From an uncultured Crocinitomix sp. (GTDB lineage Bacteria; Bacteroidota; Bacteroidia; Flavobacteriales_D; Crocinitomicaceae): a stretch of 64,000 nucleotides of DNA. This document shows positions 1 to 64,000 of the stretch, one piece after another (within the stretch, counting starts at the first letter, position 1; each line of letters starts with the position of its first letter). Where the stretch lies: the NCBI GenBank assembly GCA_937136425.1, contig CAKZON010000086.1:1-64000 (forward strand), given 5' to 3'. A model generated the notes under the pieces. That model ran no database searches. It saw only the letters and a list, made by a program, of their open reading frames with translations, and had not been told where the DNA came from. The position numbers were made by a program, and so were the translations under genes.

Positions 1-77
1 CATTGAACATTGAACATTGAACATTGAACATTGAACATTGAACATTGAACATTGAACATTGAACATTGAACATTGAA
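1..77. repeat. CATTGAA heptamer tandem array
   Basis: Eleven perfect copies of the 7-nt unit CATTGAA run from base 1 to base 77 and then decay (CATTGAATCATT). The array probably continues left of the window, so the copy number is a minimum. It lies downstream of the small gene at 113-268 (minus strand) and encodes nothing obvious. Similar short intergenic heptamer arrays are common in Bacteroidota assemblies (recalled, not checked). It could vary in copy number between strains. Confidence 0.95.
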
Positions 78-112
78 TCATTCGGCAAGCTCATGACAGC
101 GCATTGAAGAAT

Positions 113-268
113 CTATTCCCCAAACCATTTAAAAACACCGAAAAAGATAGCAAGCCATATCAAACCCTTGATAAGGAAAAACAAAAAACCTAAAATGCCA
201 ATACGCTTAAGCCATTCGCTTTGGTACCATTTTTTTTTCTTAGGGTTTTCTGAATTATTTGCTTGCAT
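113..268 (-). CDS. Small basic membrane protein (51 aa)
   Basis: A 51-codon ORF runs on the minus strand from ATG at 268 to TAG at 113. The product has a charged N-terminus with a KKKKWYQSEWLKR segment, then one hydrophobic helix at about residues 22-46, ending KWFGE. The Trp/Lys-rich start followed by a single hydrophobic span looks like a real short inner-membrane protein, and I have the impression that similar small proteins are common in Flavobacteriia. Function is unknown. It follows the hydrolase gene on the same strand with about 100 nt between them. A plus-strand ORF in the same place (168-365) is its shadow. Confidence 0.7.
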   Translation of the reverse strand: MQANNSENPKKKKWYQSEWLKRIGILGFLFFLIKGLIWLAIFFGVFKWFGE

Positions 269-369
269 TTTTCCAGTGGAAGTCTTCAACAAATTTCATC
301 TTTTCAGCAATCAATTCAAAGCTATCGGCCTTTTAAATTATTTAAATAGATTGTTTGGGCACTAAAAAC

Positions 370-1260
370 CTACATTTTAATATAGTTTTCAAGATGAATT
401 AAATAATTTTCATATCCATAAACTTCTGGGATATCGCCATGACCAGCGTTAGTAACACGCACGGCTTCTTTATAGCTGCCAGCATGGTTTTCGTAGATTA
501 ATTCGCCATTATTAATTTCAATATAGTCGTCTTCAATTCCATGAATCCATAAAAGAGGCATGCTTACATCTTTAATTTTTTCTGCATTTTCAAACTCCAA
601 TGTTGAGACAAATTTAGGGTCAACATTTAACACTAATGAAGAGTTCGCTAGATTTTCAACAGAGGCTAAAGGCGACTCTAAGATGATTTTAGCAGGCTTA
701 AAATCTGTACGATAAGCCGCACGATCTATTACGGGAATACAACCTAAACTAAAGCCATAATAAAACGTTTGTTCTGGTTTCGCTCCCATTGCTATTAACC
801 AATCAATACTTGCATCTACATCCTCATACAAACCCTGTTCTGTTGGTTTGCCTTCTGACATGCCATATCCTCGATAGTCCATCATGAAAACACCATAATG
901 ATGTTGTTCGACAATACTTGCTAATAGGGTTGCACGTGGCCAATAAGCATCCATATGTTTTGATTGTCCGTGGCAATACATTATAACGGTGTCACTAGCC
1001 ATAGTTGCCATGTCGCCAATATACACGCCATAAATGGTGTATTCATCTCCTGTTGCTGCATCTTTGGAAGTCATTGAAACCAAGGTGTAATTATCTGGTG
1101 TTACGGCATACACGGTTGGTACATTTCCACTACCAGCATCATAGTTTTCAAATTGGTAGGAATCAAGCTTTTCGCTTGGAAATGCTAATGCATCTAGGTT
1201 GGGTTTGGTACAAGCTGCTACCAAAACTCCAATTATTATATATAAAGCTGTCTTTTTCAT
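370..1260 (-). CDS. Lipoprotein alpha/beta-hydrolase
   Basis: This 296-aa protein starts with a lipoprotein signal (LVAAC, lipidated Cys17), so it should sit in the cell envelope. The rest is an alpha/beta-hydrolase fold: an oxyanion-side CHGQS at about 96-100, the nucleophile elbow GFSLG with Ser171, an acid in HGIEDD (Asp244 or 245) and His274 in NAGHGD. The substrate cannot be read from sequence; members of this broad family act as esterases or peptidases. Its ATG overlaps the stop of the upstream gene (TAATG), so the two are translationally coupled in one operon. Length is normal for a single-domain hydrolase. Confidence 0.85.
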   Translation of the reverse strand: MKKTALYIIIGVLVAACTKPNLDALAFPSEKLDSYQFENYDAGSGNVPTVYAVTPDNYTLVSMTSKDAATGDEYTIYGVYIGDMATMASDTVIMYCHGQSKHMDAYWPRATLLASIVEQHHYGVFMMDYRGYGMSEGKPTEQGLYEDVDASIDWLIAMGAKPEQTFYYGFSLGCIPVIDRAAYRTDFKPAKIILESPLASVENLANSSLVLNVDPKFVSTLEFENAEKIKDVSMPLLWIHGIEDDYIEINNGELIYENHAGSYKEAVRVTNAGHGDIPEVYGYENYLIHLENYIKM

Positions 1261-1949
1261 TATTTCTTCTTTTTACCAATAATCCATCTACATCCAACAA
1301 AAAAAGCTGTCGCCCCATTTGAACCTAGCAAACTTTTGTACGGAACAAAGGCGGTTGAATTATCCAAATTGGGGCCCATTAATTTAAACTCTGTTGTGAG
1401 CTGCCAATTCTCCTGCTTTCCTTTAAAAACATGTCCAAATTGAGGGCTAAATAACCATGGCGATAATTGTTCCTGTTCAAATGCCATTGTTTTACTTAAC
1501 TCAAAGTAATTATTGACTCCAACATAGAAATAGTTAGTGCGTTGTCCATAATTCCAAAAGGCGTTCAAATCTAGTTTAGGCCATAATTTGGCAATTCGAT
1601 TTTCAAAATTGAAAATAAAATTAACTCCAGGAGCAACTGAAAGGTTTGGAATCAAGTTTTTTTGATCCAAAAATTTATAGGATGCTCCAACGTCTATTTG
1701 TGCATTTCCAAAAATGGCTGCTGAAGTGTGCACGGCGCCAAATAGAGTTAAATTCGTGTCTAATCCGTATCCAACTTCAACCGTTGTAATAGGCATTGGA
1801 ATTGGCCCTCCAAAGTCAATAACAGGTCCTCCAAAGGTTCCTCCAACGCTAATCTCGTTTTTCTCTAAAGGTTCTACAAATCTTGAGGGGGCACAAGCTT
1901 GAATATAGGTGAATAGGAGCAGGATCACCCAATGGTAATTTTTTTTCAT
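1260..1949 (-). CDS. Outer-membrane lipoprotein, beta-barrel-like
   Basis: This 229-aa protein has a lipoprotein signal ending in QAC (Cys19). The mature part alternates polar and aromatic residues in short Gly-bounded strands (VGGTFGGP, VEVGYGL, FYVGVNNYF, AFFVGCRWIIG), as in small outer-membrane barrels. I do not recognise a named family. It is the first gene of a two-gene operon with the lipoprotein hydrolase, which starts inside its stop codon. A plausible -7 element (AATTTTTG, one mismatch to TAnnTTTG) lies just upstream on the minus strand near 1960-1970. Function is unknown. Confidence 0.65.
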   Translation of the reverse strand: MKKNYHWVILLLFTYIQACAPSRFVEPLEKNEISVGGTFGGPVIDFGGPIPMPITTVEVGYGLDTNLTLFGAVHTSAAIFGNAQIDVGASYKFLDQKNLIPNLSVAPGVNFIFNFENRIAKLWPKLDLNAFWNYGQRTNYFYVGVNNYFELSKTMAFEQEQLSPWLFSPQFGHVFKGKQENWQLTTEFKLMGPNLDNSTAFVPYKSLLGSNGATAFFVGCRWIIGKKKK

Positions 1950-2008
1950 GCTTACAATTTACAAAAATTTATTATGTACGCATAGAAAAATTATCGTCAA
2001 AATAGAAT

Positions 2009-2016
2009 TATCTTTG
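2009..2016 (+). promoter_or_regulatory. Bacteroidota -7 element, near-leaderless mRNA
   Basis: TATCTTTG is a perfect match to the Bacteroidota -7 consensus TAnnTTTG and ends 8 nt before the ATG at 2024. A transcript from it would have almost no 5' leader. I see no convincing -33 element. Confidence 0.55.
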
Positions 2017-2023
2017 TTCAACT

Positions 2024-3229
2024 ATGTTGAGATTGATAGTTTGTATTGGGTTTGTTTTTAGTTTGTTGACGGTTGCACATGGGCAAGACACTATTCGTGT
2101 GATGTATTATAACTTGCTTAATTTTCCAGATGACACACCTGAAAGAATAGGGGATTTGAGGAAAATATTAAGCTATGCCAAACCAGATGTCTTTGTAGTA
2201 TGCGAATTGCAATCAAGTGAAGGAGCCGAGTTGATTTTAAACGAAGGTTTAAATGTTTGGGGAGAGGATAAATATGCGGCGGCAGAATATATTGATGGTC
2301 CTTATACTGACAATATGCTGTTTTACAATACAGATGTTTTAGGATTTGTTTCTCAAGAGGAAATTCCTACCGATTTACGCGACATTAATGAATATAAATT
2401 ATATTATAAAAGTCCAGGTTTAGGGGCAATGTCTGATACTATTTATTTGAATTTGTATGGGTTGCATTTAAAGGCAGGTTCAGGTTTTTTTAATCAAAGA
2501 AAAGAACAGGCAATCGTCTTAAAATATCATTTAAACTCCCTTTCAAATGAAGAGAATATCTTCGTAGGCGGAGACTTTAATTTTTATTCTGGAAATGAAT
2601 CAGGTTGTTTGGCAATTCGAGAAACGGGAGCTGTTGATTTATTTGACCCAATTAGTAGTATTGGTGATTGGAGTGGAAATGGAGCATATGCAAATATTCA
2701 TACGCAAAGTACACGTACAGCGCCATTAGCAGATGGCGCTGGAGGAGGAATGGATGACCGTTTTGATCTAATTTTCACCACAGCAGACGTTTTGGATAAT
2801 ACCAATGGTCTTGAAATGATTGAAGGTTCTTATCAGGCATTAGGACAAGATGGTTCGCGCTTTAATGGTGCAATAAATTCTCCTTATAACCCAACAATAC
2901 CAGACAGTATTTCAAGTGCACTTTATTTTATGTCAGATCATTTGCCTGTAATACTTGATTTAAAGACAGACTATACGGCTGATCTTCCTGTTGATTTTAT
3001 TAAAGAGGTCAATTGGTATTATAATGCCGTAAATAGCACATTAGTTTTTAATCAAAGTATAACTCAGGCTAATTTTATGCTTTACGATTTAGGCGGCAAA
3101 GTTATCTATCAACAAATCGTCGGAAATTCTAATATAATTACAATTCCGGCGCACATCAATAGTGGTTTGTTTTGCTGGAATTTGATTGAGGATCATGCCC
3201 TTTTAAAAGGCAAGTTAGTTAAACAGTAA
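2024..3229 (+). CDS. Secreted endonuclease/exonuclease/phosphatase-family protein with T9SS tail
   Basis: This 401-aa protein opens with a Sec signal peptide ending in AHGQ. The body is an EEP (DNase I-like) domain: an early YYNLLNF segment, a glutamate in VVCELQS, GGDFNFYSG and the terminal SDHLPVILD. These supply the Asp/Asn/His residues used for metal-dependent phosphodiester cleavage in this family. From about residue 325 it ends in a type A-like Por secretion domain (LYDLGGKVIYQQ, then GLF and GKLVKQ). It is therefore likely an extracellular or surface nuclease or phosphodiesterase exported by type IX secretion. The convergent neighbour ends 7 nt away. Confidence 0.82.
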   Translation: MLRLIVCIGFVFSLLTVAHGQDTIRVMYYNLLNFPDDTPERIGDLRKILSYAKPDVFVVCELQSSEGAELILNEGLNVWGEDKYAAAEYIDGPYTDNMLFYNTDVLGFVSQEEIPTDLRDINEYKLYYKSPGLGAMSDTIYLNLYGLHLKAGSGFFNQRKEQAIVLKYHLNSLSNEENIFVGGDFNFYSGNESGCLAIRETGAVDLFDPISSIGDWSGNGAYANIHTQSTRTAPLADGAGGGMDDRFDLIFTTADVLDNTNGLEMIEGSYQALGQDGSRFNGAINSPYNPTIPDSISSALYFMSDHLPVILDLKTDYTADLPVDFIKEVNWYYNAVNSTLVFNQSITQANFMLYDLGGKVIYQQIVGNSNIITIPAHINSGLFCWNLIEDHALLKGKLVKQ

Positions 3230-3236
3230 GCTGTTC

Positions 3237-4370
3237 TTAGTTTCGAACTAATTTCTCAGTGTGTATTGCTCCGTTTTGGTTAATTGTCACAAAGAAAACT
3301 CCTTTATCTTCAATGTCCAATTGAACAGTTGATAAAGCTTTCGTAGTTTCTAAAACAACTTGTCCTAATGAATTGTGCACGGTAATAGTTTTCTCCAAAT
3401 TGTCTGCAAAAGATAAAGTAACCTGCGTTTCACTAGAAGGGTTGGGATACATCATGAATTCAACGGGGGCAGAATCTGTTTCAATTCCACTTGTCAAATG
3501 ATTTAATGTATACTTGCTAAAGAACCTCCAAATTTCTTGAGATGCACTAAAGTCGTTATTGGTAGTGCCTGTAACAAAAGCTGAACCTGGCCATGTATGT
3601 GCGCCGTCATTAATTCTATATAGTTCAACTGTACTACCTAATAAACCATTTTCATATACAAAATGTGTTGCTGTACAACCATCATCTGTGTCAGTGTCTG
3701 GCACTTCAGTAACAACAGGTTCAGGATCACACTCATTAAATGCTACCCAGTGGTCAACAATATCTTCAGATGCCATAAAGAATAAGTTTCCTTCATATGG
3801 AACAGTTTCATCTGCAGTGCCATGTATTTCCATAACAGGCATAGGATGGTTTGTAATACAAGCATCAAATTCAACTGGTGTCATTGCTCCAGTTACAGAT
3901 GCAATAGCTGCAATTCTTCCACTTAATAAGCAAGCTAATTTATAACTCATAAAACCGCCATTACTCATTCCTGTGCTGTAAATTCTATTTCCGTCAATAT
4001 TATAAGCAGCATATACTGTATCAATTAATGCAGATATGAATCCAACATCATCAACACTTGAAGTTCCAAATGTATTCCAGTGAGTAGATCCTAAATCATC
4101 AACTAATCCCATAGGGTGGACGATTATAAATTTTGCTGTATCGGCAATCGGCCTAAAATCGCCATAAGCTTCTTGTTCATTATTATTTGATCCATAACCA
4201 TGCAGGTTAAAAACAAGTGGAGCAGGCTCCGACCCATCATAAATTTCTGGAATGTAAAGTTTGTATTCTCGCTCTACTCCATCAAATTCGAAACTGGATG
4301 TAACAGTGGTTTGGGTATAGCCTATTGCTGTGAATACTAAGCAAGAAGCAAAAAGTAATATTTTATTCAT
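3237..4370 (-). CDS. Secreted PHB-depolymerase/LpqC-type esterase with T9SS tail
   Basis: This 377-aa protein has a signal peptide (to about residue 20), an esterase domain and a type A T9SS sorting domain starting at MMYPNPSS. The esterase domain carries LHGYGSNN (oxyanion region), the nucleophile motif GMSNGG with Ser136, an acid in HGTADETVPY (Asp187) and His258 in NDGAHTWPG. This is the poly(3-hydroxybutyrate) depolymerase / feruloyl-esterase-like family. Without a substrate-specific feature I would call it only a secreted carboxylic-ester hydrolase. It ends in KLVRN, typical of the sorting tail. Confidence 0.85.
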   Translation of the reverse strand: MNKILLFASCLVFTAIGYTQTTVTSSFEFDGVEREYKLYIPEIYDGSEPAPLVFNLHGYGSNNNEQEAYGDFRPIADTAKFIIVHPMGLVDDLGSTHWNTFGTSSVDDVGFISALIDTVYAAYNIDGNRIYSTGMSNGGFMSYKLACLLSGRIAAIASVTGAMTPVEFDACITNHPMPVMEIHGTADETVPYEGNLFFMASEDIVDHWVAFNECDPEPVVTEVPDTDTDDGCTATHFVYENGLLGSTVELYRINDGAHTWPGSAFVTGTTNNDFSASQEIWRFFSKYTLNHLTSGIETDSAPVEFMMYPNPSSETQVTLSFADNLEKTITVHNSLGQVVLETTKALSTVQLDIEDKGVFFVTINQNGAIHTEKLVRN

Positions 4371-4476
4371 AGTTGATTTTTTTCAATTTCCTAATTTATT
4401 AAAATTATGTGAGCATAACAAAGTTTGTTGACTTTTTGAATGATTATTATATTGCAATGAATTTAAATCAAAATCA

Positions 4477-5277
4477 ATGAAATTTTATCAGGTAGTACTA
4501 ATCGGGCTTACTTTAATGGTGCAATCTTGCGGTTCAGAAACTCAAGCAGATAATGGAACAATTGAACTTGAAACTCCTGAAGTGATTGAGGATACTACAA
4601 CGGTTGAGGTAGTGGAGGAAATTCCAATTGAAATTAATGAACATTTACAAACAATTCTAGATAAATCAGATACAACCTATCAATTACCATTTAATGTGGA
4701 TACAAGTTTTGTAAAAGCACTTGATTTTACTCAAAAATCTACTCAATCATCATTAAATTTTGAGAATGGTAGATATTTAGCTAAACGCACTGTTGAAAAT
4801 GCTCCAACATTTAATGCAACCTATAATATTGAAATATTTTGTGAAATTGATTCTTTAAAAGCCGAGGGAGCATATGAAGACTATGTAAGTAACTTGGATA
4901 TAGGAATGATGCAAGAATCTGATGCTTACGTTGAAGGATTAATTGAAATTGATTCAAGTAAACTCATTGTGCTTTGGAGTATTACTTATAGTACGTATGA
5001 GGCTTGCCCATTTGGTTCTGGAACGCTTGTTTTAGGCACATTGCTCAACAATTACGAAGTTCAAAATACAATGTTATTTGCAGAGGTTTCTCAGGGGAGT
5101 GATCCTCCATCTTGGGGTGAAACGCAAAATTCAACAACTATCACAACGGATTTGAATCTCAGTACTTATTATCTTTCCTTATCAGGAGATTCTGACGAAG
5201 GATATGTGGATAAAATAGAAGAGACTTATGATGCTGAAATTGGCAGCGAAGCGTTTGAATACGGAATGGAGTATTAG
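4477..5277 (+). CDS. Hypothetical acidic lipoprotein
   Basis: This 266-aa product has a lipoprotein signal (VQSC, Cys18) followed by a low-complexity acidic linker rich in Glu, Thr and Val to about residue 60. A globular domain rich in beta-strand follows, with no catalytic motif I can name. Two Cys remain in the mature part (EIFCEID, EACPFGSG). It is monocistronic and its last 4 nt overlap the convergent SDR gene. Function is unknown. Confidence 0.6.
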   Translation: MKFYQVVLIGLTLMVQSCGSETQADNGTIELETPEVIEDTTTVEVVEEIPIEINEHLQTILDKSDTTYQLPFNVDTSFVKALDFTQKSTQSSLNFENGRYLAKRTVENAPTFNATYNIEIFCEIDSLKAEGAYEDYVSNLDIGMMQESDAYVEGLIEIDSSKLIVLWSITYSTYEACPFGSGTLVLGTLLNNYEVQNTMLFAEVSQGSDPPSWGETQNSTTITTDLNLSTYYLSLSGDSDEGYVDKIEETYDAEIGSEAFEYGMEY

Positions 5278-6092
5278 TCGTTAAAAAACAATTCTGGACG
5301 AGCATATTTGTACACCATTCCTAAAGTTGACTTTGATTTTTCGTTTGACACAATTTTGTCCTTCGCAGGCAATGCAGAATCAAATGATGGCGCGTCCATA
5401 CTAAGGGCATAGGCTGCTTGAGTATAGAACTCCGCTCTTGTCGGGTGTTCGTCAGAGCAGCCATTAAAAACTTGGCCATATTCATCCTTATCTATAATAG
5501 CTGAAATTAAAGAAATACAATCCTCTAAATGGATCAAATTAACTCTGCCATTAGGATTAGCCAAAGGCGAATCAGCTTTTAAAAATCTTCCGGGGTGCCT
5601 ATCCGGACCAAATAATCCTGCAAATCTTACAATAGTGGCGTTTTTGCCAAAATGGGCTTGAATTATTTTTTCGGCTTCTAAAATAGATTTACCTGAAGGT
5701 TTTGAAGGAATGGTAGATGAATCTTCTGTTGCGTTTTGATTTTCATTCCCGTAAACAGAGGTAGAACTGACAAAAATAACTTTGAGATTTGCGTCACAAC
5801 GATCAACAACTTGTTGTAATTGCAAGGCATAATTTTTAACGTGATTTTCCTTTTTTCCTGGAGGAATATTAATGATTAATGTATCAATATCTTGTATGAA
5901 ATTCTTCCAATTCCCCTGAATATTATTCTTTGTGATCTTTATGATTCTAACAGCCAATCTGGACTGCAATAATTGCATTAATTTTTCTGATGATGTTGTA
6001 CTACCAGTAATTTCGCACCCATTTTTAAATAAGTGTTTTGCAAGCGGAAGTCCTAACCACCCTAACCCTAGAATAGCAATTTTTTTAGACAT
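5274..6092 (-). CDS. NAD(P)-dependent epimerase/dehydratase-like SDR
   Basis: This 272-aa protein starts with a Rossmann nucleotide-binding loop (ILGLGWLGLPLA) and contains VSSTSVYG, the Ser/Tyr region of extended SDRs, and an RFAGLFGPDRHPG segment typical of the YeeZ-like atypical SDRs. The full catalytic YxxxK is not evident after SSTSVYG; the Lys may come from KPSGKSILEAE. The substrate is unknown. It is transcribed alone and is convergent with the lipoprotein gene. A CAAATTTG -7-like element (one mismatch) lies just upstream. Confidence 0.75.
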   Translation of the reverse strand: MSKKIAILGLGWLGLPLAKHLFKNGCEITGSTTSSEKLMQLLQSRLAVRIIKITKNNIQGNWKNFIQDIDTLIINIPPGKKENHVKNYALQLQQVVDRCDANLKVIFVSSTSVYGNENQNATEDSSTIPSKPSGKSILEAEKIIQAHFGKNATIVRFAGLFGPDRHPGRFLKADSPLANPNGRVNLIHLEDCISLISAIIDKDEYGQVFNGCSDEHPTRAEFYTQAAYALSMDAPSFDSALPAKDKIVSNEKSKSTLGMVYKYARPELFFND

Positions 6093-6296
6093 AGTTTTGG
6101 TTCAAATTTGTGTACAGATTTGAAAACGGGAGCAATATTCGATTTGGGTTAATCAACATTTCGAACAAAAATAGTGAATTAACTTATAAATCGTCATTTA
6201 TTCGGCTATTAATCGTTAAAGAATTTTATCTGAAAATTGCCGTTTCATTGGTCTTTCCAGTCTCATTTAAAAGGATTTAAAACAAAATTGCAGGAT

Positions 6297-8453
6297 TTAT
6301 TGGTGTACAAATTTCAGTAAAGATTCTCCGTTATCGTGTACAATTTCAACTAGATAAAGACCACGTTCTAATCCGGTCATATTGAAAGTACAATTGGATT
6401 TATTCACATCACTTAAAGTATAAACTAATTCTCCAGTAATTGAGCGAATTTGAATAGAGGTTGGTTGAATGTTTGGAGGGATAGTAAGTTGAATCTCTCC
6501 ATTTCCTGGATTTGGATAAAGCTGAAAACCCAAATTCTCAGCAGCGTCATTTATACCAATAATTTTTTCTAAATCAACTGTAATCACACCTGTGCTAAGC
6601 GCTGGAATTTCGTAGGTGTTAAGGTTGACAGTTGCATCTTCAATTACTTTGAGGGAAGGGTTGTCGGTATTGTCTATCCAAGTACCATTAAATTTTGTGG
6701 ATCCAAAGCTTGAGTATAACCCTGTAGAATCTGCCGCCTGCAAATAAGAACTGCTTGCTGTTTCATTAATCAAGTAGGTGCTTCCTTCAAATAACGTAGA
6801 TGTAAATGAGCCGACATTAAGAGGTAGGTTATTTGTTGTTTTATTACTATAATACACCAATATTTGAGGATTACTTTCGTCTTCATTTTTAATTAAAAAG
6901 CTATTTACTGTAACCGTGTTGCTGTCGATTAAGGATGGAATTTCAATTCCATCATAAATAAATGATTCAGGGGCATGTGCAAGTGGTTCAAAAAACCGAT
7001 AAGTATAAAAATTTGATTGTTCTGCAGAGGTATCAACACCTAACCGAGTTTGAATAACAGACCATCTGTTTTTATATCCAATTCGGTGATGCGTAGAAAA
7101 TTCGATTGCATTATTATTTGCCGCATTAAACTCTATTTGCTGAATTAAATGCTCCTGAACAAAACTGGCATATAAAAAGGTGTTCATATAATCTAAATTA
7201 TTACCCGTATGCGTGCCTGGAGATATTATTCCCCATTCAGTTAACCAAAGTTTTGTGTTTTCAGGAAATCCTTCTAATGCATGCAAAAATTCGGGATTTA
7301 ATTCATGACGTGTGTAATCTCCCAATGAGCATTTTCCGCAGTCAAAACGGCAAGATCGATCAGTAACATAATCATCTGGACAACCGTCAGGGCAAGCTTC
7401 CCCTTCAGATATACATGCATTGTTTGTGTAATAGTCATGCAATGCCACGGCATCATAAAACACAGGAGAATAATCTTTAACCGCATTATTCCATGTGTCG
7501 TTTGATGGTTCTGAGAGAACTGCAAATTTCATTTCTGGATATTCGGCAGCAATTCGCTTACTATAAATATCGCTTAGCGCCATATATGTGGCAGGCGTTA
7601 CATTGCTATTTGCTGTTTGGTAGAATGGAAAAAACAATTCATTACCAAATTCAATTCCTACTACGTTAATGTCATTTGCAATTAAATAATCTAATGCATC
7701 AATAGTTTCCTTATAATATAACTCAAAAATAGCACTAGGGTTAGCAATATTTAAATGGTCTGTTGGGTCTGAAGGTTCTAAATAGGCCTCCTTTATTACG
7801 GATCCTAAAAACTTGGTTTGAAAATGCGTAAATACATTGGGTACGTAAATGACGTCCATTTTATAATCGGTGTCACCACTAGCGTGAACTTCCTCTTCTA
7901 CAGCTAAAACATAATTGACAAAACCTCTAATATAATTGGGGTTGGCGCTTGCATCATCCAATATTACTCGTTGATCTTTTTTGCAATATTGTTCTCTAAT
8001 TACATTGGCTCCGCCAAATACACTTGTCTCTACATCTTGTGTTCCACAACCTGCGGCAAATACAGGGGCGTCTGGATCATAGGTTCCGTCCTCGTATTCG
8101 TATAAATGGTAAAAATTGGCAATAGTTCCACCAGGAAATCGCATGCTGGTAGGTTTTATCTCTGCTGTTTTTTCTACTAAATTTGCTTGTGGCGTAAAGG
8201 ATACAATTTTAAAATCGTTAAAAGTATCGAATGGCGGCGGAAATATTGCGCATGCATCAACAATGCTAACTGGACTATTTGATGCTTCAAACATTTCATT
8301 GAATGTTGGGCCAGTATTGAACCCACTTAGTTTTGAGTTAATGTTCTGTGCAGCTGTAATGTCGAAGTTTAATTCTACAGTTTGAGCCCTTATAAATTGC
8401 GAATTAAAAATTAAAAATAGGATTCCGACTAGCGATTGGATGCAGTATTTCAT
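6297..8453 (-). CDS. Secreted clan GH-A glycoside hydrolase with T9SS tail
   Basis: This 718-aa protein has a signal peptide, a TIM-barrel glycosidase core and a type A T9SS sorting domain (LYPNPGNGE, near residue 640). The core shows RFPGGTIANFYH (substrate-loop motif also seen in GH51/GH79-type enzymes), the acid/base in EFGNELFF (Glu272) and the nucleophile in LTEWGI (Glu406). The GNE...TEWG pair is the signature of clan GH-A retaining enzymes. A Cys-rich insertion near residues 345-380 (CISEGEACPDGCPDD, CRFDCGKC) interrupts the barrel and is probably disulfide-bonded outside the cell. The exact GH family cannot be fixed by eye. Confidence 0.78.
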   Translation of the reverse strand: MKYCIQSLVGILFLIFNSQFIRAQTVELNFDITAAQNINSKLSGFNTGPTFNEMFEASNSPVSIVDACAIFPPPFDTFNDFKIVSFTPQANLVEKTAEIKPTSMRFPGGTIANFYHLYEYEDGTYDPDAPVFAAGCGTQDVETSVFGGANVIREQYCKKDQRVILDDASANPNYIRGFVNYVLAVEEEVHASGDTDYKMDVIYVPNVFTHFQTKFLGSVIKEAYLEPSDPTDHLNIANPSAIFELYYKETIDALDYLIANDINVVGIEFGNELFFPFYQTANSNVTPATYMALSDIYSKRIAAEYPEMKFAVLSEPSNDTWNNAVKDYSPVFYDAVALHDYYTNNACISEGEACPDGCPDDYVTDRSCRFDCGKCSLGDYTRHELNPEFLHALEGFPENTKLWLTEWGIISPGTHTGNNLDYMNTFLYASFVQEHLIQQIEFNAANNNAIEFSTHHRIGYKNRWSVIQTRLGVDTSAEQSNFYTYRFFEPLAHAPESFIYDGIEIPSLIDSNTVTVNSFLIKNEDESNPQILVYYSNKTTNNLPLNVGSFTSTLFEGSTYLINETASSSYLQAADSTGLYSSFGSTKFNGTWIDNTDNPSLKVIEDATVNLNTYEIPALSTGVITVDLEKIIGINDAAENLGFQLYPNPGNGEIQLTIPPNIQPTSIQIRSITGELVYTLSDVNKSNCTFNMTGLERGLYLVEIVHDNGESLLKFVHQ

Positions 8454-8675
8454 AAGGTGTTAATTGGTTGGTCAAGGGAGCATTATTCATTGGTTTATTC
8501 GTTTTAAGATCTTGTTACCCCTATTAATTTAAGAATAAAAACCTGTATTAGAAATCGTTACTCTCTCTTTATCCTTTTTATACAATTAGGTAAATAGTAA
8601 TATGGTTATTAGAAAAAATACAGGAGGATTCATGATAATAACTGGCTTACAATGATCAAATAATGAACTTAGTGT

Positions 8676-8683
8676 TATTTTTG
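8676..8683 (+). promoter_or_regulatory. -7 element for the MoxR-bpX operon
   Basis: TATTTTTG matches TAnnTTTG exactly, 46 nt before the ATG at 8730. It is the only good -7 element in the 276-nt gap upstream of the operon and would give a leader of about 40 nt. The rest of the gap (8454-8675) shows no gene. Confidence 0.5.
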
Positions 8684-8729
8684 GTTACGAGATTAACAAC
8701 CAAAACACTAATAGCATAAATAACAAGAG

Positions 8730-9374
8730 ATGCGCAAGAATTATTTTTTTGAGATGATTAAGTCGCTACGCGAAAGTGAAGAGGTGGTGCTGTATCAAAA
8801 TATCTTAAAAATATCTGCCAAGGAAAAAGCCTTAGTTGTTGATTTTTTGAGAAAAGCTTATGAAGAGGAAGTGCATACATATCCACATTTAGCTCCAACA
8901 TTCGATTCGAAAGCTGCCTTATATGCTGCAGAGGTAGTTTATTTAACTGCTCAATTAATTTTGTATCGGAAAGATGGCATAGCAGATCTTGAGGCATTAT
9001 TCTCTCAGGAACAACTTGAGTTAACGGCATCCAATATTTTATCTGTAGATCTTTGTTTGAGGTTTGTTCCAGACATGCTAGTTGAATTAAAGATGATAGA
9101 TCCTGAGGATGGATTGATTCATGTTTTGGAAGAGCTTTTAAAAAAATGGCATTATTCTGCGGTTAATTATGAGCAAGAAGTAGAGACACTTAATTTTGAC
9201 ATTATCATAAACAATCCATGTTTGAAACAACTTTATCTTAATCGAATCGTTTTGAGAAAGAATAAAAAACTAGCTGGATTAAAACAATTTAATTCTGCTA
9301 TTCAAGGAAATCTAGGAATTCATACACAAGAATTTTGGTCAGATTTTAAATTAAATGAAGAAAATGAACAATAA
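8730..9374 (+). CDS. First gene of MoxR-vWA-bpX ternary system, all-alpha adaptor-like protein
   Basis: This 214-aa protein is predicted mostly helical, acidic and soluble, with no signal peptide. I recognise no catalytic motif. Its position fits one of the small bpX-type partners of the MoxR/vWA/beta-propeller ternary systems, which have several alternative adaptors. The stop codon overlaps the start of the MoxR gene by 20 nt, so the two are coupled. A second in-frame ATG at 8754 (MIKSLRESE) is an alternative start. Specific bpX subtype is not assigned. Confidence 0.6.
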   Translation: MRKNYFFEMIKSLRESEEVVLYQNILKISAKEKALVVDFLRKAYEEEVHTYPHLAPTFDSKAALYAAEVVYLTAQLILYRKDGIADLEALFSQEQLELTASNILSVDLCLRFVPDMLVELKMIDPEDGLIHVLEELLKKWHYSAVNYEQEVETLNFDIIINNPCLKQLYLNRIVLRKNKKLAGLKQFNSAIQGNLGIHTQEFWSDFKLNEENEQ

Positions 9375-10494
9375 TATAGATAAGCTAAACGAGGTACTGA
9401 ATTTTATCAAAGCTTCTTTTGTAGGGAAAGATGAAATTATAGACCTACTAGGAATCTCTTTAGTTGCGAGAGAAAATGCGTTTTTGTTGGGGCCTCCAGG
9501 AACTGCAAAAAGTGCAATTGTACGTGCATTATCAAATGCGATTGAGGAAGGGAAAAATTTTGAATATTTGTTAACGCGGTTTACCGAGCCAAACGAAATA
9601 TTTGGACCATTCGACATTCGAAAGTTGAAGGATGGAGAGTTAATGACCAATACAAATGGGATGCTACCAGAAGCATCTATGATTTTTTTGGATGAAATTT
9701 TTAATGCCAATAGTGCAATTTTGAATAGCTTATTGTTGGCACTGAATGAGAAAATTTTCCGAAGAGGTCAGGAAACACGAAAGATACCAGCATTAATGTT
9801 TGTGGGTGCAAGTAACGTCTTGCCAGAGGATGAATCATTAGATGCTTTATTGGATCGATTTTTAATTCGAGTGCGGTGTGATTATGTTAATCCTGATTTA
9901 TTGGAGCAAGTATTGCTTGCTGGAAGAAAACTGGAACTCACAACAACTGAACCGCCAAAAATAAAACCGAGTGAGATTATTCAACTACAAAATGAAGCTA
10001 AAAAAGTAGACCTATCTTCAGTCCGTGGTCCATTTGTGAATTTGGTGCATAGTTTAAGAAATACAGGAATTAATGTCTCTGACAGAAGGGCTGTTAAAAT
10101 TCAAAACCTATTAGCTGCTAGTGCTTTAATTTGCGGAAGAACGGAAGCTGTTTTATCAGATTTATGGGTGCTTAAATACATTTGGGATACTGAGGAGCAA
10201 ATCGAAATATTGTCAGGTTTAATTGATACAATTATAGACAAGGATGATTCAAATATGGCACATCCTCAGGCTAAATTCAATAAAATTCCAAATCCTGAAG
10301 AATTAATAAAAGAAGTTGAATTATTGACAAGTCAGTGGGAGGACGGTAACTTATCTTTCGAAGAGCAGAATGTCGTTAAAGATAAGCTGAGATACGTTCA
10401 AACGCGTTGTGGTTGGATTAGAAATGAAACGCATAAAGAACATTTGTTAACCGAAATTGAAGCGTTATGGCACAAGATGCTGCAAGCAGTGTAA
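9355..10494 (+). CDS. MoxR-family AAA+ ATPase
   Basis: This 379-aa protein is a complete MoxR/RavA-type AAA+ ATPase: Walker A GPPGTAKS (residues 46-53, Lys52), Walker B MIFLDEIF (Asp113, Glu114), sensor 1 GASN (Asn154) and an arginine finger in LLDRF (Arg168). MoxR proteins work as hexameric chaperone-like motors with vWA proteins as metal-dependent partners, and the vWA gene is two genes downstream. The start is either ATG 9355 or ATG 9364; both overlap the upstream gene. The downstream gene starts inside this one (28-nt overlap). The protein should be cytosolic. Confidence 0.92.
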   Translation: MKKMNNNIDKLNEVLNFIKASFVGKDEIIDLLGISLVARENAFLLGPPGTAKSAIVRALSNAIEEGKNFEYLLTRFTEPNEIFGPFDIRKLKDGELMTNTNGMLPEASMIFLDEIFNANSAILNSLLLALNEKIFRRGQETRKIPALMFVGASNVLPEDESLDALLDRFLIRVRCDYVNPDLLEQVLLAGRKLELTTTEPPKIKPSEIIQLQNEAKKVDLSSVRGPFVNLVHSLRNTGINVSDRRAVKIQNLLAASALICGRTEAVLSDLWVLKYIWDTEEQIEILSGLIDTIIDKDDSNMAHPQAKFNKIPNPEELIKEVELLTSQWEDGNLSFEEQNVVKDKLRYVQTRCGWIRNETHKEHLLTEIEALWHKMLQAV

Positions 10495-11225
10495 AATATT
10501 ATTTACGGGTTGAAAAGACGTATCAAAATGACCTTGCAGAATTAAGGGCTTGGGCGAATTTAAAAGTTGCATTTGAAGCGGATGAAATTTGGGTGACTAA
10601 TTTCACTTATGATCAAATTCATGCAGTAACAATTAAACAAATTCCATTTAAAACGTTGTACTATGCAAAGCAAGGAAAATTATTCTTGTTAAATAGTCGT
10701 TTACCAGAAACAATAGAACCGCAGTTTTTATGGACACCAATTGCCAGAGCAATGCCATTGACTTTGGGAGGTTATAATCATAATTATTTTGGGGTTAATG
10801 AATCTATTACAATCAAGTTGAAACCTGCAGATGATGAACGAAATTCGGCGGTAATATTAGCTACATTAAAAGATGTTAGCGCCTTCATCCAAAATGCTCC
10901 TGAATTTCGCCTGACCAATCTTAATTGGTGTTTGATCAATGAAAACAAAGCGTTGATAATTGGTAAACCTGTGTTGCCAATTAATGGAAAAGTCTTTTGG
11001 AGGTTGAATAGTATGTTTGTTCCTATTGGATTAGATTTTGAATTGTCAATTGCAGCAGATTTGATTGAAAGTAGAATCAATGAGGATACGTTATCCTATA
11101 TTTTATGGAACGAGGATGGGCAATATTCTCTCATACCAAAGGCTTCATTTAGTCAGTTGTCAATCAGTTCATTTCGCAAATCTGTGACAGCAAATGGACA
11201 AAAAGTATTGCTTGAAAGTGAATAA
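10467..11225 (+). CDS. bpX-type component of MoxR ternary system
   Basis: This 252-aa cytosolic protein starts inside the MoxR gene and ends inside the vWA gene, so it belongs to the same translational unit. The sequence is beta-rich near its start and has a segment (PINGKVFWRLNSMFVPIG, about residues 168-185) resembling the LPG..YWR.....P.G motif I associate with bpX domains of the MoxR-vWA-beta-propeller systems. No enzyme motif is visible. I infer it is a structural adaptor linking the ATPase to the vWA/propeller subunit; the subtype number is not certain. Confidence 0.6.
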   Translation: MAQDAASSVKYYLRVEKTYQNDLAELRAWANLKVAFEADEIWVTNFTYDQIHAVTIKQIPFKTLYYAKQGKLFLLNSRLPETIEPQFLWTPIARAMPLTLGGYNHNYFGVNESITIKLKPADDERNSAVILATLKDVSAFIQNAPEFRLTNLNWCLINENKALIIGKPVLPINGKVFWRLNSMFVPIGLDFELSIAADLIESRINEDTLSYILWNEDGQYSLIPKASFSQLSISSFRKSVTANGQKVLLESE

Positions 11226-13734
11226 TTATTTGAGCTTATATAAAGATTATTTTTGGCAATGGGAAGATGGTGCCCAGGTTATTGCTATTCCTGATGGACA
11301 CACAATTGTGTATCGCCAATTGGTTGCTGAGATTATTGAAGAATTAGCTCCTGATGGATTACCACCTTTTGGATCAATCATACTGGCACTAGCTGCTTTG
11401 CATCCGCAAGGCCAGCAAAATATCGATCAAATATTCGAAATCATAAACAAGATAGAAAATGTTGATGCTGGAAAATATTCGGATGAAGCGTTTGCTGTTT
11501 TAAAGTTGCTTAATTCAATGCCTACCAAGTATAAAACTGGCGATTTAAAAAAGTATGTGTTACGAGCTTTCTTCCGTAACAGCCATAATAAGTCTAGTAT
11601 AAAGAAAGGACTTCAAATAGCAGAAGACTTTAACAACTTTAATCATAATTACATACCGACTACTCCACATCAATCATCTGTTGATCGTGATTTTAGGGTG
11701 GTTGCACTATTAAATAGAGAGTTTGATTCAGTAGAATCCATCATTAATAAAATTAATGCATTACCTGATTTACAAGAGAATCTAATCCTTGAAAGTTCTG
11801 AGAAAGAGGGACCAAAAGATTTTATAGAGGAACTAATAATGAATCCAGGAACGCATAAAATTGGAGCCTTGGTTAAGGTGCTATGGTCTGGGTTAAATCT
11901 ACCTGTTAGAAGTAGTAAACCGAGTCAATTACCAATGGGCGGTGTTTCTGATTTAACAAACAAAGGTGAGTTGTCGCAGCTGTTAATTTCTGAATTTGCA
12001 AATGATGATTTAATCTTTTTATCTCGCCTTGCAAACAATGAAGCGCTCTACCTAAATAGAGAATCTCCTCCTGTAGATAACGATATGCGAAGGGTCGTTT
12101 TAATTGATGTATCTCTCAAAAATTGGGGAACACCTAAAACTATTGCATTTGCAACTATGTTGGCCATAGCTAAACATCCAAAAACAACGATTGATTGTGA
12201 TGTTTTTGTTGTTGGTAAATCTTTTCAAAAAGTCATCTACAACTCGGTTGAAGGAATAATGGCCGCGATTCAAATAGTTGATCCATCTATTGAAGCATCT
12301 AAAGGGCTTCAGCAATATTTTGAAACTTTTCCTCCGAATAATAACCAAGAGGTTTTTGTACTAACTGAGCGAACAACCAAGAATAATGCTAACATGTTAA
12401 GGCTCAAACATGAATTAGGAACTGAGATTAGTTATTGGATATATAATGATTCTGATGGACATATTGATGTTTATAAAAATCTGAAATCGAGTAGTAAACA
12501 TTTGCAACATTTGGAATTGCCTTTTGAAGATTTATGGAATAAAAAGCATGCTAAAAAGCTTTCCAATAACGAAAATCGGTCGAGCAAGGGGTACTTTCCA
12601 ATATTGTTTCGTGCAATTTCACGAAATAGAGCTATTGCAATTACAGATAAGATGGTTTTTATGTTGACGAAAGGGAAAGTGCTTTACCGTTTATCATCTT
12701 CAGAGCTAAAACATCACGAAAAGGGGTGGGAATTCATTATGAATGACTTGCCTTTTTATGATTTTCGCTTTAATGTCGGTTGTATGTCCAACGGCGAATA
12801 TTTATTAATCATGCATGATATAGGTTCAAAGCAAATTGTTCTTGTTAATTTGAACTCAAATAAGGTAATCCTCAGGAAGGATTTAAAGATTGAAATTAGG
12901 GCAACGGGGATATTTCATTTTTATAAGGACAAGTTTTTTCATGTTCATGATAACGGAACTATGACTATTGATGCGTCAGGAAAAATAGAAGAAAAATCGA
13001 ACGAAGTCTTCAATTTTGACAGTGAAAAGTTGAAAAAAGAGAAGGCTTTGATTGATTATCATTCAAAGCATAAGAATAGACATAACATTTTACGTAAAAT
13101 CAATCAAATTGGAATTAGTGATAAAGGCTATTTGATGTGCAATACAAGTCAGCTTTCAGTGGCTTTTGGAGGACATTTAAAATTAGAAACTCGAAAAGGT
13201 TCTATGATGAAAATAAGAGCTCAATCGACTGAAAACGGTGTTTTTAGATTTGAAGATGGAAGTGAGGTTCGCAATACTTTTCAAGGTATGATAATATTGA
13301 CGAGTAGTAGTCAACACATCCCTCCAATTTATGTCCCAACAGTTTTAAATGCGGCTTTGGCAGCTGCAACACATCAAGAGTTTTCTGGAAATCGGTTTTA
13401 CTATAATGAACCTTTATATGATGTTGTTATTGACGAGGAGGTGAAATCTAAACTTGCAGTAATTAAAATATTAAGAGTCGAAACAGCTCTTGGATTGGAG
13501 CAATTGAACGTATTGACGGATCTACCTTCGTTTCGAGTCCCTTATCTGTTCAACAACGAGAAATCGAAGAAAGTAATTGAGGAACTTGTAATGATTGGGT
13601 GTAAAGCGCATAGGTCATCACTTACAACTGGGTTTGATAAGAATTTAGATATCATTTCTATTGAGAGGTTTTATGAAACACATATTGAGGCTTTTCTTGA
13701 TGAAATAAAAACGTACTATGGAACTAAAGCTTAA
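11218..13734 (+). CDS. vWA plus beta-propeller protein of MoxR ternary system
   Basis: I choose the GTG at 11218, which overlaps the upstream stop by 8 nt and leaves 838 aa; an ATG at 11194 would overlap by 32 nt. Domains in order: an N-terminal helical/bpX region (1-280); a vWA-like domain opening with VVLIDVSLKNWG (Asp near 297); and from about 460 a region of repeated four-strand blades that end in hydrophobic-Gly-Asp turns, read as a beta-propeller. The vWA metal site is degenerate: canonical DxSxS reads DVSLK. The C-terminal 120 residues are mixed alpha/beta. The protein is cytosolic and is the likely partner of the MoxR ATPase. A 17-nt overlap leads into the next gene. Confidence 0.72.
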   Translation: MNNYLSLYKDYFWQWEDGAQVIAIPDGHTIVYRQLVAEIIEELAPDGLPPFGSIILALAALHPQGQQNIDQIFEIINKIENVDAGKYSDEAFAVLKLLNSMPTKYKTGDLKKYVLRAFFRNSHNKSSIKKGLQIAEDFNNFNHNYIPTTPHQSSVDRDFRVVALLNREFDSVESIINKINALPDLQENLILESSEKEGPKDFIEELIMNPGTHKIGALVKVLWSGLNLPVRSSKPSQLPMGGVSDLTNKGELSQLLISEFANDDLIFLSRLANNEALYLNRESPPVDNDMRRVVLIDVSLKNWGTPKTIAFATMLAIAKHPKTTIDCDVFVVGKSFQKVIYNSVEGIMAAIQIVDPSIEASKGLQQYFETFPPNNNQEVFVLTERTTKNNANMLRLKHELGTEISYWIYNDSDGHIDVYKNLKSSSKHLQHLELPFEDLWNKKHAKKLSNNENRSSKGYFPILFRAISRNRAIAITDKMVFMLTKGKVLYRLSSSELKHHEKGWEFIMNDLPFYDFRFNVGCMSNGEYLLIMHDIGSKQIVLVNLNSNKVILRKDLKIEIRATGIFHFYKDKFFHVHDNGTMTIDASGKIEEKSNEVFNFDSEKLKKEKALIDYHSKHKNRHNILRKINQIGISDKGYLMCNTSQLSVAFGGHLKLETRKGSMMKIRAQSTENGVFRFEDGSEVRNTFQGMIILTSSSQHIPPIYVPTVLNAALAAATHQEFSGNRFYYNEPLYDVVIDEEVKSKLAVIKILRVETALGLEQLNVLTDLPSFRVPYLFNNEKSKKVIEELVMIGCKAHRSSLTTGFDKNLDIISIERFYETHIEAFLDEIKTYYGTKA

Positions 13735-15484
13735 TATATCTAAACATAGCGAATTTCCTATTGGTGGCTTTTTAATCTCAGGTAGCAATCCAAAAACATG
13801 GTTATTGGAACTTCAGGCGCTAAATTTTAGTTTGAATCAAGTAAAGATTTACCCAGTTCCCGGTAACGTTCCAAATGTTTTGTGGGGATGTTTTGTGCTT
13901 TCGATTAACAATTTAAACATAAAGGATGTTGGTAAAAATGAAGGTTGTCAGCGCGTATTTCCCAATCTTTATATTCCAGAAAAAGCAAAATTAGTTCCAC
14001 AGGTGTTGGCGAGTGATTATGAGCGCCATTTTCAAGAAAAAATGCATCTTTTCCATCCAGATTTCGGATTGGTTGAATTAAGTGATGATTTTAAGTTAGC
14101 AGAACTATTAGAAATACCATCCGAGCAATTTGTTTATACTTTTAAACCAGCCAAAAGTGTTTTTATTCCTACAAAAATTGATCGATTTGAAATCCGAAAG
14201 GTTGAAGATGAGGATCCTTTAAAAAAACTGGAAGACAAAGTTGTACCTCATCCAGAAAAATTGGACGACAAACCGCTTAGCTTAAAGGAGAAGGCAAAAT
14301 TAAAACTTTATAGTAAACTCTTTAATCGAAAGAAAAATAAAGAAGGAAAAGAAGAATTAGAACCAAATGGTTTACTGAAAGGAATTAATAAATTGAAGGG
14401 GGTTTTTGGAGCGAAAGGAGAGTCTGAAGGGATGAAACGTGACTTAGAAAATTTGGAAGAGAGAAATAAAGAACAGGTTGACCGATTAATGGATATGTTA
14501 AAAAACAATCCAGACGAGGGGTTGAAATATGCCGTTCCTTTAGATCAAAATGGATCCAACCGTGGAACCAATGATGGCCTAATAGATATCTCAAAACGTT
14601 GGGGTGGATTATCTCTTTTTGGAGGAATGATAGGGGGACTTTTTGGAGGTTTAGGAGGCATGAGTGGAGGTGGTAATCAACCTGGTGGTGGATCGGTAGA
14701 TATTGGAGATGGTTTTCAACGTTTATCAGACCAATATTATAAAACTGCAACAGAACTTTTAGCTAAAAAGGAGTATGAAAAAGCAGCATTTGTTTATTTA
14801 AAACTGCTAAAAAGATATGATTTGGCTGGAGGAGCGCTAGAGGATGGAGGTTTATATCATGAGGCGGCCCAGGTGTATTTGAAATACATGAACGATAAAA
14901 CACGTGCGGCGAAGGCGTTTGAAAAAGGGAAAATGATTACTGAAGCCATTGAGTTGTATGAAGAATTAAAAAACCATGAAAAAGTAGGTGATTTATATGT
15001 TAGCTTGAATAAGCGAGCATTAGCAAACGAGGCTTATCAAAGAAAGATAGACGTTTTCTTGTCTGGATTTTCATACTTTAAGGCTGCTGAAATATATCGC
15101 AATAAAATGCTACTGACAGATGAAGCCCAGTTAATATTAATGCGCGGGTGGGATGAAGGAAGACAAGGCTATGATTGTTTAACTACTTTTTTAGCAAATT
15201 ATCCTGAGAAAAATAGAATTTCAAAAATTAATGAGATTCGTCAAGAGAAAGTTGACCGAACGAATCGAGAAGAGTTTTTACGTGTCATTCATCATGAGTT
15301 TAAAAAAGATGGGCAAAAAGAGCAAGAAGAACTCCGTGAAATGGCATACAGTTTAGTGGCGGAACATGTGACAAACAATCCCTATATCGTAGAAGAGTTG
15401 CGCAAGTTCAATCTTAAAGATAAAGAGATTATAAAAGATACAACCCGTTTTAAAATTTTGAGAGGTAAAAGTAAAAGGAATTAA
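13718..15484 (+). CDS. bpX domain, Gly-rich segment and TPR-like solenoid protein
   Basis: This 588-aa last gene of the operon has four parts. Residues 1-150 form a bpX-like domain (PIGGFLISGSNPKTWLLEL, LWGCFV). Residues 170-270 are charged and Lys/Glu-rich, partly coiled coil. Residues about 288-325 form a Gly-rich hydrophobic stretch (GGMIGGLFGGLGGMSGGG) that could insert in or touch a membrane. Residues 330-470 are helical TPR-like repeats (YYKTATELLAKKEYEKAAF, YLKYMNDKTRAAKAFEKG, AIELYEELKNHEKVGDLY). No signal peptide is present. It may be the effector-facing or membrane-facing scaffold of the ternary system. Confidence 0.65.
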   Translation: MELKLNISKHSEFPIGGFLISGSNPKTWLLELQALNFSLNQVKIYPVPGNVPNVLWGCFVLSINNLNIKDVGKNEGCQRVFPNLYIPEKAKLVPQVLASDYERHFQEKMHLFHPDFGLVELSDDFKLAELLEIPSEQFVYTFKPAKSVFIPTKIDRFEIRKVEDEDPLKKLEDKVVPHPEKLDDKPLSLKEKAKLKLYSKLFNRKKNKEGKEELEPNGLLKGINKLKGVFGAKGESEGMKRDLENLEERNKEQVDRLMDMLKNNPDEGLKYAVPLDQNGSNRGTNDGLIDISKRWGGLSLFGGMIGGLFGGLGGMSGGGNQPGGGSVDIGDGFQRLSDQYYKTATELLAKKEYEKAAFVYLKLLKRYDLAGGALEDGGLYHEAAQVYLKYMNDKTRAAKAFEKGKMITEAIELYEELKNHEKVGDLYVSLNKRALANEAYQRKIDVFLSGFSYFKAAEIYRNKMLLTDEAQLILMRGWDEGRQGYDCLTTFLANYPEKNRISKINEIRQEKVDRTNREEFLRVIHHEFKKDGQKEQEELREMAYSLVAEHVTNNPYIVEELRKFNLKDKEIIKDTTRFKILRGKSKRN

Positions 15485-15602
15485 TGTTTACAACTATTAA
15501 ATAGAGTTGTAAGAGACTTTGTTGAAGGAAAATTATAGAAATATTCTTTTTTTCAACTATATCGATTAGTTTTGAGAACCTCAAAAAACAAGGACAACTT
15601 AA

Positions 15603-17318
15603 ATGAAAAAATACATTCCTATTTTAGATTGGTTACCCAATTATAAAAAAAAGAATCTTTCTGGTGATTTAAGTGCCGGCATAACTGTTGGAGTAATGCT
15701 AATTCCGCAAGGAATGGCTTATGCTATGTTGGCAGGCTTAAAACCAATTTATGGTTTGTATGCAGCAACAGTTCCTCTAATTTTATATGCCATTTTAGGT
15801 ACTTCAAGACAGTTGGCAGTGGGTCCTGTTGCGGTGGTGTCTTTATTAATTGCGAGTGGGGTTGGAGCGTTGGCTGAAATAGGTTCCGATAACTTCTTAG
15901 GAATGGCGATATTGCTCTCGTTAATGATTGGTGTTTTCCAGTTGTTGATGGGGATTTTTAAGGTGGGCTTCATTGTCAATTTTTTGTCTCATCCTGTGCT
16001 GTCTGGATTTATTTCTGCAGCGGCAGTTTACATTGCATTTAGTCAAGTAAAACATATCTTAGGAATTAGTATTCCGCGAGGGAAAGTGCACGAAACCGTG
16101 CATAATATTTATTTGAAATTTGGAGAAATAAATAAATATACCTTGGCTGTAGGGCTTGGGGGCATAGCTACAATCATTATTCTGAAAAAAATAAATAAGC
16201 GAATACCTTTTCCATTAATCGTGGTTCTGTTAGGGATGGGAATAGGCTATTTAATAGGATTGGATGCCGCACCCTATAATGTCTCTATAGTGGGCGCAGT
16301 GCCAGATGGCTTGCCTGCTTTTACGGTGCCAACAATAAGTTATGAAGCCGTAACAAGCTTAATCCCAATTGCACTAACAATTGCACTAATTGGCTTTACA
16401 GAGTCTATTGCAGTGGCCAAATCAATTCAAAAAAAGCACAAAAATTATGAAATTGATGCCAGTCAAGAATTACTTGCTCTTGGTATTGCAAATATTGGAG
16501 CGTCTTTCTTTCAGGCTTTTCCTACTATGGGCGGATTTGCTCGTAGCGCGGTTAACGATCAGTCAGGAGCTAAAACGAACTTAGCTGGAATCATTAGCGC
16601 AACCGTAGTTATTTTAACCTTGCTTTTTTTAACGCCTTATTTTTATTATTTGCCTAATGCAATTTTGGCATCAATTATTATTGTAGCCGTTTTTGGTTTG
16701 ATTGATTTTAAGGAAGCTAAACATCTTTGGAAAACAGACCGTAAAGACTTTGCAATGTTTATGATAACTGCAATTGCAACTTTAACACTCGGTGTTGAAC
16801 AAGGCATTATTGTAGGAGTTGGTGTTTCAATTGTAGGATTACTCATTCGTGTTTCATACCCGCATATCGCAGAGCTTGGTTTGGATGAAAAAAGTAGAAA
16901 ATATTTGAATGTTGAGCGTTTTGAACACATTAATCCTGATGATGAAGTATTAATAGTTCGGTTAGATGCTCAATTGTTTTTTGCTAATACGCGTTATTTT
17001 CAAGATAGATTGAAGCGTCTAGAAGAAAAAAGAGAAGGTTTAAAAGCGGTGATTTTAGATGCACGCGGAATTAACGGGATGGATTCTACAGCCGTGCACG
17101 CTATCTTAGATCTAGTTGCAGATTACAAAAAACGAAATGTTCGGTTCTTAATGTCAAATGTAAAAGGACCGGTTAGAGACACAATTCGGCGAACAAAATT
17201 GCGCGGTGAAATTGGGCCTGATAACTTTTTTCTTTCAATTGAAGATGCGCTTCAATATCTTGAGACAAATACGAAAAAAGAATATCAGGACATAACGTTA
17301 CAATCAAACGAAGATTAA
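15603..17318 (+). CDS. SulP/SLC26 anion transporter with STAS domain
   Basis: This 571-aa protein has a polytopic membrane region (about residues 20-430) starting DWLPNYKKKNLSGDLSAGITVGVMLIPQGMAYAMLAG, written here in part as GVMLIPQGMAYAMLAG, the SulP signature. A cytosolic STAS domain follows from about residue 450 (VLIVRLDAQLFFANTRYF, then DARGINGMDSTAVH). Family members carry sulfate, bicarbonate or other anions with proton or sodium coupling; the substrate here is not evident. Gene length is typical. A weak inverted repeat TTACAACT...AGTTGTAA (15488-15512) lies in the preceding gap, after the bpX operon. Confidence 0.9.
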   Translation: MKKYIPILDWLPNYKKKNLSGDLSAGITVGVMLIPQGMAYAMLAGLKPIYGLYAATVPLILYAILGTSRQLAVGPVAVVSLLIASGVGALAEIGSDNFLGMAILLSLMIGVFQLLMGIFKVGFIVNFLSHPVLSGFISAAAVYIAFSQVKHILGISIPRGKVHETVHNIYLKFGEINKYTLAVGLGGIATIIILKKINKRIPFPLIVVLLGMGIGYLIGLDAAPYNVSIVGAVPDGLPAFTVPTISYEAVTSLIPIALTIALIGFTESIAVAKSIQKKHKNYEIDASQELLALGIANIGASFFQAFPTMGGFARSAVNDQSGAKTNLAGIISATVVILTLLFLTPYFYYLPNAILASIIIVAVFGLIDFKEAKHLWKTDRKDFAMFMITAIATLTLGVEQGIIVGVGVSIVGLLIRVSYPHIAELGLDEKSRKYLNVERFEHINPDDEVLIVRLDAQLFFANTRYFQDRLKRLEEKREGLKAVILDARGINGMDSTAVHAILDLVADYKKRNVRFLMSNVKGPVRDTIRRTKLRGEIGPDNFFLSIEDALQYLETNTKKEYQDITLQSNED

Positions 17319-17404
17319 CTAAATACATAATATTTAAGGTTGTATTGAATTCTACAAGCTTAAATCACTAATTTTAAGAACCCAAATCAAGAGAATTAAT
17401 AAGT

Positions 17405-19579
17405 ATGAAGAAAATAATTCCAATTATCGCAGTGGCTTCATTGACAGCTGCTTGTGGTTCAAATTCAGAAACAGAAGATTTAACTAATAATATGCCAACA
17501 CCTCCAATTGCTGAAAAACAAGAAGAATTAATTATCACGCATGGTGATACAATAGTCGACAATTATTTTTGGATGCGCCTTTCAGATGAAGAAAAAGAGG
17601 CTGAAAATCCAAGTGAAAAAACGCAAAAGGTATTGGACTATTTAAATGCTGAAAATAGCTATTTAGATGAGGTGATGAAACCAACAGAACAATTGCAAGG
17701 AGCATTGTATGACGAAATTGTTGGAAGAATAAAACAGGATGATGAATCTGTTCCAGTTACAAAAAATGGATACTCTTACTATAGTCGATTTGAAGAAGGA
17801 GAAGATTATGGCTTGCATTGTAGAAAGCAAATTATTGACGGTGAATTAGGAGAAGAGGAAATCATGTTAAACGGCCCTGAATTAGGGAAAGATCAGAGTT
17901 ATTTTGCTATTGGTGGTTCTACCGTAAGCGAGGATAATAAGCTCTTAGCTTATAGTACTGATTTGGTTTCTAGAAGGCAGTATACCATTCATGTAAAAAA
18001 CTTGGAGACAGGTGAATTACTTTCAGATAAGATTGAAAACACTTCTGGATCAATAACATGGGCAAATGATAATAAAACAATCTTTTATACTAAGAATGAT
18101 CCAATTACGCTTAGGTCTAACCAAATATATAGCCACGTTTTAGGGACAAGTTCAGATCAAGATAAACTGATTTTTGAAGAAAAGGATGAAACCTATTCGT
18201 GCTCTGTTTATAAAACAAAATCAAGCGCATATTTAATGGTTGCATCATATCAAACTGTTTCAACAGAATACAGATTCTTGGATGCAAATAACCCAACAGG
18301 AGAATGGAAAGTAATTCAACCACGTGAACGTAATTTAGAATATAGTGTAGATCATTATCAGGACAATTTTTACATTACTACCAATTTAGATGCTAAAAAT
18401 TTCCGTTTAATGAAAACGCCAGTTAATAAAACTGGAAAAGAGAATTGGGAAGAGGTTATTCCTCACCGCGAAGATGTTTTGTTAGAAGGGATTGATATTT
18501 TTAAAAATCAATTGGTGGTTTCAGAGCGTAAAGCAGGTTTAACGCAAATTAGAGTAATGAATTGGGCAGATGGTTCCGAGCATTATATTGAGTTTAATGA
18601 TCCAGCATATTTGGCTTACACTTATGGGAATCGAGAATTTGATACAGAAACTTTGCGATTTGGATACACTTCATTAACTACTCCAAGCTCTGTTTATGAT
18701 TATAATATGTCAGACCAATCTAAAGAATTGATGAAGCAACAAGAGGTGCTTGGAGGAGAGTTTGATCCAAAGAATTATACATCAGAAAGAATTTTTGCAG
18801 AAGGAAGAGATGGAACTCAAATTCCAGTTTCTATCGTTTATAAAAATGGATATAAAAAAGATGGAAATGCCCCGTTATTATTATACGCCTACGGTTCTTA
18901 TGGTTATTCTATGGATGCCTCTTTTAGCTCTGTTCGATTAAGCTTGCTAGACAGAGGATTTGCATTTGCAATTGCACATATTCGTGGAGGACAAGAAATG
19001 GGACGCCAGTGGTATGAGGATGGAAAGCTTTTGAAAAAGAAAAACACGTTCTATGATTTTATTGATTGTGGGAAATATTTAGTGGATAATAATTATACTT
19101 CATCAGAACATTTGTATGCTCAAGGTGGAAGTGCCGGAGGTCTTTTAATGGGAGCAATTTCAAATATGGAACCTCAATTGTGGAATGGTGTGATTGCCGG
19201 AGTTCCTTTTGTAGATGTTATAAATACTATGTTGGATGAAACAATTCCATTGACAACTGGTGAGTTTGACGAATGGGGAAATCCAAAGGTTAAAGAATAC
19301 TATGATTATATCAAGTCTTATTCTCCTTACGACAATGTTGAGGCAAAAGATTACCCTAATCTTTTGATTACTACTGGATATTGGGATAGCCAAGTTCAAT
19401 ATTGGGAACCTGCTAAATGGATTGCTAAGCTACGCGACCTTAAAACGGATGACAATTTATTGTTAATGCGTTGTAATATGGAGGTTGGCCATGGAGGCGC
19501 TTCTGGTAGGTTTGAGCGATACAAAGAAGTAGCGTTGGAGTATGCTTTCCTATTGGATTTAGAAGGAATTAAGGAGTAG
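17405..19579 (+). CDS. S9 prolyl-oligopeptidase-family lipoprotein (oligopeptidase B-like)
   Basis: This 724-aa protein has a lipoprotein signal (LTAAC, Cys17), a beta-propeller from about 90 to 430 and a C-terminal alpha/beta-hydrolase domain. The catalytic Ser576 lies in GGSAGG, with Asp in TGYWDSQVQYWEP and His696 in VGHGGASG. The motif set LLLYAYGSYG and HIRGGQEMGRQW fits oligopeptidase B, which cuts short peptides after basic residues. An envelope-anchored copy suggests peptide scavenging in the periplasm. It is transcribed alone; its stop lies 11 nt from a convergent regulator gene. Confidence 0.9.
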   Translation: MKKIIPIIAVASLTAACGSNSETEDLTNNMPTPPIAEKQEELIITHGDTIVDNYFWMRLSDEEKEAENPSEKTQKVLDYLNAENSYLDEVMKPTEQLQGALYDEIVGRIKQDDESVPVTKNGYSYYSRFEEGEDYGLHCRKQIIDGELGEEEIMLNGPELGKDQSYFAIGGSTVSEDNKLLAYSTDLVSRRQYTIHVKNLETGELLSDKIENTSGSITWANDNKTIFYTKNDPITLRSNQIYSHVLGTSSDQDKLIFEEKDETYSCSVYKTKSSAYLMVASYQTVSTEYRFLDANNPTGEWKVIQPRERNLEYSVDHYQDNFYITTNLDAKNFRLMKTPVNKTGKENWEEVIPHREDVLLEGIDIFKNQLVVSERKAGLTQIRVMNWADGSEHYIEFNDPAYLAYTYGNREFDTETLRFGYTSLTTPSSVYDYNMSDQSKELMKQQEVLGGEFDPKNYTSERIFAEGRDGTQIPVSIVYKNGYKKDGNAPLLLYAYGSYGYSMDASFSSVRLSLLDRGFAFAIAHIRGGQEMGRQWYEDGKLLKKKNTFYDFIDCGKYLVDNNYTSSEHLYAQGGSAGGLLMGAISNMEPQLWNGVIAGVPFVDVINTMLDETIPLTTGEFDEWGNPKVKEYYDYIKSYSPYDNVEAKDYPNLLITTGYWDSQVQYWEPAKWIAKLRDLKTDDNLLLMRCNMEVGHGGASGRFERYKEVALEYAFLLDLEGIKE

Positions 19580-19589
19580 ATTTTGGTAT

Positions 19590-20216
19590 TTATTCCGAAA
19601 CTAATCTTAGCCCTTTAAGATCAATTATTTCAATTAAACCTTGGTTGAAATTTATGAGTTTTTTGTCTTGTAAATTCGATAAAATAGTTTTGACGTAATT
19701 GTGTGGTGCTCCAATAAATTCTGAAATTTCTTTACTGGTATATCGGAAATTATAGCGGTTGCTTTGGTTGGGTTCAACCTTGTCTAAAATTAGTTTTAAA
19801 AGACGTTTTTTTCGAGTAAGAGCGGCATGGGTTTTAGTGTGCTCATAAATTAGATTTATCCGATTGCTAAAAAGCTTCATTAAATAAGTGTTAAGTGCCG
19901 GGTAAGTGATCAAAGCCGCCTTAAAATCTTCAGTTGAAATTTGTATTAATTGCGACTTTTTATAGGCTTTAACTGTGGATGAGTATTTGGTTTCATGATT
20001 GAAATAGGAGGTGATACCTATAAATTCATGATGAAATGCTTGCCACACAGTTTGGCTGTTTAATATTATGCTCAACTCACCTCCTTTCAAAAAATAAATA
20101 TGACTTACCACATCTTTTCTATTGAACAAGGTTTCTCCTTTTTCAATTTCCACATGCCTTAACTTGGCATGTTTAAAATATGTGTCTATAATTTCCTTTA
20201 AGTTCTGATTCTTCAT
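19590..20216 (-). CDS. Crp/Fnr-family regulator without Fe-S cysteines
   Basis: I place the start at ATG 20216 (208 aa; MKNQNLKEIIDTYF), preceded by a purine-rich GAGAGGAAGG segment. A longer reading from 20249 would begin upstream of the predicted transcription start set by the FNR box and -7 element at 20239-20281. The product has a cyclic-nucleotide-binding-like fold (GGELSIIL) and a C-terminal winged helix (SKEISEFIGAPHNYVKTIL). It has no cysteine cluster. The HTH lacks the E-x-x-x-R pattern of FNR-type recognition helices, so its target probably differs. Under control of an FNR box itself, it looks like a second-tier regulator. Confidence 0.82.
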   Translation of the reverse strand: MKNQNLKEIIDTYFKHAKLRHVEIEKGETLFNRKDVVSHIYFLKGGELSIILNSQTVWQAFHHEFIGITSYFNHETKYSSTVKAYKKSQLIQISTEDFKAALITYPALNTYLMKLFSNRINLIYEHTKTHAALTRKKRLLKLILDKVEPNQSNRYNFRYTSKEISEFIGAPHNYVKTILSNLQDKKLINFNQGLIEIIDLKGLRLVSE

Positions 20217-20238
20217 ATCCTTCCTCTCTTGTTGTTTA

Positions 20239-20281
20239 CGAAAATACAAGAAGGAATAGGGTTATAAAATGATCTGAATCA
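20239..20281 (-). promoter_or_regulatory. FNR-type box and -7 element for the 20216 regulator
   Basis: The box TGATCTGAATCA sits at 20270-20281. The minus-strand -7 element TATTTTCG (7/8 to TAnnTTTG) is at 20239-20246. Centres are 33 bp apart. Confidence 0.7.
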
Positions 20282-20304
20282 TTCACTTATAGGACGAATA
20301 GATG

Positions 20305-21015
20305 CTATTCGTAAATTCCAGCAGCTCTAGTAAGGCTTTTAAGGTCAAGTATTTTTATCGATTTTCCTTTTAAGAAAATTAACTCTTCCTTGTGTAATGC
20401 AGCCAATGTTCTAATAGTCGTTTCAGTAGTAGTTCCAGCAATGTCTGCTATTTCTGAACGCGAAAGCAAAACGTTTAAACTTTGGTTATCATCTGTAATA
20501 CCAAAAGTATCATAGATCAAGATCAATGCTTCAGCAATTCGCTCTTTAACGGTTTTCTGTGCAATGTTGATTAAATGTTGCTCAGCATTTTTTAAATCTT
20601 TTGACAAAACCTGCATTGTATTCCATGAAAGCTTAGGATTTTCTGCCATCAATGTAATGTATTTCTCACGAGAAAGATGACATATATGGGAATCTTCCAT
20701 GGCGCTAGCTGTTGCATTATAGGGTTCGTTACTTAATGAAGAGCGATAACCAAGAATGTCTCCTGTTTTGGCGAACCGAATGACTTGTTCTTTTCCATCC
20801 TCACCAAGCTTGGTAAGTTTGACTTTACCGTTATGAATACAGTAAAGCCCATTTGAATGATTTCCCTCATAGAATATGACTTGGCCTTTTTTGTAAAAGT
20901 TATTTCCTTTACCAGCGCTCAAAACCTCTTTTTCCTCTAGAGATAAGGAACAAAACACTTTACTGTCGTTTGTACATTCAGCACAATTTGGAATTTGATC
21001 TATTTGTCGTTTCAT
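20305..21015 (-). CDS. FNR-like oxygen/NO-sensing regulator
   Basis: This 236-aa Crp/Fnr-family protein carries an N-terminal cysteine set (Cys11-x2-Cys14-x7-Cys22) and a fourth in-domain Cys at 112 (HICHLS), the arrangement expected for a [4Fe-4S] cluster as in FNR. The sensory domain includes GLYCIHNGKVKLTKLG; the HTH is SRSEIADIAGTTTETTIRTL with the Glu and Arg of FNR-type recognition helices that read TTGAT half-sites. It is the best candidate for the factor binding the TGAT-N4-ATCA boxes of this window. A perfect -7 element at 21033-21040 drives it; an FNR box 55 bp further up may act on it too. Confidence 0.85.
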   Translation of the reverse strand: MKRQIDQIPNCAECTNDSKVFCSLSLEEKEVLSAGKGNNFYKKGQVIFYEGNHSNGLYCIHNGKVKLTKLGEDGKEQVIRFAKTGDILGYRSSLSNEPYNATASAMEDSHICHLSREKYITLMAENPKLSWNTMQVLSKDLKNAEQHLINIAQKTVKERIAEALILIYDTFGITDDNQSLNVLLSRSEIADIAGTTTETTIRTLAALHKEELIFLKGKSIKILDLKSLTRAAGIYE

Positions 21016-21032
21016 AATTGTATGATTATAAT

Positions 21033-21040
21033 CAAATATA
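21033..21040 (-). promoter_or_regulatory. -7 element of the FNR-like gene
   Basis: Minus-strand TATATTTG is a perfect TAnnTTTG, ending 18 nt before the ATG at 21015. It lies 55 bp (centre to centre) from the FNR box at 21086-21097, not the 33 bp seen at the other promoters. Confidence 0.55.
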
Positions 21041-21085
21041 AATAGAATAAATAGCGTAACATGTTTTGAAAATCATTATTAATAA

Positions 21086-21129
21086 TGATTTAAATCATAG
21101 TTACAAACACTTGTTTTGAACGATCTTTG
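21086..21129 (+). promoter_or_regulatory. FNR-type box and -7 element for the MORN-like gene
   Basis: TGATTTAAATCA (21086-21097) is a perfect box. GATCTTTG (21122-21129; 7/8 to TAnnTTTG) follows with centres 34 bp apart. The box overlaps a second perfect 20-bp palindrome, AATCATTATTAATAATGATT (21071-21090), giving a composite operator between divergent genes. Confidence 0.65.
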
Positions 21130-21182
21130 ACGAGTGCATGAATGAACTTCTATTATTAGAAGTGTAAAAATGCATTTACAAT

Positions 21183-21557
21183 ATGTATAGTTACAATAGT
21201 TATCATAAAATAGTAGTGGCACTATTAGTGGTGTTTTGGGCTGTTTTTCATTTCTCGCAAAGAAAAGGAGAGGGGTTATATTATGAAAACGGACAAGTAA
21301 AACAAACAGGTGGTACGGAGAATTCTTTGAATGAGGGTTTGTGGATATGGTTTTATGAGGACGGAACCGTGGAGATGCAGGGTAATTTTCATAACGGAAA
21401 CCGAGAGGGGGTATGGAAAAGGTTTAATGAAGAAGGACAACTGGTTTCTGAAAGCACATATAAAAAAAATAAACTCCACGGTGAATATAGAGAGTTTAAC
21501 ACAGAGGGGAAGGTTGTTTTTACCAGGTATTATAAAAATGATATACCGCAGAAATAA
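21183..21557 (+). CDS. MORN-repeat-like (YwqK-type) small envelope protein
   Basis: This 124-aa protein has an N-terminal hydrophobic helix (about 10-24) and then four MORN-variant repeats of the form G.W..(Y/F)...G.....G.Y: YYENGQVKQTGG, WFYEDGTVEMQGNF, WKRFNEEGQLVSES, YREFNTEGKVVFTRYY. Proteins of this kind are often labelled YwqK-family antitoxins, although here no toxin partner is adjacent. The FNR box upstream places it in the nitrate/NO regulon. Its stop lies inside a strong hairpin shared with the convergent gene. Function in respiration is unknown. Confidence 0.7.
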   Translation: MYSYNSYHKIVVALLVVFWAVFHFSQRKGEGLYYENGQVKQTGGTENSLNEGLWIWFYEDGTVEMQGNFHNGNREGVWKRFNEEGQLVSESTYKKNKLHGEYREFNTEGKVVFTRYYKNDIPQK

Positions 21558-21573
21558 GTTCTCTGCGGTATAT
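21541..21573. terminator. Bidirectional hairpin between convergent genes
   Basis: ATATACCGCAGA (21541-21552) pairs perfectly with TCTGCGGTATAT (21562-21573) around a 9-nt loop that holds the stop codon of the MORN-like gene. There is no long U-tract, so it may work as an mRNA 3'-end stabiliser for both convergent transcripts. Confidence 0.7.
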
Positions 21574-21598
21574 TAATTCATCTATTTTAGAGCTTTGA

Positions 21599-22057
21599 TT
21601 AAAGCGGAAGTTCAAATTTAGTTTCCCACTTTTCTTTCGTTACGCTGTTTTCTAAATTCACTTTTAAAAAACTAGTGTCCCCTTCTTTAATAATTAATCG
21701 GTCAATAATTTGACTGTCATTGGAGTTGTTGCTGTCATTGAGCTTATCTCCTAGACGTGGTAAGAAAGGGTATAAAATTGTAATTTTTTCATCTTCTGTT
21801 TTTACTAAACTATTGGCAGTTTCAAAAATAAGTTCTTCAAATTTTTCGCCAATAATTTGGTCGTTTAATTCATCCTTGGCTTTTGGGTTAATGCCGTTTG
21901 CCCAATCAAAAAATTTTGCTGTAGCCTCTGTTTTTAGTGCTGGGCGAATATAGGATGGGAAAGGTGAGCGAATATGATCTTGATCTGTAAACCAAAATTT
22001 AAAAGTTTGCTCCACCATTTCACTGCTTTCTACTGTATTTAATTCAAGTTCTTTCAT
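21599..22057 (-). CDS. Hypothetical protein cotranscribed with RIC
   Basis: This 152-aa soluble protein has no signal peptide and no Cys. It contains FKFWFTDQDHIRSPFPSYI near the start and a C-terminal beta-rich part (TKEKWETKFELPL). I do not recognise it. It begins 7 nt after the stop of the Fe-S repair gene, so it is expressed with it under the same FNR box, which links it to NO or Fe-S stress by context only. Confidence 0.6.
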   Translation of the reverse strand: MKELELNTVESSEMVEQTFKFWFTDQDHIRSPFPSYIRPALKTEATAKFFDWANGINPKAKDELNDQIIGEKFEELIFETANSLVKTEDEKITILYPFLPRLGDKLNDSNNSNDSQIIDRLIIKEGDTSFLKVNLENSVTKEKWETKFELPL

Positions 22058-22063
22058 TACAAT

Positions 22064-22798
22064 TTATTTAGTGTTAAATAACTCGCTCTCCAACTTAATT
22101 GCTTTAGGGAACAAAATATTGTTTTCAATGTGTATATGCGTAAAAAGGTCGTTCTGGAATTCTTCTAGTTTAGCATAAAGTGCTCTAAATGTGTTGCAGG
22201 CCTCTGCAGGTGGAGTGAAGTTGTTAGATAATGATTTAATGTCTTTAATAAGGTCTCCGGCAGTATCATGTTCCAGCTCCATCATATGAATTGGATTTTG
22301 AATTGATCCGAATGCAGGTGAATTCATATTTGTGCCACTTTTTTTCGCGTGTGCCATTTGTTTGATATATGGAAAAAGAATCATTTCTTCTTTATACATA
22401 TGATTGTTTAATTCTTCCGCAATTTTATGAAATGCAGTATTTATTGCAATCACCTCTGCGTAATGATGTCCATGTACTTTTGCTACCTTGTTTGAGTATT
22501 CAAGAATTAAAGCACTTGCTTCTGCTACATACGAATGATGCGTATTAATGACGTAATCAGTTAAGAAGTCTAGTTCCCACAAATCATATTTATGAGTAAC
22601 TTCTGCAGCGTCTAGTGCGGCAATTTCTTCTTTAAGCTGCGCATAATCTACTGATTTTTTTTTGCAAACTTCTTCAACTAAAATGTTGCCTCCGCAGCAA
22701 AAGTCAATTCCATTTTTCTTGAATATATCGGCTGTTCGGATATTGTTGGTTACAATTTCCGCAACAGTCATTTCGTCAAAATTCATCCCTACTTTCAT
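22064..22798 (-). CDS. RIC/ScdA-type iron-sulfur cluster repair di-iron protein
   Basis: This 244-aa protein has an N-terminal ScdA_N (DUF542) domain with the hallmark DIFKKNGIDFCCGGN (Cys34, Cys35) and a C-terminal hemerythrin-like four-helix domain with repeated His (HKYDLWELDFLTDYVINTHH given in part as INTHHSYV, HGHHYAEV, HMMELEHD, HIHIENNILFP). Such proteins restore Fe-S clusters damaged by nitric oxide or oxidants. The perfect FNR box upstream and its place beside the respiration genes support an NO-protection role. It is followed 7 nt later by the 152-aa hypothetical gene. Confidence 0.92.
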   Translation of the reverse strand: MKVGMNFDEMTVAEIVTNNIRTADIFKKNGIDFCCGGNILVEEVCKKKSVDYAQLKEEIAALDAAEVTHKYDLWELDFLTDYVINTHHSYVAEASALILEYSNKVAKVHGHHYAEVIAINTAFHKIAEELNNHMYKEEMILFPYIKQMAHAKKSGTNMNSPAFGSIQNPIHMMELEHDTAGDLIKDIKSLSNNFTPPAEACNTFRALYAKLEEFQNDLFTHIHIENNILFPKAIKLESELFNTK

Positions 22799-22813
22799 AC
22801 TATTATTTTAGTC

Positions 22814-22864
22814 TAAAGGTACGCCGAGTTTGAAACCTAATTAATGATTTAAATCATTAATTAG
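22814..22864 (-). promoter_or_regulatory. Perfect palindromic FNR-type box and -7 element of RIC
   Basis: The core TGATTTAAATCA (22845-22856) sits in a perfect 28-bp palindrome covering 22837-22864. The minus-strand -7 element TACCTTTA (7/8) is at 22814-22821, with centres exactly 33 bp apart. The palindrome lies between the thioredoxin-like gene stop and the RIC start. Confidence 0.8.
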
Positions 22865-22871
22865 ATTCAGA

Positions 22872-23468
22872 TTAGTCAGTTTTAATCCAGGTCTTAATGC
22901 TGTTTAAAAGATCTTCGTTAATGATTTCTCCTTTGTCTATAGTGTAAAGGGTGTGCAAATCTTTTTTGAATTGTTCTGGAGTGTAGTTTGGGTTTTCTAA
23001 TTTGTAAGCTGCAATCCAGTCAATAATTTTTGAGGGGCGCGGTCCCCAATGGCCTACTTCTTTTTTCGTAACAGTGCTGTGGCAAACCAAAATTGGAATT
23101 GCTCTTGATTGATTCGTTAAGTATCGATCCATAATTTGTTCATTTTCGTCTCTTAAAATGATTTGTAACGAAATTGATTCAGATTGTGTGGCAATTTTGT
23201 TAATGTAGGGCAATATTTGAGCGGCATCTCCGCACCATCCTTCTGCAATCACTGTCCATTTCCATTTGGGCTGATTGTCGTCAATTATTTGCTTTAATTC
23301 TGTATTTATTTTGGCAGTTTTATTTAGTCGCTTAAATCGTTTTGCGTTAATCTTGCTGGCTTCAATTTTTGCAGGAGAATGATCTGTTCCTGTAGCTTTG
23401 TTGTCTGCTAATAAATCATTTGTATGTTGAATAAATGAATCGTATGTGAAGGTATTTTTGCTTTGCAT
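22872..23468 (-). CDS. Thioredoxin-fold protein with WCGDA motif
   Basis: This 198-aa protein has a thioredoxin-like region near residues 70-150: WTVIAEGWCGDAAQILPYIN. The usual CxxC is reduced to a single Cys79 in WCGDA, a form widespread in Bacteroidota thioredoxin-family proteins. A cis-Pro-like ARAIPILV segment (RAIPILVC) follows. No signal peptide is present, so it is cytosolic. Its own FNR-type box and -7 element put it in the anaerobic/NO regulon. A redox or bacillithiol-like partner function is possible but not shown. Confidence 0.8.
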   Translation of the reverse strand: MQSKNTFTYDSFIQHTNDLLADNKATGTDHSPAKIEASKINAKRFKRLNKTAKINTELKQIIDDNQPKWKWTVIAEGWCGDAAQILPYINKIATQSESISLQIILRDENEQIMDRYLTNQSRAIPILVCHSTVTKKEVGHWGPRPSKIIDWIAAYKLENPNYTPEQFKKDLHTLYTIDKGEIINEDLLNSIKTWIKTD

Positions 23469-23484
23469 CTTTTTATTTTTTTTG

Positions 23485-23527
23485 CAAAGATCGGCCTAAT
23501 CTGTATTATAAAATATGAGCGAAATCA
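23485..23527 (-). promoter_or_regulatory. FNR-type box and -7 element of the thioredoxin-fold gene
   Basis: The plus-strand box TGAGCGAAATCA (23516-23527, 7/8 half-site match) and minus-strand GATCTTTG (23485-23492, 7/8 to TAnnTTTG) are 33 bp apart, centre to centre. Confidence 0.6.
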
Positions 23528-23546
23528 GTCGCTTATATAAGGGCTG

Positions 23547-23930
23547 TTAGTTTAGGTTTACTCCTAGTATTTCTAAAAGAGTATTGAACCCAATTCCTGC
23601 CAATAAAAAGATGATAAAAATGTTGAGTAAGATCATTTTTATCTCATCTCGCCTTAAATGAACCATTGCTGCACCTGCCATCACCATTGCTAAACCTGTA
23701 GCTGCAATTGGGGTAAGAATTGGAAAGATGTCTAGCTGGTGTGGAAGAATAATTCCGATTGCTCCGAGAACTTCTAATAGCCCGAAAAACTTTAGGCGCG
23801 AAGGAGCATAGTCATGAGCCCAGGTTACTCGTTTTTCTATTTTGTCTATAGGCATAAACATTTTGAGAGATCCAAAATATAGGAATAGGACTGAGAGTCC
23901 AATCTGTAAAATTAAAATAACTGTATCCAT
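23547..23930 (-). CDS. DoxX-like small membrane protein
   Basis: This 127-aa protein has four hydrophobic helices and the DoxX-family pattern LYFGSLKMFMP near residue 20, then FFGLLEVLGAIGIILP. DoxX-like proteins are poorly understood quinone- or thiol-linked inner-membrane proteins. It is divergent from narK, sharing a 134-nt control region with an FNR-type box. Its -7 element is a perfect TAACTTTG on the minus strand. Confidence 0.8.
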   Translation of the reverse strand: MDTVILILQIGLSVLFLYFGSLKMFMPIDKIEKRVTWAHDYAPSRLKFFGLLEVLGAIGIILPHQLDIFPILTPIAATGLAMVMAGAAMVHLRRDEIKMILLNIFIIFLLAGIGFNTLLEILGVNLN

Positions 23931-23946
23931 TGTAGAATATTTTTTA

Positions 23947-23988
23947 CAAAGTTACGAAAACAGTATCGCCAAAATATGATTTATAACA
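23947..23988 (-). promoter_or_regulatory. FNR-type box and -7 element of the DoxX-like gene
   Basis: The box reads TGATTTATAACA on the plus strand (23977-23988, one half-site mismatch). Minus-strand TAACTTTG (23947-23954) is a perfect -7 element. Centres are 32 bp apart. Confidence 0.55.
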
Positions 23989-23998
23989 TATATCAATG

Positions 23999-24041
23999 TA
24001 ATTCGGCTCATTTAGTAACTGATTATCCACCCGTAACTTTG
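23999..24041 (+). promoter_or_regulatory. narK promoter, weak FNR-type box plus -7 element
   Basis: TAACTTTG (24034-24041, followed by T) is a perfect TAnnTTTG element. A degenerate box TAATTCGGCTCA (23999-24010, 6/8) lies 33 bp away, centre to centre; the better box at 23977-23988 is 55 bp away. The element overlaps the GTG at 24041 and so excludes it as a start codon. Confidence 0.5.
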
Positions 24042-24064
24042 TGTCTATAATTGAAACTACTATT

Positions 24065-25594
24065 ATGGAATCAGAAAAATTCAGATTGTTTGACTTTTCA
24101 CAAGAAAAAGTAAGAGTCTTGCATTATACGTGGATTGCATTTTTTCTAACTTTTTTTGTATGGTTTAATATGGCTCCACTAAAAACAGCCATGGTTGAGT
24201 CTTTTGACTTTTTGAACGGAAAAAACTTTAAATCATTATTACTTTGTAACGTGGCATTAACAATTCCAGCAAGGATTGTTGTCGGCGCCTTAGTAGATAA
24301 ATATGGTCCGCGTGTTATCTTTTCTGGCTTAATGGTTATAACCATTATTCCAGGGCTTATGTTTGCTTTTGGAGATTCATTTACACAGTTAGTTATTTCC
24401 CGATTGTTACTTAGTTCTATTGGTGCTGGTTTCGTAATTGGTATTAAAATGACAGCTAACTGGTTTCCAGCAAAACATATTGGTCGAGCAGAAGGTTTTT
24501 ATGCCGGTTGGGGTAACTTCGGTTCTGCAGCAGCAGCTGGTTTAATTCCGTTTATAGGATTAACACTCATTCAAGGAGAAATGGGTTGGAGATGGGCCAT
24601 GGCGATTAGTAGTATTCTAACTGCTTTATATGGTGTGTTTTATTATTTCAAGGTAAGAGATTTTCCAACATCTAAAAAGGAAGTTAAAACTGATAAAAAG
24701 AAAAAGGCATCTAGTATAATGCCTGTATCAACTTATGGTGGATTAATTCAGTATTTATTTTGGACAATTCCATTATATGCTGCTTTAGGGTTACTTGCTA
24801 GAAACCTACAAAAACAAGTGATTCATGATGAAAACATGTTTTCACTAAACACTATGTATCTTATTTGGGTCATTTTGGCTGGATTCTTTCTATACAAAGC
24901 AATTGCAATTTTACGTTATAATTTACCAAGATTAAAGAATGGTATTCCTGAAGATGAGAAGTTTCACTTTAGTAGTGTTGGAGCATTAAACATGACCTAT
25001 TTTGCCAATTTTGGAGCAGAGCTTGCTGTTGTTTCTATGTTGCCATTATTTTTTGAGAATACGTTTAAAATTACACCGCAAATGGCTGGTTTAGTTGCAG
25101 GGTCTTTTGCAGTTATTAACTTAATTGCACGTCCGCTGGGTGGATACTTGTCTGATAAAATGAATAGCCGTAAAAAAACAATGCTAATTTATATGATTGG
25201 TATTGCATTTGGTTTTTTCTTAATGGGCTTAATTAGTAAATATTCTGGTCAAGTTAATGCAGATGGCGATCCGATTTTAGTACCAATGTTTACAGGAACA
25301 TGGTGGTTAGTGGTTTCCGTTATTATAACCATGTTTGCTTCAATGTTTGTGCAAGGAGCCGAGGGAGCTACTTTCGCCATGATTCCTTCAATCAAAAAAG
25401 AGATGACCGGAAGAATTGCTGGAATGGCAGGCGCTTATGGTAATGTAGGTGCTGTAACATACCTCTTCATTTTAACAATGGTTGATTCTAAAATGTTCTT
25501 TTTTATCCTGGCAGCTGGAGCAGCAGTTAGTTTTCTGTGGTGCTTGTTTGCCTTAAAAGAACCTGAAGGAGCCTTTGCTGACGAAGCACATTAG
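24065..25594 (+). CDS. narK: NarK-family nitrate/nitrite transporter (first copy)
   Basis: I set the start at ATG 24065 (509 aa) because an in-frame GTG at 24041 lies inside the -7 promoter element. The protein is a polytopic MFS transporter of the nitrate/nitrite porter family: LVDKYGPRVIF between helices 2 and 3, then GFVIGIKMTANWFPAKHIGRAEGFYAGWGNFG (part: GRAEGFYAGWGNFGSAAAAG), the family motif, and a later ANFGAELAVVSMLPLFF. The NPF-like second signature is AYGNVGAVTYL. This type is probably a nitrate/proton symporter (NarK1-like), while the next gene is NarK2-like. It feeds nitrate to NarG in the cytoplasm. Confidence 0.9.
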   Translation: MESEKFRLFDFSQEKVRVLHYTWIAFFLTFFVWFNMAPLKTAMVESFDFLNGKNFKSLLLCNVALTIPARIVVGALVDKYGPRVIFSGLMVITIIPGLMFAFGDSFTQLVISRLLLSSIGAGFVIGIKMTANWFPAKHIGRAEGFYAGWGNFGSAAAAGLIPFIGLTLIQGEMGWRWAMAISSILTALYGVFYYFKVRDFPTSKKEVKTDKKKKASSIMPVSTYGGLIQYLFWTIPLYAALGLLARNLQKQVIHDENMFSLNTMYLIWVILAGFFLYKAIAILRYNLPRLKNGIPEDEKFHFSSVGALNMTYFANFGAELAVVSMLPLFFENTFKITPQMAGLVAGSFAVINLIARPLGGYLSDKMNSRKKTMLIYMIGIAFGFFLMGLISKYSGQVNADGDPILVPMFTGTWWLVVSVIITMFASMFVQGAEGATFAMIPSIKKEMTGRIAGMAGAYGNVGAVTYLFILTMVDSKMFFFILAAGAAVSFLWCLFALKEPEGAFADEAH

Positions 25595-25611
25595 TATATA
25601 GATTATTTAAA

Positions 25612-25626
25612 GGATACTCAGTATCC
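25612..25626. repeat. Short hairpin between the two narK genes
   Basis: GGATAC-TCA-GTATCC lies in the 64-nt gap between the two transporter genes. No U-tract follows, so it more likely adjusts mRNA stability or relative expression than terminates. Confidence 0.5.
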
Positions 25627-25658
25627 AAATTACCTTACTTTTAACCAATTAAAGGATT

Positions 25659-27287
25659 ATGAAAACCAATATTGAAAAATGGGATGTAGAAGATGAAGGC
25701 TTCTGGAAATCAACCGGAAAAAAGATCGCTACACGAAACCTTTGGGCCTCAATTCCAGCCTTGCTATTAGCATTCTCTGTATGGATTATGTGGGGAGTGT
25801 TGGTGAAATATATGAAAGAATTTGGTTTTACTTTTGGCATGACTGAAGGATTGGTTCCTGGATCCGATTCTTATATTGCGGCATTAGCAGAGGTAAACAA
25901 CCTGTATTATACTTTACCTGCAATTGCAGGACTTGCAGGCGCAACATTACGTTTGCCTAACTCCTTTTTAATTTCACTTGGCGGTGGACGAAATGTTGTT
26001 TTTGTTACTACAGCCTTGCTATTAATTCCAGCAATCGGTACAGGTATTGCATTAAGTGATATTAATTCGCCCTATATGTTATTTGCCGCAATGGCATTGC
26101 TCTCTGGATTTGGAGGAGGAAACTTCTCATCTTCCATGAGTAATATTAGTTTCTTTTTCCCTAAACGCATGCAAGGTTATGCTTTGGGAATGAATGCAGG
26201 ATTAGGAAATTTAGGGGTTGGAGCAATGCAATTCTTAATTCCAATTGTTGTTAAAGTTGCTTTATTTGGAGGCACAGTTGGTGCTATTGCAACTGCAAAA
26301 GGTGCGCCTTTTGAAGGATTCCAAAATGCTGCATGGTTATGGGTTCCTTTAATTGCACTTGCTACACTTGGAGCTTTCTTTGGAATGAACAATGTTTCCA
26401 CAGGTACACCAAGTTTGCCATCCACCAGTCAGGGTGTTTCTAAAACATTTTATATGCTAGTTTTAGGTTTGATTGCAGCTGGTTTAGGTGCTTTTATGCT
26501 AATTGGTATTCCGTGGGGAGATTTTGGAATGAAAAACGCATCCATGTGGATTGTTTTACCTGTGGTCATAATTGTGGCGGTTTTATTAATGAAACATGCC
26601 ACACCAAAAGAAATTAAGGGAAATCTTAAAAAGCAATTTTCAATTCTTGGAGATAAGCACAATTGGATTATGACCATTATTTATACCATGACGTTTGGTT
26701 CGTTTATTGGTTATTCAATGGTGTTTCCAAAATTAGCACAAGATATTTTTGTTTACTCTAATCCGCTTGATCCTGAATGGGCAAATCCAAATGCTCCCAA
26801 CATTATGCTTTGGGCATTTTGGGGACCTGTTTTCGGTGCTTTAATCAGACCTGTAGGAGGAATTTTGGCAGATAAATTTAATAGTGGCGCAAAAGTCACT
26901 ATGTGGAGTACTATATTTCAAATTATTGCTGCATTAGCTGTTGCTTACTTTGTTATTGAAGCAAGAGATTCTGCAACACCTGAAGATTATTGGTGGCCGT
27001 TCTTTACTGCATTTATGGTTCTTTTCTTAACTACTGGAATTGGAAATGGGTCAACCTTTAGAAGTATTCCTTATATCTTTTCTAAAGAAAAAGCAGGACC
27101 TGTGTTGGGCTGGACAGCAGCAATTGCCGCATATGGTGCCTTTATTATTCCAAAGGTTTTTGGACAACAAGTTAAGGCAGGACATGCAGAGTACGCACTT
27201 TATGGTTTTGCCGTCTATTATTTAATTTGTTTAATTCTTAATTGGTGGTATTATCAAGGACCAAAAAGAGAATTTGACAATCCATAA
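25659..27287 (+). CDS. NarK-family nitrate/nitrite antiporter (second copy)
   Basis: This 542-aa MFS protein carries GFGGGNFSSSMSNISFFFP followed by KRMQGYALGMNAGLGNLGVG, the nitrate signature typical of E. coli NarK and NarK2-type nitrate/nitrite antiporters. A second signature is GNGSTFRSIPYIF. The N-terminus before helix 1 (SWTGKKIATRNLWASIP-like region) is hydrophilic. It follows the first narK by 64 nt on the same strand, the pair known as NarK1/NarK2 in denitrifiers where they can be fused. Expected job: exchange of cytoplasmic nitrite for external nitrate. Confidence 0.9.
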   Translation: MKTNIEKWDVEDEGFWKSTGKKIATRNLWASIPALLLAFSVWIMWGVLVKYMKEFGFTFGMTEGLVPGSDSYIAALAEVNNLYYTLPAIAGLAGATLRLPNSFLISLGGGRNVVFVTTALLLIPAIGTGIALSDINSPYMLFAAMALLSGFGGGNFSSSMSNISFFFPKRMQGYALGMNAGLGNLGVGAMQFLIPIVVKVALFGGTVGAIATAKGAPFEGFQNAAWLWVPLIALATLGAFFGMNNVSTGTPSLPSTSQGVSKTFYMLVLGLIAAGLGAFMLIGIPWGDFGMKNASMWIVLPVVIIVAVLLMKHATPKEIKGNLKKQFSILGDKHNWIMTIIYTMTFGSFIGYSMVFPKLAQDIFVYSNPLDPEWANPNAPNIMLWAFWGPVFGALIRPVGGILADKFNSGAKVTMWSTIFQIIAALAVAYFVIEARDSATPEDYWWPFFTAFMVLFLTTGIGNGSTFRSIPYIFSKEKAGPVLGWTAAIAAYGAFIIPKVFGQQVKAGHAEYALYGFAVYYLICLILNWWYYQGPKREFDNP

Positions 27288-27336
27288 TTAAAGGGAATTT
27301 GAGCAGCATTAAACAACGCTCAAACGTCCGTTCATA

Positions 27337-27379
27337 TGAGGCAGATCATAGTTTCCAGATCAAAATAATTAAAACTTTG
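27337..27379 (+). promoter_or_regulatory. FNR-type box and -7 element of the porin gene
   Basis: TGAGGCAGATCA (27337-27348; one half-site mismatch) and AAACTTTG (27372-27379; 7/8 to TAnnTTTG) have centres 33 bp apart. The mRNA would begin near 27386, at the left edge of a large hairpin. Confidence 0.6.
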
Positions 27380-27381
27380 TA

Positions 27382-27422
27382 GTGTTGTTAATGGCGTAAA
27401 AAATAAGCGCCATTAGCAACAC
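27382..27422 (+). repeat. 15-bp stem-loop at predicted 5' end of porin mRNA
   Basis: GTGTTGTTAATGGCG (27382-27396) pairs with CGCCATTAGCAACAC (27408-27422) around an 11-nt loop, with one T-G wobble. It follows the predicted -7 element directly and ends 27 nt before the porin ATG. It has no U-tract. I read it as a 5' leader stem that could protect or regulate the porin mRNA; it could also end the upstream narK transcript. Confidence 0.7.
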
Positions 27423-27449
27423 TTATAGCTAATATTTAAACGATATAAT

Positions 27450-28769
27450 ATGAAATCTTTTATTAGAAAAGGGGTGGCATTTGCCATTTTTACCATGACA
27501 ATGGGTACCGCCTATTCACAGTTGAAAATTACGGCAGAGGTTAGGCCAAGAGCAGAGTATCGACACGGATTTAAAACATTACCAACTACAGATATGGATA
27601 ATGCATTTTTTGTGGATCAGCGCACACGTCTAAATGTGAAATATCAAAAAGACCGTATTAAGTTTTATGTTTCATTACAAGATGTTCGTACTTGGGGAAG
27701 TCAAAAACAATTAGTAGGAAATGAAGATTTTGGAGTATCCATTCACGAAGCGTGGGGGTCAGCTCAAATTTTCGATAATTGGGCACTTAAATTTGGACGC
27801 CAAGAGTTAGTTTATGATGATTCGCGAATATTTGGTAATGTTGGCTGGGCACAACAAGCCCGAAGCCATGACGCATTGCTGTTTAAATATGGAAAAGAGA
27901 AATTAAAATTAGATATTGGTGGAGCATTTAACCAAAATAGTCCAAAATTAAATACAACAAGTTATACTGTTGGTGGTAGCTACAAGTCTTTGCAGTATTT
28001 GTGGGCAAACTATAAATTTAACAGTAGTTTTAGTGCAAGTGTACTTGCTATGAGTGTGGGACAACAAGTAAATTATGTTAATGCAAACGGCGTTGATCGT
28101 TACCAAGATAATTATACTTTAACTGCGGGAACACGATTGGTTTATAAGAAAAATAAATTTGGACTAGGATTTAATGGGTATTACCAGTTGGGAAGCACAA
28201 ATACGTGGCCAGCAAGAGATGTTTCTGCCTATAATCTATGTTTGGATTTATCATACAAAGTTGCTGATCCTTTAAAGTTAACCGTTGGTTTTGAAATGCT
28301 TTCAGGAAATAGTCAAACAGATGTAAGCACATCTTACGTGGAAACTAACCACGCCTTTACACCATATTTTGGCACTAATCACAAATTCAATGGATATATG
28401 GATTATTTCTATGTTGGAAATCATATTGGAAATGTGGGATTAAATGATATTTATTTAAGACTGGATTACAAACACGATAAATTTACAGCAGGTGTAACTG
28501 GTCATGCATTTATGGCTAATACAGATGTATTGGATGTGCCAGAGTTTGTGTCTACAGGGAATTTAAGCGCAATGAGTCCTTATATGGGAGCAGAAATTGA
28601 TTTATTCGGTGGTTTTGATTTGGCTCCTGGTGCTAAATGTAAAATCGGTTATTCTCATTTAATTGGTACATCAACAATGGAGGCTGTTAAAGGTGGTGAC
28701 ATGACAGAGGTAGCCAATTGGGGATACGTAATGTTCATAATCAAACCTACTTTATTTGAGCAAAAGTAG
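27450..28769 (+). CDS. Outer-membrane porin, alginate-export-like family
   Basis: This 439-aa protein has a signal peptide ending in AYSQ and then a beta-barrel of many amphipathic strands (LKITAEVRPRAEYRHGF, WALKFGRQELVYDDSRIFG, FNSSFSASVLAMSVG, YNLCLDLSYKV). The GRQEL..D..R..G stretch is typical of the Alginate_exp-type 16-18-strand porins. Its position after narK genes and its FNR-type promoter suggest an outer-membrane channel for nitrate or nitrite rather than alginate export. It is monocistronic with its own leader hairpin and a Rho-independent terminator. Confidence 0.8.
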   Translation: MKSFIRKGVAFAIFTMTMGTAYSQLKITAEVRPRAEYRHGFKTLPTTDMDNAFFVDQRTRLNVKYQKDRIKFYVSLQDVRTWGSQKQLVGNEDFGVSIHEAWGSAQIFDNWALKFGRQELVYDDSRIFGNVGWAQQARSHDALLFKYGKEKLKLDIGGAFNQNSPKLNTTSYTVGGSYKSLQYLWANYKFNSSFSASVLAMSVGQQVNYVNANGVDRYQDNYTLTAGTRLVYKKNKFGLGFNGYYQLGSTNTWPARDVSAYNLCLDLSYKVADPLKLTVGFEMLSGNSQTDVSTSYVETNHAFTPYFGTNHKFNGYMDYFYVGNHIGNVGLNDIYLRLDYKHDKFTAGVTGHAFMANTDVLDVPEFVSTGNLSAMSPYMGAEIDLFGGFDLAPGAKCKIGYSHLIGTSTMEAVKGGDMTEVANWGYVMFIIKPTLFEQK

Positions 28770-28795
28770 ATTTCTATTCCCTCATATTTAATGGA

Positions 28796-28829
28796 GTTGC
28801 TTCAGTTTTATTCTGGAGCAATTTTTTTT
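28796..28829 (+). terminator. Rho-independent terminator of the porin gene
   Basis: A 10-bp stem (GTTGCTTCAG with CTGGAGCAAT, two wobbles) and a 7-nt loop are followed by eight T. It lies 27 nt after the porin stop. Confidence 0.85.
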
Positions 28830-28861
28830 GTTTTAAAATTGGAGAAAGTCTTATCGAAATC

Positions 28862-28904
28862 TGATTTGTATCATATGTATTGGCGACATATCTCCCGATA
28901 TTTA
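28862..28904 (+). promoter_or_regulatory. FNR-type box and -7 element of the hemerythrin-moaA-crp operon
   Basis: TGATTTGTATCA (28862-28873) has both half-sites intact. GATATTTA (28897-28904; 6/8 to TAnnTTTG) lies 33 bp away. A TTTG-containing alternative (TACACTTTG, 28916-28924) has the wrong internal spacing. Confidence 0.55.
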
Positions 28905-28966
28905 CAAAATAATGATACACTTTGTGATTTTTAGCATATAAAGTCAGGTGTAGAAAAACTATAAAA

Positions 28967-29668
28967 ATGAAAGTTATTGATAAATCAGGTAAACGGATAG
29001 ACGGAAAAGAAGCTGCAAAAGCAATTAAAAAGAAGTTAAAAGAAGAAGATCCAATTATTCGGAATGCTGAAAAAGGAGAAATTGAGGAATTGTCCCCAAT
29101 GGATCCGCCTGACGCCTTTGATGAGAAAAGAGCGATAGGTTTAGATTATGACAGTTTGCATGATAATTTGAAGGAACTATGTGATGAACATAAAGGGGCA
29201 ATATTAAAATGTGATGCATTTGAAAAAGCACTGATCGAATTTAAAGAAAGTGGATTCTATTTTACGCGCGAAATTAATGATGCCTTTAATGAGTTTTTTG
29301 TAGCATTTGATGAAAATATAATGGTACACAATAGAAAAGAAGAGAAAGGGTTGTTCCCAATTTTACAGAAAAAATTGTTAGCGTCTGGCGAACACAGCAC
29401 TGGTGAAAATCCTCATACTCCAATAGATTTAATGGAAGATGATCATATTAAAATGATTCAGTTAGCAACGTTGTCATTTAACCTATTGGGCTTAGCCATG
29501 CGATTAAAAGATAAGGAAGATATTGCGGTGACATTTGACTTGGCTTATAATAACGGAAAAGAATTAGCGGAACTATTACGCTTGCATATTTATAGAGAAG
29601 ACAATACTTTGTTTCCAATGGCGCAAGAGTTATTAACAGAAGAAGAATTTAATCAATTTTATGATTAA
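28967..29668 (+). CDS. Hemerythrin-domain protein
   Basis: This 233-aa soluble protein has a 60-residue Lys/Glu-rich lead (about 1-50), then a four-helix hemerythrin-like domain: LHDNLKELCDEHKGAI, HNRKEEKGLFPIL, MEDDHIKM and LLRLHIYREDNTLFPMA supply the His and Glu ligands for a di-iron site. It has no DUF542 Cys pair, unlike RIC at 22064-22798. A role in oxygen or NO binding is inferred from the box upstream and the operon. The last 8 nt overlap moaA. Confidence 0.82.
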   Translation: MKVIDKSGKRIDGKEAAKAIKKKLKEEDPIIRNAEKGEIEELSPMDPPDAFDEKRAIGLDYDSLHDNLKELCDEHKGAILKCDAFEKALIEFKESGFYFTREINDAFNEFFVAFDENIMVHNRKEEKGLFPILQKKLLASGEHSTGENPHTPIDLMEDDHIKMIQLATLSFNLLGLAMRLKDKEDIAVTFDLAYNNGKELAELLRLHIYREDNTLFPMAQELLTEEEFNQFYD

Positions 29669-30662
29669 TTCTAAACCTGCCATAGTAGACCGTTTTGGGC
29701 GTACGCACGATTATCTTAGAATTTCTTTAACAGAAAGATGTAATCTAAGATGCTTTTACTGCATGCCAGAGGAAGGGATTCAATTAAGAGATAAATCTGA
29801 ATTTATGTCAAGTGAGGAGGTAATTGCCATTGCAAAAACCTTTGTTGACATGGGGATAAAAAAAATTAGATTAACTGGTGGAGAACCCTTAATTAAAAAG
29901 GATGTTAAAAATTTGCTTTTAGAGTTGGGGAAGTTGCCAGTGGAATTAGGTTTGACCACCAATGCTGTTTTGGTAGACAAGTTTATTGATATATTTAAAG
30001 AGGCTGGAATTAAAGCGGTGAACGTAAGTTTAGATTCTTTAGATGAAGAACGATTCAATAAAATTTCTCGAAGAAATTATTTCCAACGGATAAAGTCCAA
30101 TATTGAATTGTTGATTAAACACGGGTTTAATGTCAAAATTAATGTTGTTGTTATTCGGGATTTAAATGAGCATGAAATTCCAGACTTTATTCAATGGACA
30201 AAAAATCAACCTGTTCATGTTAGGTTTATTGAGTTTATGCCGTTTGATGGTAATAAATGGGATTGGAATAAAAAAGTGTCCTTTAAAGAAATGTTGCAAA
30301 TTACTGCCATGCGTTTTGGAGAAAATCGCGTGCTAAAAGTCGCGGACAAAAAGAACGATACAACCAGAAATTATCAAATCGAAAATTTCATGGGAACCTT
30401 TGGAATTATTAGCTCGGTTACTAATCCATTTTGTGATTCTTGTAATAGAATTAGACTAACTGCAGATGGTAAAATAAAGAATTGTCTTTTTTCTCAAACA
30501 GAAACGGATTTATTGCAAGCTTTTCGTGAAGAAAAGTCTATTGAACCTTTAATAAGAAATGCTATTTTTGATAAAAAGAAAGAGCGTGGAGGAGCGGTAG
30601 ATTTTGAAAATGACTTTATAAAATCAATGCAAAATCGTTCCATGGTCTCCATTGGAGGATAA
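29661..30662 (+). CDS. moaA: GTP 3',8-cyclase MoaA
   Basis: This 333-aa radical SAM protein has the first [4Fe-4S] motif CNLRCFYC (Cys27, Cys31, Cys34) and the second C-terminal cluster CDSC...C (NPFCDSCNRIRLTADG then KNCLFS). The C-terminal Gly-Gly (SIGG) of MoaA is present. It performs the first step of molybdenum cofactor synthesis. Only moaA is in the window; the other moa/moe genes must lie elsewhere. It is placed in an FNR-controlled operon, which ties cofactor supply for NarG to anaerobic growth. Confidence 0.95.
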   Translation: MINSKPAIVDRFGRTHDYLRISLTERCNLRCFYCMPEEGIQLRDKSEFMSSEEVIAIAKTFVDMGIKKIRLTGGEPLIKKDVKNLLLELGKLPVELGLTTNAVLVDKFIDIFKEAGIKAVNVSLDSLDEERFNKISRRNYFQRIKSNIELLIKHGFNVKINVVVIRDLNEHEIPDFIQWTKNQPVHVRFIEFMPFDGNKWDWNKKVSFKEMLQITAMRFGENRVLKVADKKNDTTRNYQIENFMGTFGIISSVTNPFCDSCNRIRLTADGKIKNCLFSQTETDLLQAFREEKSIEPLIRNAIFDKKKERGGAVDFENDFIKSMQNRSMVSIGG

Positions 30663-30679
30663 TAAAAGTAGAATTAAGA

Positions 30680-31348
30680 ATGAAATTTCTGATTGATAAG
30701 TACTGCTCAAATGAGTGGAAAGAATTTATAAATTTTCATAAAGAAACCAGACAATATGAGAAAGGGTCATATGTGTTTGAAGCCGGGGAAGAAACGCAAG
30801 GTCTGTTTATTATTGAATCGGGCAAGGTAAAAATCAGCTATAAACAATACGATAATAGTAGTCGGTTAATTCGTCTTGCAAATGACGGTGATATTTTAGG
30901 TCACAGAGGTTTTGGTGGAAACTGGAAATATCCAATTTCAGCATTTACTTTAGAAAAAACTAAGGTTAGTTTTATTTCTGTTGAGGTGTTTGATGTCGTG
31001 GCGAAAGCAAATGCTTTATTTAGCTACCATTTAATGATGTTTTTTGCAGAGGAATTGCGAAAATCTGAAGCGAAAATTAAGCACTATCCGGTTAAAAATT
31101 TGGTAGCAAGAGCTTTGCTTGACAATGCAAGAGCATTTGGTTTTGAGAGCGATAAGTCTGCAAAGTTAGCTCACACGCTTACTCGAAAAGATTTGGCAAG
31201 TAAAGCCGGGACAACTTATGAAACTGTTGTTAGGTCATTAGCAGAATTTAATAAAACGGGCGTTATAAAAATTGATGGGAAAGAGATTCATATTTTAGAT
31301 ATGGAAAGGCTAAGAAAACTTGCACGGCCTGAAGAATCGCAAAAATAA
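30680..31348 (+). CDS. Crp/Fnr-family regulator of DNR type
   Basis: This 222-aa protein lacks the N-terminal Cys cluster. It has a cNMP-like domain (GLFIIESGKVKISYK, DGDILGHRGF) and an HTH TRKDLASKAGTTYETVVRSL, where Glu and Arg sit as in FNR-type recognition helices. Cys-free regulators with FNR-like DNA binding, such as DNR and NnrR, sense NO through haem. It is the third gene of the hemerythrin-moaA operon and its stop is 8 nt from the norB stop on the other strand. It could read the same boxes as the FNR-like protein at 20305-21015. Confidence 0.8.
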   Translation: MKFLIDKYCSNEWKEFINFHKETRQYEKGSYVFEAGEETQGLFIIESGKVKISYKQYDNSSRLIRLANDGDILGHRGFGGNWKYPISAFTLEKTKVSFISVEVFDVVAKANALFSYHLMMFFAEELRKSEAKIKHYPVKNLVARALLDNARAFGFESDKSAKLAHTLTRKDLASKAGTTYETVVRSLAEFNKTGVIKIDGKEIHILDMERLRKLARPEESQK

Positions 31349-31355
31349 GTTGCAT

Positions 31356-32693
31356 TTACCATTGCGTTTTCTCGAGATAGAAGGCGTGTAATCGTTTTAG
31401 CAATGGTAAACCAATCAATAGTAAACTGGTAAATAATAGGCCTCCAGAAATTATAAAAATTAAGAAAACAGAGCTTGAACTCTCGTGCAATTGAGAAAAT
31501 ACGTTGTTCTCTGGATTGGCTACCCAAATCGCTTTGTATATTCCTCCAATTATCAGGCTTATCCAAAACACCATTAAAGAAATATTAAACAGTATAAAAC
31601 CAAGCTTTATCGTTTTATTCGCTGTCGCGTTTTCCTTGCTTAGTTTTTGAACTATGAACGTAACGGAGGCCAATAAAATGCTGGTATTAATTCCAATTGT
31701 TGTGCCCATTGAATGTGCTACAGTAATATGGGTGCCGTGCATGTAATAATTAAATGCTGGAATAGACATGATTAGAGCAAGTACTAGATTGACAAATACC
31801 CAGAATTCACTCGCCATTAAAAATCGGTATGCTAATATGTTTTCTGCTTTGGTTGATTTTGAGAGTGACTTTGCCCAATTATAAATAATGTGAATAAAAA
31901 TAATCCATTCTGACATACTAATTGCATATGCAACGTAGCGAATCCAAGGTGCATTGGGTAAAATATAGGTGTGATGTGCCCAACCAAACATGAGGTTGGT
32001 TAATCCTAAAAAGTAAAAGAAAAATGCCACTTTTCCACGCCCAACATTATCATCCTTTTTAATTTTTGACATTAAATAGATAGCAGTTCCATAAATTAAC
32101 ATATTCCAACTCCCTACAAACGATCCGTAGGATTTCCACTGAATCCCCATGTCTTTAATAAAGTCATTTCTGATATCTGAAAAGATCCAAAAATGAGATT
32201 CTGATAAATGGTAAATCATGAATACGATTCCTGTGCCCCACATCCAAAAGTACACCGGTCGATTTTTAATTTTTCCAAAAAGAGTTATGAAATAATTGAA
32301 TCCGAATAAAAGCCAACCCAATAGAATAGGAATGGTTAAAATCGGGAGGTATTCTAGATATTCTCGACCACCCATATTTCCAGATAGTAAGGAGAGGTAA
32401 ATAGCTGTGCCAGTTAGTGCAAACAAAACAAAGTGTAATACGCCTAATTTGCTTGAGTATAATTTGAATTGCTCTTCTTGAGAGATGTAATAATAGACAC
32501 CTCCAGTAGCAGCAAGTACAATCCATGAAACAACAGTTGTAGTGTGCATGGGGCGTAACTGGTTAAATGGAATAAATTCTTTTAAAAATGTGGGGTCTAA
32601 ATAGGTTATGGAAATTAAGACGCCGATTAGGCCTCCAATTAAAAGTGCGATTAAACCAAGCGCAATAAAAAGTAATGGAAAATGACGTCTCAT
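31356..32693 (-). CDS. NorB-like haem-copper oxidoreductase subunit I with altered active site
   Basis: This 445-aa polytopic protein pairs with a NorC-like cytochrome 3 nt upstream. Conserved against P. aeruginosa cNOR: His50 (low-spin haem), His240/His241 in GWAHHTYILP (FeB), Glu262 (equivalent of Glu280, same 21-residue spacing) and His327 in TVAHSMG (haem b3). Not conserved: FeB His207 aligns with Tyr189, Glu211 with Val193, Glu215 with Asn197, and low-spin haem His349 with Met329. The 51-residue spacing from position 207 to 258 is kept, so the alignment is firm. It is probably a divergent NO reductase, not a cbb3 oxidase; activity should not be assumed. Confidence 0.75.
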   Translation of the reverse strand: MRRHFPLLFIALGLIALLIGGLIGVLISITYLDPTFLKEFIPFNQLRPMHTTTVVSWIVLAATGGVYYYISQEEQFKLYSSKLGVLHFVLFALTGTAIYLSLLSGNMGGREYLEYLPILTIPILLGWLLFGFNYFITLFGKIKNRPVYFWMWGTGIVFMIYHLSESHFWIFSDIRNDFIKDMGIQWKSYGSFVGSWNMLIYGTAIYLMSKIKKDDNVGRGKVAFFFYFLGLTNLMFGWAHHTYILPNAPWIRYVAYAISMSEWIIFIHIIYNWAKSLSKSTKAENILAYRFLMASEFWVFVNLVLALIMSIPAFNYYMHGTHITVAHSMGTTIGINTSILLASVTFIVQKLSKENATANKTIKLGFILFNISLMVFWISLIIGGIYKAIWVANPENNVFSQLHESSSSVFLIFIISGGLLFTSLLLIGLPLLKRLHAFYLEKTQW

Positions 32694-32696
32694 AGT

Positions 32697-33119
32697 TTAT
32701 TTATATTCGATTGTAACCCAGCCGTCGGCGCCAAATTGAGCGTTGCGGTTTGGATAGTATCCAGTTCTGTCAACATGTTTAAGAAACTGAACAAGTGATT
32801 CTTTTTCATCATCTGAAAAGTTAAAAAGCGGCATGGATTTTACTCCGCTATTAAAAAATGCTTTCGCATATGCAGGACCTTTTCTAGGGTCGGAAATAAT
32901 ATTGGTTAAATCTGGACCTAAATAACCGCCTAAACCATAAAGTTGATGACAAGCCGTGCAATTGTTTTCCTGCCAAATAACTTCGCCTTCAATTGCTTTT
33001 TGCGACATTAGTGGAGCCGTGCTTCCTTTTGTAGGACTCAAATACAAGGTAAGATTATAGATTGTAAAAAGGCTGACTAAAATTGACAAAACTAAAATGT
33101 TTCCGTTCCTCTTTTTCAC
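32697..33119 (-). CDS. norC: NorC-like membrane-anchored cytochrome c
   Basis: This 140-aa protein has an N-terminal membrane anchor (residues 7-29) and one haem c site CTACH (Cys54, Cys57, His58) with a probable distal Met96 (VKSMPLF). ENNCTACHQLYGLGGYLGPDL (part: GLGGYLGPDL) matches NorC, the electron-donating subunit of the cytochrome c-dependent NO reductase. It starts a two-gene operon with the NorB-like gene. The promoter carries an intact FNR-type box. Confidence 0.88.
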   Translation of the reverse strand: MKKRNGNILVLSILVSLFTIYNLTLYLSPTKGSTAPLMSQKAIEGEVIWQENNCTACHQLYGLGGYLGPDLTNIISDPRKGPAYAKAFFNSGVKSMPLFNFSDDEKESLVQFLKHVDRTGYYPNRNAQFGADGWVTIEYK

Positions 33120-33135
33120 AGTTGAAATATTTGGA

Positions 33136-33178
33136 CAAAATTACATTCATGCAGCCGCCGAGAAAATGATGTGAATCA
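33136..33178 (-). promoter_or_regulatory. FNR-type box and -7 element of norCB
   Basis: TGATGTGAATCA (33167-33178) and the perfect minus-strand TAATTTTG (33136-33143) are 33 bp apart, centre to centre. This is the clearest example of the shared promoter layout. Confidence 0.82.
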
Positions 33179-33222
33179 TGCAGAAACAATACCGTTTGTT
33201 CAATTAAATGGGGTGATTGGTA

Positions 33223-33265
33223 TGATGCACATCATTTATTGAATATTTAAAACCTAATAATTTAG
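33223..33265 (+). promoter_or_regulatory. FNR-type box and -7 element of the 59-aa gene
   Basis: TGATGCACATCA (33223-33234) has both half-sites intact; TAATTTAG (33258-33265; 7/8) follows with centres 33 bp apart. The leader to the ATG at 33277 would be only a few nucleotides. Confidence 0.65.
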
Positions 33266-33276
33266 CTGAAAAAAAT

Positions 33277-33456
33277 ATGTCATACTCACTTATTGCAGCA
33301 TGCATTCTAATTTATGTGTTGTTTGGTTTTTTACTACTTTTTATTAAAAAGAAATTGAGAAGTCCAGGTTCCATGAAACTTGTCATCTTACTTCCTTTAA
33401 TGGGTGGGTTTTTAGTTGGAACTATTGTATTGCTTTATGCAATATCTTCCTTATAA
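33277..33456 (+). CDS. Small two-helix membrane protein (59 aa) in the FNR regulon
   Basis: The ORF from ATG 33277 to TAA 33454-33456 encodes 59 aa with two hydrophobic helices (about 5-23 and 35-56) separated by a basic loop KKKLRSPGS. No catalytic residue stands out. It lies between norCB and ctaA, on the opposite strand to both, and has its own FNR-type box with the same 33-bp spacing to a -7 element. That makes real expression likely. A role as accessory subunit or assembly factor for the NO reductase is a guess from position. Confidence 0.7.
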   Translation: MSYSLIAACILIYVLFGFLLLFIKKKLRSPGSMKLVILLPLMGGFLVGTIVLLYAISSL

Positions 33457-33462
33457 TGCAAC

Positions 33463-34530
33463 TTAATCTTTTGCTAAAATTGAATGCGGTTTTTGAGTAC
33501 TGTAAAGAAACCAAAAGAGTGAAAGAAGTAAAATAATTGCACCAAATTGATGAGTAACACCAATAGAAACAGGTACTTTCAATAATAAGGTTAATACGCC
33601 TAGTAAAAATTGCAACAACACAATGATTGTTAATACGTTTCTAGCTACCCGTTGCGGTTTTGATAATGGAAGTTTTTTGGTACGAATCCATAGGTAGATT
33701 AAAAATGCAACAATAGTATAGGCAAGTAATCTGTGAATGAATTGAACAATTCCTGGACTTTCAAATATTGCCCAAATGCCATTTAAATCTAACGCATAAC
33801 TAAATTCTTCAGGAATCCAGTTGTTCCCCATTTTAGGAAAAGTGTTGTACCAAAGCCCTGCTTTTAATCCGGCTACAAAGGCTCCGTAAATTAACTGTAC
33901 AAAAACAACTGCTATGAATCCTTTTAAAATTCTATTCAACTGTAATTGTGTTTTGGTAAATGCTGTTTTAACCTCATATTTAACTGAAAGTGCGATCCAA
34001 AAAATATAAGCCAATAATCCTAATGCCGTAATTAAGTGTGCTGCCAACCTATAGTGACTAACATGAGGATTGTCAACCAAACCACTTTTAACCATAACCC
34101 AACCTAATACAGCTTGAAAAACACCGAATGTTAGAATGAGCAAAACTCTTTTCTTTAGTTTTTTATCGAAATAACCTTTCCTCCAGAATAGAATACACGG
34201 AATAATGAATACAAGTCCAATTAACCGTGCAATAAGGCGGTGTAGATATTCCCAAAAAAAGATAGATTTAAAATCAGACAAGGAAAAATCAGAGTTGTAA
34301 TGTTTGAATTCTGGAAATTGCTGATATTGATCAAATGCAGTTGTCCATTCTGCTTGAGAAATTGGTGGGATAACTCCCATTATCGGTTCCCATTTTACCA
34401 TTGATAATCCAGATTGTGTTAATCGAGTAATTCCTCCAATAACAACAATTAATATGATAAGAATACAACCAAGCATTAACCAGTTGAAAACGCGTTTTTT
34501 TCTTTTAGAATAATCTGAAATTATTTGCAT
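33463..34530 (-). CDS. ctaA: Haem A synthase (CtaA/COX15)
   Basis: This 355-aa protein has eight predicted helices in two similar halves, with the His residues of both haem sites: HRLIARLIGLVF, HLITALGLLAY, QFIHRLLAY and THQFGAIILLL. It oxidises haem O to haem A for aa3-type oxidases. Length and motifs match the proteobacterial/mitochondrial type. Its placement beside norCB, with a weak FNR-type box at the same 33-bp spacing, is unexpected because NO reductases use haem b. It may mark retuning of terminal oxidases at low oxygen. Confidence 0.92.
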   Translation of the reverse strand: MQIISDYSKRKKRVFNWLMLGCILIILIVVIGGITRLTQSGLSMVKWEPIMGVIPPISQAEWTTAFDQYQQFPEFKHYNSDFSLSDFKSIFFWEYLHRLIARLIGLVFIIPCILFWRKGYFDKKLKKRVLLILTFGVFQAVLGWVMVKSGLVDNPHVSHYRLAAHLITALGLLAYIFWIALSVKYEVKTAFTKTQLQLNRILKGFIAVVFVQLIYGAFVAGLKAGLWYNTFPKMGNNWIPEEFSYALDLNGIWAIFESPGIVQFIHRLLAYTIVAFLIYLWIRTKKLPLSKPQRVARNVLTIIVLLQFLLGVLTLLLKVPVSIGVTHQFGAIILLLSLFWFLYSTQKPHSILAKD

Positions 34531-34562
34531 AATAAATTAAAGTGCTTTCTGGATAATGGCAA

Positions 34563-34605
34563 CAAAAGTCGGAATTAATTACGGACTATAAAATGACTTA
34601 TCTCA
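34563..34605 (-). promoter_or_regulatory. Weak FNR-type box and -7 element of ctaA
   Basis: The degenerate box TGACTTATCTCA (34594-34605; one mismatch per half-site) and minus-strand GACTTTTG (34563-34570; 7/8) have centres 33 bp apart. The spacing is the main support for the box. Confidence 0.5.
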
Positions 34606-34650
34606 CCCGTGGTTAGAAGTGGAATGTTTTCTGAAAATAAGTTACGAAAT

Positions 34651-34662
34651 TGATGTTCATCA
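34651..34662. promoter_or_regulatory. Orphan FNR-type box between ctaA and the RNR gene
   Basis: TGATGTTCATCA (34651-34662, preceded by T) has two intact half-sites, but neither strand has a -7 element 33 bp away. It lies 121 nt above ctaA and 239 nt above the ribonucleotide reductase gene. The 370-nt gap 34531-34900 otherwise holds only the ctaA promoter and a candidate -7 element; I see no cobalamin riboswitch. Confidence 0.5.
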
Positions 34663-34716
34663 TAGTTGAGCATGATGGTTGTTATGGGTTGGTATGACTG
34701 AGTTTTCAATTGTTTA

Positions 34717-34724
34717 TAAGTTTG
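34717..34724 (+). promoter_or_regulatory. Candidate -7 element for the B12-dependent RNR gene
   Basis: TAAGTTTG is a perfect TAnnTTTG 64 bp (centre to centre) after the orphan FNR-type box. It would give a leader of about 170 nt. Confidence 0.35.
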
Positions 34725-34900
34725 GAAATTCTTCTGCTAAGGCAAGTGATAAGTCGTTATTTTTAATATGGTATTGGAATAACAAACCATTTTTATTACA
34801 TCCTTATTGAAGGAGTTTATGGCACAAGTTTTTGTGACTTATAGCGTCCAATTATTTTTATAAACGAGTAGAAATGGGTAACTTATAAATAAGTAATTAA

Positions 34901-37465
34901 ATGAAGTTAGTAGAATTAGAAAAACCGAAAATGGAATTAGAAATGAAGACCTATTCTTTTGAGGATGTATTAAAAAATTCGATCTCCTATTTTAAAGGAG
35001 ATGAATTGGCTGCAACAACGTGGATGAATAAATATGCCATGAAAAATAAATCAGGAGAATTTATGGAATCTTCACCAGATGAAATGCATGAACGAATGGC
35101 AGCAGAGTTTGGACGAATTGAAAAGAATTACCGCTTTCCGAAAGAAAAAATGAGTGATTTATCTGCCTATGGGAAAATAAGAAAGCCATTAACAAAGAAA
35201 AAGATTTATAATTATTTCAAGGATTTTAAATATATCATTCCACAAGGAAGTGTAATGGCAGGACTTGGTAATCATCAAATGTTAGCCTCCCTTTCTAATT
35301 GTGTGGTAATGCCTGAAATTTATGATTCGTACGGCGGAATTTTTAAAACAGATCAGCAGTTGGCGCAACTTTTTAAACGCCGTTGTGGAGTAGGAGTGGA
35401 TTTGTCTGAATTAAGACCAGCGAACTCTGCAGTTTCTAATGCCGCCGGAACTACTTCAGGTGCCGTTTCTTTTATGGAGCGCTTTTCAAATACAACACGT
35501 GAAGTTGCGCAAAATGGTCGCCGAGGTGCTTTAATGCTCACAATGGATATAGCGCATCCAGATGTAGAGAGTTTTATTACCAGCAAGCAGGATTTGACAA
35601 AAGTAACAGGAGCTAATATCTCTATTCGCCTATCGGATGAATTTATGAATGCCGTTGCGAATGATCTTGATTATACACATAGATGGCCAATTAATTCTGA
35701 CAAGCCAAAATTTACTAAAACTATTAAGGCAAAAACGCTTTGGAACACTATAATTAAATGTGCGCATACAACCGCCGAGCCTGGATTAATTTTTTGGGAT
35801 CGACAACATAAATATTCAACCTCTTCAGTTTACCCAGGTTTTAAAAATGTTTCTACCAACCCATGTTCTGAAATTGCTATGCAAGGTGGAGATAGTTGTA
35901 GACTAATAGCATTGAACCTTTATAGTTTTGTTGAGAATCCATTCACTAAAAAGGCCGCTTTTAATTTTGAGAAATTTTATAAAACAACCTATGAATCTCA
36001 ACGATTAATGGATGATTTGGTAGATCTTGAATTAGAGTCTATCGAGCGAATTTTAGATAAAGTCAAAAATGATCCGGAACCTATATCGATTAAACAAACC
36101 GAAATAGATACATGGAATTTATTGTATGAAACCGGTAAAAAAGGAAGAAGGACAGGACTTGGGTTTACTGCGTTGGGAGACACCGTTGCTGCACTAGGGT
36201 TTGCTTTTGATTCTGATAAAGCCGTTGAAAAGATTGAAGCTATTATGAAAGAGAAATGCAGAGCTGAGTTTGACAGTTCTATTGATCTTTCTATTGAACG
36301 TGGAAGTTTTGAAAATTTTGATCCTGTTATTGAAAGAACGTCAGAGTTTGTGCAAATGATGGAGGTTGAATTGCCACAGGTATATAAGCGTATGATGAAG
36401 CATGGCAGAAGAAATATCTCGATTAGTACTGTTGCACCAACTGGAACATTAAGTATGTTGGCGCAAACCTCCTCTGGTATTGAGCCTGTGTTTTTATTGT
36501 CTTATAAGCGCCGAAGAAAAGTAAACGCCCAGGATAAAAAAGCGAAGATTGATTTTATTGATGAGATGGGAGATAAATGGGAAGAGTTTGATGTTTATCA
36601 TGGAAAACTAAAAGAATGGATGAGGATTACAAAGTCAAAAACATTAAAAAACAATCCTTATCAAGGATCTACCGCGCCTGAAATTAATTGGGAAAAAAGG
36701 GTTTTAATACAAGCAGTTGTCCAAAAGTATGTGACACATTCAATTAGTTCTACCATTAATTTATCGAATGATGTTTCTGTAGATCGGGTAGATGAAATTT
36801 ATATGGAATCATGGAAGCAAGGTTTGAAAGGAATTACTGTTTATCGAGATGGTTCTAGAACTGGAGTTTTAGTGTCAAAAGATGAAAAGAAAAAAGAGAT
36901 GAATCAATTTCGAGAGACTGTACCACCTAAACGCCCGAAAAAAATCAAAGCAGATGTTATACGTTTTCAAAACAATAGTGAAAAATGGCTGGCAGTTATA
37001 GGTTTGATTGATGGTGTACCGTATGAGGTATTTACGGGTAGAGCAGAGGATGCATTTTATTTGCCGAATTGGGTCGAGAGTGGTTTTGTCATTAAAAACA
37101 AAACTTCTGAAGGAAAGTCGCGTTACGATTTTCAGTATTGTGATAAAGAGCAGTTTAAAGTGACGATTGAAGGTTTGTCACGTTCATTTGACAAAGAATG
37201 TTGGAACTATGCAAAGTTAATTTCAGGTGTTTTAAGACATGGAATGCCATTGCCATATGTCGTTGATTTGGTGACAAATTTAGATTTGCATCATGATAAT
37301 ATTAATACATGGAAAGCCGGGGTTGTTAGAGCGCTTAAACGGTATATAAAAGATGGAACCAAAGCAGCAGACCATTATTGTTCAGAATGTCAAGATCCGG
37401 ATGGATTGATTTATGAAGAAGGTTGCTTAAAATGTAAAAGCTGTGGACATTCTAAATGCGGATAA
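34901..37465 (+). CDS. nrdJ: Adenosylcobalamin-dependent ribonucleotide reductase (class II)
   Basis: This 854-aa protein is a class II ribonucleotide reductase. It has GSVMAGLGNHQMLASLSNC (substrate-channel cysteine), the loop motif NPCSEIAM with Cys322, and FLLSYKRRRK with the TSSGIEPVF region. The C-terminus is a zinc-ribbon-like tail with CSEC, CLKC and CGHSKCG. Class II enzymes work with or without oxygen using vitamin B12, so the gene fits an organism that respires nitrate. No R2-type small subunit is nearby. It stands alone between two regulatory regions and ends in a strong terminator. Confidence 0.93.
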   Translation: MKLVELEKPKMELEMKTYSFEDVLKNSISYFKGDELAATTWMNKYAMKNKSGEFMESSPDEMHERMAAEFGRIEKNYRFPKEKMSDLSAYGKIRKPLTKKKIYNYFKDFKYIIPQGSVMAGLGNHQMLASLSNCVVMPEIYDSYGGIFKTDQQLAQLFKRRCGVGVDLSELRPANSAVSNAAGTTSGAVSFMERFSNTTREVAQNGRRGALMLTMDIAHPDVESFITSKQDLTKVTGANISIRLSDEFMNAVANDLDYTHRWPINSDKPKFTKTIKAKTLWNTIIKCAHTTAEPGLIFWDRQHKYSTSSVYPGFKNVSTNPCSEIAMQGGDSCRLIALNLYSFVENPFTKKAAFNFEKFYKTTYESQRLMDDLVDLELESIERILDKVKNDPEPISIKQTEIDTWNLLYETGKKGRRTGLGFTALGDTVAALGFAFDSDKAVEKIEAIMKEKCRAEFDSSIDLSIERGSFENFDPVIERTSEFVQMMEVELPQVYKRMMKHGRRNISISTVAPTGTLSMLAQTSSGIEPVFLLSYKRRRKVNAQDKKAKIDFIDEMGDKWEEFDVYHGKLKEWMRITKSKTLKNNPYQGSTAPEINWEKRVLIQAVVQKYVTHSISSTINLSNDVSVDRVDEIYMESWKQGLKGITVYRDGSRTGVLVSKDEKKKEMNQFRETVPPKRPKKIKADVIRFQNNSEKWLAVIGLIDGVPYEVFTGRAEDAFYLPNWVESGFVIKNKTSEGKSRYDFQYCDKEQFKVTIEGLSRSFDKECWNYAKLISGVLRHGMPLPYVVDLVTNLDLHHDNINTWKAGVVRALKRYIKDGTKAADHYCSECQDPDGLIYEEGCLKCKSCGHSKCG

Positions 37466-37480
37466 GAGTATTCGTAAACT

Positions 37481-37519
37481 AAAAAACTCTGGTAATTGAT
37501 TATTGCCAGAGTTTTTTTT
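37481..37519 (+). terminator. Rho-independent terminator of nrdJ
   Basis: AAAAAACTCTGGTAAT (37481-37496) pairs with ATTGCCAGAGTTTTTT (37502-37517) around TGATT and continues in a T-tract to 37519. One T-G wobble. Confidence 0.92.
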
Positions 37520-37557
37520 GTGCCTTAAAATTGCTGCAGATATAGTCCCGATTATGC

Positions 37558-37591
37558 AAAAAAAACCGCCGTGGATTATTCCAAGGCGGTT
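37558..37591 (-). terminator. Rho-independent terminator of the nar operon
   Basis: Read on the minus strand, AACCGCC (37591-37585) pairs with GGCGGTT (37570-37564), with further partial pairing inside, and is followed by a run of T down to 37558. It lies 26 nt after the narI stop and back to back with the nrdJ terminator. Confidence 0.88.
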
Positions 37592-37616
37592 CTTTAGTTG
37601 GGGTTATAAGTAAGCG

Positions 37617-39038
37617 TTAATGATTGCGAGATTTTTTACCAAAATTATGTCGCGTTGTGTGGCGAATCTTTTTTCTGTTCCAATTCCAAATAACAACCTG
37701 GTATTTACGCCATATATAATCGATTGGTGCAACCAAGAAGTGCATGAATCGTGTAAATGGAATAATACCGATTAAAACAAAGGCTGACACAATGTGGATT
37801 TGAATCCATACTGGAGCTTCTGATACAGCAGATATATCTGGGTTGAATGAGAATACCGATCTTAAGTAAGGAGTAAGAACGCTTGCAAACCAAGATGATC
37901 CCCAACGAACGAAAAACGCTACACCAATTCCCGAAAGTATTTGAGTGAATAGGATGGCATAAACAACCATGTCCATTTTATTGGTTACTACCAATAATGT
38001 TTTAGAACTTAATCTACGTTTAATCAATAATATCAATCCTAGTAAGGCTAATAATGCAAATGCAAATGAACTCATTTCTAAAATTAATAAGCGAATAGGT
38101 TGTCCGTTCCAAGCAATTAAAGCTCTTGGGAAAAGAAATGCAGTGATATGCCCTAAGAATAGAACGAGCATTCCCCAGTGAAATGGTTGACTTCCCCAGA
38201 ATAACTTTTTACCTTCTAAAAATTGAGAGGATAAAGAAGATACCTTGTATCCTTTTTTAGTGTATCGATAAATACTTCCAATAATGAAAATTGCTAGAGC
38301 AACATAGGGTAAAGTGGCAAATAGAATTCCATTAATTTGCGTAAGGTTTGAATTTAAACCTTCAACTAACATAAGCACTACCAGTCCAAAAATGGCAAGT
38401 ATAATTAAGAAAATTCGTGGATAATTTGTCCCCTTATGTGGGTCAAAGAAAATTCCATCTTCACGAGATAGTTTCTTAACTCGGCGTAAATAATTGTAGA
38501 AATAAGCAATTAATAATACAAGAACTAAAATTCCCCAAAATAAGAATGAACTTAAGTCTTTAGATTCGGCTATGTCAACGTCATTAGATGCTGCTGATGT
38601 AGCACCTGACCCTGAATCAGCTACAACTTCTGTTGGATCAGCCATGTATTCAATTAAACCTTGAATGTCACCGTCTGATAGGTCTGCAAAAGGAGGCATT
38701 GCAGATTTGTTGTATTCCTCATAAATCGCAATTGCTTCTTCGTCTCCAGACTTTATTAATTCATCTGAGTTTTTGATCCAACTGCTTAACCATTCAGCCG
38801 TTCTTCGTTCAGTAACGCCACCTAAACCAGGGCCAATTTTTACTTCGTCCGTTGTGGAGTGACATACCGCACATCTACTTTTAAATAACTCGGCGCTTCC
38901 CTCAGCGTATGAAACTGAAGAGAAGATAAGACATGCAAATGCAACAACCATTGTTGTAAGCAGGCTTTTTCCTTTTGTTAATTGGATTATAGACCGTGAC
39001 ATTTTTCTAGTTTTTTTATTTGTTATCTGACCTGCCAT
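37617..39038 (-). CDS. narI: Cytochrome c - NarI fusion, nitrate reductase gamma subunit
   Basis: This 473-aa protein joins a periplasmic monohaem cytochrome c to NarI. The N-terminal part has a signal peptide (ending YAEG), haem site CAVCH (Cys56, Cys59, His60) and a probable Met ligand in SAMPPF. A hydrophobic linker (about 165-185) leads into the NarI part with haem b-binding helices (FHWGMLVLFLGH, WIQIHIVSAF, TRFMHFLVAP). Ordinary NarI lacks the cytochrome. The start is ATG 39038, 1 nt after narJ; ATG 39002 (MSRSIIQL) is also possible. It passes electrons from the quinol or periplasmic side to NarH. Confidence 0.88.
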   Translation of the reverse strand: MAGQITNKKTRKMSRSIIQLTKGKSLLTTMVVAFACLIFSSVSYAEGSAELFKSRCAVCHSTTDEVKIGPGLGGVTERRTAEWLSSWIKNSDELIKSGDEEAIAIYEEYNKSAMPPFADLSDGDIQGLIEYMADPTEVVADSGSGATSAASNDVDIAESKDLSSFLFWGILVLVLLIAYFYNYLRRVKKLSREDGIFFDPHKGTNYPRIFLIILAIFGLVVLMLVEGLNSNLTQINGILFATLPYVALAIFIIGSIYRYTKKGYKVSSLSSQFLEGKKLFWGSQPFHWGMLVLFLGHITAFLFPRALIAWNGQPIRLLILEMSSFAFALLALLGLILLIKRRLSSKTLLVVTNKMDMVVYAILFTQILSGIGVAFFVRWGSSWFASVLTPYLRSVFSFNPDISAVSEAPVWIQIHIVSAFVLIGIIPFTRFMHFLVAPIDYIWRKYQVVIWNWNRKKIRHTTRHNFGKKSRNH

Positions 39039-39039
39039 T

Positions 39040-39738
39040 TTAAGTAGTTTTTACGGGTTCGTTGATTTCTGCTGGGGCACAAGATCCTTCGCAATTTGGA
39101 ATAAAAGAGCTAAGCGGATCGGCCTTAATTTCCATGTTCTCGAATGAATTCACTTTAAAATCAGTTCGAAGGATAGAAAGTGCAGCTTGCAATGCATATT
39201 GGTATGCATTTTTGTTTTTCATATTTTCCTGAATCAGCACCTTTTGTTTTTTCTTACGCACTTTTGTTTTGAGTGCAATTCTGGAAGAATCGAATTCCTT
39301 TACCATTATTTCAAGTGCTGGAATGTACATTCGAACAACTAATTCTTCTAAGAATTTTGGATCCTCCAAAAGTGGTAGCAGTGTTAATGCGTTCGGTAAA
39401 TTGTCAGGAAGTTCTACACCGCAATCGTTATTTACTTTGCGTTGTTCATTTTTCATTTGAACTAAAAATTCCCCTCTTTTATAATCCTCTGCATAAAGCA
39501 CATAACCTAAATCCAAATAGCAAATAGCTTGTATGTGAAATGTTTTCCCAAACAGTTCCTCAATCTCATATACATCTTCTTTTTGGTGGATGATTTCTTG
39601 AAAAGCTTTAAGCTGTTCATAAGCATCCGGATATTGCCCTTTAATAAATGCAACACATGCATCCATTTGCTCAACATATCCAGTTTGCGGATAGCGGAAT
39701 AAATTGGCTAATAAATTATATTGAATTTTATCCTTCAT
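39040..39738 (-). CDS. narJ: NarJ, nitrate reductase assembly chaperone
   Basis: I set the start at ATG 39738 (232 aa, MKDKIQYNLLANLFRYP), 13 nt after the narH stop. The open frame reaches 39876, but that would overlap narH by 125 nt and add a non-typical N-terminus. The sequence has the helical NarJ/DMSO-chaperone fold (YEIEELFGKTFHIQA, LPNALTLLPLLEDP). NarJ guides molybdenum cofactor insertion into NarG and membrane attachment. The acidic, Cys-containing tail (FIPNCEGSCAPAEIN) is an unusual extension. Confidence 0.88.
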   Translation of the reverse strand: MKDKIQYNLLANLFRYPQTGYVEQMDACVAFIKGQYPDAYEQLKAFQEIIHQKEDVYEIEELFGKTFHIQAICYLDLGYVLYAEDYKRGEFLVQMKNEQRKVNNDCGVELPDNLPNALTLLPLLEDPKFLEELVVRMYIPALEIMVKEFDSSRIALKTKVRKKKQKVLIQENMKNKNAYQYALQAALSILRTDFKVNSFENMEIKADPLSSFIPNCEGSCAPAEINEPVKTT

Positions 39739-39751
39739 AATTACATGTGTT

Positions 39752-41245
39752 TTACATTCCTCTTGCTGGACGTTCTTTAAATCCGAAACCTGTTTCACCT
39801 TTAGCATCTGCTGTTGCTTCAAGCATTTCAATTGATTCTTCTCTATGTGCTGGAGGAATGACAAAGCGTTCCTCAAAAGTTGCCAATGAAGTCAGCCTGA
39901 AAATTGCGTTTGCCGTGTCTTTATCAACTTTTGCATTCGCCATTAAATCTTTCACTTCATCTGGAGATAAATCACCCACAGTTTCATTTCTTCTGTGATA
40001 TTTAACACTCAATAATTTTTCGTAAACAGTTGTAATCGCTTCTGTGTCTCCGTTTGAAAATAAGGATGCTAAATATTTAAGTGGTACACGATTTTGATCC
40101 ACCTTAGGAAATAAATCTTTCGATTTTGTTTCGTAATTACCATTTTCATCCATTTGTGCCATGGCTGGTAGCATTGGCGGAACATAGAATAAGTTCGGTA
40201 ATGTTCTATATTCAGGATGTAAAGGCAATGCAATATTCCATTCTTTTACAAATTTGTATACCGGTGATTTTTGTGCGGCTTCAATTGTTGAATCATGAAT
40301 TCCACATCTGCGCGCTGCAGCAATAACTTGTGGATCATTCGGATCAACATAAATGTTTAAATGGTTATGCACTAAATCTTTGTCAGAAGAGGAAGCAACT
40401 TGCTCAATTCTATCTGCATCATAAAGCATTACGCCTAAATATCTAATTCGTCCAACACAAGAGTGCATACATGCTGGCGCTTGTCCAGACTCTAATCGAG
40501 GATAACAAAGGATACATTTTTCAGATTTCCCTGTATGCCAATTGTAATAAGTCTTTTTATAAGGACAAGCAGTTACACACATTCTCCATGCACGACATCT
40601 TTCCTGGTTAATTAAAACCACACCATCTTCACCTCTTTTATAAAGTGCACCTGAAGGGCATGATGCCACGCAGGCTGGATTTAAACAGTGATTACAAATT
40701 CTTGGTAAGTATTGCAAAGTCATTTGTTCTAACTGGAACATTGATTCTTGCTCGGCTGCAGAAAGGTTTGAAAAATTTACATCTTTTCTTGCATAGTCTG
40801 GTGATCCACCTAAGTCGTCATCCCAGTTTGGCCCTGATTTAATGTCAATAGGTTCGCCGGTAATTAGTGAAATTGCACGTCCTATTGGTTGGTCGTTTCC
40901 TTCTGGTGCAGTAAATAAATCGCTGTATTTATACGCCCAAGGATGATAATAGTCCTCAAGGGTAGGCATGTTAGGATTGTGAAAAATATTCTTTAATCCT
41001 TTTAATTTACCAGCTCCTTTTAAAGCAATTGAATCTCCTTTTTTCTCCCATCCTCCTTTATATATTTCTTGATCTTCCCATTTGGTTGGATAGCCTGTTC
41101 CGGGTTTGGTTTCAACATTGTTCCACCACATATATTCGGCTCCTCTTCTGTCGGTCCAAACATTTTTGCAGGCTACTGAACAAGTGTGACAACCGATACA
41201 TTTATCGAGATGAAAAACCATTGAAACTTGTGCTCTAATATCCAT
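39752..41245 (-). CDS. narH: NarH, nitrate reductase beta subunit
   Basis: This 497-aa ferredoxin-like subunit has four Cys groups: CIGCHTCSVACKNVW near the start, CNHCLNPACVASCPSGAL, CRAWRMCVTACPYKK and KCILCYPRLESGQAPAC. The Trp in CRAWRMC replaces a cluster cysteine and marks the [3Fe-4S] cluster of Nar-type enzymes, as in E. coli NarH. Its role is electron transfer from NarI to NarG. It is 29 nt after narG and 13 nt before narJ, in one operon. Confidence 0.95.
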   Translation of the reverse strand: MDIRAQVSMVFHLDKCIGCHTCSVACKNVWTDRRGAEYMWWNNVETKPGTGYPTKWEDQEIYKGGWEKKGDSIALKGAGKLKGLKNIFHNPNMPTLEDYYHPWAYKYSDLFTAPEGNDQPIGRAISLITGEPIDIKSGPNWDDDLGGSPDYARKDVNFSNLSAAEQESMFQLEQMTLQYLPRICNHCLNPACVASCPSGALYKRGEDGVVLINQERCRAWRMCVTACPYKKTYYNWHTGKSEKCILCYPRLESGQAPACMHSCVGRIRYLGVMLYDADRIEQVASSSDKDLVHNHLNIYVDPNDPQVIAAARRCGIHDSTIEAAQKSPVYKFVKEWNIALPLHPEYRTLPNLFYVPPMLPAMAQMDENGNYETKSKDLFPKVDQNRVPLKYLASLFSNGDTEAITTVYEKLLSVKYHRRNETVGDLSPDEVKDLMANAKVDKDTANAIFRLTSLATFEERFVIPPAHREESIEMLEATADAKGETGFGFKERPARGM

Positions 41246-41274
41246 AATTGATGTATTTAGTTCTTGTCGCTTAA

Positions 41275-44200
41275 TTAATATTCTACTTTGTGCATTTTTC
41301 TCACTAACACGTGTGTGTCACGGTTTACACCAACCGGTCCCCAATAATTGAAATGGTAGGTAAACTGTCCATACCCTCCACACATTAGGTTCGGTTTAAG
41401 GTGAACTCTGGTGAAGGAGTTGTTCATCCCTCCACGTCTTGGTTCACCATTTTTACCTCTTCTTATTTGTGATTTTGGGATATTATAAGTTCGTTCAACT
41501 GCGTGATACACGATACAAACTCCTTTCGGAATTCGGGCACTAACACAGGCTCTGGCAACGTACACACCATGGTCATTATAAACCTCTACGTGGTCGTTAT
41601 CATTGATTCCGAGTTCGGCCGCATCTTGTTCACTTATCCAGCACGGTTCGTTACCTCTTGAAAGGGTTAACATTCTTAATGTATCTCCATATGTTGAGTG
41701 AATGTGCCATTTTCCGTGAGGCGTTAAACAGTTGAGCATTTTAGCTTTTCCATCATTCACGGTTTGTCTTAAATCACCATATGCTTCTGGTGTTGGTGAA
41801 GGTTTGTAGGTTGCAATATGTTCCCCAAATGCAATATAGGCGTCATGGTCTAAATAGAAGTGTTGTCTTCCAGTTAAAGTTCTCCAAGGCACAAACATAT
41901 CTACGTTGTAAGTGTAGGCTGCATAGGTTCTTCCTTCATGCATTAACCCTGACCATAATGGTGAAGAATTATATCGTTTAGGCTGTGCCTGTAAATCTCT
42001 ATATTCAATTAAAATGTCTTTGTATGGTTTTCCTAATTCAGCAATTTCTGGAACTCCAATTTTTTTAGACATGTTTTGGTAGGCTCTGTCTGAAAGTTTA
42101 CCATTGGTTAAGGTTGAGAGCTTCAAAATGGCATTAATTGCTTCCACATCATCATGGAGTGATGGATATTCTGTGCCATCTTTCCATTTCGTGACATGTT
42201 GTCTATGATCTAACATTTCGTTATAAACATCATCACACATATAATGATTCCCGTGTGCGCCTAATCCGTTCTCGGCAACTCCTTTTCCTAATGAAATAAA
42301 CTTGTCGTAAATTTTGGTGTAGTCACGATCCTTGAAAACAATTTTATGCATTGTTTTACCAGGAATTGGTTCACATTCGCCTTTGCTCCAATCTTGTAAT
42401 CTTGTTTGACTCATTTCATCTTTCGAATCATGTGATAATGGAACATTGATTACATCTTTCATCACTTCAGGAAGGTAGTGCGGTGCCATTTCTTGCACTT
42501 TTTGCGCTAAATCTCTGAAAATATGCCAATCCGTTTTTGATTCCCAAACTGGTGGGATTGCTGCCGATAATGGGTGGATGAAAGAGTGCATATCAGTTGA
42601 GTTGATATCTGCTTTTTCATACCATGACGCAGTTGGTAATACAATATCAGAGTACAGAGCAGAAGTATCCATTCTGAAGTTAATATCGATTACTAAGTCC
42701 ATTTTTCCTTTTGGTGCTTTTTCTAAAAACTCAATGTCATTGGTGACATCTTCAGCAACTTCATCTGCAATTTTATTAGTATGCGTGCCCAAATAATGGT
42801 CTAAGAAATACTCATGACCTTTTGCTGAGGTTCCAATCGCATTACCTTTCCAGATAAACCAAACACGTGGGAAGTTTACTTCTCTGTCTGGTTCTGTAAT
42901 GGCGTGTTTTAATTCTCCCGATTTAATTTGAGAAACCATATAGTCTCGCATAGCATCATCAGTTGTATGACCTGCAGCTTGCGCCTCTTTCACAATGTCA
43001 AAATTGCTTTTGCTGTATTGTGGGTAGTATGGCATCCAACCATTTTTAACGGCCTTAACCGCCCAGTCAGCCGAGTGCATATTTGCTAGCTCGTTGTCTG
43101 GTGAAGAGTTGTATTTTTTTTGGTTGCCGTCATAACGCCATTGGCAAGAATTAATATAGTGCCAAATTGGTCCTTGTTGCAATCTTGGAGCAGTACCCCA
43201 ATCTTTAGAACTCATAATTGTAGACCATGAATCCATTGGAGCCAATTTCTCTTGTCCAACATAGTGGTTCATTCCGCCTCCATTTTTTCCGTTACAACCT
43301 GTAAGCATTTGCGCCATAATTGCTGAACGATACATGAGATTTTCATGGAACCAGTGATTAATTCCTGCACCTACAATTACCATACATGCACCTTCGGTGC
43401 GTTCAGCAGTTTCGGCCCATTCTCTAGCTAATTGAATTACTTCTTTTCTACCAATTCCAGTGAAAATCTCTTGCCAAGCAGGGGTATAAGCTGCATCTTT
43501 ATCGTTAAAATCAGTAGGGTAGTCTCCATCTAGTCCACGCCCAACACCATATTGTGCCATAGTGATATCATAGATAGTTGCCACAGCAATTTTGTCGCCA
43601 TTTACATCTGTAATGTAACGCACTGGTACACCACGCATGGCTTTTTTATCCAAGCCATATTCTGTAAATTCTACCTGTAAAACACCATCATTATTTTCTA
43701 AAAGTGAAAGTTCTGGATCATATTCAGCACCAGTTTCACCATCATTAAAGTTCAGGTTCCACTTTCCTTTTTCATCTTGCCATCTAAAGCCAGTTGTTCC
43801 CATTGGAACAATTAATCCGCCTGTTTTTGTGTCGTAGTTTAAGAATTTCCAATCGCCATTTTCAGCATCTTTATGTTTGGAAATTTCATTGGCACGAATC
43901 ATTCTTCCAGGAAGATTAACGCCATTCTTGTCTTCAATCTTAACCAAGAAAGGACAATCAGTAAAGCGTTTCACATAGTCCATGAAATATGGCACCTTAC
44001 GGTTGACGTGGTATTCTTGTAAAATAACGTGCGTAACCGACATCCAAAATGCACCATCCGATCCTGCATGAACAGGAATCCATTGGTCGGCATGTTTCGC
44101 AACCATACTAAAGTCAGGAGACATTACAACGGTTTTGGTACCATTGTGTCTTGCTTCAGAAAAGAAGTGAATATCTGGCGTTCTTGTCATACCTAGGTTG

Positions 44201-44916
44201 GCACCCATTGAAACAATGAACTTAGATTTAAACCAATCTGCAGATTCACAAACATCTGTTTGTTCTCCCCAAATTTCTGGGAAGGCATTGGGTAAATCAC
44301 AATACCAATCGTAAAAACTGAGGTTAACCCCACCCATTAATTGCAGGTAGCGTGCTCCAGAAGCATAACTAAGCATACTTTTGGCAGGAATTGGAGCAAA
44401 TCCAATAATTCGATCCGATCCATATTTTTGAACCGTATAAATATTTGAAGCGGCAATAAGTTCTACCATTTCGTCCCAATGCACTCGGCGGAAACCACCT
44501 TTACCACGTGCTCTTTGGTATCTTTTTCTTTTTTCAGGATCTGCCTGTAAATTAGCCCAAGCTTTTACGGCATCTCCACCAACTTTTTCCTTTTCAGCTC
44601 TATACAAGTCGATTAATGCACCTCTAATAATTGGATATTTAACACGAATAGGGCTGTATAAATACCATGAATAAGAAATACCACGTTGGCAACCTCTCGG
44701 TTCGTATGGAGGCACCTCTTTATTGAATTGAGGATAATCCAATTGCTGCATTTCCCATACAACAATTCCGTCTTTTACGTGAATTGCCCATGAGCAACCA
44801 CCTGTACAGTTAACTCCGTGTGTACTTCTAACAACTTTGTCATACTGCCATCTATTTCTATAAAATTCTTCCCATTTTCGGGTTTCTGGTGATATGATAT
44901 CTTCGATCCAACTCAT
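41275..44916 (-). CDS. narG: NarG, respiratory nitrate reductase catalytic subunit
   Basis: This 1213-aa molybdoenzyme has the FS0 cluster ligands His33, Cys37, Cys41 ([13 protein letters not shown]) and Cys76 (EPRGCQRG), and the molybdenum ligand Asp221 in WGEQTDV. No twin-arginine signal is present at the N-terminus ([17 protein letters not shown]), so the active site should face the cytoplasm, as in E. coli NarG. This matches the presence of two NarK transporters. The operon order is cytochrome c, narG, narH, narJ, cyt c-narI. Confidence 0.96.
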
Positions 44917-44947
44917 AATGTTGTTTATTTATACTGTTTAATGTCAA

Positions 44948-45607
44948 TCAAAATTTTGCGTCCCAAGCCTTGTTCTGTCTAGCGAAAATATCGGCTTTAA
45001 CCATTTTCGTTTTTCGTCTGCTCCAAAGCAATTGGACAAAAGCTAAAAGAATTACAAGGCCTAATCCGCCTCCAACGAAAAAGTAAATTCCTCCACTTTT
45101 TTCTTTTTGAGAATCTTTAGTTTCATCTGCATATTTCAAAAAGGCCGTTAAGTCTACACGCTCTTGTTCCGTTAACGGATTATTGTTGTATGTTGCAGCC
45201 ATTGCTGGAAATGGCGGTGCGCCTAACCAACTCACAAGGCCTTCACCAAGTCGACTGTAGACGTCAGTTAAATCTTTGGCGAATAGTCCACCAGGTATAA
45301 CATCTTCGTGCGTTACATTATGACATGCAATACACGAAGGGCCTCCATTTTTGAACAATGCACCTCCTTGAAAGAAAGATTTACCTCTTTCAATGTCTCC
45401 TATCAGTACAACCTCTGGTGTACTTTCCAAATCTTCTTCTTCTGTTACGGCTTCCTCTTCTTCAATATTTTCTACGATCTGCGTAGTGTCTTCCTCTAAG
45501 GCTAAATCAATGGTGTCCTCTTGGGCATATGAAATAAGCGGTGAAAACATGAGTATTTGACCCGCTATGAGTAAACCAACCCGTTTTACTAATCTTGTTC
45601 GATTCAT
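44948..45607 (-). CDS. NarC-like membrane-anchored cytochrome c
   Basis: This 219-aa protein has a signal peptide (ending SYAQ), a 40-residue acidic linker rich in Glu and Val, a monohaem cytochrome c domain with CIACH (Cys92, Cys95, His96), and a C-terminal membrane helix (GGGLGLVILLAFVQLLW). It is the first gene of the nar operon. A cytochrome of this kind before narG recalls NarC of Thermus and haloarchaeal nar clusters, but homology is not established. With the cytochrome fused to NarI, two haem c domains face the periplasm. Confidence 0.82.
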   Translation of the reverse strand: MNRTRLVKRVGLLIAGQILMFSPLISYAQEDTIDLALEEDTTQIVENIEEEEAVTEEEDLESTPEVVLIGDIERGKSFFQGGALFKNGGPSCIACHNVTHEDVIPGGLFAKDLTDVYSRLGEGLVSWLGAPPFPAMAATYNNNPLTEQERVDLTAFLKYADETKDSQKEKSGGIYFFVGGGLGLVILLAFVQLLWSRRKTKMVKADIFARQNKAWDAKF

Positions 45608-45651
45608 TGTGTTTAGATTTTAATTCTAAAAGGTTTATCAATTCTATACCA

Positions 45652-45694
45652 CAAAAGTGGGACTTAATACTGCTTGATAAAATGATTTGAATCA
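45652..45694 (-). promoter_or_regulatory. FNR-type box and -7 element of the nar operon
   Basis: TGATTTGAATCA (45683-45694) has both half-sites intact; minus-strand CACTTTTG (45652-45659; 7/8) lies 33 bp away. The leader to ATG 45607 would be about 38 nt. Confidence 0.72.
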
Positions 45695-46323
45695 TGTTTT
45701 AGGCTGGGAGAGGACTTTGTGTTGTTTTTTACAGAGATTATCTAAGATTTACATCATTTATTGTCGAATTCCTGTCAGATGATTAATAGTGCACTTTACA
45801 TACTGCCCAGTTATTAGGAAACTGATTACAGAAATACTTTAACTCACAATACCCAATTTTCTAACTGCTGAGTTTAATTAGAAGAAGATTTCCTATTAGT
45901 AGGTACATTAAATGGTCGTTCAACTAAATCCACATTACGAATATGTTTTTTTGAGGATGATTACTGCAGTATTTTACAGAATAGTAAACGTGTTTTTTGC
46001 GTTTAAAATGGTGAGGTTGATCAAATTACATTTTTTTAACATAAAAATAACACCCTCTGAAACTCCTGTTAAATAAGGGGTTTTTGAGTTTTGAAATAAA
46101 AAAAAGTCCTAGTTGCGGCTAACACTGAATCTTGATACCTGTAATTTTTCTATCTTGAATGCGTTACTAATAATAACACAAAGTCGTTAACCCAATAATG
46201 AGGATTTAATTTCACCCATTATTTCGTTTTTTTTTTGGAAATCCCATGCTGCACTTTAATGTGTTGTGCCAAAACGACGGTTGTCGTTTAAATCGTTGGA
46301 TTGATTATTGCTAGTATAAAATT
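45695..46323. other. Gene-poor gap between nar operon and giant-gene cluster
   Basis: This stretch holds no confident gene. Three items stand out. A 54-codon plus-strand ORF at 45912-46076 (starts MVVQLNPHYEYVF) is hydrophobic/basic and has no recognisable motif. A terminator-like hairpin AAACTCCT...AGGGGTTTTT at 46060-46085 overlaps its end. An inverted repeat AAACGAC-GGTT-GTCGTTT at 46272-46289 lies 35 nt before the ATG at 46324 and could be an operator or a leader hairpin. Confidence 0.5.
46060..46085 (+). terminator. Terminator-like hairpin with no known upstream gene
   Basis: AAACTCCT (46060-46067) pairs with AGGGGTTT (46076-46083; one T-G wobble) around an 8-nt loop and continues as T to 46085. 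On the plus strand it would end a transcript that starts in the gap, either a small RNA or the 54-codon ORF. Confidence 0.5.
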
Positions 46324-47181
46324 ATGCGTTTGTTAAAATTAAATATTACACTTTTTCTAATATTGATTCTTCTTCCGTTTATAGGAAGATCATTGAATAT
46401 CAAGATCTATTCTGAAGATCAAATTGCAATTCAAAAAATCGTTTGTTTTCCAAACTTTATTGATACGACTGGTAATTACTCTCTTGATAGGATTGAAGGT
46501 AATTTGTTTGAATATACAGGTGAGATGACAAAATGGATCATACTTGATATAACTGACACTGAAGGGAATACTTATAGGCGAAAAGTATATCCAAATTATT
46601 ACGAAAATCATAAACTTAAAATAGTTCTTTATACTGGTCAAGCAGATTATTATTCTTTTAATGCAGGAACCCCAATTCCATATATTCCTATTTGCGATCA
46701 ATTTCTTGTACTGCTTCACGAAGGAGCAAGTTCAGATTCAATAAGCAATAAGCTTGAAAAATTGCGTTTAAAGCAAAGTAAAAAAGGTTACCCTGTTTAT
46801 TCGTTTAACGGTGACTGCATAGAAAGAAGAGTAAAACAAAAAAAAATAGCTCAAATCGCAGATGATATAGATTTAATCCCATTATCTATCAGATTTAATG
46901 GTGAAAATTGTCGATACTTTTCAAATCAAGTTGATATTATTCTCGACTCAGACTTATCTGAAAATGAGGTTGCACAGTTGTTTCATAGTGTCGACATGGA
47001 TGATTTTAAACCAATTCGTCAATACGGTAGATTAGTGAATTTTGACAATTGTCAATATTATCGTGTCTCCTTTTCATCAGATGATATGGTTTGTTACACA
47101 TTTTTAAAAAAATTAAAAAATTTATATCAGAAAAACGAGGTGCTAAAAATTTTCACAAAGACTATTGGTTACTTCAATTAG
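46324..47181 (+). CDS. Secreted protein with two subtilase-prodomain-like units
   Basis: This 285-aa protein has a signal peptide (to about residue 23). The rest contains two units that follow the pattern of fervidolysin-type S8 prodomains: a hydrophobic strand with a downstream helix, an aromatic-containing middle and a closing hydrophobic-Pro or Lys segment. Unit one is CDQFLVLLHEGASSDSISN to DLIPLSIRF; unit two is SNQVDIILDSDLSENEVAQ to IFTKTIGYF. The same pattern occurs in the giant subtilase next door (KIKIRFQPKTSLVAIKRLI to AIPLSVMSPEPN). It may be a separate intermolecular chaperone or inhibitor. This assignment is inferred from pattern alone. Confidence 0.5.
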   Translation: MRLLKLNITLFLILILLPFIGRSLNIKIYSEDQIAIQKIVCFPNFIDTTGNYSLDRIEGNLFEYTGEMTKWIILDITDTEGNTYRRKVYPNYYENHKLKIVLYTGQADYYSFNAGTPIPYIPICDQFLVLLHEGASSDSISNKLEKLRLKQSKKGYPVYSFNGDCIERRVKQKKIAQIADDIDLIPLSIRFNGENCRYFSNQVDIILDSDLSENEVAQLFHSVDMDDFKPIRQYGRLVNFDNCQYYRVSFSSDDMVCYTFLKKLKNLYQKNEVLKIFTKTIGYFN

Positions 47182-47197
47182 GATTAAAACAAAACTT

Positions 47198-50100
47198 ATG
47201 AGATTCTCTTGTATTATATATGATGATTTAGGGCAAAAAACGCAAGCAAAAGTTAGCGTGTCCTATAAGGATCAACTTTCCAATCTTTCTTTTGAGAAAC
47301 GCTCCAAAGCTTATAGAGGTCATTTGGATGTAACCGATAGAGGTGAGATAATTTTTTTTGTGAAAAAGAAAGGATTCGTTTCCGTAAAAACATCATTCAT
47401 TCTTGAAGCAAGAGAGTATCAATTCTTTTTGGCTCGTTCAAATGCGGGGTATATAAAAAAAGGAGATGTTATTCGGCCTATTCCAAATTATTCTGGGGTT
47501 TATGGAATTATGGATTTTGGACGAGATAAGCAGGCTATACTTGATGAGTTCGGGTTGGAGGTTCTACGAGAGCATAACGGAGAGAAAGTGACGGGATCTC
47601 ATTTATATGTGAAAAAGCAAAAATTCTTAACTCGTAAGAGTGATTCTCAAAAAGAAAAAATATTCAAAACCGATCTGGCTAAGTTGAGAAAACGTTTAGG
47701 GCAAAATAGCGTTGGTCAAGTTTTAGATTTGACAAAGTCAAAAAGGGTATATGGAAGTAAAATAAAAATAAGATTTCAGCCGAAAACAAGTTTAGTAGCA
47801 ATTAAACGTTTAATCGCAGAATGTGAATTCGAATTGATTAGAAAAACAAGAGGAGGAATGTATGTCGTGGATGCTGGTAGCGATTGCGGTATTGATGAAA
47901 TCCAGAAGCATATTGAAGAGTTATCTAAAAGTGAACTGGTTAAATCGGCCATACCATTATCAGTAATGTCACCTGAGCCAAATGTAGTTGCAGGGAATTT
48001 TTTAGCCGGTGGACAATACACGCATAAGGTCATGGAAGTACCCGAGGCTTGGGAAGCTTTAAAAATGAATAAGGGTGTTGACTATACCTTTGGTATTGGA
48101 GATATTTTAGTAGGGGTTTCAGATTTTGGCTTAACACCTGTTGGTGGTGCTCAAAACCCTTCTTTTATGGTTGAGGTAAAATTATCGACTGGAGGAACTG
48201 AGGATAAAATATGCACTCTCCAAGACTTTCGATCAACACCTCATGTTGGATATCCTTTGGGGTCCTTCGGTCCCAATAATGATGCTGGGACTTTATGGGA
48301 TGGCGTTATCAGCAATCATGGAGTAAATGTATGTGGAGTAATTCTTGCTTCAGCGACTGACGGTGTAGATTCAAGTGGTATAGCTGGCGTAGCACCAGAG
48401 ACGAGACTCATAAGTCTAATTGCAAGAGAGATAGATGATGATCTTATCGTTAACGCTTTTGGTTGGGCAGCAGGTTTGTATGAATTTAATGATGGTATTA
48501 ATTTCCTTTCTATGCAGGCCAAGGGGTTCGATTTAATGGGATCCAGTACCGGCTATAAATATCCAAGTACGGTTGAAGAAGAAGATGAATTCAAAATATT
48601 AATAGATGATTTATTAACGTACGGCAGAAATGGTAAGGGAACGTTATTAATTTTTGCCGCCGGTAATGATAATAAAGTTATTTCATACGTAGAGCCTACA
48701 TTAGGTTCACCTCAAAATAATTATTACGCGACTTACAACGGTGTTCTTTCGATAGGAGCCACGTCATTTTATAATGACTATAATAGTGAACGAAAAACAC
48801 GATACAGTAATACTGGGAAAATAGACTTTTGTGCACCTTCGAATAATTCGGGATCAGGCTATGATGATCTTCATTCCCCTGTTTCAAACATTCATTCCTG
48901 GTCAGCAACAAGAGTTGGTTCGGGAGATTTACCCGGTGGGGTCTTGGAAGAATTAACCGTAAGCTCTTCAATAATTGGCTCAAATTCACTTATTCAAAGT
49001 GAAGCAACCATTGTTGCGATACCAGATGCGGCAGGGCCAATTCCAAGTGCTTATTTGACAGCTGACTTTACCATTGGAATGACTGCTGTTCAGGTAACAA
49101 CCACTGATGGATTTTTTGATGGGATGATTATTTCTCTGAAACAAGTTGCTGGAGATATTGAGTTTGTAAAAATCACTACGGTTTCCGAGTTAACATTAAA
49201 TATTGATCCATCAACTCCTCTTACCAACGATTATCTGTCTCCAATGACAAATGTTAAAGGATATACAACAGTAAGTGATATTATTCCAGGTGATTATAGT
49301 GTTGGAGAGCAAATAGATTTTGAATTAATCAATCATGGACGGACTACATATGAAACGGTTAGATTAGTACATATTTCGGGTAGTATATTGGGATTTACTC
49401 ACCCATCAACACATAATCTGTCTGCGGGTTCCGTTGTAGGACTAAGAAGAAATCCACTAGTCTCTGAAGGGTATTTGGACAGTTCAACTTTTCCTGCAAA
49501 CTATGCTCCAACAGGAAGTCCAACAAGTGATATAAGTTCCAACGGGAATATCACCATTGTGGGAGAATCTAATTTTGTGTCAGGTACAATGATATTCATT
49601 GAAAGCGATTCCGGTGACTTTGAGTGGGTTATTGTGGAATCTACCACACCTCCACCAGACGGGTCTCCTCCTGAAACTCCTGGTGTAATAAATATACATC
49701 CTGACACACCGATAATCAATGACTATTTAATGGTGGATTCTCCAACAATAAAAGGATATCCAACAATACTCGTGTTTAACCCGTCTCCGGTTCTGAGTCC
49801 TGGACAAAAGATTTTAGTCACAAGAGGCTCCTTTATGACTACTTACAGGGCGTTTATGAATGGTGCAATAGCTGTAGAGCCATCAGCAACAATGATATCT
49901 ACAGGGGGAACAGAAATTCGTAAAGAAATTTCAATTCAACTTTTAAGCGTTGGAACCTTAGCTCCTAATGATGTTGTGCTCCTTGGTAAACCAGAATTTA
50001 ATTATACCCCTGAAATTGCTCTAACTGAAATCAATGAAAAGAGTGAAGTTGTTAAAATCACTCATGTTCTTGATGATGAAAATAAAATTATTGTAGAACG

Positions 50101-53100
50101 TATTTTAAATGATCATTCAACTCCAATTAAAATTTACAAAGGTGCTTTAGATTATGATTCTCAGTTTAGTGGAACGTCTAGTGCTTGCCCGTCTGTTACG
50201 GGAGTTGTTGCCTTAATGTTATCCGCAAATCCAGATTTGACATGGATAGAAATTATCGATTTGTTAAGAAAATCTTCTGATAAAATAGATAAACAGAATA
50301 AGGGATATGAATTGCCAGCTTCTGATGATGGGCATCAAAGTGCGGATGGCGATATTTTGGGGTACAGTGCAAGTTTGGCGGATGAAACTATTCGACCAGC
50401 AGGACAAGGGCGCTGGAAAAACAAAGCTGGAGAATATATTTATGGGATGGATGGGACTCTATTGGTAGATGAAGTTGATGCAGTTCCATATTTTAGCGAA
50501 TGGTATGGTTATGGCCGAGTGAATGCAAAGAATGCGGTAAATTTAGCTCTTGCTTACAGCCAAAACAATCGTGATTTGGTCATTCGTGATACCATGACAG
50601 ATGATGGAACAACTGGTAATCCAGTGGATTTAGAAGTAAATAGTCCAGATGTCTGGATTAGAAATATTGATCCTGACTTAGATACATTTGATTATCCTGG
50701 GTTAGATTATGCTACAGCAGGTCCTCATCAAAACCCATTAAAGTATGGTGATCGATATGTTTATGCAAGGATTAAAAATATTGGAACACTAGACCATAGT
50801 CTTGAAGCAAAAGTGCGGTTTTTTGCAGTTTTGGATGTGCCTGGAACCGATTATAAATTTCCTGATCATTTTACGGAAAAAGCAGATGTATCGGAAGGGG
50901 AAATAGGTGTTAAGCTAATTGGTGAGATAGAGTTATCGGAAGAATATTTTGCACCTGGAGAAGACCATATTTTCAATGTTCTTTGGAGCAAAGATGATTC
51001 AGACGTTAACTCAGAATACGAAACAAGCATTTTAGTAGAAGTTACACCGCATGATGGTCCTTATTTCGATACAGAAAAGGAAGGAGCATCATTAGGGGAT
51101 TGTAATAATATTACACGAAAACCAATCGTTTTTCAAGAAGATATTGAAATATTAGGTGTTGATCAAAAATTTCCTTACACAATAGGTGTTCCTTCCGAAG
51201 ATATTGAATCTCCAATTTCAACGAGTTTTCAGGTTATGATTTCGGATCTTAATGCCTTTGTTACGGAAAATACTGTGGTTAAGTTAATTATTAACAGGTT
51301 AGATGCTACGACAGAAGAAGTTGAATTCATTTATGAAGGTGGTTCATGGGGTTTTAACATTCCTCCTACAGATTCTTGGGCAACTTTAGATCCCCCGCTT
51401 AAGGAACCTTATGGACCAGCCAATTTGGCTACAGGGGACATGAATAGCATTATATTTAATGGAACTTTTAGTATTGATGGAACAGTTGACAATGTTACCA
51501 TTTCGGCAAGTTATGAAAATTCCGATACTGAAATGTTAGGAAAACAACGAACTGTTGATGTAAATGTATATAGCGTTCCTGTACCTGGGACAGAAGATGA
51601 CCCAATTGAAAAAAATACGGTTTATTTTTTCACCGAATTTGATTTACTCAATTCTCCACAAGTTGACGCTTATGGTCCTGTTCCATCAGATTTGGGGACC
51701 ATTTATCAGACAACGAGTAAACACACCGCAACGGCTAATTGTAAAGCCTTTGGTGTAACTGATGGGCAAATAATGGTTCAGGAAACAAGCAATCCGTTAT
51801 TGGTTAACGTAATTTTAAAACCTAAAAATCAAGGGGCAATTGATTTTTTAGATATTAAATACTTTATTTACCGAGGAATTTTAAAAGCTGATTTGATTGA
51901 TGGAGTGGATGACGATCTTATTGCTCCTTTAGAAACAAGTGAGTTTATTGATTCAATGTGGGAGACGCAAGACGCGATTAATGCCGCAATTGAAGACGCA
52001 GATGAAGATGATGGAATTACACCAGGATCGATTCTTGATAAACCTTCATCAAAATCATTTGGTATTCATTACAAGGCTACGACTGTAAACCCAGGAGATG
52101 TCGAAAAATCAGACCTGGCCACTATTGATGATTTATTTTTTGATGCAAGTAGCAATTATAGATTCCCAACTATTAAAGCAGGTCAACAAATTGGTCATTT
52201 TGACAAAGATGAAATTGGATTTGATATTATTCTTAATGGAATGTTGAATCAAACAACATTTGGACAAGTTCGAGGATCTGAAAATCGAATTACTGCGGCT
52301 GAACTTGATGGTTCTGAATCCGATTTAGAATGTTTTGTTAATAGAAGTCAACGGGCTGAAATATTAAATTATTTAGATCCAGCGGCTTTTTATGGAATTC
52401 ATATTTATAGTGGAATTAATGCCATTAACTCTTCGGAAGAGGATAAGCTATATATAGATAACAAGGACAATGATCCGTACGATTCACTCATTAGTTTGTT
52501 CAAAAATAAAAACTTAACCTATATCGATATTCGAAACGAAAATGGTTATAACTATAACTATTATGATAGCTATAATGACGTTGATGGAAATCAAATAAAA
52601 TTCTCGTTTGACGAACTAGTGCCCACTAGTGAGCAAGTTTTCGGCACACATGGATGGCCGATTCGAATAGTTGAAAATGACGAGCTTGCTTCAGGTGAAA
52701 CAGGTAAGAAAAATACTTTTTGGATCGAGCTGCCTAAAGGAAATAATCTTGATCCCTTATTATATATGCCATTTGCTGCTTCAGCAAAACGTTTCCCTAA
52801 ATTACCAAAGCGAAAGAAAAAATTCTTAACTCCTGAGTTTCTTGGAGCGAACATATATTCTGAGCCTATTGAATTAGGTCTACCTAATAAAAGAGATGAA
52901 GGAGATACGACCGCCATTGCATGGTATGTTAAACTTACCTATATTAAGAAAAACCGATCGGATAACACTCCAGTTAATACTCTTGAACTGAATAGCGTAC
53001 ATTCTCTTGACCACGTTTTTCCACTAGTGGATTTATTGCCTTGGGATTCTACAAACAACATAAAGTATTTATCAGGGTTTCATTCCAGATTTGTTCAAAG

Positions 53101-55285
53101 AGATGATTTTTCATTTATTGGAGAAACAGGTATTGCAATCGAATCTGATCGCGTTTTTCTATTTTCAGTACCAGAACAAATTTATCAGACTTCGAATAAG
53201 AAGCAACGCTTTTTCAAACGAATTCTTGGTGGTACAAGTAATAAGAACTCCTTTTTTGAGGTATTTCAAAATTCGGTTCCCGATTTGATATTAGAGAAAA
53301 AGACCCTTACAATTGATGGGGTCGATCAGGATTGCTTATTGTTAGAAGATCGAGGCCTAATTAAAGAAGCCGAATCAACAAAAAACAACTTTTTTTGTAT
53401 AGGTTTAACTAAGGTAGAATTTGATGCATTTATTGCTGCTGGGGAAGCAGTAAACTTGGATATAAGCAAGCATTATCCTTCGCTAATTATTGCCGCTGAG
53501 AACGTCCTTTCAGATGATAATGATCAAGCCTATTTAGAGTATGACCTAAAAATTTCAGGAATTAATTCAAGTGGCGAATATGTAGAAGCTCCTTTGGTAG
53601 TTAAAGTTCACAGTGTTGATGGTATTATGTTAACCTCTCAAAGCTTTATCCTGCTTGAAACGTTGAATTCCGTAGAGAATGAATGTATTCAATTTGATCA
53701 TGAAATTAATTCACCAAAACACAATACGGGGGTTGGACAAATTATCAAAAGAGTAAGCCTTTACGTTAAAACTAACGGAGAAGTAATTCGATCTTGGAAA
53801 TTATATAATCGAGATGCAAGTATTGCTACATTTGAAGGTGGAGAAATCGATAACTTTAATGTAACAAAACTAGTTTCAGATGAAGTTGAAATTCCAGTTG
53901 GAACGAGATGTGTAATGCTAGAATGCGAAGGTCTTCCTATTCTAACACATGGAAGTATCAAATTTGTTCGAATAGTTTGTTGGTATGCAGGTGTATTTCA
54001 TGAAGGGTATATTCACGAATCAGCTTTCTTGAACAGTTCCAGTGTAAGATCAACTAATCCAGAAGGTTTAACTAATGATGAAATTTTCGAATCATTTGTA
54101 AATGATGCCAGATTAGACCTTTTCTTGGCAAAAGAACATGTCGCGTCAGGGCAAGCTACTTTGGACGATTCTTTCCAAAGTATTTTAACTGATATTTCTT
54201 CTTGTGTTGATCCTGTTGGTTTGGTAGACGGTCCTTATGATTCAGGCGCGTCATTAATTGAAAAATACGTTAATGGATCTGTTGATACTAAAAATCAAAT
54301 CGCGGATAGAATCAGTGGAAAAATTGATAGAAAAGGACTGGTGGCAGTTTATTATGCTGATGGAGAATCTGGTAGGCGTTTTAGTTTTCCGGATACCATA
54401 GCGAATTTCATTGCGTTAATGGAAAGTTTAGATTTAATAAGTGCTTCTGCCAGTAAGTTTGACTTTTTTCCGCTAACCCATGAAATGGTGCCCGGAAATG
54501 GGGTAGATGATACCGTATTTTACGATTCTGAATTTGCCGAGTATTTTGCAGCAAATTGTCCGAATTTACATTCGAATATGCAAGGTAACTCTGGAAGTAC
54601 AGATGAAATAGTCACTGAATTTACAAACGAATTAAAATTAATCCGTGATTGGCTAACTGACAAAAAGGGAAGTGATCCAGCAAGACCAATATTGCATACT
54701 CCAGAGGCGAAATGGTTTTTGGCGGATGGGACCGGTCCAGATAATAAAAATAGATCAAGTACAGGAGGTGGGCCTGTGACACCTGAACATCCTGAAGGTA
54801 TTGATTATTTTGACTTTTTAAGTATTCAATACTTGCAAGTCGTTCATGGGCTAACTATTAAAAATCCAGGTAATCCAAACCATGTAGAAACAGATTTTTT
54901 AGCCCCTTTAATTTTTATTGACCAATCGTTCGGAACTTTAAATAGCAACAACATTCTGAGTGTGTTTATTCATGAAATGTATATGCGCGATCTGATTTCA
55001 GCCTATACCAATACGCACGGATTATGGTCAGAAGTTCCTGAACCGCTTAATACTTCCCTGACAAAATTGGTAGCTGAAACTGCATGGGAATATGTAAAAG
55101 ACAATGATTTTGCAGATTTCTTTGCTCATGGGCTTGCACCAAATCCTGCTTATACAGATGAAAATGGTAAAAAACTGAGCAGTGGATATCGAACGGACAC
55201 AATTTTAGATTTTTTGCAACGCAACCCTTTTATTGGGGTTATTTATTTAAAAGCTTATTTGGATGAAATTTTAAAAGAATTATGA
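47198..55285 (+). CDS. Giant S8 subtilisin-like protease with large internal insertion
   Basis: I choose ATG 47198 (2,695 aa; MRFSCIIYDDLGQ), 16 nt after the upstream stop; ATG 47165 would overlap. No signal peptide is visible. Residues about 180-270 resemble a prodomain. The catalytic residues are Asp309 (VSDFG), His374 (NHGVNVCG), oxyanion Asn490 (AAGNDNK) and Ser994 (GTSSACP). Asn and Ser are 504 residues apart, against about 65 in subtilisin; the insert contains three related modules with E-(V/W)-V-(K/I)-I and L-x-(V/I) turns. After residue 1100 come CARDB-like beta domains and about 1,500 residues I do not recognise. It probably acts as a cargo or surface protease with an unknown export route. 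Confidence 0.8.
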   Translation: MRFSCIIYDDLGQKTQAKVSVSYKDQLSNLSFEKRSKAYRGHLDVTDRGEIIFFVKKKGFVSVKTSFILEAREYQFFLARSNAGYIKKGDVIRPIPNYSGVYGIMDFGRDKQAILDEFGLEVLREHNGEKVTGSHLYVKKQKFLTRKSDSQKEKIFKTDLAKLRKRLGQNSVGQVLDLTKSKRVYGSKIKIRFQPKTSLVAIKRLIAECEFELIRKTRGGMYVVDAGSDCGIDEIQKHIEELSKSELVKSAIPLSVMSPEPNVVAGNFLAGGQYTHKVMEVPEAWEALKMNKGVDYTFGIGDILVGVSDFGLTPVGGAQNPSFMVEVKLSTGGTEDKICTLQDFRSTPHVGYPLGSFGPNNDAGTLWDGVISNHGVNVCGVILASATDGVDSSGIAGVAPETRLISLIAREIDDDLIVNAFGWAAGLYEFNDGINFLSMQAKGFDLMGSSTGYKYPSTVEEEDEFKILIDDLLTYGRNGKGTLLIFAAGNDNKVISYVEPTLGSPQNNYYATYNGVLSIGATSFYNDYNSERKTRYSNTGKIDFCAPSNNSGSGYDDLHSPVSNIHSWSATRVGSGDLPGGVLEELTVSSSIIGSNSLIQSEATIVAIPDAAGPIPSAYLTADFTIGMTAVQVTTTDGFFDGMIISLKQVAGDIEFVKITTVSELTLNIDPSTPLTNDYLSPMTNVKGYTTVSDIIPGDYSVGEQIDFELINHGRTTYETVRLVHISGSILGFTHPSTHNLSAGSVVGLRRNPLVSEGYLDSSTFPANYAPTGSPTSDISSNGNITIVGESNFVSGTMIFIESDSGDFEWVIVESTTPPPDGSPPETPGVINIHPDTPIINDYLMVDSPTIKGYPTILVFNPSPVLSPGQKILVTRGSFMTTYRAFMNGAIAVEPSATMISTGGTEIRKEISIQLLSVGTLAPNDVVLLGKPEFNYTPEIALTEINEKSEVVKITHVLDDENKIIVERILNDHSTPIKIYKGALDYDSQFSGTSSACPSVTGVVALMLSANPDLTWIEIIDLLRKSSDKIDKQNKGYELPASDDGHQSADGDILGYSASLADETIRPAGQGRWKNKAGEYIYGMDGTLLVDEVDAVPYFSEWYGYGRVNAKNAVNLALAYSQNNRDLVIRDTMTDDGTTGNPVDLEVNSPDVWIRNIDPDLDTFDYPGLDYATAGPHQNPLKYGDRYVYARIKNIGTLDHSLEAKVRFFAVLDVPGTDYKFPDHFTEKADVSEGEIGVKLIGEIELSEEYFAPGEDHIFNVLWSKDDSDVNSEYETSILVEVTPHDGPYFDTEKEGASLGDCNNITRKPIVFQEDIEILGVDQKFPYTIGVPSEDIESPISTSFQVMISDLNAFVTENTVVKLIINRLDATTEEVEFIYEGGSWGFNIPPTDSWATLDPPLKEPYGPANLATGDMNSIIFNGTFSIDGTVDNVTISASYENSDTEMLGKQRTVDVNVYSVPVPGTEDDPIEKNTVYFFTEFDLLNSPQVDAYGPVPSDLGTIYQTTSKHTATANCKAFGVTDGQIMVQETSNPLLVNVILKPKNQGAIDFLDIKYFIYRGILKADLIDGVDDDLIAPLETSEFIDSMWETQDAINAAIEDADEDDGITPGSILDKPSSKSFGIHYKATTVNPGDVEKSDLATIDDLFFDASSNYRFPTIKAGQQIGHFDKDEIGFDIILNGMLNQTTFGQVRGSENRITAAELDGSESDLECFVNRSQRAEILNYLDPAAFYGIHIYSGINAINSSEEDKLYIDNKDNDPYDSLISLFKNKNLTYIDIRNENGYNYNYYDSYNDVDGNQIKFSFDELVPTSEQVFGTHGWPIRIVENDELASGETGKKNTFWIELPKGNNLDPLLYMPFAASAKRFPKLPKRKKKFLTPEFLGANIYSEPIELGLPNKRDEGDTTAIAWYVKLTYIKKNRSDNTPVNTLELNSVHSLDHVFPLVDLLPWDSTNNIKYLSGFHSRFVQRDDFSFIGETGIAIESDRVFLFSVPEQIYQTSNKKQRFFKRILGGTSNKNSFFEVFQNSVPDLILEKKTLTIDGVDQDCLLLEDRGLIKEAESTKNNFFCIGLTKVEFDAFIAAGEAVNLDISKHYPSLIIAAENVLSDDNDQAYLEYDLKISGINSSGEYVEAPLVVKVHSVDGIMLTSQSFILLETLNSVENECIQFDHEINSPKHNTGVGQIIKRVSLYVKTNGEVIRSWKLYNRDASIATFEGGEIDNFNVTKLVSDEVEIPVGTRCVMLECEGLPILTHGSIKFVRIVCWYAGVFHEGYIHESAFLNSSSVRSTNPEGLTNDEIFESFVNDARLDLFLAKEHVASGQATLDDSFQSILTDISSCVDPVGLVDGPYDSGASLIEKYVNGSVDTKNQIADRISGKIDRKGLVAVYYADGESGRRFSFPDTIANFIALMESLDLISASASKFDFFPLTHEMVPGNGVDDTVFYDSEFAEYFAANCPNLHSNMQGNSGSTDEIVTEFTNELKLIRDWLTDKKGSDPARPILHTPEAKWFLADGTGPDNKNRSSTGGGPVTPEHPEGIDYFDFLSIQYLQVVHGLTIKNPGNPNHVETDFLAPLIFIDQSFGTLNSNNILSVFIHEMYMRDLISAYTNTHGLWSEVPEPLNTSLTKLVAETAWEYVKDNDFADFFAHGLAPNPAYTDENGKKLSSGYRTDTILDFLQRNPFIGVIYLKAYLDEILKEL

Positions 55286-56169
55286 TCATTTATAATAAAA
55301 TACGCGATTTATTTGTGATAGCGCTTCTTTTAGTTCTTGGAGTGAATCACACGTATTCTAATGATTCTATTCTTGGCATTACGCAACTTGGATGGACTGT
55401 GGAGGATGAATTTAACCGAGCAATGGGAACAATTCTTATAACGAACATTTCAAATGACTCGATTGAAATTACAGGTTTTAGATATTCAGGTAAAACGGAC
55501 ATTAGATGTCTAACGGATTATCACGTCGTTCTACCACCAGCTAAATCTTTGCCCATACGTTGGGATAGTAGATATATTGAGTTTCTTTATCGAGATGACT
55601 TCGAATCATTCTGTCAAGCATATCAGAAAGGTCGGTTTAAGATAGATTTTCGGGTCAATACAATTATAAATGACGCTCGTCAATCAGTTAGTCTTTCATT
55701 TATTCCGCTTTTAGAAGAACTAAGGTTTGCACCAACAAATACTTCTTGTTTGAGTTTTGAACCGGAAAAAACCTTTTTAGAACCTACTACTGAATATAGC
55801 TTGATGAATGATTTCATTTATTTAGAGGATAATAGAATTCGAGTGATTACCGGCGTTATCCGATTGGAAAATTTGGGTAATTCCAATTTTCAGCTTAAAA
55901 AAGTAACTAAAAATGTGGATAATTTTTTCATTCATGTTCATTCCAACTCCTTTGTTAGGGAGAATGACCAAGAGGTTCATTCTCAGGTACAAAAAGGTCA
56001 AAGTATATTGTTAATTTATAGTTTAACCTTTCCAGATAAAAGATTAGAAGTTGAAAAATTTCTTAAGAAATTTGAAAAAATCACGGTTGAGTTAGAATAT
56101 GTTGGCGGTTTTACAGAACTGATCGATATAACCTTTTCAAAAGATCGATTAATTAAAATAATCCATTAA
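55282..56169 (+). CDS. Secreted protein of unknown function in giant-gene cluster
   Basis: This 295-aa protein starts at an ATG overlapping the giant protease stop (ATGA). It has a signal peptide (to about residue 25, HTYSND) and two beta-rich, Ig-like halves (LITNISNDSIEITGFRYSG and GVIRLENLGNSNFQLKKV). No enzyme motif is visible. It is one of two cluster proteins with a signal peptide, the other being the prodomain-like protein at 46324. Function is unknown. Confidence 0.6.
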   Translation: MIIYNKIRDLFVIALLLVLGVNHTYSNDSILGITQLGWTVEDEFNRAMGTILITNISNDSIEITGFRYSGKTDIRCLTDYHVVLPPAKSLPIRWDSRYIEFLYRDDFESFCQAYQKGRFKIDFRVNTIINDARQSVSLSFIPLLEELRFAPTNTSCLSFEPEKTFLEPTTEYSLMNDFIYLEDNRIRVITGVIRLENLGNSNFQLKKVTKNVDNFFIHVHSNSFVRENDQEVHSQVQKGQSILLIYSLTFPDKRLEVEKFLKKFEKITVELEYVGGFTELIDITFSKDRLIKIIH

Positions 56170-56181
56170 ACCAATTCAGAT

Positions 56182-59100
56182 ATGGCAGCATCAAGTTATT
56201 ACCCAAAACTAACGACCGTTCTAAATTTAGATAACCTAGCAGATGAATTAAGTTTTCTGGAAGGTGGGCTAGACAATTTACTGGATGGAATTTTTGTTAG
56301 TGATTATCAAATTGTAAAATCCAGAAAAGGTGATGCCATTAGCTATCAAATTGTACTAAAGGTTTATAAACGAATCGGAATGGAAATCCCTGGAGGAATC
56401 GTATTTCTCTTGAATCCGCCGATTCCTTCAGATCCGGACCCACTATCGTCGGACATTCCCGTTTCTGTGGATGTGCAGGCCGAGATACTAAAATATGTAG
56501 GGAATTTTGATATTCTAAAATTTTCTTCTCAACCAATCGCTTTTTTTAACTTAATTCTAGAGTTGTTAGGGCTCGACGTAGCCGACCTATTTGATGACCT
56601 AATTAGCGCATTCACGATTTCTAATTCTGTGAATGAATTAGTGTCAAAATTGAATGATGCAAATGGTTTGACAGGTACCGCTGATGAAATCCCTAGATCG
56701 GCTTCAATGAGTCGTATCGAACAAATTGAAGAGATTATAGACGCAATTGAGGCTGGTGGATCAGGTTTAACTCCTTTAGATCTTGCATTTACTTTATTAT
56801 CTGCTGGAAGACCTATTAATGAAATCAAAGAAAATTTAAATAAGCTATTCAAATCACGGTTAGGGGTGTCACCAATTGAACGAATTAAAAAGTTGTTTAT
56901 ACCAACAATTGGTGCAACGTTACAAGTTTCACCAGCACTAGAGTTTCCAAGAAAAATATTAACACCTGTGTATGATGCCGACGGCAACAGTCCTTTTGAT
57001 CCAGGTGATACAGGAGAACCATTTTCCGTAATATCAGGAGATGAAAATGAATTCCCGAAAGTCTTGTTTAATTTTGGCGATATTTTGCTTTATGTTCACA
57101 GTAAAACTGGATTGGGTGCAGATGTCGATTTTGTGATTAGCTCGAATGTGCCTGCGCAAATTGGGAACACTGGTTTAATTATTGATATTGGAGGTATAAA
57201 GGTCGATTTTAGTAATGAAAGGAATATTCCGGAGGCTGATGCTGACGGTAGGCCTATGGACTTCAAGGGTGTTTATATTCAGGAGGCTTCGATTACTTTT
57301 CCAAATATATTTAACGCAAGTGCTGACAATGAAGCGTCAATTGTTGCCAGAAATTTATTAATTGGCTCTCATGGAGGAATGTCAGGAACAATTGGTATCC
57401 AATCGGAAGATGACAGCGAGATACATTTAAATTTCATCCCCAATGCGGATGGATTTTCTTTTGATGTTGAAACAAAAAAAATGACCATTACGGGCCTAAA
57501 AACAATACTTATTGAAGGTGATGGTGATGAAGATGATACATTTGGAACTGATGACCAGATCTTAACTATTCATATTCCAGATGAAGGATTAACGATTGTT
57601 GATGCCGAAAATCAATACTACGATATTTCTGAAGTTGGAGTGGTGTCGGAGATTGACGCTCCTGCGTTCGGACTACTCCAATTTAAAATTGGTGAACAGT
57701 TAACCATTACAGTTGAAGATTTCTTCCTAACCTTCAGTAAAAATAAAGTTGTTTCAAGTACCGTTACCGGTAAAATTGAGATACCATCTTGGGATGCAAT
57801 AGATGAACCGCTTAATTTTGAAATCGATTTTACGGATGGATTCAAAATTCATGTTGGTTACCCAGATGGAGTAGACGTTATAGACAATAGCATTTTTACG
57901 CTTACCTTGCGCGAACTCGAATTAGGCCGCCAAAATGACAAATTCTTCGTCGGCCTTTCGGCCAAATTGCAAAACAATCTTGAAATTCCTTACGTGAATA
58001 AATTTGTGCCTTATATTATTGATGCGCATAATTTAGGATGGTTGCAAGGAGATGGTTTTGTCTATGACTTAACCCTTGAATGGGCTAATGGCCTAAAATT
58101 AGGCTTGTCAAACGACGGCCCTCCAGCCCTCGAAAAGTCAACGTTCCGCATTCCGTTCAATCAGAAAAAAGATGATGGCTTATTTAAATTAGAAGCGATC
58201 GATTTATCCCTAGCTCCGGTGGAAGCTGGTGTAACGGTAGGTGTGCAACTAGTCGGAGCGGTATTTAATTTGAAGAAAATCGTAGTGCTTACCATTGATG
58301 GACTAGGAGCAGAAGTAGATTTAACTAAAGTTGAAGAAGGTGGAAATGTAGGGCCGTTTAATGCTGCGTTTGGCTTAATTCCACCAAAAGGTATAGGACT
58401 TAAAGTGGACGCAAAAGCCATAACAGGTGGAGGCTACGTGTTCCTTGATTTCGAAAAAGGAAGATATGTAGGTGTAGCCGAGCTAACCATTAAAGATAAA
58501 ATTTCCCTAAAAGTGATTGGTATCATTACTACAAAATTACCAAGTGGTGAAAAAGGAAATTCGGTCTTGCTATTGGTAACAGCCGAATTTTCACCAATTA
58601 ATTTAAGCTTTGGATTTACCTTAAACGGTGTTGGTGGTTTAGTTGGAATTAACCGCGACATGAATTTGCAAGCACTGCGAGATGGGGTTAAAACCAATGC
58701 CATTGATAATATTATGTTCCCGGATGATCCGGTTGGGAATATTGCACAAATAGTTTCGGATCTTGAAACAATATTCCCTATACAAAAAGGACGTTATACT
58801 TTTGGAGTGATGGGATTAATTGGTTGGGGAACCCCAACTTTAATTACCATTGAACTTGGTTTAATGCTTTCAGTACCTAAGCCAGTTCGATTGGCAGTGT
58901 TAGGTGTGGTTAAATGTCTTCTTCCTACAGACGATAACGACTTGGTAAGATTACAGATCAATTTTGTAGGAACAATCGATTTTGAAGCAAAATATATCAC
59001 GTTTGACGCTTCTATTTATGATTCTAAATTATTGACCTTTGGATTGGCTGGAGATATGGCTTTCCGTCTCAAATGGGGAGATGAACCGAATTTCTTATTC

Positions 59101-60318
59101 TCAGTGGGTGGATTCCACCCTTCATTTACGCCGCCGCCGTTGAATCTGCCTACTATGAATAGGTTGATGATTAACTTCCTGGCAGAGGATAATCCGAGAC
59201 TGACCTTATCGACCTATTTGGCCGTAACGTCTAACACGGTTCAAATGGGATCTCTCCTCGATTTTTACTTCAGTTTGCCGGCAGGACTAGAGGTCATTGG
59301 AAATCTTGGTTTTGATATATTAATTCAATTCTCACCGTTCTATTTGAAAGCGGAGCTTTATGCTATGCTATCAGTGTTACACAATAGTAAAGCCCTCTTT
59401 TCAATTTCCTTATATGGAATGCTTGAAGGACCAAAGCCGTGGCATGTTCAAGGAAAGGCTGAGTTTGTATTCCTGAAGATTAAGAAAAAAGTCAACTTCG
59501 ATAAAACGTTCGGTGAGGAAGAAAATACAGAGTTGCCGGACATTAACGTTATGCCGCGATTGGAAGAGGCAGCAAATAGTCCTTCAAACTGGCAAGGTGT
59601 TTTCCCTGCTGAATCAAATTTATCTGTCACCTTAAAAAAACAAGAAGAGGGAGCAGAACCTATAACGCTTTCACATCCCAATGGGAGTTTGCGTTTTGAG
59701 CAAAAGGTCGTACCAATGAATACGGTTATTAATAAATTTGGTAAGCAAGTCCCAATGGATTATCAGCACTTTTCAATGACGTTGACAGATGAAGGTGACT
59801 TTGAATTTATAAGCGCAACTACAAAAGAATTTTTTGCTCCTGCTGATTATGTTGAACTATCGGATAATGAAAAATTAGCACGTAAGTCATTTGAGAAAAT
59901 GGACTCAGGACTTAAAGTTGAAGACACCAACCGCTATGATAGTAGTGACTATTTAACTCGGAAAGTAGAATATGAACAAATCGTCTATGATTCTACTGAA
60001 TTTGGGGATAAATTGGATGGATTATTCACAGAAAACACAGCCACTTTCCAAAATTGGGTAAACAATAATTCAACTTCTAATTCTAGCATAGGGAGTAAAA
60101 AACGCGCAAAGTCGAATTTTGCACCGAATAAAATGAAAGTAGCAACTGAGACTTTTACCATTGCAAACCTTGAAGATTTGAGTGCCTTCGCAGAAGTAGA
60201 AGGTGAGTTGACCTTCGGAAGTGAGGCTGAGGCTCAAGTGGCTTTAGCAGATTTATTTACTAATAATCCAGAACTAGTCGATCAAATAGATGTAGTGCTG
60301 GAACATGAACTTGTATAA
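56182..60318 (+). CDS. Giant DUF6603-like protein (1378 aa)
   Basis: The protein has no signal peptide and starts MAASSYYPKLTTVLNLDNL. Most of it is beta-strand repeats. Residues about 660-1080 carry a run resembling the DUF6603 region as I recall it (PPKGIGLKVDAKAITGGGY, FDFEKGRYVGVAELTIKDK-like, GWGTPTLITIELGLMLSVP, FSVGGFHPSFTPPPLNLP). The last 250 residues are charged and partly coiled (SSNSSIGSKKRAKSNFAP). DUF6603 proteins are large, of unknown function, found in bacteria and fungi. The gene is 12 nt after its neighbour and 2 nt before the next, so all are in one operon. Confidence 0.65.
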   Translation: MAASSYYPKLTTVLNLDNLADELSFLEGGLDNLLDGIFVSDYQIVKSRKGDAISYQIVLKVYKRIGMEIPGGIVFLLNPPIPSDPDPLSSDIPVSVDVQAEILKYVGNFDILKFSSQPIAFFNLILELLGLDVADLFDDLISAFTISNSVNELVSKLNDANGLTGTADEIPRSASMSRIEQIEEIIDAIEAGGSGLTPLDLAFTLLSAGRPINEIKENLNKLFKSRLGVSPIERIKKLFIPTIGATLQVSPALEFPRKILTPVYDADGNSPFDPGDTGEPFSVISGDENEFPKVLFNFGDILLYVHSKTGLGADVDFVISSNVPAQIGNTGLIIDIGGIKVDFSNERNIPEADADGRPMDFKGVYIQEASITFPNIFNASADNEASIVARNLLIGSHGGMSGTIGIQSEDDSEIHLNFIPNADGFSFDVETKKMTITGLKTILIEGDGDEDDTFGTDDQILTIHIPDEGLTIVDAENQYYDISEVGVVSEIDAPAFGLLQFKIGEQLTITVEDFFLTFSKNKVVSSTVTGKIEIPSWDAIDEPLNFEIDFTDGFKIHVGYPDGVDVIDNSIFTLTLRELELGRQNDKFFVGLSAKLQNNLEIPYVNKFVPYIIDAHNLGWLQGDGFVYDLTLEWANGLKLGLSNDGPPALEKSTFRIPFNQKKDDGLFKLEAIDLSLAPVEAGVTVGVQLVGAVFNLKKIVVLTIDGLGAEVDLTKVEEGGNVGPFNAAFGLIPPKGIGLKVDAKAITGGGYVFLDFEKGRYVGVAELTIKDKISLKVIGIITTKLPSGEKGNSVLLLVTAEFSPINLSFGFTLNGVGGLVGINRDMNLQALRDGVKTNAIDNIMFPDDPVGNIAQIVSDLETIFPIQKGRYTFGVMGLIGWGTPTLITIELGLMLSVPKPVRLAVLGVVKCLLPTDDNDLVRLQINFVGTIDFEAKYITFDASIYDSKLLTFGLAGDMAFRLKWGDEPNFLFSVGGFHPSFTPPPLNLPTMNRLMINFLAEDNPRLTLSTYLAVTSNTVQMGSLLDFYFSLPAGLEVIGNLGFDILIQFSPFYLKAELYAMLSVLHNSKALFSISLYGMLEGPKPWHVQGKAEFVFLKIKKKVNFDKTFGEEENTELPDINVMPRLEEAANSPSNWQGVFPAESNLSVTLKKQEEGAEPITLSHPNGSLRFEQKVVPMNTVINKFGKQVPMDYQHFSMTLTDEGDFEFISATTKEFFAPADYVELSDNEKLARKSFEKMDSGLKVEDTNRYDSSDYLTRKVEYEQIVYDSTEFGDKLDGLFTENTATFQNWVNNNSTSNSSIGSKKRAKSNFAPNKMKVATETFTIANLEDLSAFAEVEGELTFGSEAEAQVALADLFTNNPELVDQIDVVLEHELV

Positions 60319-60320
60319 TT

Positions 60321-63300
60321 ATGTCAGAAAGTATTTTACCAGATTATACCTTTCTTCCTTGGCTCCGCAAAGGAATTGCCAATAAGATTGATGATGAGGA
60401 AACCAGTGGAACGGGTGGGACGGATTTAGAACGTGCAAAAATTTCGGTTAAGTTGAACGTTACCGGAACGAATGGAGGAACTTCGGATACTGTAACATTT
60501 CCAAAAGATGTCAGCCTCATTGGACCTGGGGATATTGTTGGCTTTAGTAATACGGCCATAGTAAAAAATGATCCGCAGGATAAAACAATCAATTTTGAGC
60601 CGAACTATTTGGCTAGTATTCAGTTTTACGACGAAGATTTTGCATGGCGTTATTCGCCAGCAGCAGCCAATACCAATGGACAATTGCGTCCATGGTTGTT
60701 TTTATTCGTTTTAAAAGAATCTGAATTTAGTTTAGAAGATCCAACGTATGGTATTTTGCCTTCCATTACGATTGCGGATGGAGCAACCGCAAGTTTTTTA
60801 CCAAATCATCAGGAAATTGCTGCTTGGGCGCATGTTCAAGCAAATGATAAATTGGCAGATGTTGAAACAGATGAACTTTCGATAGCAATTGACAAATTAG
60901 AGGAAAATGCCGGCTTCAATCCAAATTTAGCAACCTGTAGAATTCTTTCTCCACGAAAATTGGAGCAAAACGTAAAATACCATGCCTTTTTAGTGCCTTC
61001 TTATGAAGTTGGTCGTTTGGCGGGTTTAGGCGTGAAATTTGAAGAATTTGATCCTAAGATTCCAGTTCAATTGGCATCCTGGGGAACAGCACATAATCCT
61101 GAACACGAACCCAATCGTTGGCCAGTGTATCATACTTGGTCATTTGAGACCAGTGAAGGTGGAGATTTTGAACATTTGGTGCGATTGTTAAAACCTAGAA
61201 CATTGGACAACCAGGTCGGGCGACGACCTATGGATATTCAAGACCCGGGATTTGGTTTAAATTATCAGGTAGATTTGGATGACGACGGAGAAACGGTAAC
61301 AAAAACTACGTTGTCACTTGAAGGTGCTTTGAAAATACCTGAAAGCACTGGTGAGGCATACCCTTACCCTGATGCCCAAGATGATATTGGTGGCTTCGAC
61401 CCAACGACCCAGATAAATTTCAGAGAACAATTACAAGATTTGGTCAATTTAGACGAAGACTTAAAATTAGAGGGAGACTTATCTGCTTCGGATAACCATT
61501 ACGGAGAGGCTGAATCAGAAATAGGAGATGCATTGGTCAATGATGATCCAATAATTGCGCCACCCTTATATGGTCGTTGGCACTTTTTAAAAAATAGAGC
61601 AGAAATTGACAATGCAGATGGAACAGCAGATACAGCGAACTGGTTTCACGAATTAAATTTAGATCCGCGACACAGAGCAGTAGCTTCTGTGGGAACGGAA
61701 GTTGTGCAACAAGATCAGGACTTTTTAATGGATGAGGCTTGGGAGCAATTAGGAGATGTGATTGAGGCAAACAAAAAAGTCCTTTGGGCACAGTTAACAA
61801 TGGAAACGGCAAACGCCCTTTATAAAAAGCATGTTAAATCTCAACCAAATGAAAAAGCATTGGCTTTAACGGGAAAAATGAAGCGCCGAATTAAAAATAC
61901 TGATTCGGGAAAAACATTTTACAAAGAAGAAAAAGAGGCGCGTCTCCCATTAGCTGTTGAAGACAAGTCCTTTAGAAGAATTGCTAGACCAATCGGACCC
62001 TTTATGAAAAAATTGGATCCTGAACAAAAAATAAATACGTCATTTGGAGGACAAGAATTGGTAGATCGTTTGGATAATGGTACGGCAACGGCTGCAGTAA
62101 TAAAGTCGGAGCCTGATATGCCAGGTTTGCAGCCATGTACAGCTGTTTCTTTGTTGAACGAAGGTGTCGGTAATACGGTTCCGCACAGTCCAGCATTTAG
62201 ATTAGGAGCACTTGGTGTTGATCCTGATAATACAGGGGGCACGGAAACAACAGCTTATAAAGATGCCCTTGCTCCATTTACGACATATTATGACGGAATA
62301 AACTGGGTTTTGCCTACTCCAAAACCACCATTTGATATCACAAAAGCAACGAGCATTAAGGAAGAAATTCGACCTAAAAAAACAATGGTTTCAAGAGTCT
62401 ATAAAACAATCGTTTTTGATGAAGCCGAGCCTACTCCTGAAAGAATTGTTCCGGCAATGGCGCATCCTGTTTTCAGTAAGCCAATGTATGAAGCAGTTCG
62501 TGATTTGGATACGCAATTATTGATTCCAAATTTGAATTTGGTACCAATGAATACAATTTCATTGTTAGAAACTAATCAAAAATTTATTGAATCGTATATG
62601 GTTGGCCTGAACCATGAAATGGGGCGTGAGTTATTGTGGAGGGAATACCCAACTGATCAACGTGGAACTTATTTTCAGCAATTTTGGAATGTTTCAGATG
62701 GTATTAATACGGATGGGTTAACGGCTAGTGAATTAGAAGAAAATCGCTACGATATTTCAAAAATTCATACCTGGGACAAGACAACAAATTTAGGCACACA
62801 TAATACAGGTGAAGTACCTGCAAAACCCGTTCTTTTGATTCGTGGTGATTTATTACGTAAATATCCCAATGCAGTGATTTATGCTATTCAGGCAGAATGG
62901 CAGGAGGATGAAGGTGTAAAACAGTACGATTTACCTAGAAGACCAAAGGACAATACTGAGGTTTATCCAATATTCAATGCAACAATAGATCCGGATATCA
63001 CATTTTTTGGATTTGATTTAACCATTGAAGAAGCAAGAGGAGCAGACCCCGCGGTACTGCATCAGGCAGTTTTGGATGGTGACCCAATCGGAGATGATAA
63101 TCCTGGTTATTTCTTTGTATTAAAGGAACGTCCTGGAGAAGCACGTTTTGCTTTAGATGTTGATCCGGAAGAGGTATCTCCGTTTGATTCTTGGAACGAT
63201 CTCCATTGGGGACGATTGTCTTCAACTGAATCAATTGGATTAAGTGATTTACTTGAACTAAGTCCAGAAGCTCCAACTTGGGATGGGAATATGAATGCAG

Positions 63301-63380
63301 CTCAAATGGCAAGTATTCTTTACCAAAACCCGGTTATGGTTTGTGTACATGCGAGAGAAATGTTGCAAGAAGAAGAATAA
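60321..63380 (+). CDS. Large protein (1019 aa) of a family linked to DUF6603-like genes
   Basis: The protein begins MSESILPDYTFLPWLRKGIA and has no signal peptide. Recognisable phrases include GPGDIVGF, RPWLFLFVLKESEF, CRILSPRKLEQNVKYHAFLVP and VGRLAGLGVKF, which I recall from large uncharacterised bacterial proteins. A Gly-Thr-rich N-terminal stretch is followed by mixed alpha/beta sequence and an acidic tail (EMLQEEE). It sits 2 nt after the DUF6603-like gene, so the two are surely cotranslated or coregulated. It could be a structural part of a large assembly, but no phage tail or contractile-injection gene is visible in the window. Confidence 0.55.
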   Translation: MSESILPDYTFLPWLRKGIANKIDDEETSGTGGTDLERAKISVKLNVTGTNGGTSDTVTFPKDVSLIGPGDIVGFSNTAIVKNDPQDKTINFEPNYLASIQFYDEDFAWRYSPAAANTNGQLRPWLFLFVLKESEFSLEDPTYGILPSITIADGATASFLPNHQEIAAWAHVQANDKLADVETDELSIAIDKLEENAGFNPNLATCRILSPRKLEQNVKYHAFLVPSYEVGRLAGLGVKFEEFDPKIPVQLASWGTAHNPEHEPNRWPVYHTWSFETSEGGDFEHLVRLLKPRTLDNQVGRRPMDIQDPGFGLNYQVDLDDDGETVTKTTLSLEGALKIPESTGEAYPYPDAQDDIGGFDPTTQINFREQLQDLVNLDEDLKLEGDLSASDNHYGEAESEIGDALVNDDPIIAPPLYGRWHFLKNRAEIDNADGTADTANWFHELNLDPRHRAVASVGTEVVQQDQDFLMDEAWEQLGDVIEANKKVLWAQLTMETANALYKKHVKSQPNEKALALTGKMKRRIKNTDSGKTFYKEEKEARLPLAVEDKSFRRIARPIGPFMKKLDPEQKINTSFGGQELVDRLDNGTATAAVIKSEPDMPGLQPCTAVSLLNEGVGNTVPHSPAFRLGALGVDPDNTGGTETTAYKDALAPFTTYYDGINWVLPTPKPPFDITKATSIKEEIRPKKTMVSRVYKTIVFDEAEPTPERIVPAMAHPVFSKPMYEAVRDLDTQLLIPNLNLVPMNTISLLETNQKFIESYMVGLNHEMGRELLWREYPTDQRGTYFQQFWNVSDGINTDGLTASELEENRYDISKIHTWDKTTNLGTHNTGEVPAKPVLLIRGDLLRKYPNAVIYAIQAEWQEDEGVKQYDLPRRPKDNTEVYPIFNATIDPDITFFGFDLTIEEARGADPAVLHQAVLDGDPIGDDNPGYFFVLKERPGEARFALDVDPEEVSPFDSWNDLHWGRLSSTESIGLSDLLELSPEAPTWDGNMNAAQMASILYQNPVMVCVHAREMLQEEE

Positions 63381-63391
63381 AAAAGGAATAA

Positions 63392-63419
63392 TGAATATCG
63401 AACGCTGAATTAAGAAGTG
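63392..63419. repeat. Degenerate heptamer repeat
   Basis: Four xGAA units begin at 63392, 63399, 63406 and 63413 (TGAATAT, CGAACGC, TGAATTA, AGAAGTG), each exactly 7 nt apart. This repeats the period and core of the CATTGAA array at 1-77. Confidence 0.5.
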
Positions 63420-63464
63420 AAAAAACTTTAACATTTAATAATCGAAATTAAAAAAAGAAAAAAA

Positions 63465-64000
63465 ATGCCCAATAATCAAATAGCAAACAAGCAAGCGCAA
63501 ATCGAAAGTGCAAGAGAATATGTTCGTTCGTCCCGTATAAAGATTGCAGATTTTGAAAAACAATTACAAAATTTGCAAGAAGGAAGTCAAACGCAACAGC
63601 AAAAAGATGCCTTGCTCAGACAATGGGATGATGAAATGGATTTGTTGGATGATTATCTGTTAAATTTAGAAGGAAGAATTGGTGGATTCTTAGGGACTCA
63701 AGAAATTCAGAATTACAGTCAACTTCATTCTCAATTTAATGTGTTGAAAAACACACAGAGAAGTGTCGCGGCTGATTTGAAAAAGGCGAAAGATGCTTTA
63801 ACAAAAGTTGAAGCTTTAGAAAAAAGAGCGATACTTGAGTTAAACGAAACTGCGCATCAACGGTTTTTGACTGAGATCGATATAAAAATTCAAGCATCTA
63901 CACAAAAAATTAGTGATTTACAACGTGAAAACCCCGTGGATAATGATGCTGTTGCAGCTGAACAGGCTGTTAAGGCGGATTTGTCTAATAAAAAACAATT
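63465..64000 (+). CDS. Coiled-coil protein, truncated by window end
   Basis: The frame opens at ATG 63465 (MPNNQIANKQAQIESAREYV) and stays open for 178 codons to the end of the window. The visible part is almost all alpha-helix with heptad hydrophobics and Lys/Glu/Gln-rich faces (EKQLQNLQEGSQTQQQKDAL, AADLKKAKDALTKVEALEKR), typical of long coiled coils. It follows the 1019-aa gene by 84 nt, across a heptamer repeat, and is likely in the same gene cluster. The function and length are not known from this window. Confidence 0.75.
   Translation, partial: MPNNQIANKQAQIESAREYVRSSRIKIADFEKQLQNLQEGSQTQQQKDALLRQWDDEMDLLDDYLLNLEGRIGGFLGTQEIQNYSQLHSQFNVLKNTQRSVAADLKKAKDALTKVEALEKRAILELNETAHQRFLTEIDIKIQASTQKISDLQRENPVDNDAVAAEQAVKADLSNKKQ

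Follow-up and report, generated by a model that had tools for sequence, protein, structure and literature searches.

The genes for nitrate and NO respiration in the window, i.e., the whole stretch of 64,000 nucleotides that was analysed, and in related genomes carry a common regulator site at a fixed distance from the −7 promoter element, which suggests how Bacteroidota may switch them on once oxygen is exhausted. The evidence best supports an FNR-type class II regulon: a low-oxygen FNR-like activator, most likely FnrA, would act in class II manner on Bacteroidota sigma-A promoters, to which we give a probability of about 0.7. Many Bacteroidota are reducers of nitrate, NO and N2O, and no description of an FNR regulon for these genes in the phylum was found in the open-licence literature. 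Owing to the site and its fixed distance the regulon is readable from sequence alone and weak boxes become easier to call; moreover, the promoter element of the sigma factor is not of the E. coli type, and the arrangement allows a direct test of how an activator contacts such a sigma factor.

Spacing of boxes and −7 elements in the window and its genome

All boxes of the form TGAT-N4-ATCA that the initial annotation had listed were recovered in the window scan (Table 1). The gap is counted here from the end of the box to the start of the −7 element, so that 23 nt correspond to 33 bp from centre to centre. When the coordinates were rechecked, the claimed fixed spacing of 33 bp was found at all eight promoters named for it (crpA, RIC, thioredoxin, porin, hemerythrin, norC, 59-aa and nar operon), as were the deviations by one base at the MORN gene (34 bp, gap 24 nt) and the DoxX gene (32 bp, gap 22 nt) and the weak 33-bp matches at ctaA (box 6/8, −7 element 5/6) and narK1 (box 6/8, −7 element 6/6). 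The variation of the −7 elements had been placed mostly at position 1, and four of eight elements do differ there, but positions 7 and 8 differ too.

Table 1. Regulator genes, boxes and −7 elements in the window (mismatches to TGAT-N4-ATCA are from the window scan)
Feature	Positions	Strand	Gap (nt)	Mismatches	Remarks
crpA	19590..20216	-			Crp-like, without E..R recognition pair; lies downstream of fnrA and recurs as a target
fnrA	20305..21015	-			FNR-like regulator, 236 aa; cNMP-binding and HTH_Crp_2; Cys 11, 14, 22, 59, 112
crpC	30680..31348	+			second Crp/Fnr-type regulator, helix GTTYETVVRSL; found together with fnrA; may bind instead of or besides FnrA
crpA −7 element	20239..20246	-			TATTTTCG
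crpA box	20270..20281	-	23	0	
box across fnrA −7 element/predicted start	21023..21034	-		0	putative self-repression
fnrA −7 element	21033..21040	-			TATATTTG; gap 45 from box 21086
box of MORN gene (+) and fnrA (-)	21086..21097	.	24 (MORN), 45 (fnrA)	0	putatively shared
MORN gene −7 element	21122..21129	+			GATCTTTG
RIC −7 element	22814..22821	-			TACCTTTA
RIC/ScdA box	22845..22856	-	23	0	gene 22064-22798
thioredoxin-fold gene −7 element	23485..23492	-			GATCTTTG
thioredoxin-fold gene box	23516..23527	-	23	1	gene 22872-23468
DoxX gene −7 element	23947..23954	-			TAACTTTG
box of DoxX gene (-) and narK1 (+)	23977..23988	.	22 (DoxX), 45 (narK1)	1	putatively shared
weak narK1 box	23999..24010	+	23		TAATTCGGCTCA, 6/8
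narK1 −7 element	24034..24041	+			TAACTTTG; ATG start codon 24065
porin box	27337..27348	+	23	1	gene 27450-28769
porin −7 element	27372..27379	+			AAACTTTG
hemerythrin gene box	28862..28873	+	23	0	gene at 28967
hemerythrin gene −7 element	28897..28904	+			GATATTTA, 4/6
norC −7 element	33136..33143	-			TAATTTTG
norC-norB box	33167..33178	-	23	0	
59-aa gene box	33223..33234	+	23	0	gene at 33277
59-aa gene −7 element	33258..33265	+			TAATTTAG
ctaA −7 element	34563..34570	-			GACTTTTG
weak ctaA box	34594..34605	-	23	2	6/8
nar operon −7 element	45652..45659	-			CACTTTTG
cytochrome c-narGHJI operon box	45683..45694	-	23	0	

The signal lies in the spacing and not in the box, since, taken alone, boxes show no clear enrichment in the window: those with at most one mismatch number 66 against 54 ± 7 in shuffled sequence, and 66 was reached in 5 of 100 shuffles. 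Box enrichment, its count being near the shuffled expectation, was dropped as evidence in its own right. Gap 23 scores at least 12 of 14 at 10 of the 21 window promoters (fnrA and narK1, both with 6/8 boxes, are among them), and each of 31 other gaps (8 to 39) does so at 0–3. Dinucleotide shuffles of the 21 upstream regions (n = 300) gave a mean of 0.13 gap-23 promoters and a maximum of 2, and thus the proposed spacing holds against a shuffled control. It holds as well in the genome to which the window belongs, where the pattern TGATN4ATCA-N{9,39}-ANNTTTG has 58 matches, 10 of them at 33 bp against 1.6 per other spacing. Eight of these 33-bp matches lie beyond the window, five intragenic and three intergenic at a gene start; the genome-wide counts of perfect boxes were set aside as weak evidence, 5 of the 10 rightly spaced matches being intragenic. 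With a fuller fixed-spacing pattern (at most two mismatches) 27 matches were obtained in the same genome at gap 23, seven of them in the cluster, against nine, none in the cluster, at the control gap of 20. It is extremely improbable that chance in AT-rich intergenic DNA explains the pattern: the barely exceeded shuffled expectation for the box and the intragenic half of the genome-wide 33-bp matches would fit it, but the spacing peak appears in four matched-control tests and, in addition, in whole genomes. The fixed box-to-−7 spacing is real.

Conservation, sequence and position of the site

At 23 FNR-centred loci from 21 genomes of the family, 73 gene-upstream sites stand at gap 23 and 0–8 at each of 31 other gaps, while sites of the same loci that are not ahead of genes number 21 at gap 23 and 4–17 at other gaps. 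Nineteen further stretches hold 25 sites at gap 23 and 0–4 elsewhere. The 69 named loci, whose titles do not assign them to the family, although some may belong to it, and which partly repeat genomes of the family set (e.g., L148, L150), hold 63 sites at gap 23, 20 at 24, 12 at 22 and 1–8 at the others. A cultured relative, Brumimicrobium salinarum, is represented among the loci. Across 200 whole family genomes the exact gap has 280 sites, against 366 for nine control gaps together (41 per gap). The 18 genomes with an FnrA of >50% identity carry a mean of 5.6 sites vs. 0.25 per control gap, and differ from the rest in site number with a Mann-Whitney p of 9e-13; the mean is 1.17 vs. 0.21 in the 127 genomes with only more distant matches, and 0.55 vs. 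0.18 in the 55 without a match at 1e-30, among which G004 with its close but cut-off FnrA fragment is counted. The nosZ operon has an upstream gap-23 site in 3 of 4 close-FnrA genomes and in 0 of 7 without.

In a base table of 59 sites (near-duplicate loci L086 and L092 excluded) the base before TGAT is A in 69%, G in 19%, C in 7% and T in 5%, and the base after ATCA is T in 95% and A in 0%. Judged by these flanks, the site reads ATGAT-N4-ATCAT and so departs from TTGAT-N4-ATCAA, the FNR/DNR box and also the form of E. coli FNR; the box across the fnrA −7 element, reading TTGAT..ATCA, is an exception. The label of an FNR/DNR consensus, given in the initial annotation, is therefore valid for the core TGAT-N4-ATCA only, because the flanking bases differ from TTGATnnnnATCAA, which the DNR box resembles, and the DNR (NO-haem) part of the label finds no support here. 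The inner four bases of nor boxes and of moeA and crpA boxes did not differ by eye. Similar targets, nor and nar, belong to the DNR/NnrR regulons of denitrifying proteobacteria (in part after passages of PMC1274295). In those passages Bacteroides appears only with HcpR, whose published box GTAACnnnnGTTAC was compared and rejected, as the 59 sites do not conform to it.

Sigma-A promoters of Flavobacterium psychrophilum with mapped starts have the same TAnnTTTG element at −12 to −5, according to parts of PMC9723704, and therefore the fixed gap of 23 corresponds to a box centre at −41.5. This is the class II activator position that had been proposed, and it is upheld by the conservation of the spacing in relatives and by the rise of site number with a close FNR-like gene. 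The base 41.5 from the box centre, the predicted start, is A in 43 of the 59 sites, the highest among 22 positions after the element; two positions further down, A makes up 68%. The same parts of PMC9723704 describe a rise of cbb3 oxidase at low oxygen in F. psychrophilum; neither Crp nor Fnr is mentioned in the main text of the paper.

The core of the box, as well as the N-terminal Cys cluster and central Cys of the protein, are those of E. coli FNR class II promoters and FNR. The gap from box to −10 is 23 in E. coli narG, as here, and 22 in nirB and narK (hexamers chosen by position; dmsA, in which no single gap gave a clear −10, excluded), whereas the element itself is TAnnTTTG here and TATAAT in E. 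coli FNR promoters. The first T of the −10/−7 element lies as far from the box as in E. coli narG, and it may be suggested that the geometry was kept while the element changed.

The candidate regulator and its rivals

FnrA combines a cNMP-binding fold with HTH_Crp_2 and matches FNR-type structures at 5.7e-23; Cys 11, 14 and 22 are N-terminal, and Cys 112 aligns to a Cys of the FNR structures. DNR is not known to have the cluster Cys. The recognition helix, GTTTETTIRTL, has the E..R pair. In E. coli FNR the helix reads V208-E209-S212-R213, and of these FnrA keeps Glu and Arg but has Thr in place of Val and Ile in place of Ser, at what we take to be positions 208 and 212. As a Cys-rich, low-oxygen-responsive and possibly NO-modulated activator, FnrA would bind ATGAT-N4-ATCAT as a dimer and switch on genes for nitrate reduction, NO reduction, NO-damage repair and molybdenum cofactor. 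Centred at −41.5 and adjoining the sigma-A −7 element TAnnTTTG, the bound dimer may replace a poor −33 element, because the box is flanked downstream by T-rich sequence at the −33 location. Against FnrA speak its score of 94.9 of the 228 bits of the NCBI Fnr cut-off, its best solved-structure match (2gau, a Crp/Fnr-family protein and not FNR), the lack of a Ser212 equivalent, the central Cys missing in 1 of 18 close FnrA proteins (G186, L047), and the own-genome pattern matches beyond the window, 9 of 20 of which are intragenic and most others near genes without obvious anaerobic role.

The binder at each site would be one of several paralogs, most likely FnrA, with CrpC as alternative or additional. 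It is rather unlikely that the boxes are bound mainly by CrpC, whose gene adjoins moaA and norB, in an NO-responsive, DNR-like role, and that FnrA is limited to its own neighbourhood. CrpC contains only one Cys and has E..R in its recognition helix, and norC-norB carry a box; of the 200 family genomes 20 have crpC, among them 17 of the 18 with close FnrA, and the two regulators are inseparable by presence because of near-identical genome sets and the same E..R pair. Genomes that differ in the presence of fnrA or crpC are only G045, G170, G174 and G004, most of them fragmented or incomplete. G170, which has crpC and in which no close FnrA was found, carries a site at the nar operon, to the credit of CrpC and at the expense of FnrA. 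G174, of the same constitution, has gap-23 sites ahead of desaturase-like and 81-aa genes and a gap-45 site at the porin, which counts against FnrA, but in its 20-kb crpC-nor stretch no called gene has a site at gaps 22–24 (one genome, 88% complete, norC start uncalled), which counts against CrpC, as does the spacing in genomes with only distant FNR, nearly all without crpC. With FnrA only, G045 has three exact sites, one at a gene start (tryptophanase-like by eye); within its fnrA-moeA stretch (L089) exact gap-23 sites are absent, but fnrA has a site at gap 45.

Somewhat more credence, although tentative, is due to a box read by several paralogs under different signals. FnrA, CrpC, the more distant FNR and the receiver-FNR fusion all keep an E-[TS]-..-R helix; in the window's genome a copper-ATPase-like gene (by eye) is preceded by a gap-23 site that adjoins the receiver-Crp fusion C100 (named by eye), a divergent gap-23 site was seen at two of the examined more distant FNR genes (L063, L065), and sites persist in genomes without close FnrA, which also weakens the case for FnrA. 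The sharp rise in site number, yet, comes only with close FnrA (5.6 vs. about 1). That a protein bound at −41.5 represses instead of activating is improbable. Position alone is silent on sign, and box 21023 overlaps the fnrA −7/start region; however, repressors tolerate many positions, while a fixed −7 distance and a second peak two helix turns upstream point to a requirement of polymerase contact, and the targets are anaerobic respiration genes. FnrA as class II activator remains our preferred reading. Parts of PMC8510549 assign Crp/Fnr proteins of Flavobacteriales and Ignavibacteria to MalR, predicting carbon sensing, and report having found no sign that Crp/Fnr proteins govern denitrification in these groups; for the same lineages and protein superfamily, the sites in the genomes and loci analysed here point the opposite way.

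A second spacing and the control of fnrA

Besides the main spacing, one of 55 bp (gap 45) is also preferred; absent from the initial annotation, it occurs at narK1 and fnrA (L092 was excluded from its count, and L146 and L147 from its named set). It lies 22 bp upstream of the main position, i.e., at −63.5, and at narK1 the gap-45 box is the stronger one (7/8, against 6/8 at gap 23). At some promoters such as these FnrA would use a strong box set back upstream by two helix turns, and −41.5 is often occupied by a degenerate half-box. Tentatively, these features may belong to an FNR-like regulon that spans the phylum, has a code of its own (ATGAT-N4-ATCAT, Thr where CRP has Arg180) and governs the respiration of nitrate, NO and N2O in Bacteroidota. 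Its regulator would dock on the unusual sigma-A of Bacteroidota at positions separated by two helix turns (−41.5, −63.5, perhaps −85.5), shifted by one base in Ignavibacteria; Cys59, present in all aligned relatives, may stand in for the third N-terminal Cys in the cluster of a more distant branch.

Also new with respect to the initial annotation is the perfect box 21023-21034, which lies over the −7/start region of fnrA. A DNA hairpin at the fnrA box was not significant (z 0.43). The location of the box suggests that FnrA may repress its own gene. FnrA would, in addition, turn on the second Crp-like gene, crpA, which recurs as a target at 12 loci.

Fixed spacing in the window and across the family

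The initial annotation proposed that an FNR/DNR-type box (TGAT-N4-ATCA) and a TAnnTTTG-like -7 element lie 33 bp apart, centre to centre, i.e., with a gap of 23 nt between box end and element start, and every box and spacing it named was reproduced from the window sequence (contig 86, bases 1-64000; 36% GC; part of a 6.09-Mb genome). The box by itself is not clearly enriched there (66 matches vs. 54 ± 7 in shuffles). The 33-bp spacing is commoner in real than in shuffled sequence: at gap 23, 10 of 21 window promoters score at least 12/14 (0–3 at each of 31 other gaps), against a mean of 0.13 and a maximum of 2 in 300 dinucleotide shuffles of these promoters.

Genes of the window cluster (19.6–45.7 kb)
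Feature	Position	Strand
crpA (Crp/Fnr-type)	19590-20216	-
fnrA (Crp/Fnr-type)	20305-21015	-
crpC (Crp/Fnr-type)	30680-31348	+
MORN gene		
RIC/ScdA		
thioredoxin-fold gene		
DoxX		
MFS (narK-like) genes, two		
porin-like gene		
hemerythrin		
moaA		
norB		
norC		
59-aa protein		
ctaA		
B12-type ribonucleotide reductase		
cytochrome c-narGHJI operon		

In the whole genome of origin the fixed-spacing pattern (at most two mismatches) has 27 matches, seven of them within this cluster, whereas a control pattern with spacing 3 shorter has nine and none, respectively. Of the 20 matches outside the cluster, nine are intragenic and 11 intergenic, and in 10 of the latter a gene begins no more than 250 nt away (control: six of nine intragenic). 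Among the genes at these 20 matches are, as identified by eye, those of a fatty-acid desaturase and of a universal-stress-type protein. No nosZ was found in this genome. Since a -7 element occupies 24034-24041, narK1 probably starts at ATG 24065 rather than GTG 24041.

The same spacing recurs among Crocinitomicaceae. Twenty-three loci centred on FNR orthologs of 21 genomes, the own one included, were searched at gaps 8–39 with at most one mismatch in each element; ahead of genes, 73 pairs had gap 23, eight gap 24, four gap 22 and 0–6 each other gap, while pairs not ahead of a gene numbered 21 at gap 23 and 4–17 at the others. Recurrent targets at gaps 22–24, counted with the close pairs G043/G084 and window/G008 included, are moeA (13 loci), crpA (12), DoxX (7), a 151-aa protein (6), a ModE-like protein (6), RIC (5), thioredoxin (3) and NarK (3). 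Nineteen further stretches, for the most part from these same genomes, gave 25 pairs at gap 23 and 0–4 at other gaps. Of 80 named loci, 11 were assigned to the family; the remaining 69, whose titles do not place them there although some may belong to it, gave 63 pairs at gap 23, 20 at 24, 12 at 22 and 1–8 elsewhere. In eight Ignavibacteria loci, drawn from few promoter families, the mode is gap 24 (8 vs. 1); the Ignavibacteria loci L197, L205, L206 and L187 have tandem boxes 22 bp apart and the -7 element one base further than in Flavobacteriales.

With no loci preselected, TGATN4ATCAT-N23-ANNTTTG matched 280 times in 200 family genomes, against 366 for nine control gaps together, i.e., 41 per gap, a mean raised by a repeat in genome G055. 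There the same TGATTTAAATCAT...ATATTTG stretch, at a control gap, is present numerous times, in several cases close to the end of a contig, and is probably a mobile element. Site number rises with close FnrA, defined as >50% identity: the 18 genomes that have it average 5.61 sites (control 0.25), and the 127 whose matches are all more distant average 1.17 (0.21). The 55 without a match at 1e-30 average 0.55 (0.18); one of these is G004, which has three sites and a truncated FnrA fragment. Among 11 genomes with nosZ over cut-off, scanned 0.8 to 1.4 kb upstream of the gene, a gap-23 site precedes the nosZ operon in three of four with close FnrA and none of seven without; the fourth, G045, has a gap-46 near-match only. 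The claimed FNR-type class II arrangement is borne out as a conserved spacing in the window, family loci and whole genomes; this arrangement on Bacteroidota promoters is real, with a presumed binding protein and a presumed signal.

A gap-23 site also stands at a desaturase-like gene, alike by eye, in three genomes, the own one (G000), G186 and G174 (loci L069 1109 in G000:C62, L095 1961 and L119), one of these three lacking a close FnrA. Another precedes a tryptophanase-like gene (L118, G045:C14), and at L091 19024 a single palindromic box is flanked on either side by a TAnnTTTG-like element at gap 23, towards two divergent genes.

Promoter position, motif and a second box

Mapped transcription starts of F. 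psychrophilum place its TAnnTTTG element at -12 to -5 (PMC9723704), and the box centre is therefore predicted at -41.5. The predicted +1 base is A in 43/59 sites (p 1.5e-6 vs. an assumed 42%), and two positions beyond it A makes up 68%. The corresponding E. coli gap, measured to -10 hexamers picked by position, is 23 for narG and 22 for both nirB and narK. The 59 sites read a-TGAT-ttaa-ATCA-T-att, the rest of the 23 nt and then TAnnTTTG; TGAT is preceded by A (69%), G (19%), C (7%) or T (5%), ATCA is followed by T in 95%, and these flanks differ from the FNR and DNR box, TTGATnnnnATCAA. Their asymmetry (Fisher p 0.0005) would fit a downstream flank that doubles as a poor -33 element. Boxes 21086 and 23977 each appear to serve two divergent promoters.

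A scan of gaps 0–99 with exact -7 element, near-duplicate genomes kept and the two sets sharing genomes, revealed a second peak at gap 45, two helix turns from gap 23. The family set gave 31 sites at gap 23, 12 at 45, five at 22, four each at 24 and 86, two each at 44 and 46 and 0–2 elsewhere; 78 named loci gave 26 at 23, 11 at 45, nine at 24, six at 22, five at 67, three at 46 and 0–2 elsewhere. In 27 distinct sites at gaps 44–46, the -41.5 place carries TGA in 10 and TCA in nine and matches the box on average at 4.2/8, vs. 2.5/8 at neighbouring offsets, so that many of them are tandem pairs whose proximal box is weak. In 11/16 fnrA promoters an upstream box begins 56–58 nt ahead of the -7 element; five of the 16 (window, L011, L040, L041, L052) have an extra box over the -7/start region, read from its position as a putative self-repression site.

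FnrA and its paralogs as candidate binders

FnrA has Cys residues at 11, 14, 22, 59 and 112, of which 11, 14, 59 and 112 are invariant in 14 aligned Bacteroidota FNR-like proteins (alignment A1); the close ortholog L047 (G186), outside this alignment, is without Cys112. Since Cys59 is invariant and the third N-terminal Cys (Cys22) is absent in the three members examined of a more distant branch (L063-L065), which keep Cys59, the cluster ligands may differ from those of E. coli FNR. The recognition helix retains the Glu/Arg pair and has Thr at the position that, judged by eye, corresponds to Arg180 of CRP; this agrees with the published rule that links R180 to G3 and E181 to A6 (PMC1274295). 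Among solved structures the best match is 2gau, from the Crp/Fnr family, and FNR-type structures come next. Crp/Fnr proteins of Flavobacteriales and Ignavibacteria were assigned to MalR in a study that reported no evidence that they control denitrification (PMC8510549), and no published description of this Bacteroidota FNR-like regulon was found in the literature searched, which lay largely outside subscription journals.

CrpC might be a further binder at the boxes, as it is present alongside FnrA in 17/18 genomes, but in G174, which has crpC without close FnrA, none of the genes called in the crpC-nor stretch has a site at gaps 22–24. G174 has a gap-45 site at the porin and gap-23 sites elsewhere, at the desaturase-like gene and an 81-aa gene, and G170, likewise with crpC and without close FnrA, has a gap-23 site at the nar operon; other paralogs therefore probably use the same site. 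A further FNR-like protein of the own genome, judged by eye, is a receiver-cNMP-HTH fusion, in which a response regulator and an FNR-like protein form one chain (L072, G000:C100:39000-47000). It adjoins a histidine kinase, and a copper P-type ATPase-like gene in its vicinity carries a gap-23 site.

Follow-up and report, generated by a model that had tools for sequence, protein, structure and literature searches.

Gene layout around a DUF6603 protein

The window studied here is a stretch of DNA of 64,000 nucleotides and corresponds to positions 1 to 64000 of contig C86 of its genome. Starting at position 46324, seven genes, which we call A to G, follow one another on the forward strand and end 7.3 kb past the right edge of the window. 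Gene A (46324-47181) encodes a protein of 285 aa with an N-terminal hydrophobic, signal-like segment and no known domain. Gene B (47165-55285) encodes 2,706 aa if read mechanically from a TTG codon; the first ATG, at position 47198, is the likely start and puts B 16 nt behind A. Its product combines a subtilase (S8) with a region that we named domain X. Gene C (55282-56169, 295 aa) also starts with a signal-like segment and harbors no known domain. It is followed by gene D (56182-60318, 1,378 aa), which carries DUF6603 and is the first gene of a conserved core. The core continues with E (60321-63380, 1,019 aa) and F (63465-69242 in contig coordinates, with 63465-64000 inside the window; 1,925 aa), both without a family, and is completed beyond the window by G (contig positions 69284-71278, 664 aa). 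The N terminus of F is helical/coiled-coil.

Genes B and C overlap by 4 nt, and the gaps between C and D, D and E, E and F, and F and G measure 12, 2, 84, and 41 nt, respectively. The first-pass annotation of this DNA had reported a tightly packed run of same-strand genes, and the open reading frames were confirmed at these positions. The gaps of 2 to 16 nt or overlaps that it gave are correct from A to E and do not hold before F (84 nt), while its count of three genes longer than 3 kb was an understatement, as four (B, D, E, and F) exceed this length. It had also expected the cluster to continue past the window, and extending the contig to the right indeed completed F and added G. The product of gene H, which is located 257 nt after G, is a beta-propeller protein that ends in a type IX C-terminal sorting domain, and past H lie opposite-strand genes resembling polyphosphate genes.

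Hydropathy indicated a signal-like N-terminal segment in A and C, and the same crude test found none in B, D, E, F, and G, in agreement with the earlier statement that the big proteins of the cluster lack signal peptides. The secreted Ig-like protein that had been proposed fits the signal-like N termini; no Ig-like domain in A or C had library support. No match to Pfam or NCBIfam was obtained for A, C, E, F, or G.

The protease and the DUF6603-like gene had both been recognized correctly. Gene B matches Peptidase_S8 (PF00082) with an E value of 2e-20, and its assignment to this family is supported by the profile match as well as by the catalytic D/H/S residues, the motifs SDFG (residue 319), NHG (384), AAGND (498), and GTSSACP (1003) all being in place and separated by long inserts. 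The subtilase region is fused to domain X (residues about 1485 to 2150) in the C-terminal part of the protein, and domain X occurs as a separate open reading frame upstream of D in three other loci (L026, L089, and L010). Gene D matches DUF6603 (Pfam PF20248) over residues 666 to 1229 with 398.7 bits, compared to a cutoff of 27. Gene A, which we count as accessory, has no relative among the other loci, and neither has gene C. Small signal-bearing genes directly before D are also found in L014, L026, and L089; they resemble C by position alone, a search for sequence similarity having found none.

A four-gene core in constant order

Scanning about 85,000 species genomes with E recovered 80 loci. 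After clustering of their open reading frames, E was found in 79 of them, and the counts for D, F, and G were 76, 74, and 70, respectively; the missing members were mostly due to contig ends or losses by the ORF caller. The gene order was constant, all D-E (75/75), E-F (73/73), and F-G (69/69) neighbors shared the same strand, and the corresponding median gaps were 9, 12, and 8 nt. According to the NCBI taxonomy, the named loci span eleven bacterial phyla. The D-E-F-G order was also found on megaplasmids of the archaea Natrinema, Salinigranum, and Halalkalicoccus and on one plasmid each of Streptomyces and Rhizobium; in the Rhizobium copy, E and F are both divided into two parts. Since this order recurs across phyla, the arrangement lies far beyond chance. 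Furthermore, the pairwise distances of the four core proteins correlated with one another (r of 0.85 to 0.93 for 54 loci), while permutations reached at most 0.21. As judged from their sequences, the four genes co-evolve and form one sparse, co-inherited unit in fixed order. Order, strand, and co-evolution thus reject the view of D to G as unrelated neighbors, which the first-pass annotation had itself named as the alternative.

The core is nevertheless present only sporadically. Among 40 relatives of the window's genome, DUF6603 was detected at an E value of 0.001 or lower in only 3 genomes besides the window's own, 2 of which exceed the family cutoff. One of the three, belonging to the genus of the window, carries D-E-F-G-H in the same gene order with 56 to 71% identity, and in a less closely related member of its taxonomic order D-E-F is found at 30 to 40% identity. 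Our prevalence figures cover the Bacteroidota: of 395 evenly sampled genomes, 8 carried E and 17 carried DUF6603, so that the core occurs in 2% of these genomes. In all 8 E-bearing genomes D adjoins E (Fisher P = 2e-12, n = 395). On the core tree, the phyla are intermixed. An origin from a prophage or a phage tail was considered and rejected, no relative being found in IMG/VR. The single "phage" record with E-F-G is MT835531 (unverified, locus L099), which we take to be misfiled because it also carries ordinary-looking actinobacterial chromosome genes.

Predicted structure and topology of the core proteins

E, F, and G matched no family in Pfam, PHROG, NCBIfam, PADLOC, or the PDB, and D had no PHROG match either. 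DUF6603 is a domain of unknown function, whose Pfam entry includes neither the partner genes E, F, and G nor the enzymes described below, and we found no mention of it in the 5.39 million papers searched, from which most subscription journals are missing. Within the same limits of the sources, the D-G system has no description. The profile matches of D to G to PDB entries were coiled-coil chance matches alone and were discarded. We likewise rejected the idea that E, F, and G are diverged copies of each other, the profile pairs E/F, E/G, and G/F all giving probabilities under 5%. The first-pass annotation had suggested that the giant proteins without signal peptides build one structure that fits no described system, and the constant order, the co-evolution, and the lack of family hits are in good agreement with it.

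The model of D (window protein residues 179 to 1378, built from 54 rows) is confident over the DUF6603 part, which is predicted to be a long amphipathic antiparallel beta meander. In this model, the apolar face of the strands has a mean hydropathy of 2.2 and the polar face one of -0.5. The best fold matches were LptD, apoB100, and porins; the superpositions were poor (Z of about 14 and rmsd of about 10 Å for porins, Foldseek TM score of 0.14 for LptD), and only the general fold type is therefore safe. The long antiparallel amphipathic strands of the model are reminiscent of outer membrane beta barrels such as LptD. Unlike these, however, D has no signal peptide and is present in monoderms and archaea, which have no outer membrane; by the crude hydropathy test, an N-terminal hydrophobic segment was absent from 77 relatives of D. 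In Algoriphagus (L067), DUF6603 is preceded by a unit of 125 residues that is repeated in tandem about ten times, indicating that the length of D is extensible.

These features raise the question of whether D acts as a hydrophobic conduit of beta strands or as a lipid-binding belt of the LptD, apoB, or TamB kind, in which case the cluster would move or process lipids and its enzyme would act on the moved substrate. The predicted amphipathic strands, the fold matches, and the possible extension by repeats would suit such a role. However, fold matches with a TM score of about 0.14 and an rmsd of 10 to 35 Å may reflect a shared strand arrangement only, neither D nor its extended relatives match TamB or AsmA in Pfam, and many of the enzyme classes associated with the core do not act on lipids. 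We thus regard a lipid conduit as quite improbable.

For E (1,019 aa, 56 rows), the AF2 model reached a pLDDT of 82.7. A small Ig/CopC-like subdomain was the only part that could be matched (best Z of 5.0 over 87 residues, rmsd of 2.8 Å), and no match to a PDB or viral structure was obtained for the model at an E value of 0.001 or below. In one clade of 16 loci, from Gram-positive and Gram-negative bacteria alike, hydropathy indicates a two-helix membrane hairpin in the middle of E. Basic and aromatic residues flank this hairpin on both sides, suggesting that both large halves of the hairpin-bearing E are cytoplasmic. G carries the motif WNRLEPRPR..DALWMMTRQWQFGE, and in a few relatives its C-terminal end harbors LTD or LamG domains. 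The cysteine content is low. A type IX C-terminal sorting domain was absent from B, E, F, and G, and D had no Pfam match to it, which distinguishes these proteins from type IX secretion cargo.

A variable enzyme upstream of the core and a second type of cluster

The main regularity of the system, which had escaped the first-pass annotation, is a variable enzyme upstream of the constant four-gene core. The gene before D shares the strand of the core in 67 of 74 loci, and its distance from D does not exceed 100 nt in 56 of 74. After G, in contrast, the next gene is on the same strand in 33 of 66 loci, which is the level expected from unrelated neighbors, and within 100 nt in 15 of 66. In 53 of 74 loci, the position before D is taken by a member of a recurrent enzyme cluster. 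Behind G, this holds for 2 of 66 loci, namely L052 and L087, where an M64-type or S1-type gene follows G instead. At least five loci (L021, L067, L071, L076, and L096) have no obvious upstream enzyme.

Among 58 upstream proteins, Pfam identified subtilases, M64 peptidases, PhoD phosphatases, tyrosinases, NAL1-type trypsin-like proteins, and one each of a galactose/glyoxal oxidase, a royal-jelly-type protein, a matrixin, and a beta-lactamase-like protein. Several further class labels were set by hand, from motifs alone, and are weaker readings: a conserved cysteine in the motif RGCxxG marks one group, and the others were read as a LAS-type peptidase, an alpha/beta hydrolase, and a glycoside hydrolase. 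The key motifs of the upstream enzymes are intact, with GDSG in 25/25 and GDQxYAD in 17/17 proteins in addition to the S8 triad of the window. A signal-like N terminus was found in none of about 74 enzymes of recurrent clusters by crude hydropathy, with A and C as the positive control.

On the concatenated-core tree, at least 22 changes of enzyme class are needed to account for the 47 labeled loci. Shuffled labels gave a mean of 30 and a minimum of 26 changes, indicating that the class is partly inherited and often replaced. Sister cores may thus be preceded by unlike enzymes, as seen in two Ruegeria loci (trypsin-like versus subtilase), in two Chloroflexota loci (M64 versus glycoside hydrolase), and in a Saprospiraceae/Planctomycetaceae pair (alpha/beta hydrolase versus trypsin-like). 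At the sequence level, the position of the slot is fixed, and its occupant varies.

When the enzyme classes were compared locally with each other, a single common part emerged, a module of about 120 residues at the extreme C terminus. It is present on 24 S1-type (trypsin-like) proteins and on 4 of the 5 S8-type proteins of the cluster concerned, always 7 to 31 aa from the C terminus, and as a stand-alone gene of 138 to 141 aa in three loci (28 proteins in all). Of the 395 Bacteroidota genomes, 4 contain the module, and 3 of these have it on a subtilase encoded immediately upstream of D (P = 2e-5); the fourth genome carries it on a trypsin-like (S1) protein and has no DUF6603. The module has no significant match to a PDB chain or a Pfam family, its PDB profile matches being coiled-coil chance. 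Two unrelated protease folds that share a tail and precede the same core give this module the look of a docking tag, and we infer that it is a candidate for attaching the enzyme to the core. Since the window subtilase and the M64 and PhoD proteins lack it, docking by the module would not be general.

Based on these data, we propose that D, E, F, and G may form the fixed chassis of one multiprotein machine, with a size of about 5,000 aa or roughly 0.55 MDa at a 1:1:1:1 ratio. The gene or genes directly upstream of D would encode its payload, a signal-less enzyme swapped over evolution and docked on the core by the C-terminal module where this is present; in the window, the putative payload is the subtilase B. 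We hold this combination of chassis and enzyme payload to be the probable reading of the sequences. It is an inference that the proteins physically assemble, that the tail serves for docking, and that they act at or across the envelope. The core would bring the enzyme to the envelope and perhaps also out of the cytoplasm. Envelope placement or export is suggested by enzymes that belong to often-secreted classes and yet lack signal peptides, by the membrane anchor of E in one clade, by the long amphipathic beta structure predicted for D, and by the extracellular-type end domains of G in some relatives. Active export of the enzyme is a more tentative proposal, as is its extension to an export or delivery apparatus of bacteria and archaea in which the four giants load a swappable signal-less enzyme, partly via the C-terminal module, and pass it through the envelope. 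Alternatively, the role of the enzyme could be that of a processing partner and not of a payload.

If D to G carry enzymes, proteins that lack signal peptides would have a new route of export or display, and such carriage could readily be tested by means of the C-terminal module. Four giants conserved from Bacteroidota to haloarchaea, none of them with a described function and three without a family in the libraries searched, point to a conserved biological process with no prior description in our sources, and DUF6603 gains a concrete, testable setting.

Several of the alternatives (a scaffold, a tail-like particle, or the lipid conduit) overlap with the chassis idea. The giants could build an intracellular, membrane-associated scaffold that keeps the enzyme bound to the inner membrane or inside a compartment and exports nothing. 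The missing signal peptides of D to G and of the enzymes, the hairpin flanks of E in the 16-member clade, and the low cysteine content are all consistent with it. However, tyrosinases, galactose oxidases, and subtilases are often secreted, and the LTD and LamG domains on G of some relatives suggest an outside location. We consider such a scaffold possible but rather unlikely. A conflict or defense system, whose core would sense invasion and release a hydrolase, appears very improbable: proteases are frequent among the payloads and the distribution is that of an accessory trait, but unlike anti-phage defense systems, D to G match no PADLOC model (B gave a weak subtilase match only), a nucleotide-binding or sensor domain is absent, and nontoxic enzyme classes are common.

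A second type of cluster (type II; L121 to L126 and L011/L012) was found in the examined DUF6603 genomes without E. Here, a DUF6603 protein (D') of up to 3,223 aa is followed by a protein of 500 to 950 aa and, in most clusters, by a further protein of 1,220 to 1,400 aa (F') in constant order. S74-bearing (endosialidase-chaperone) genes lie near two type II clusters, and one protein of a type II cluster resembles tail-collar proteins by eye.

Contractile injection and phage tail-like systems combine a constant chassis with exchangeable cargo, and insecticidal toxin complexes (Tc) are built from large proteins, of which an enzymatic part varies, both in analogy to the core and its enzyme. An extracellular particle of either kind, released or displayed for enzyme delivery to other cells, would fit this modular design, the sporadic presence with mixed phyla on the core tree, the S74 and tail-collar-like proteins at the sister cluster type, and a D that could form a pore. 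On the other hand, D to G have no sequence match to phage, contractile injection, or Tc proteins (Tc subunits were covered by Pfam and PDB profile searches), and sheath, tube, baseplate, and ATPase homologs are absent from A to G in Pfam, PHROG, and NCBIfam. The first-pass annotation had advised looking for contractile injection, LysM, or baseplate genes, and none was found in the cluster. Moreover, PhoD phosphatases and galactose oxidases would be unusual effectors, and no immunity gene was seen. A delivery particle is thus unlikely in our opinion.

The chassis-and-payload reading may extend to the type II clusters, with DUF6603 and a distant E as a second subtype of the proposed apparatus. 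By profile comparison, F' has no detectable relation to F or G, and the protein of 500 to 950 aa is a distant E (hhalign probability 95%, E value of 2e-8, 211 columns). In three type II clusters, D' is preceded by lipase or metallo-beta-lactamase-fold proteins. The two types of cluster have in common a DUF6603 protein, an E or a distant E, another giant, and, in these three type II clusters, an enzyme ahead of DUF6603; they differ in F' and in the S74-bearing genes beside two type II clusters.

Genes downstream of the core

The conserved four-gene core D (DUF6603) to G is followed on contig C86 by gene H (71536-73608, equivalent to L002:8537-10609), which encodes an SBBP propeller with a type IX sorting tail. 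The same succession, G and then gene H, was found in both same-genus genomes, and further coordinates for gene H are L009:937-2979 and L010:6305-8392. Genome G001 carries a second copy upstream of the cluster, broken into two ORFs.

Downstream of G, on either strand, about a dozen loci (L021, L037, L041, L045, L047, L060, L067, L069, L070, L079 and L080) encode a P-loop/rhodanese protein that is similar to tRNA 2-selenouridine synthase and probably represents inherited context.

Split core genes and a record labelled as phage

In Rhizobium lusitanum (L098), E and F are each divided into two adjacent genes, and the split points mark natural domain boundaries. MT835531 (L099), titled 'Bacteriophage sp.' in GenBank, holds E-F-G together with genes resembling an actinobacterial chromosome and is probably a mis-filed record.

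Type II DUF6603 clusters

The order D'-E'-F' of this second cluster type was constant in L121-L126 and L011/L012 (genomes G103, G204, G137, G195, G078, G086 and G029). Lipase or MBL-fold genes lie upstream in three of these clusters, and S74 endosialidase-chaperone proteins and a tail-collar (microcystin-dependent)-like protein are encoded nearby. The G029 cluster is directly continued by a giant AMP-binding/ketoacyl-synthase gene (L012:7441-14016), which is polyketide/peptide synthase-like.

Other genes around the window's cluster

The divergent neighbour of the cluster (window 41275-45607, minus strand) comprises a cytochrome-like protein and a large molybdopterin oxidoreductase that resembles the alpha subunit of a nitrate reductase. 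At the contig end, a tandem run of similar secreted proteins (contig C86 85000-92525; L003:2112-9526) includes several that are glycine-rich, and their C termini are of the sorting type.
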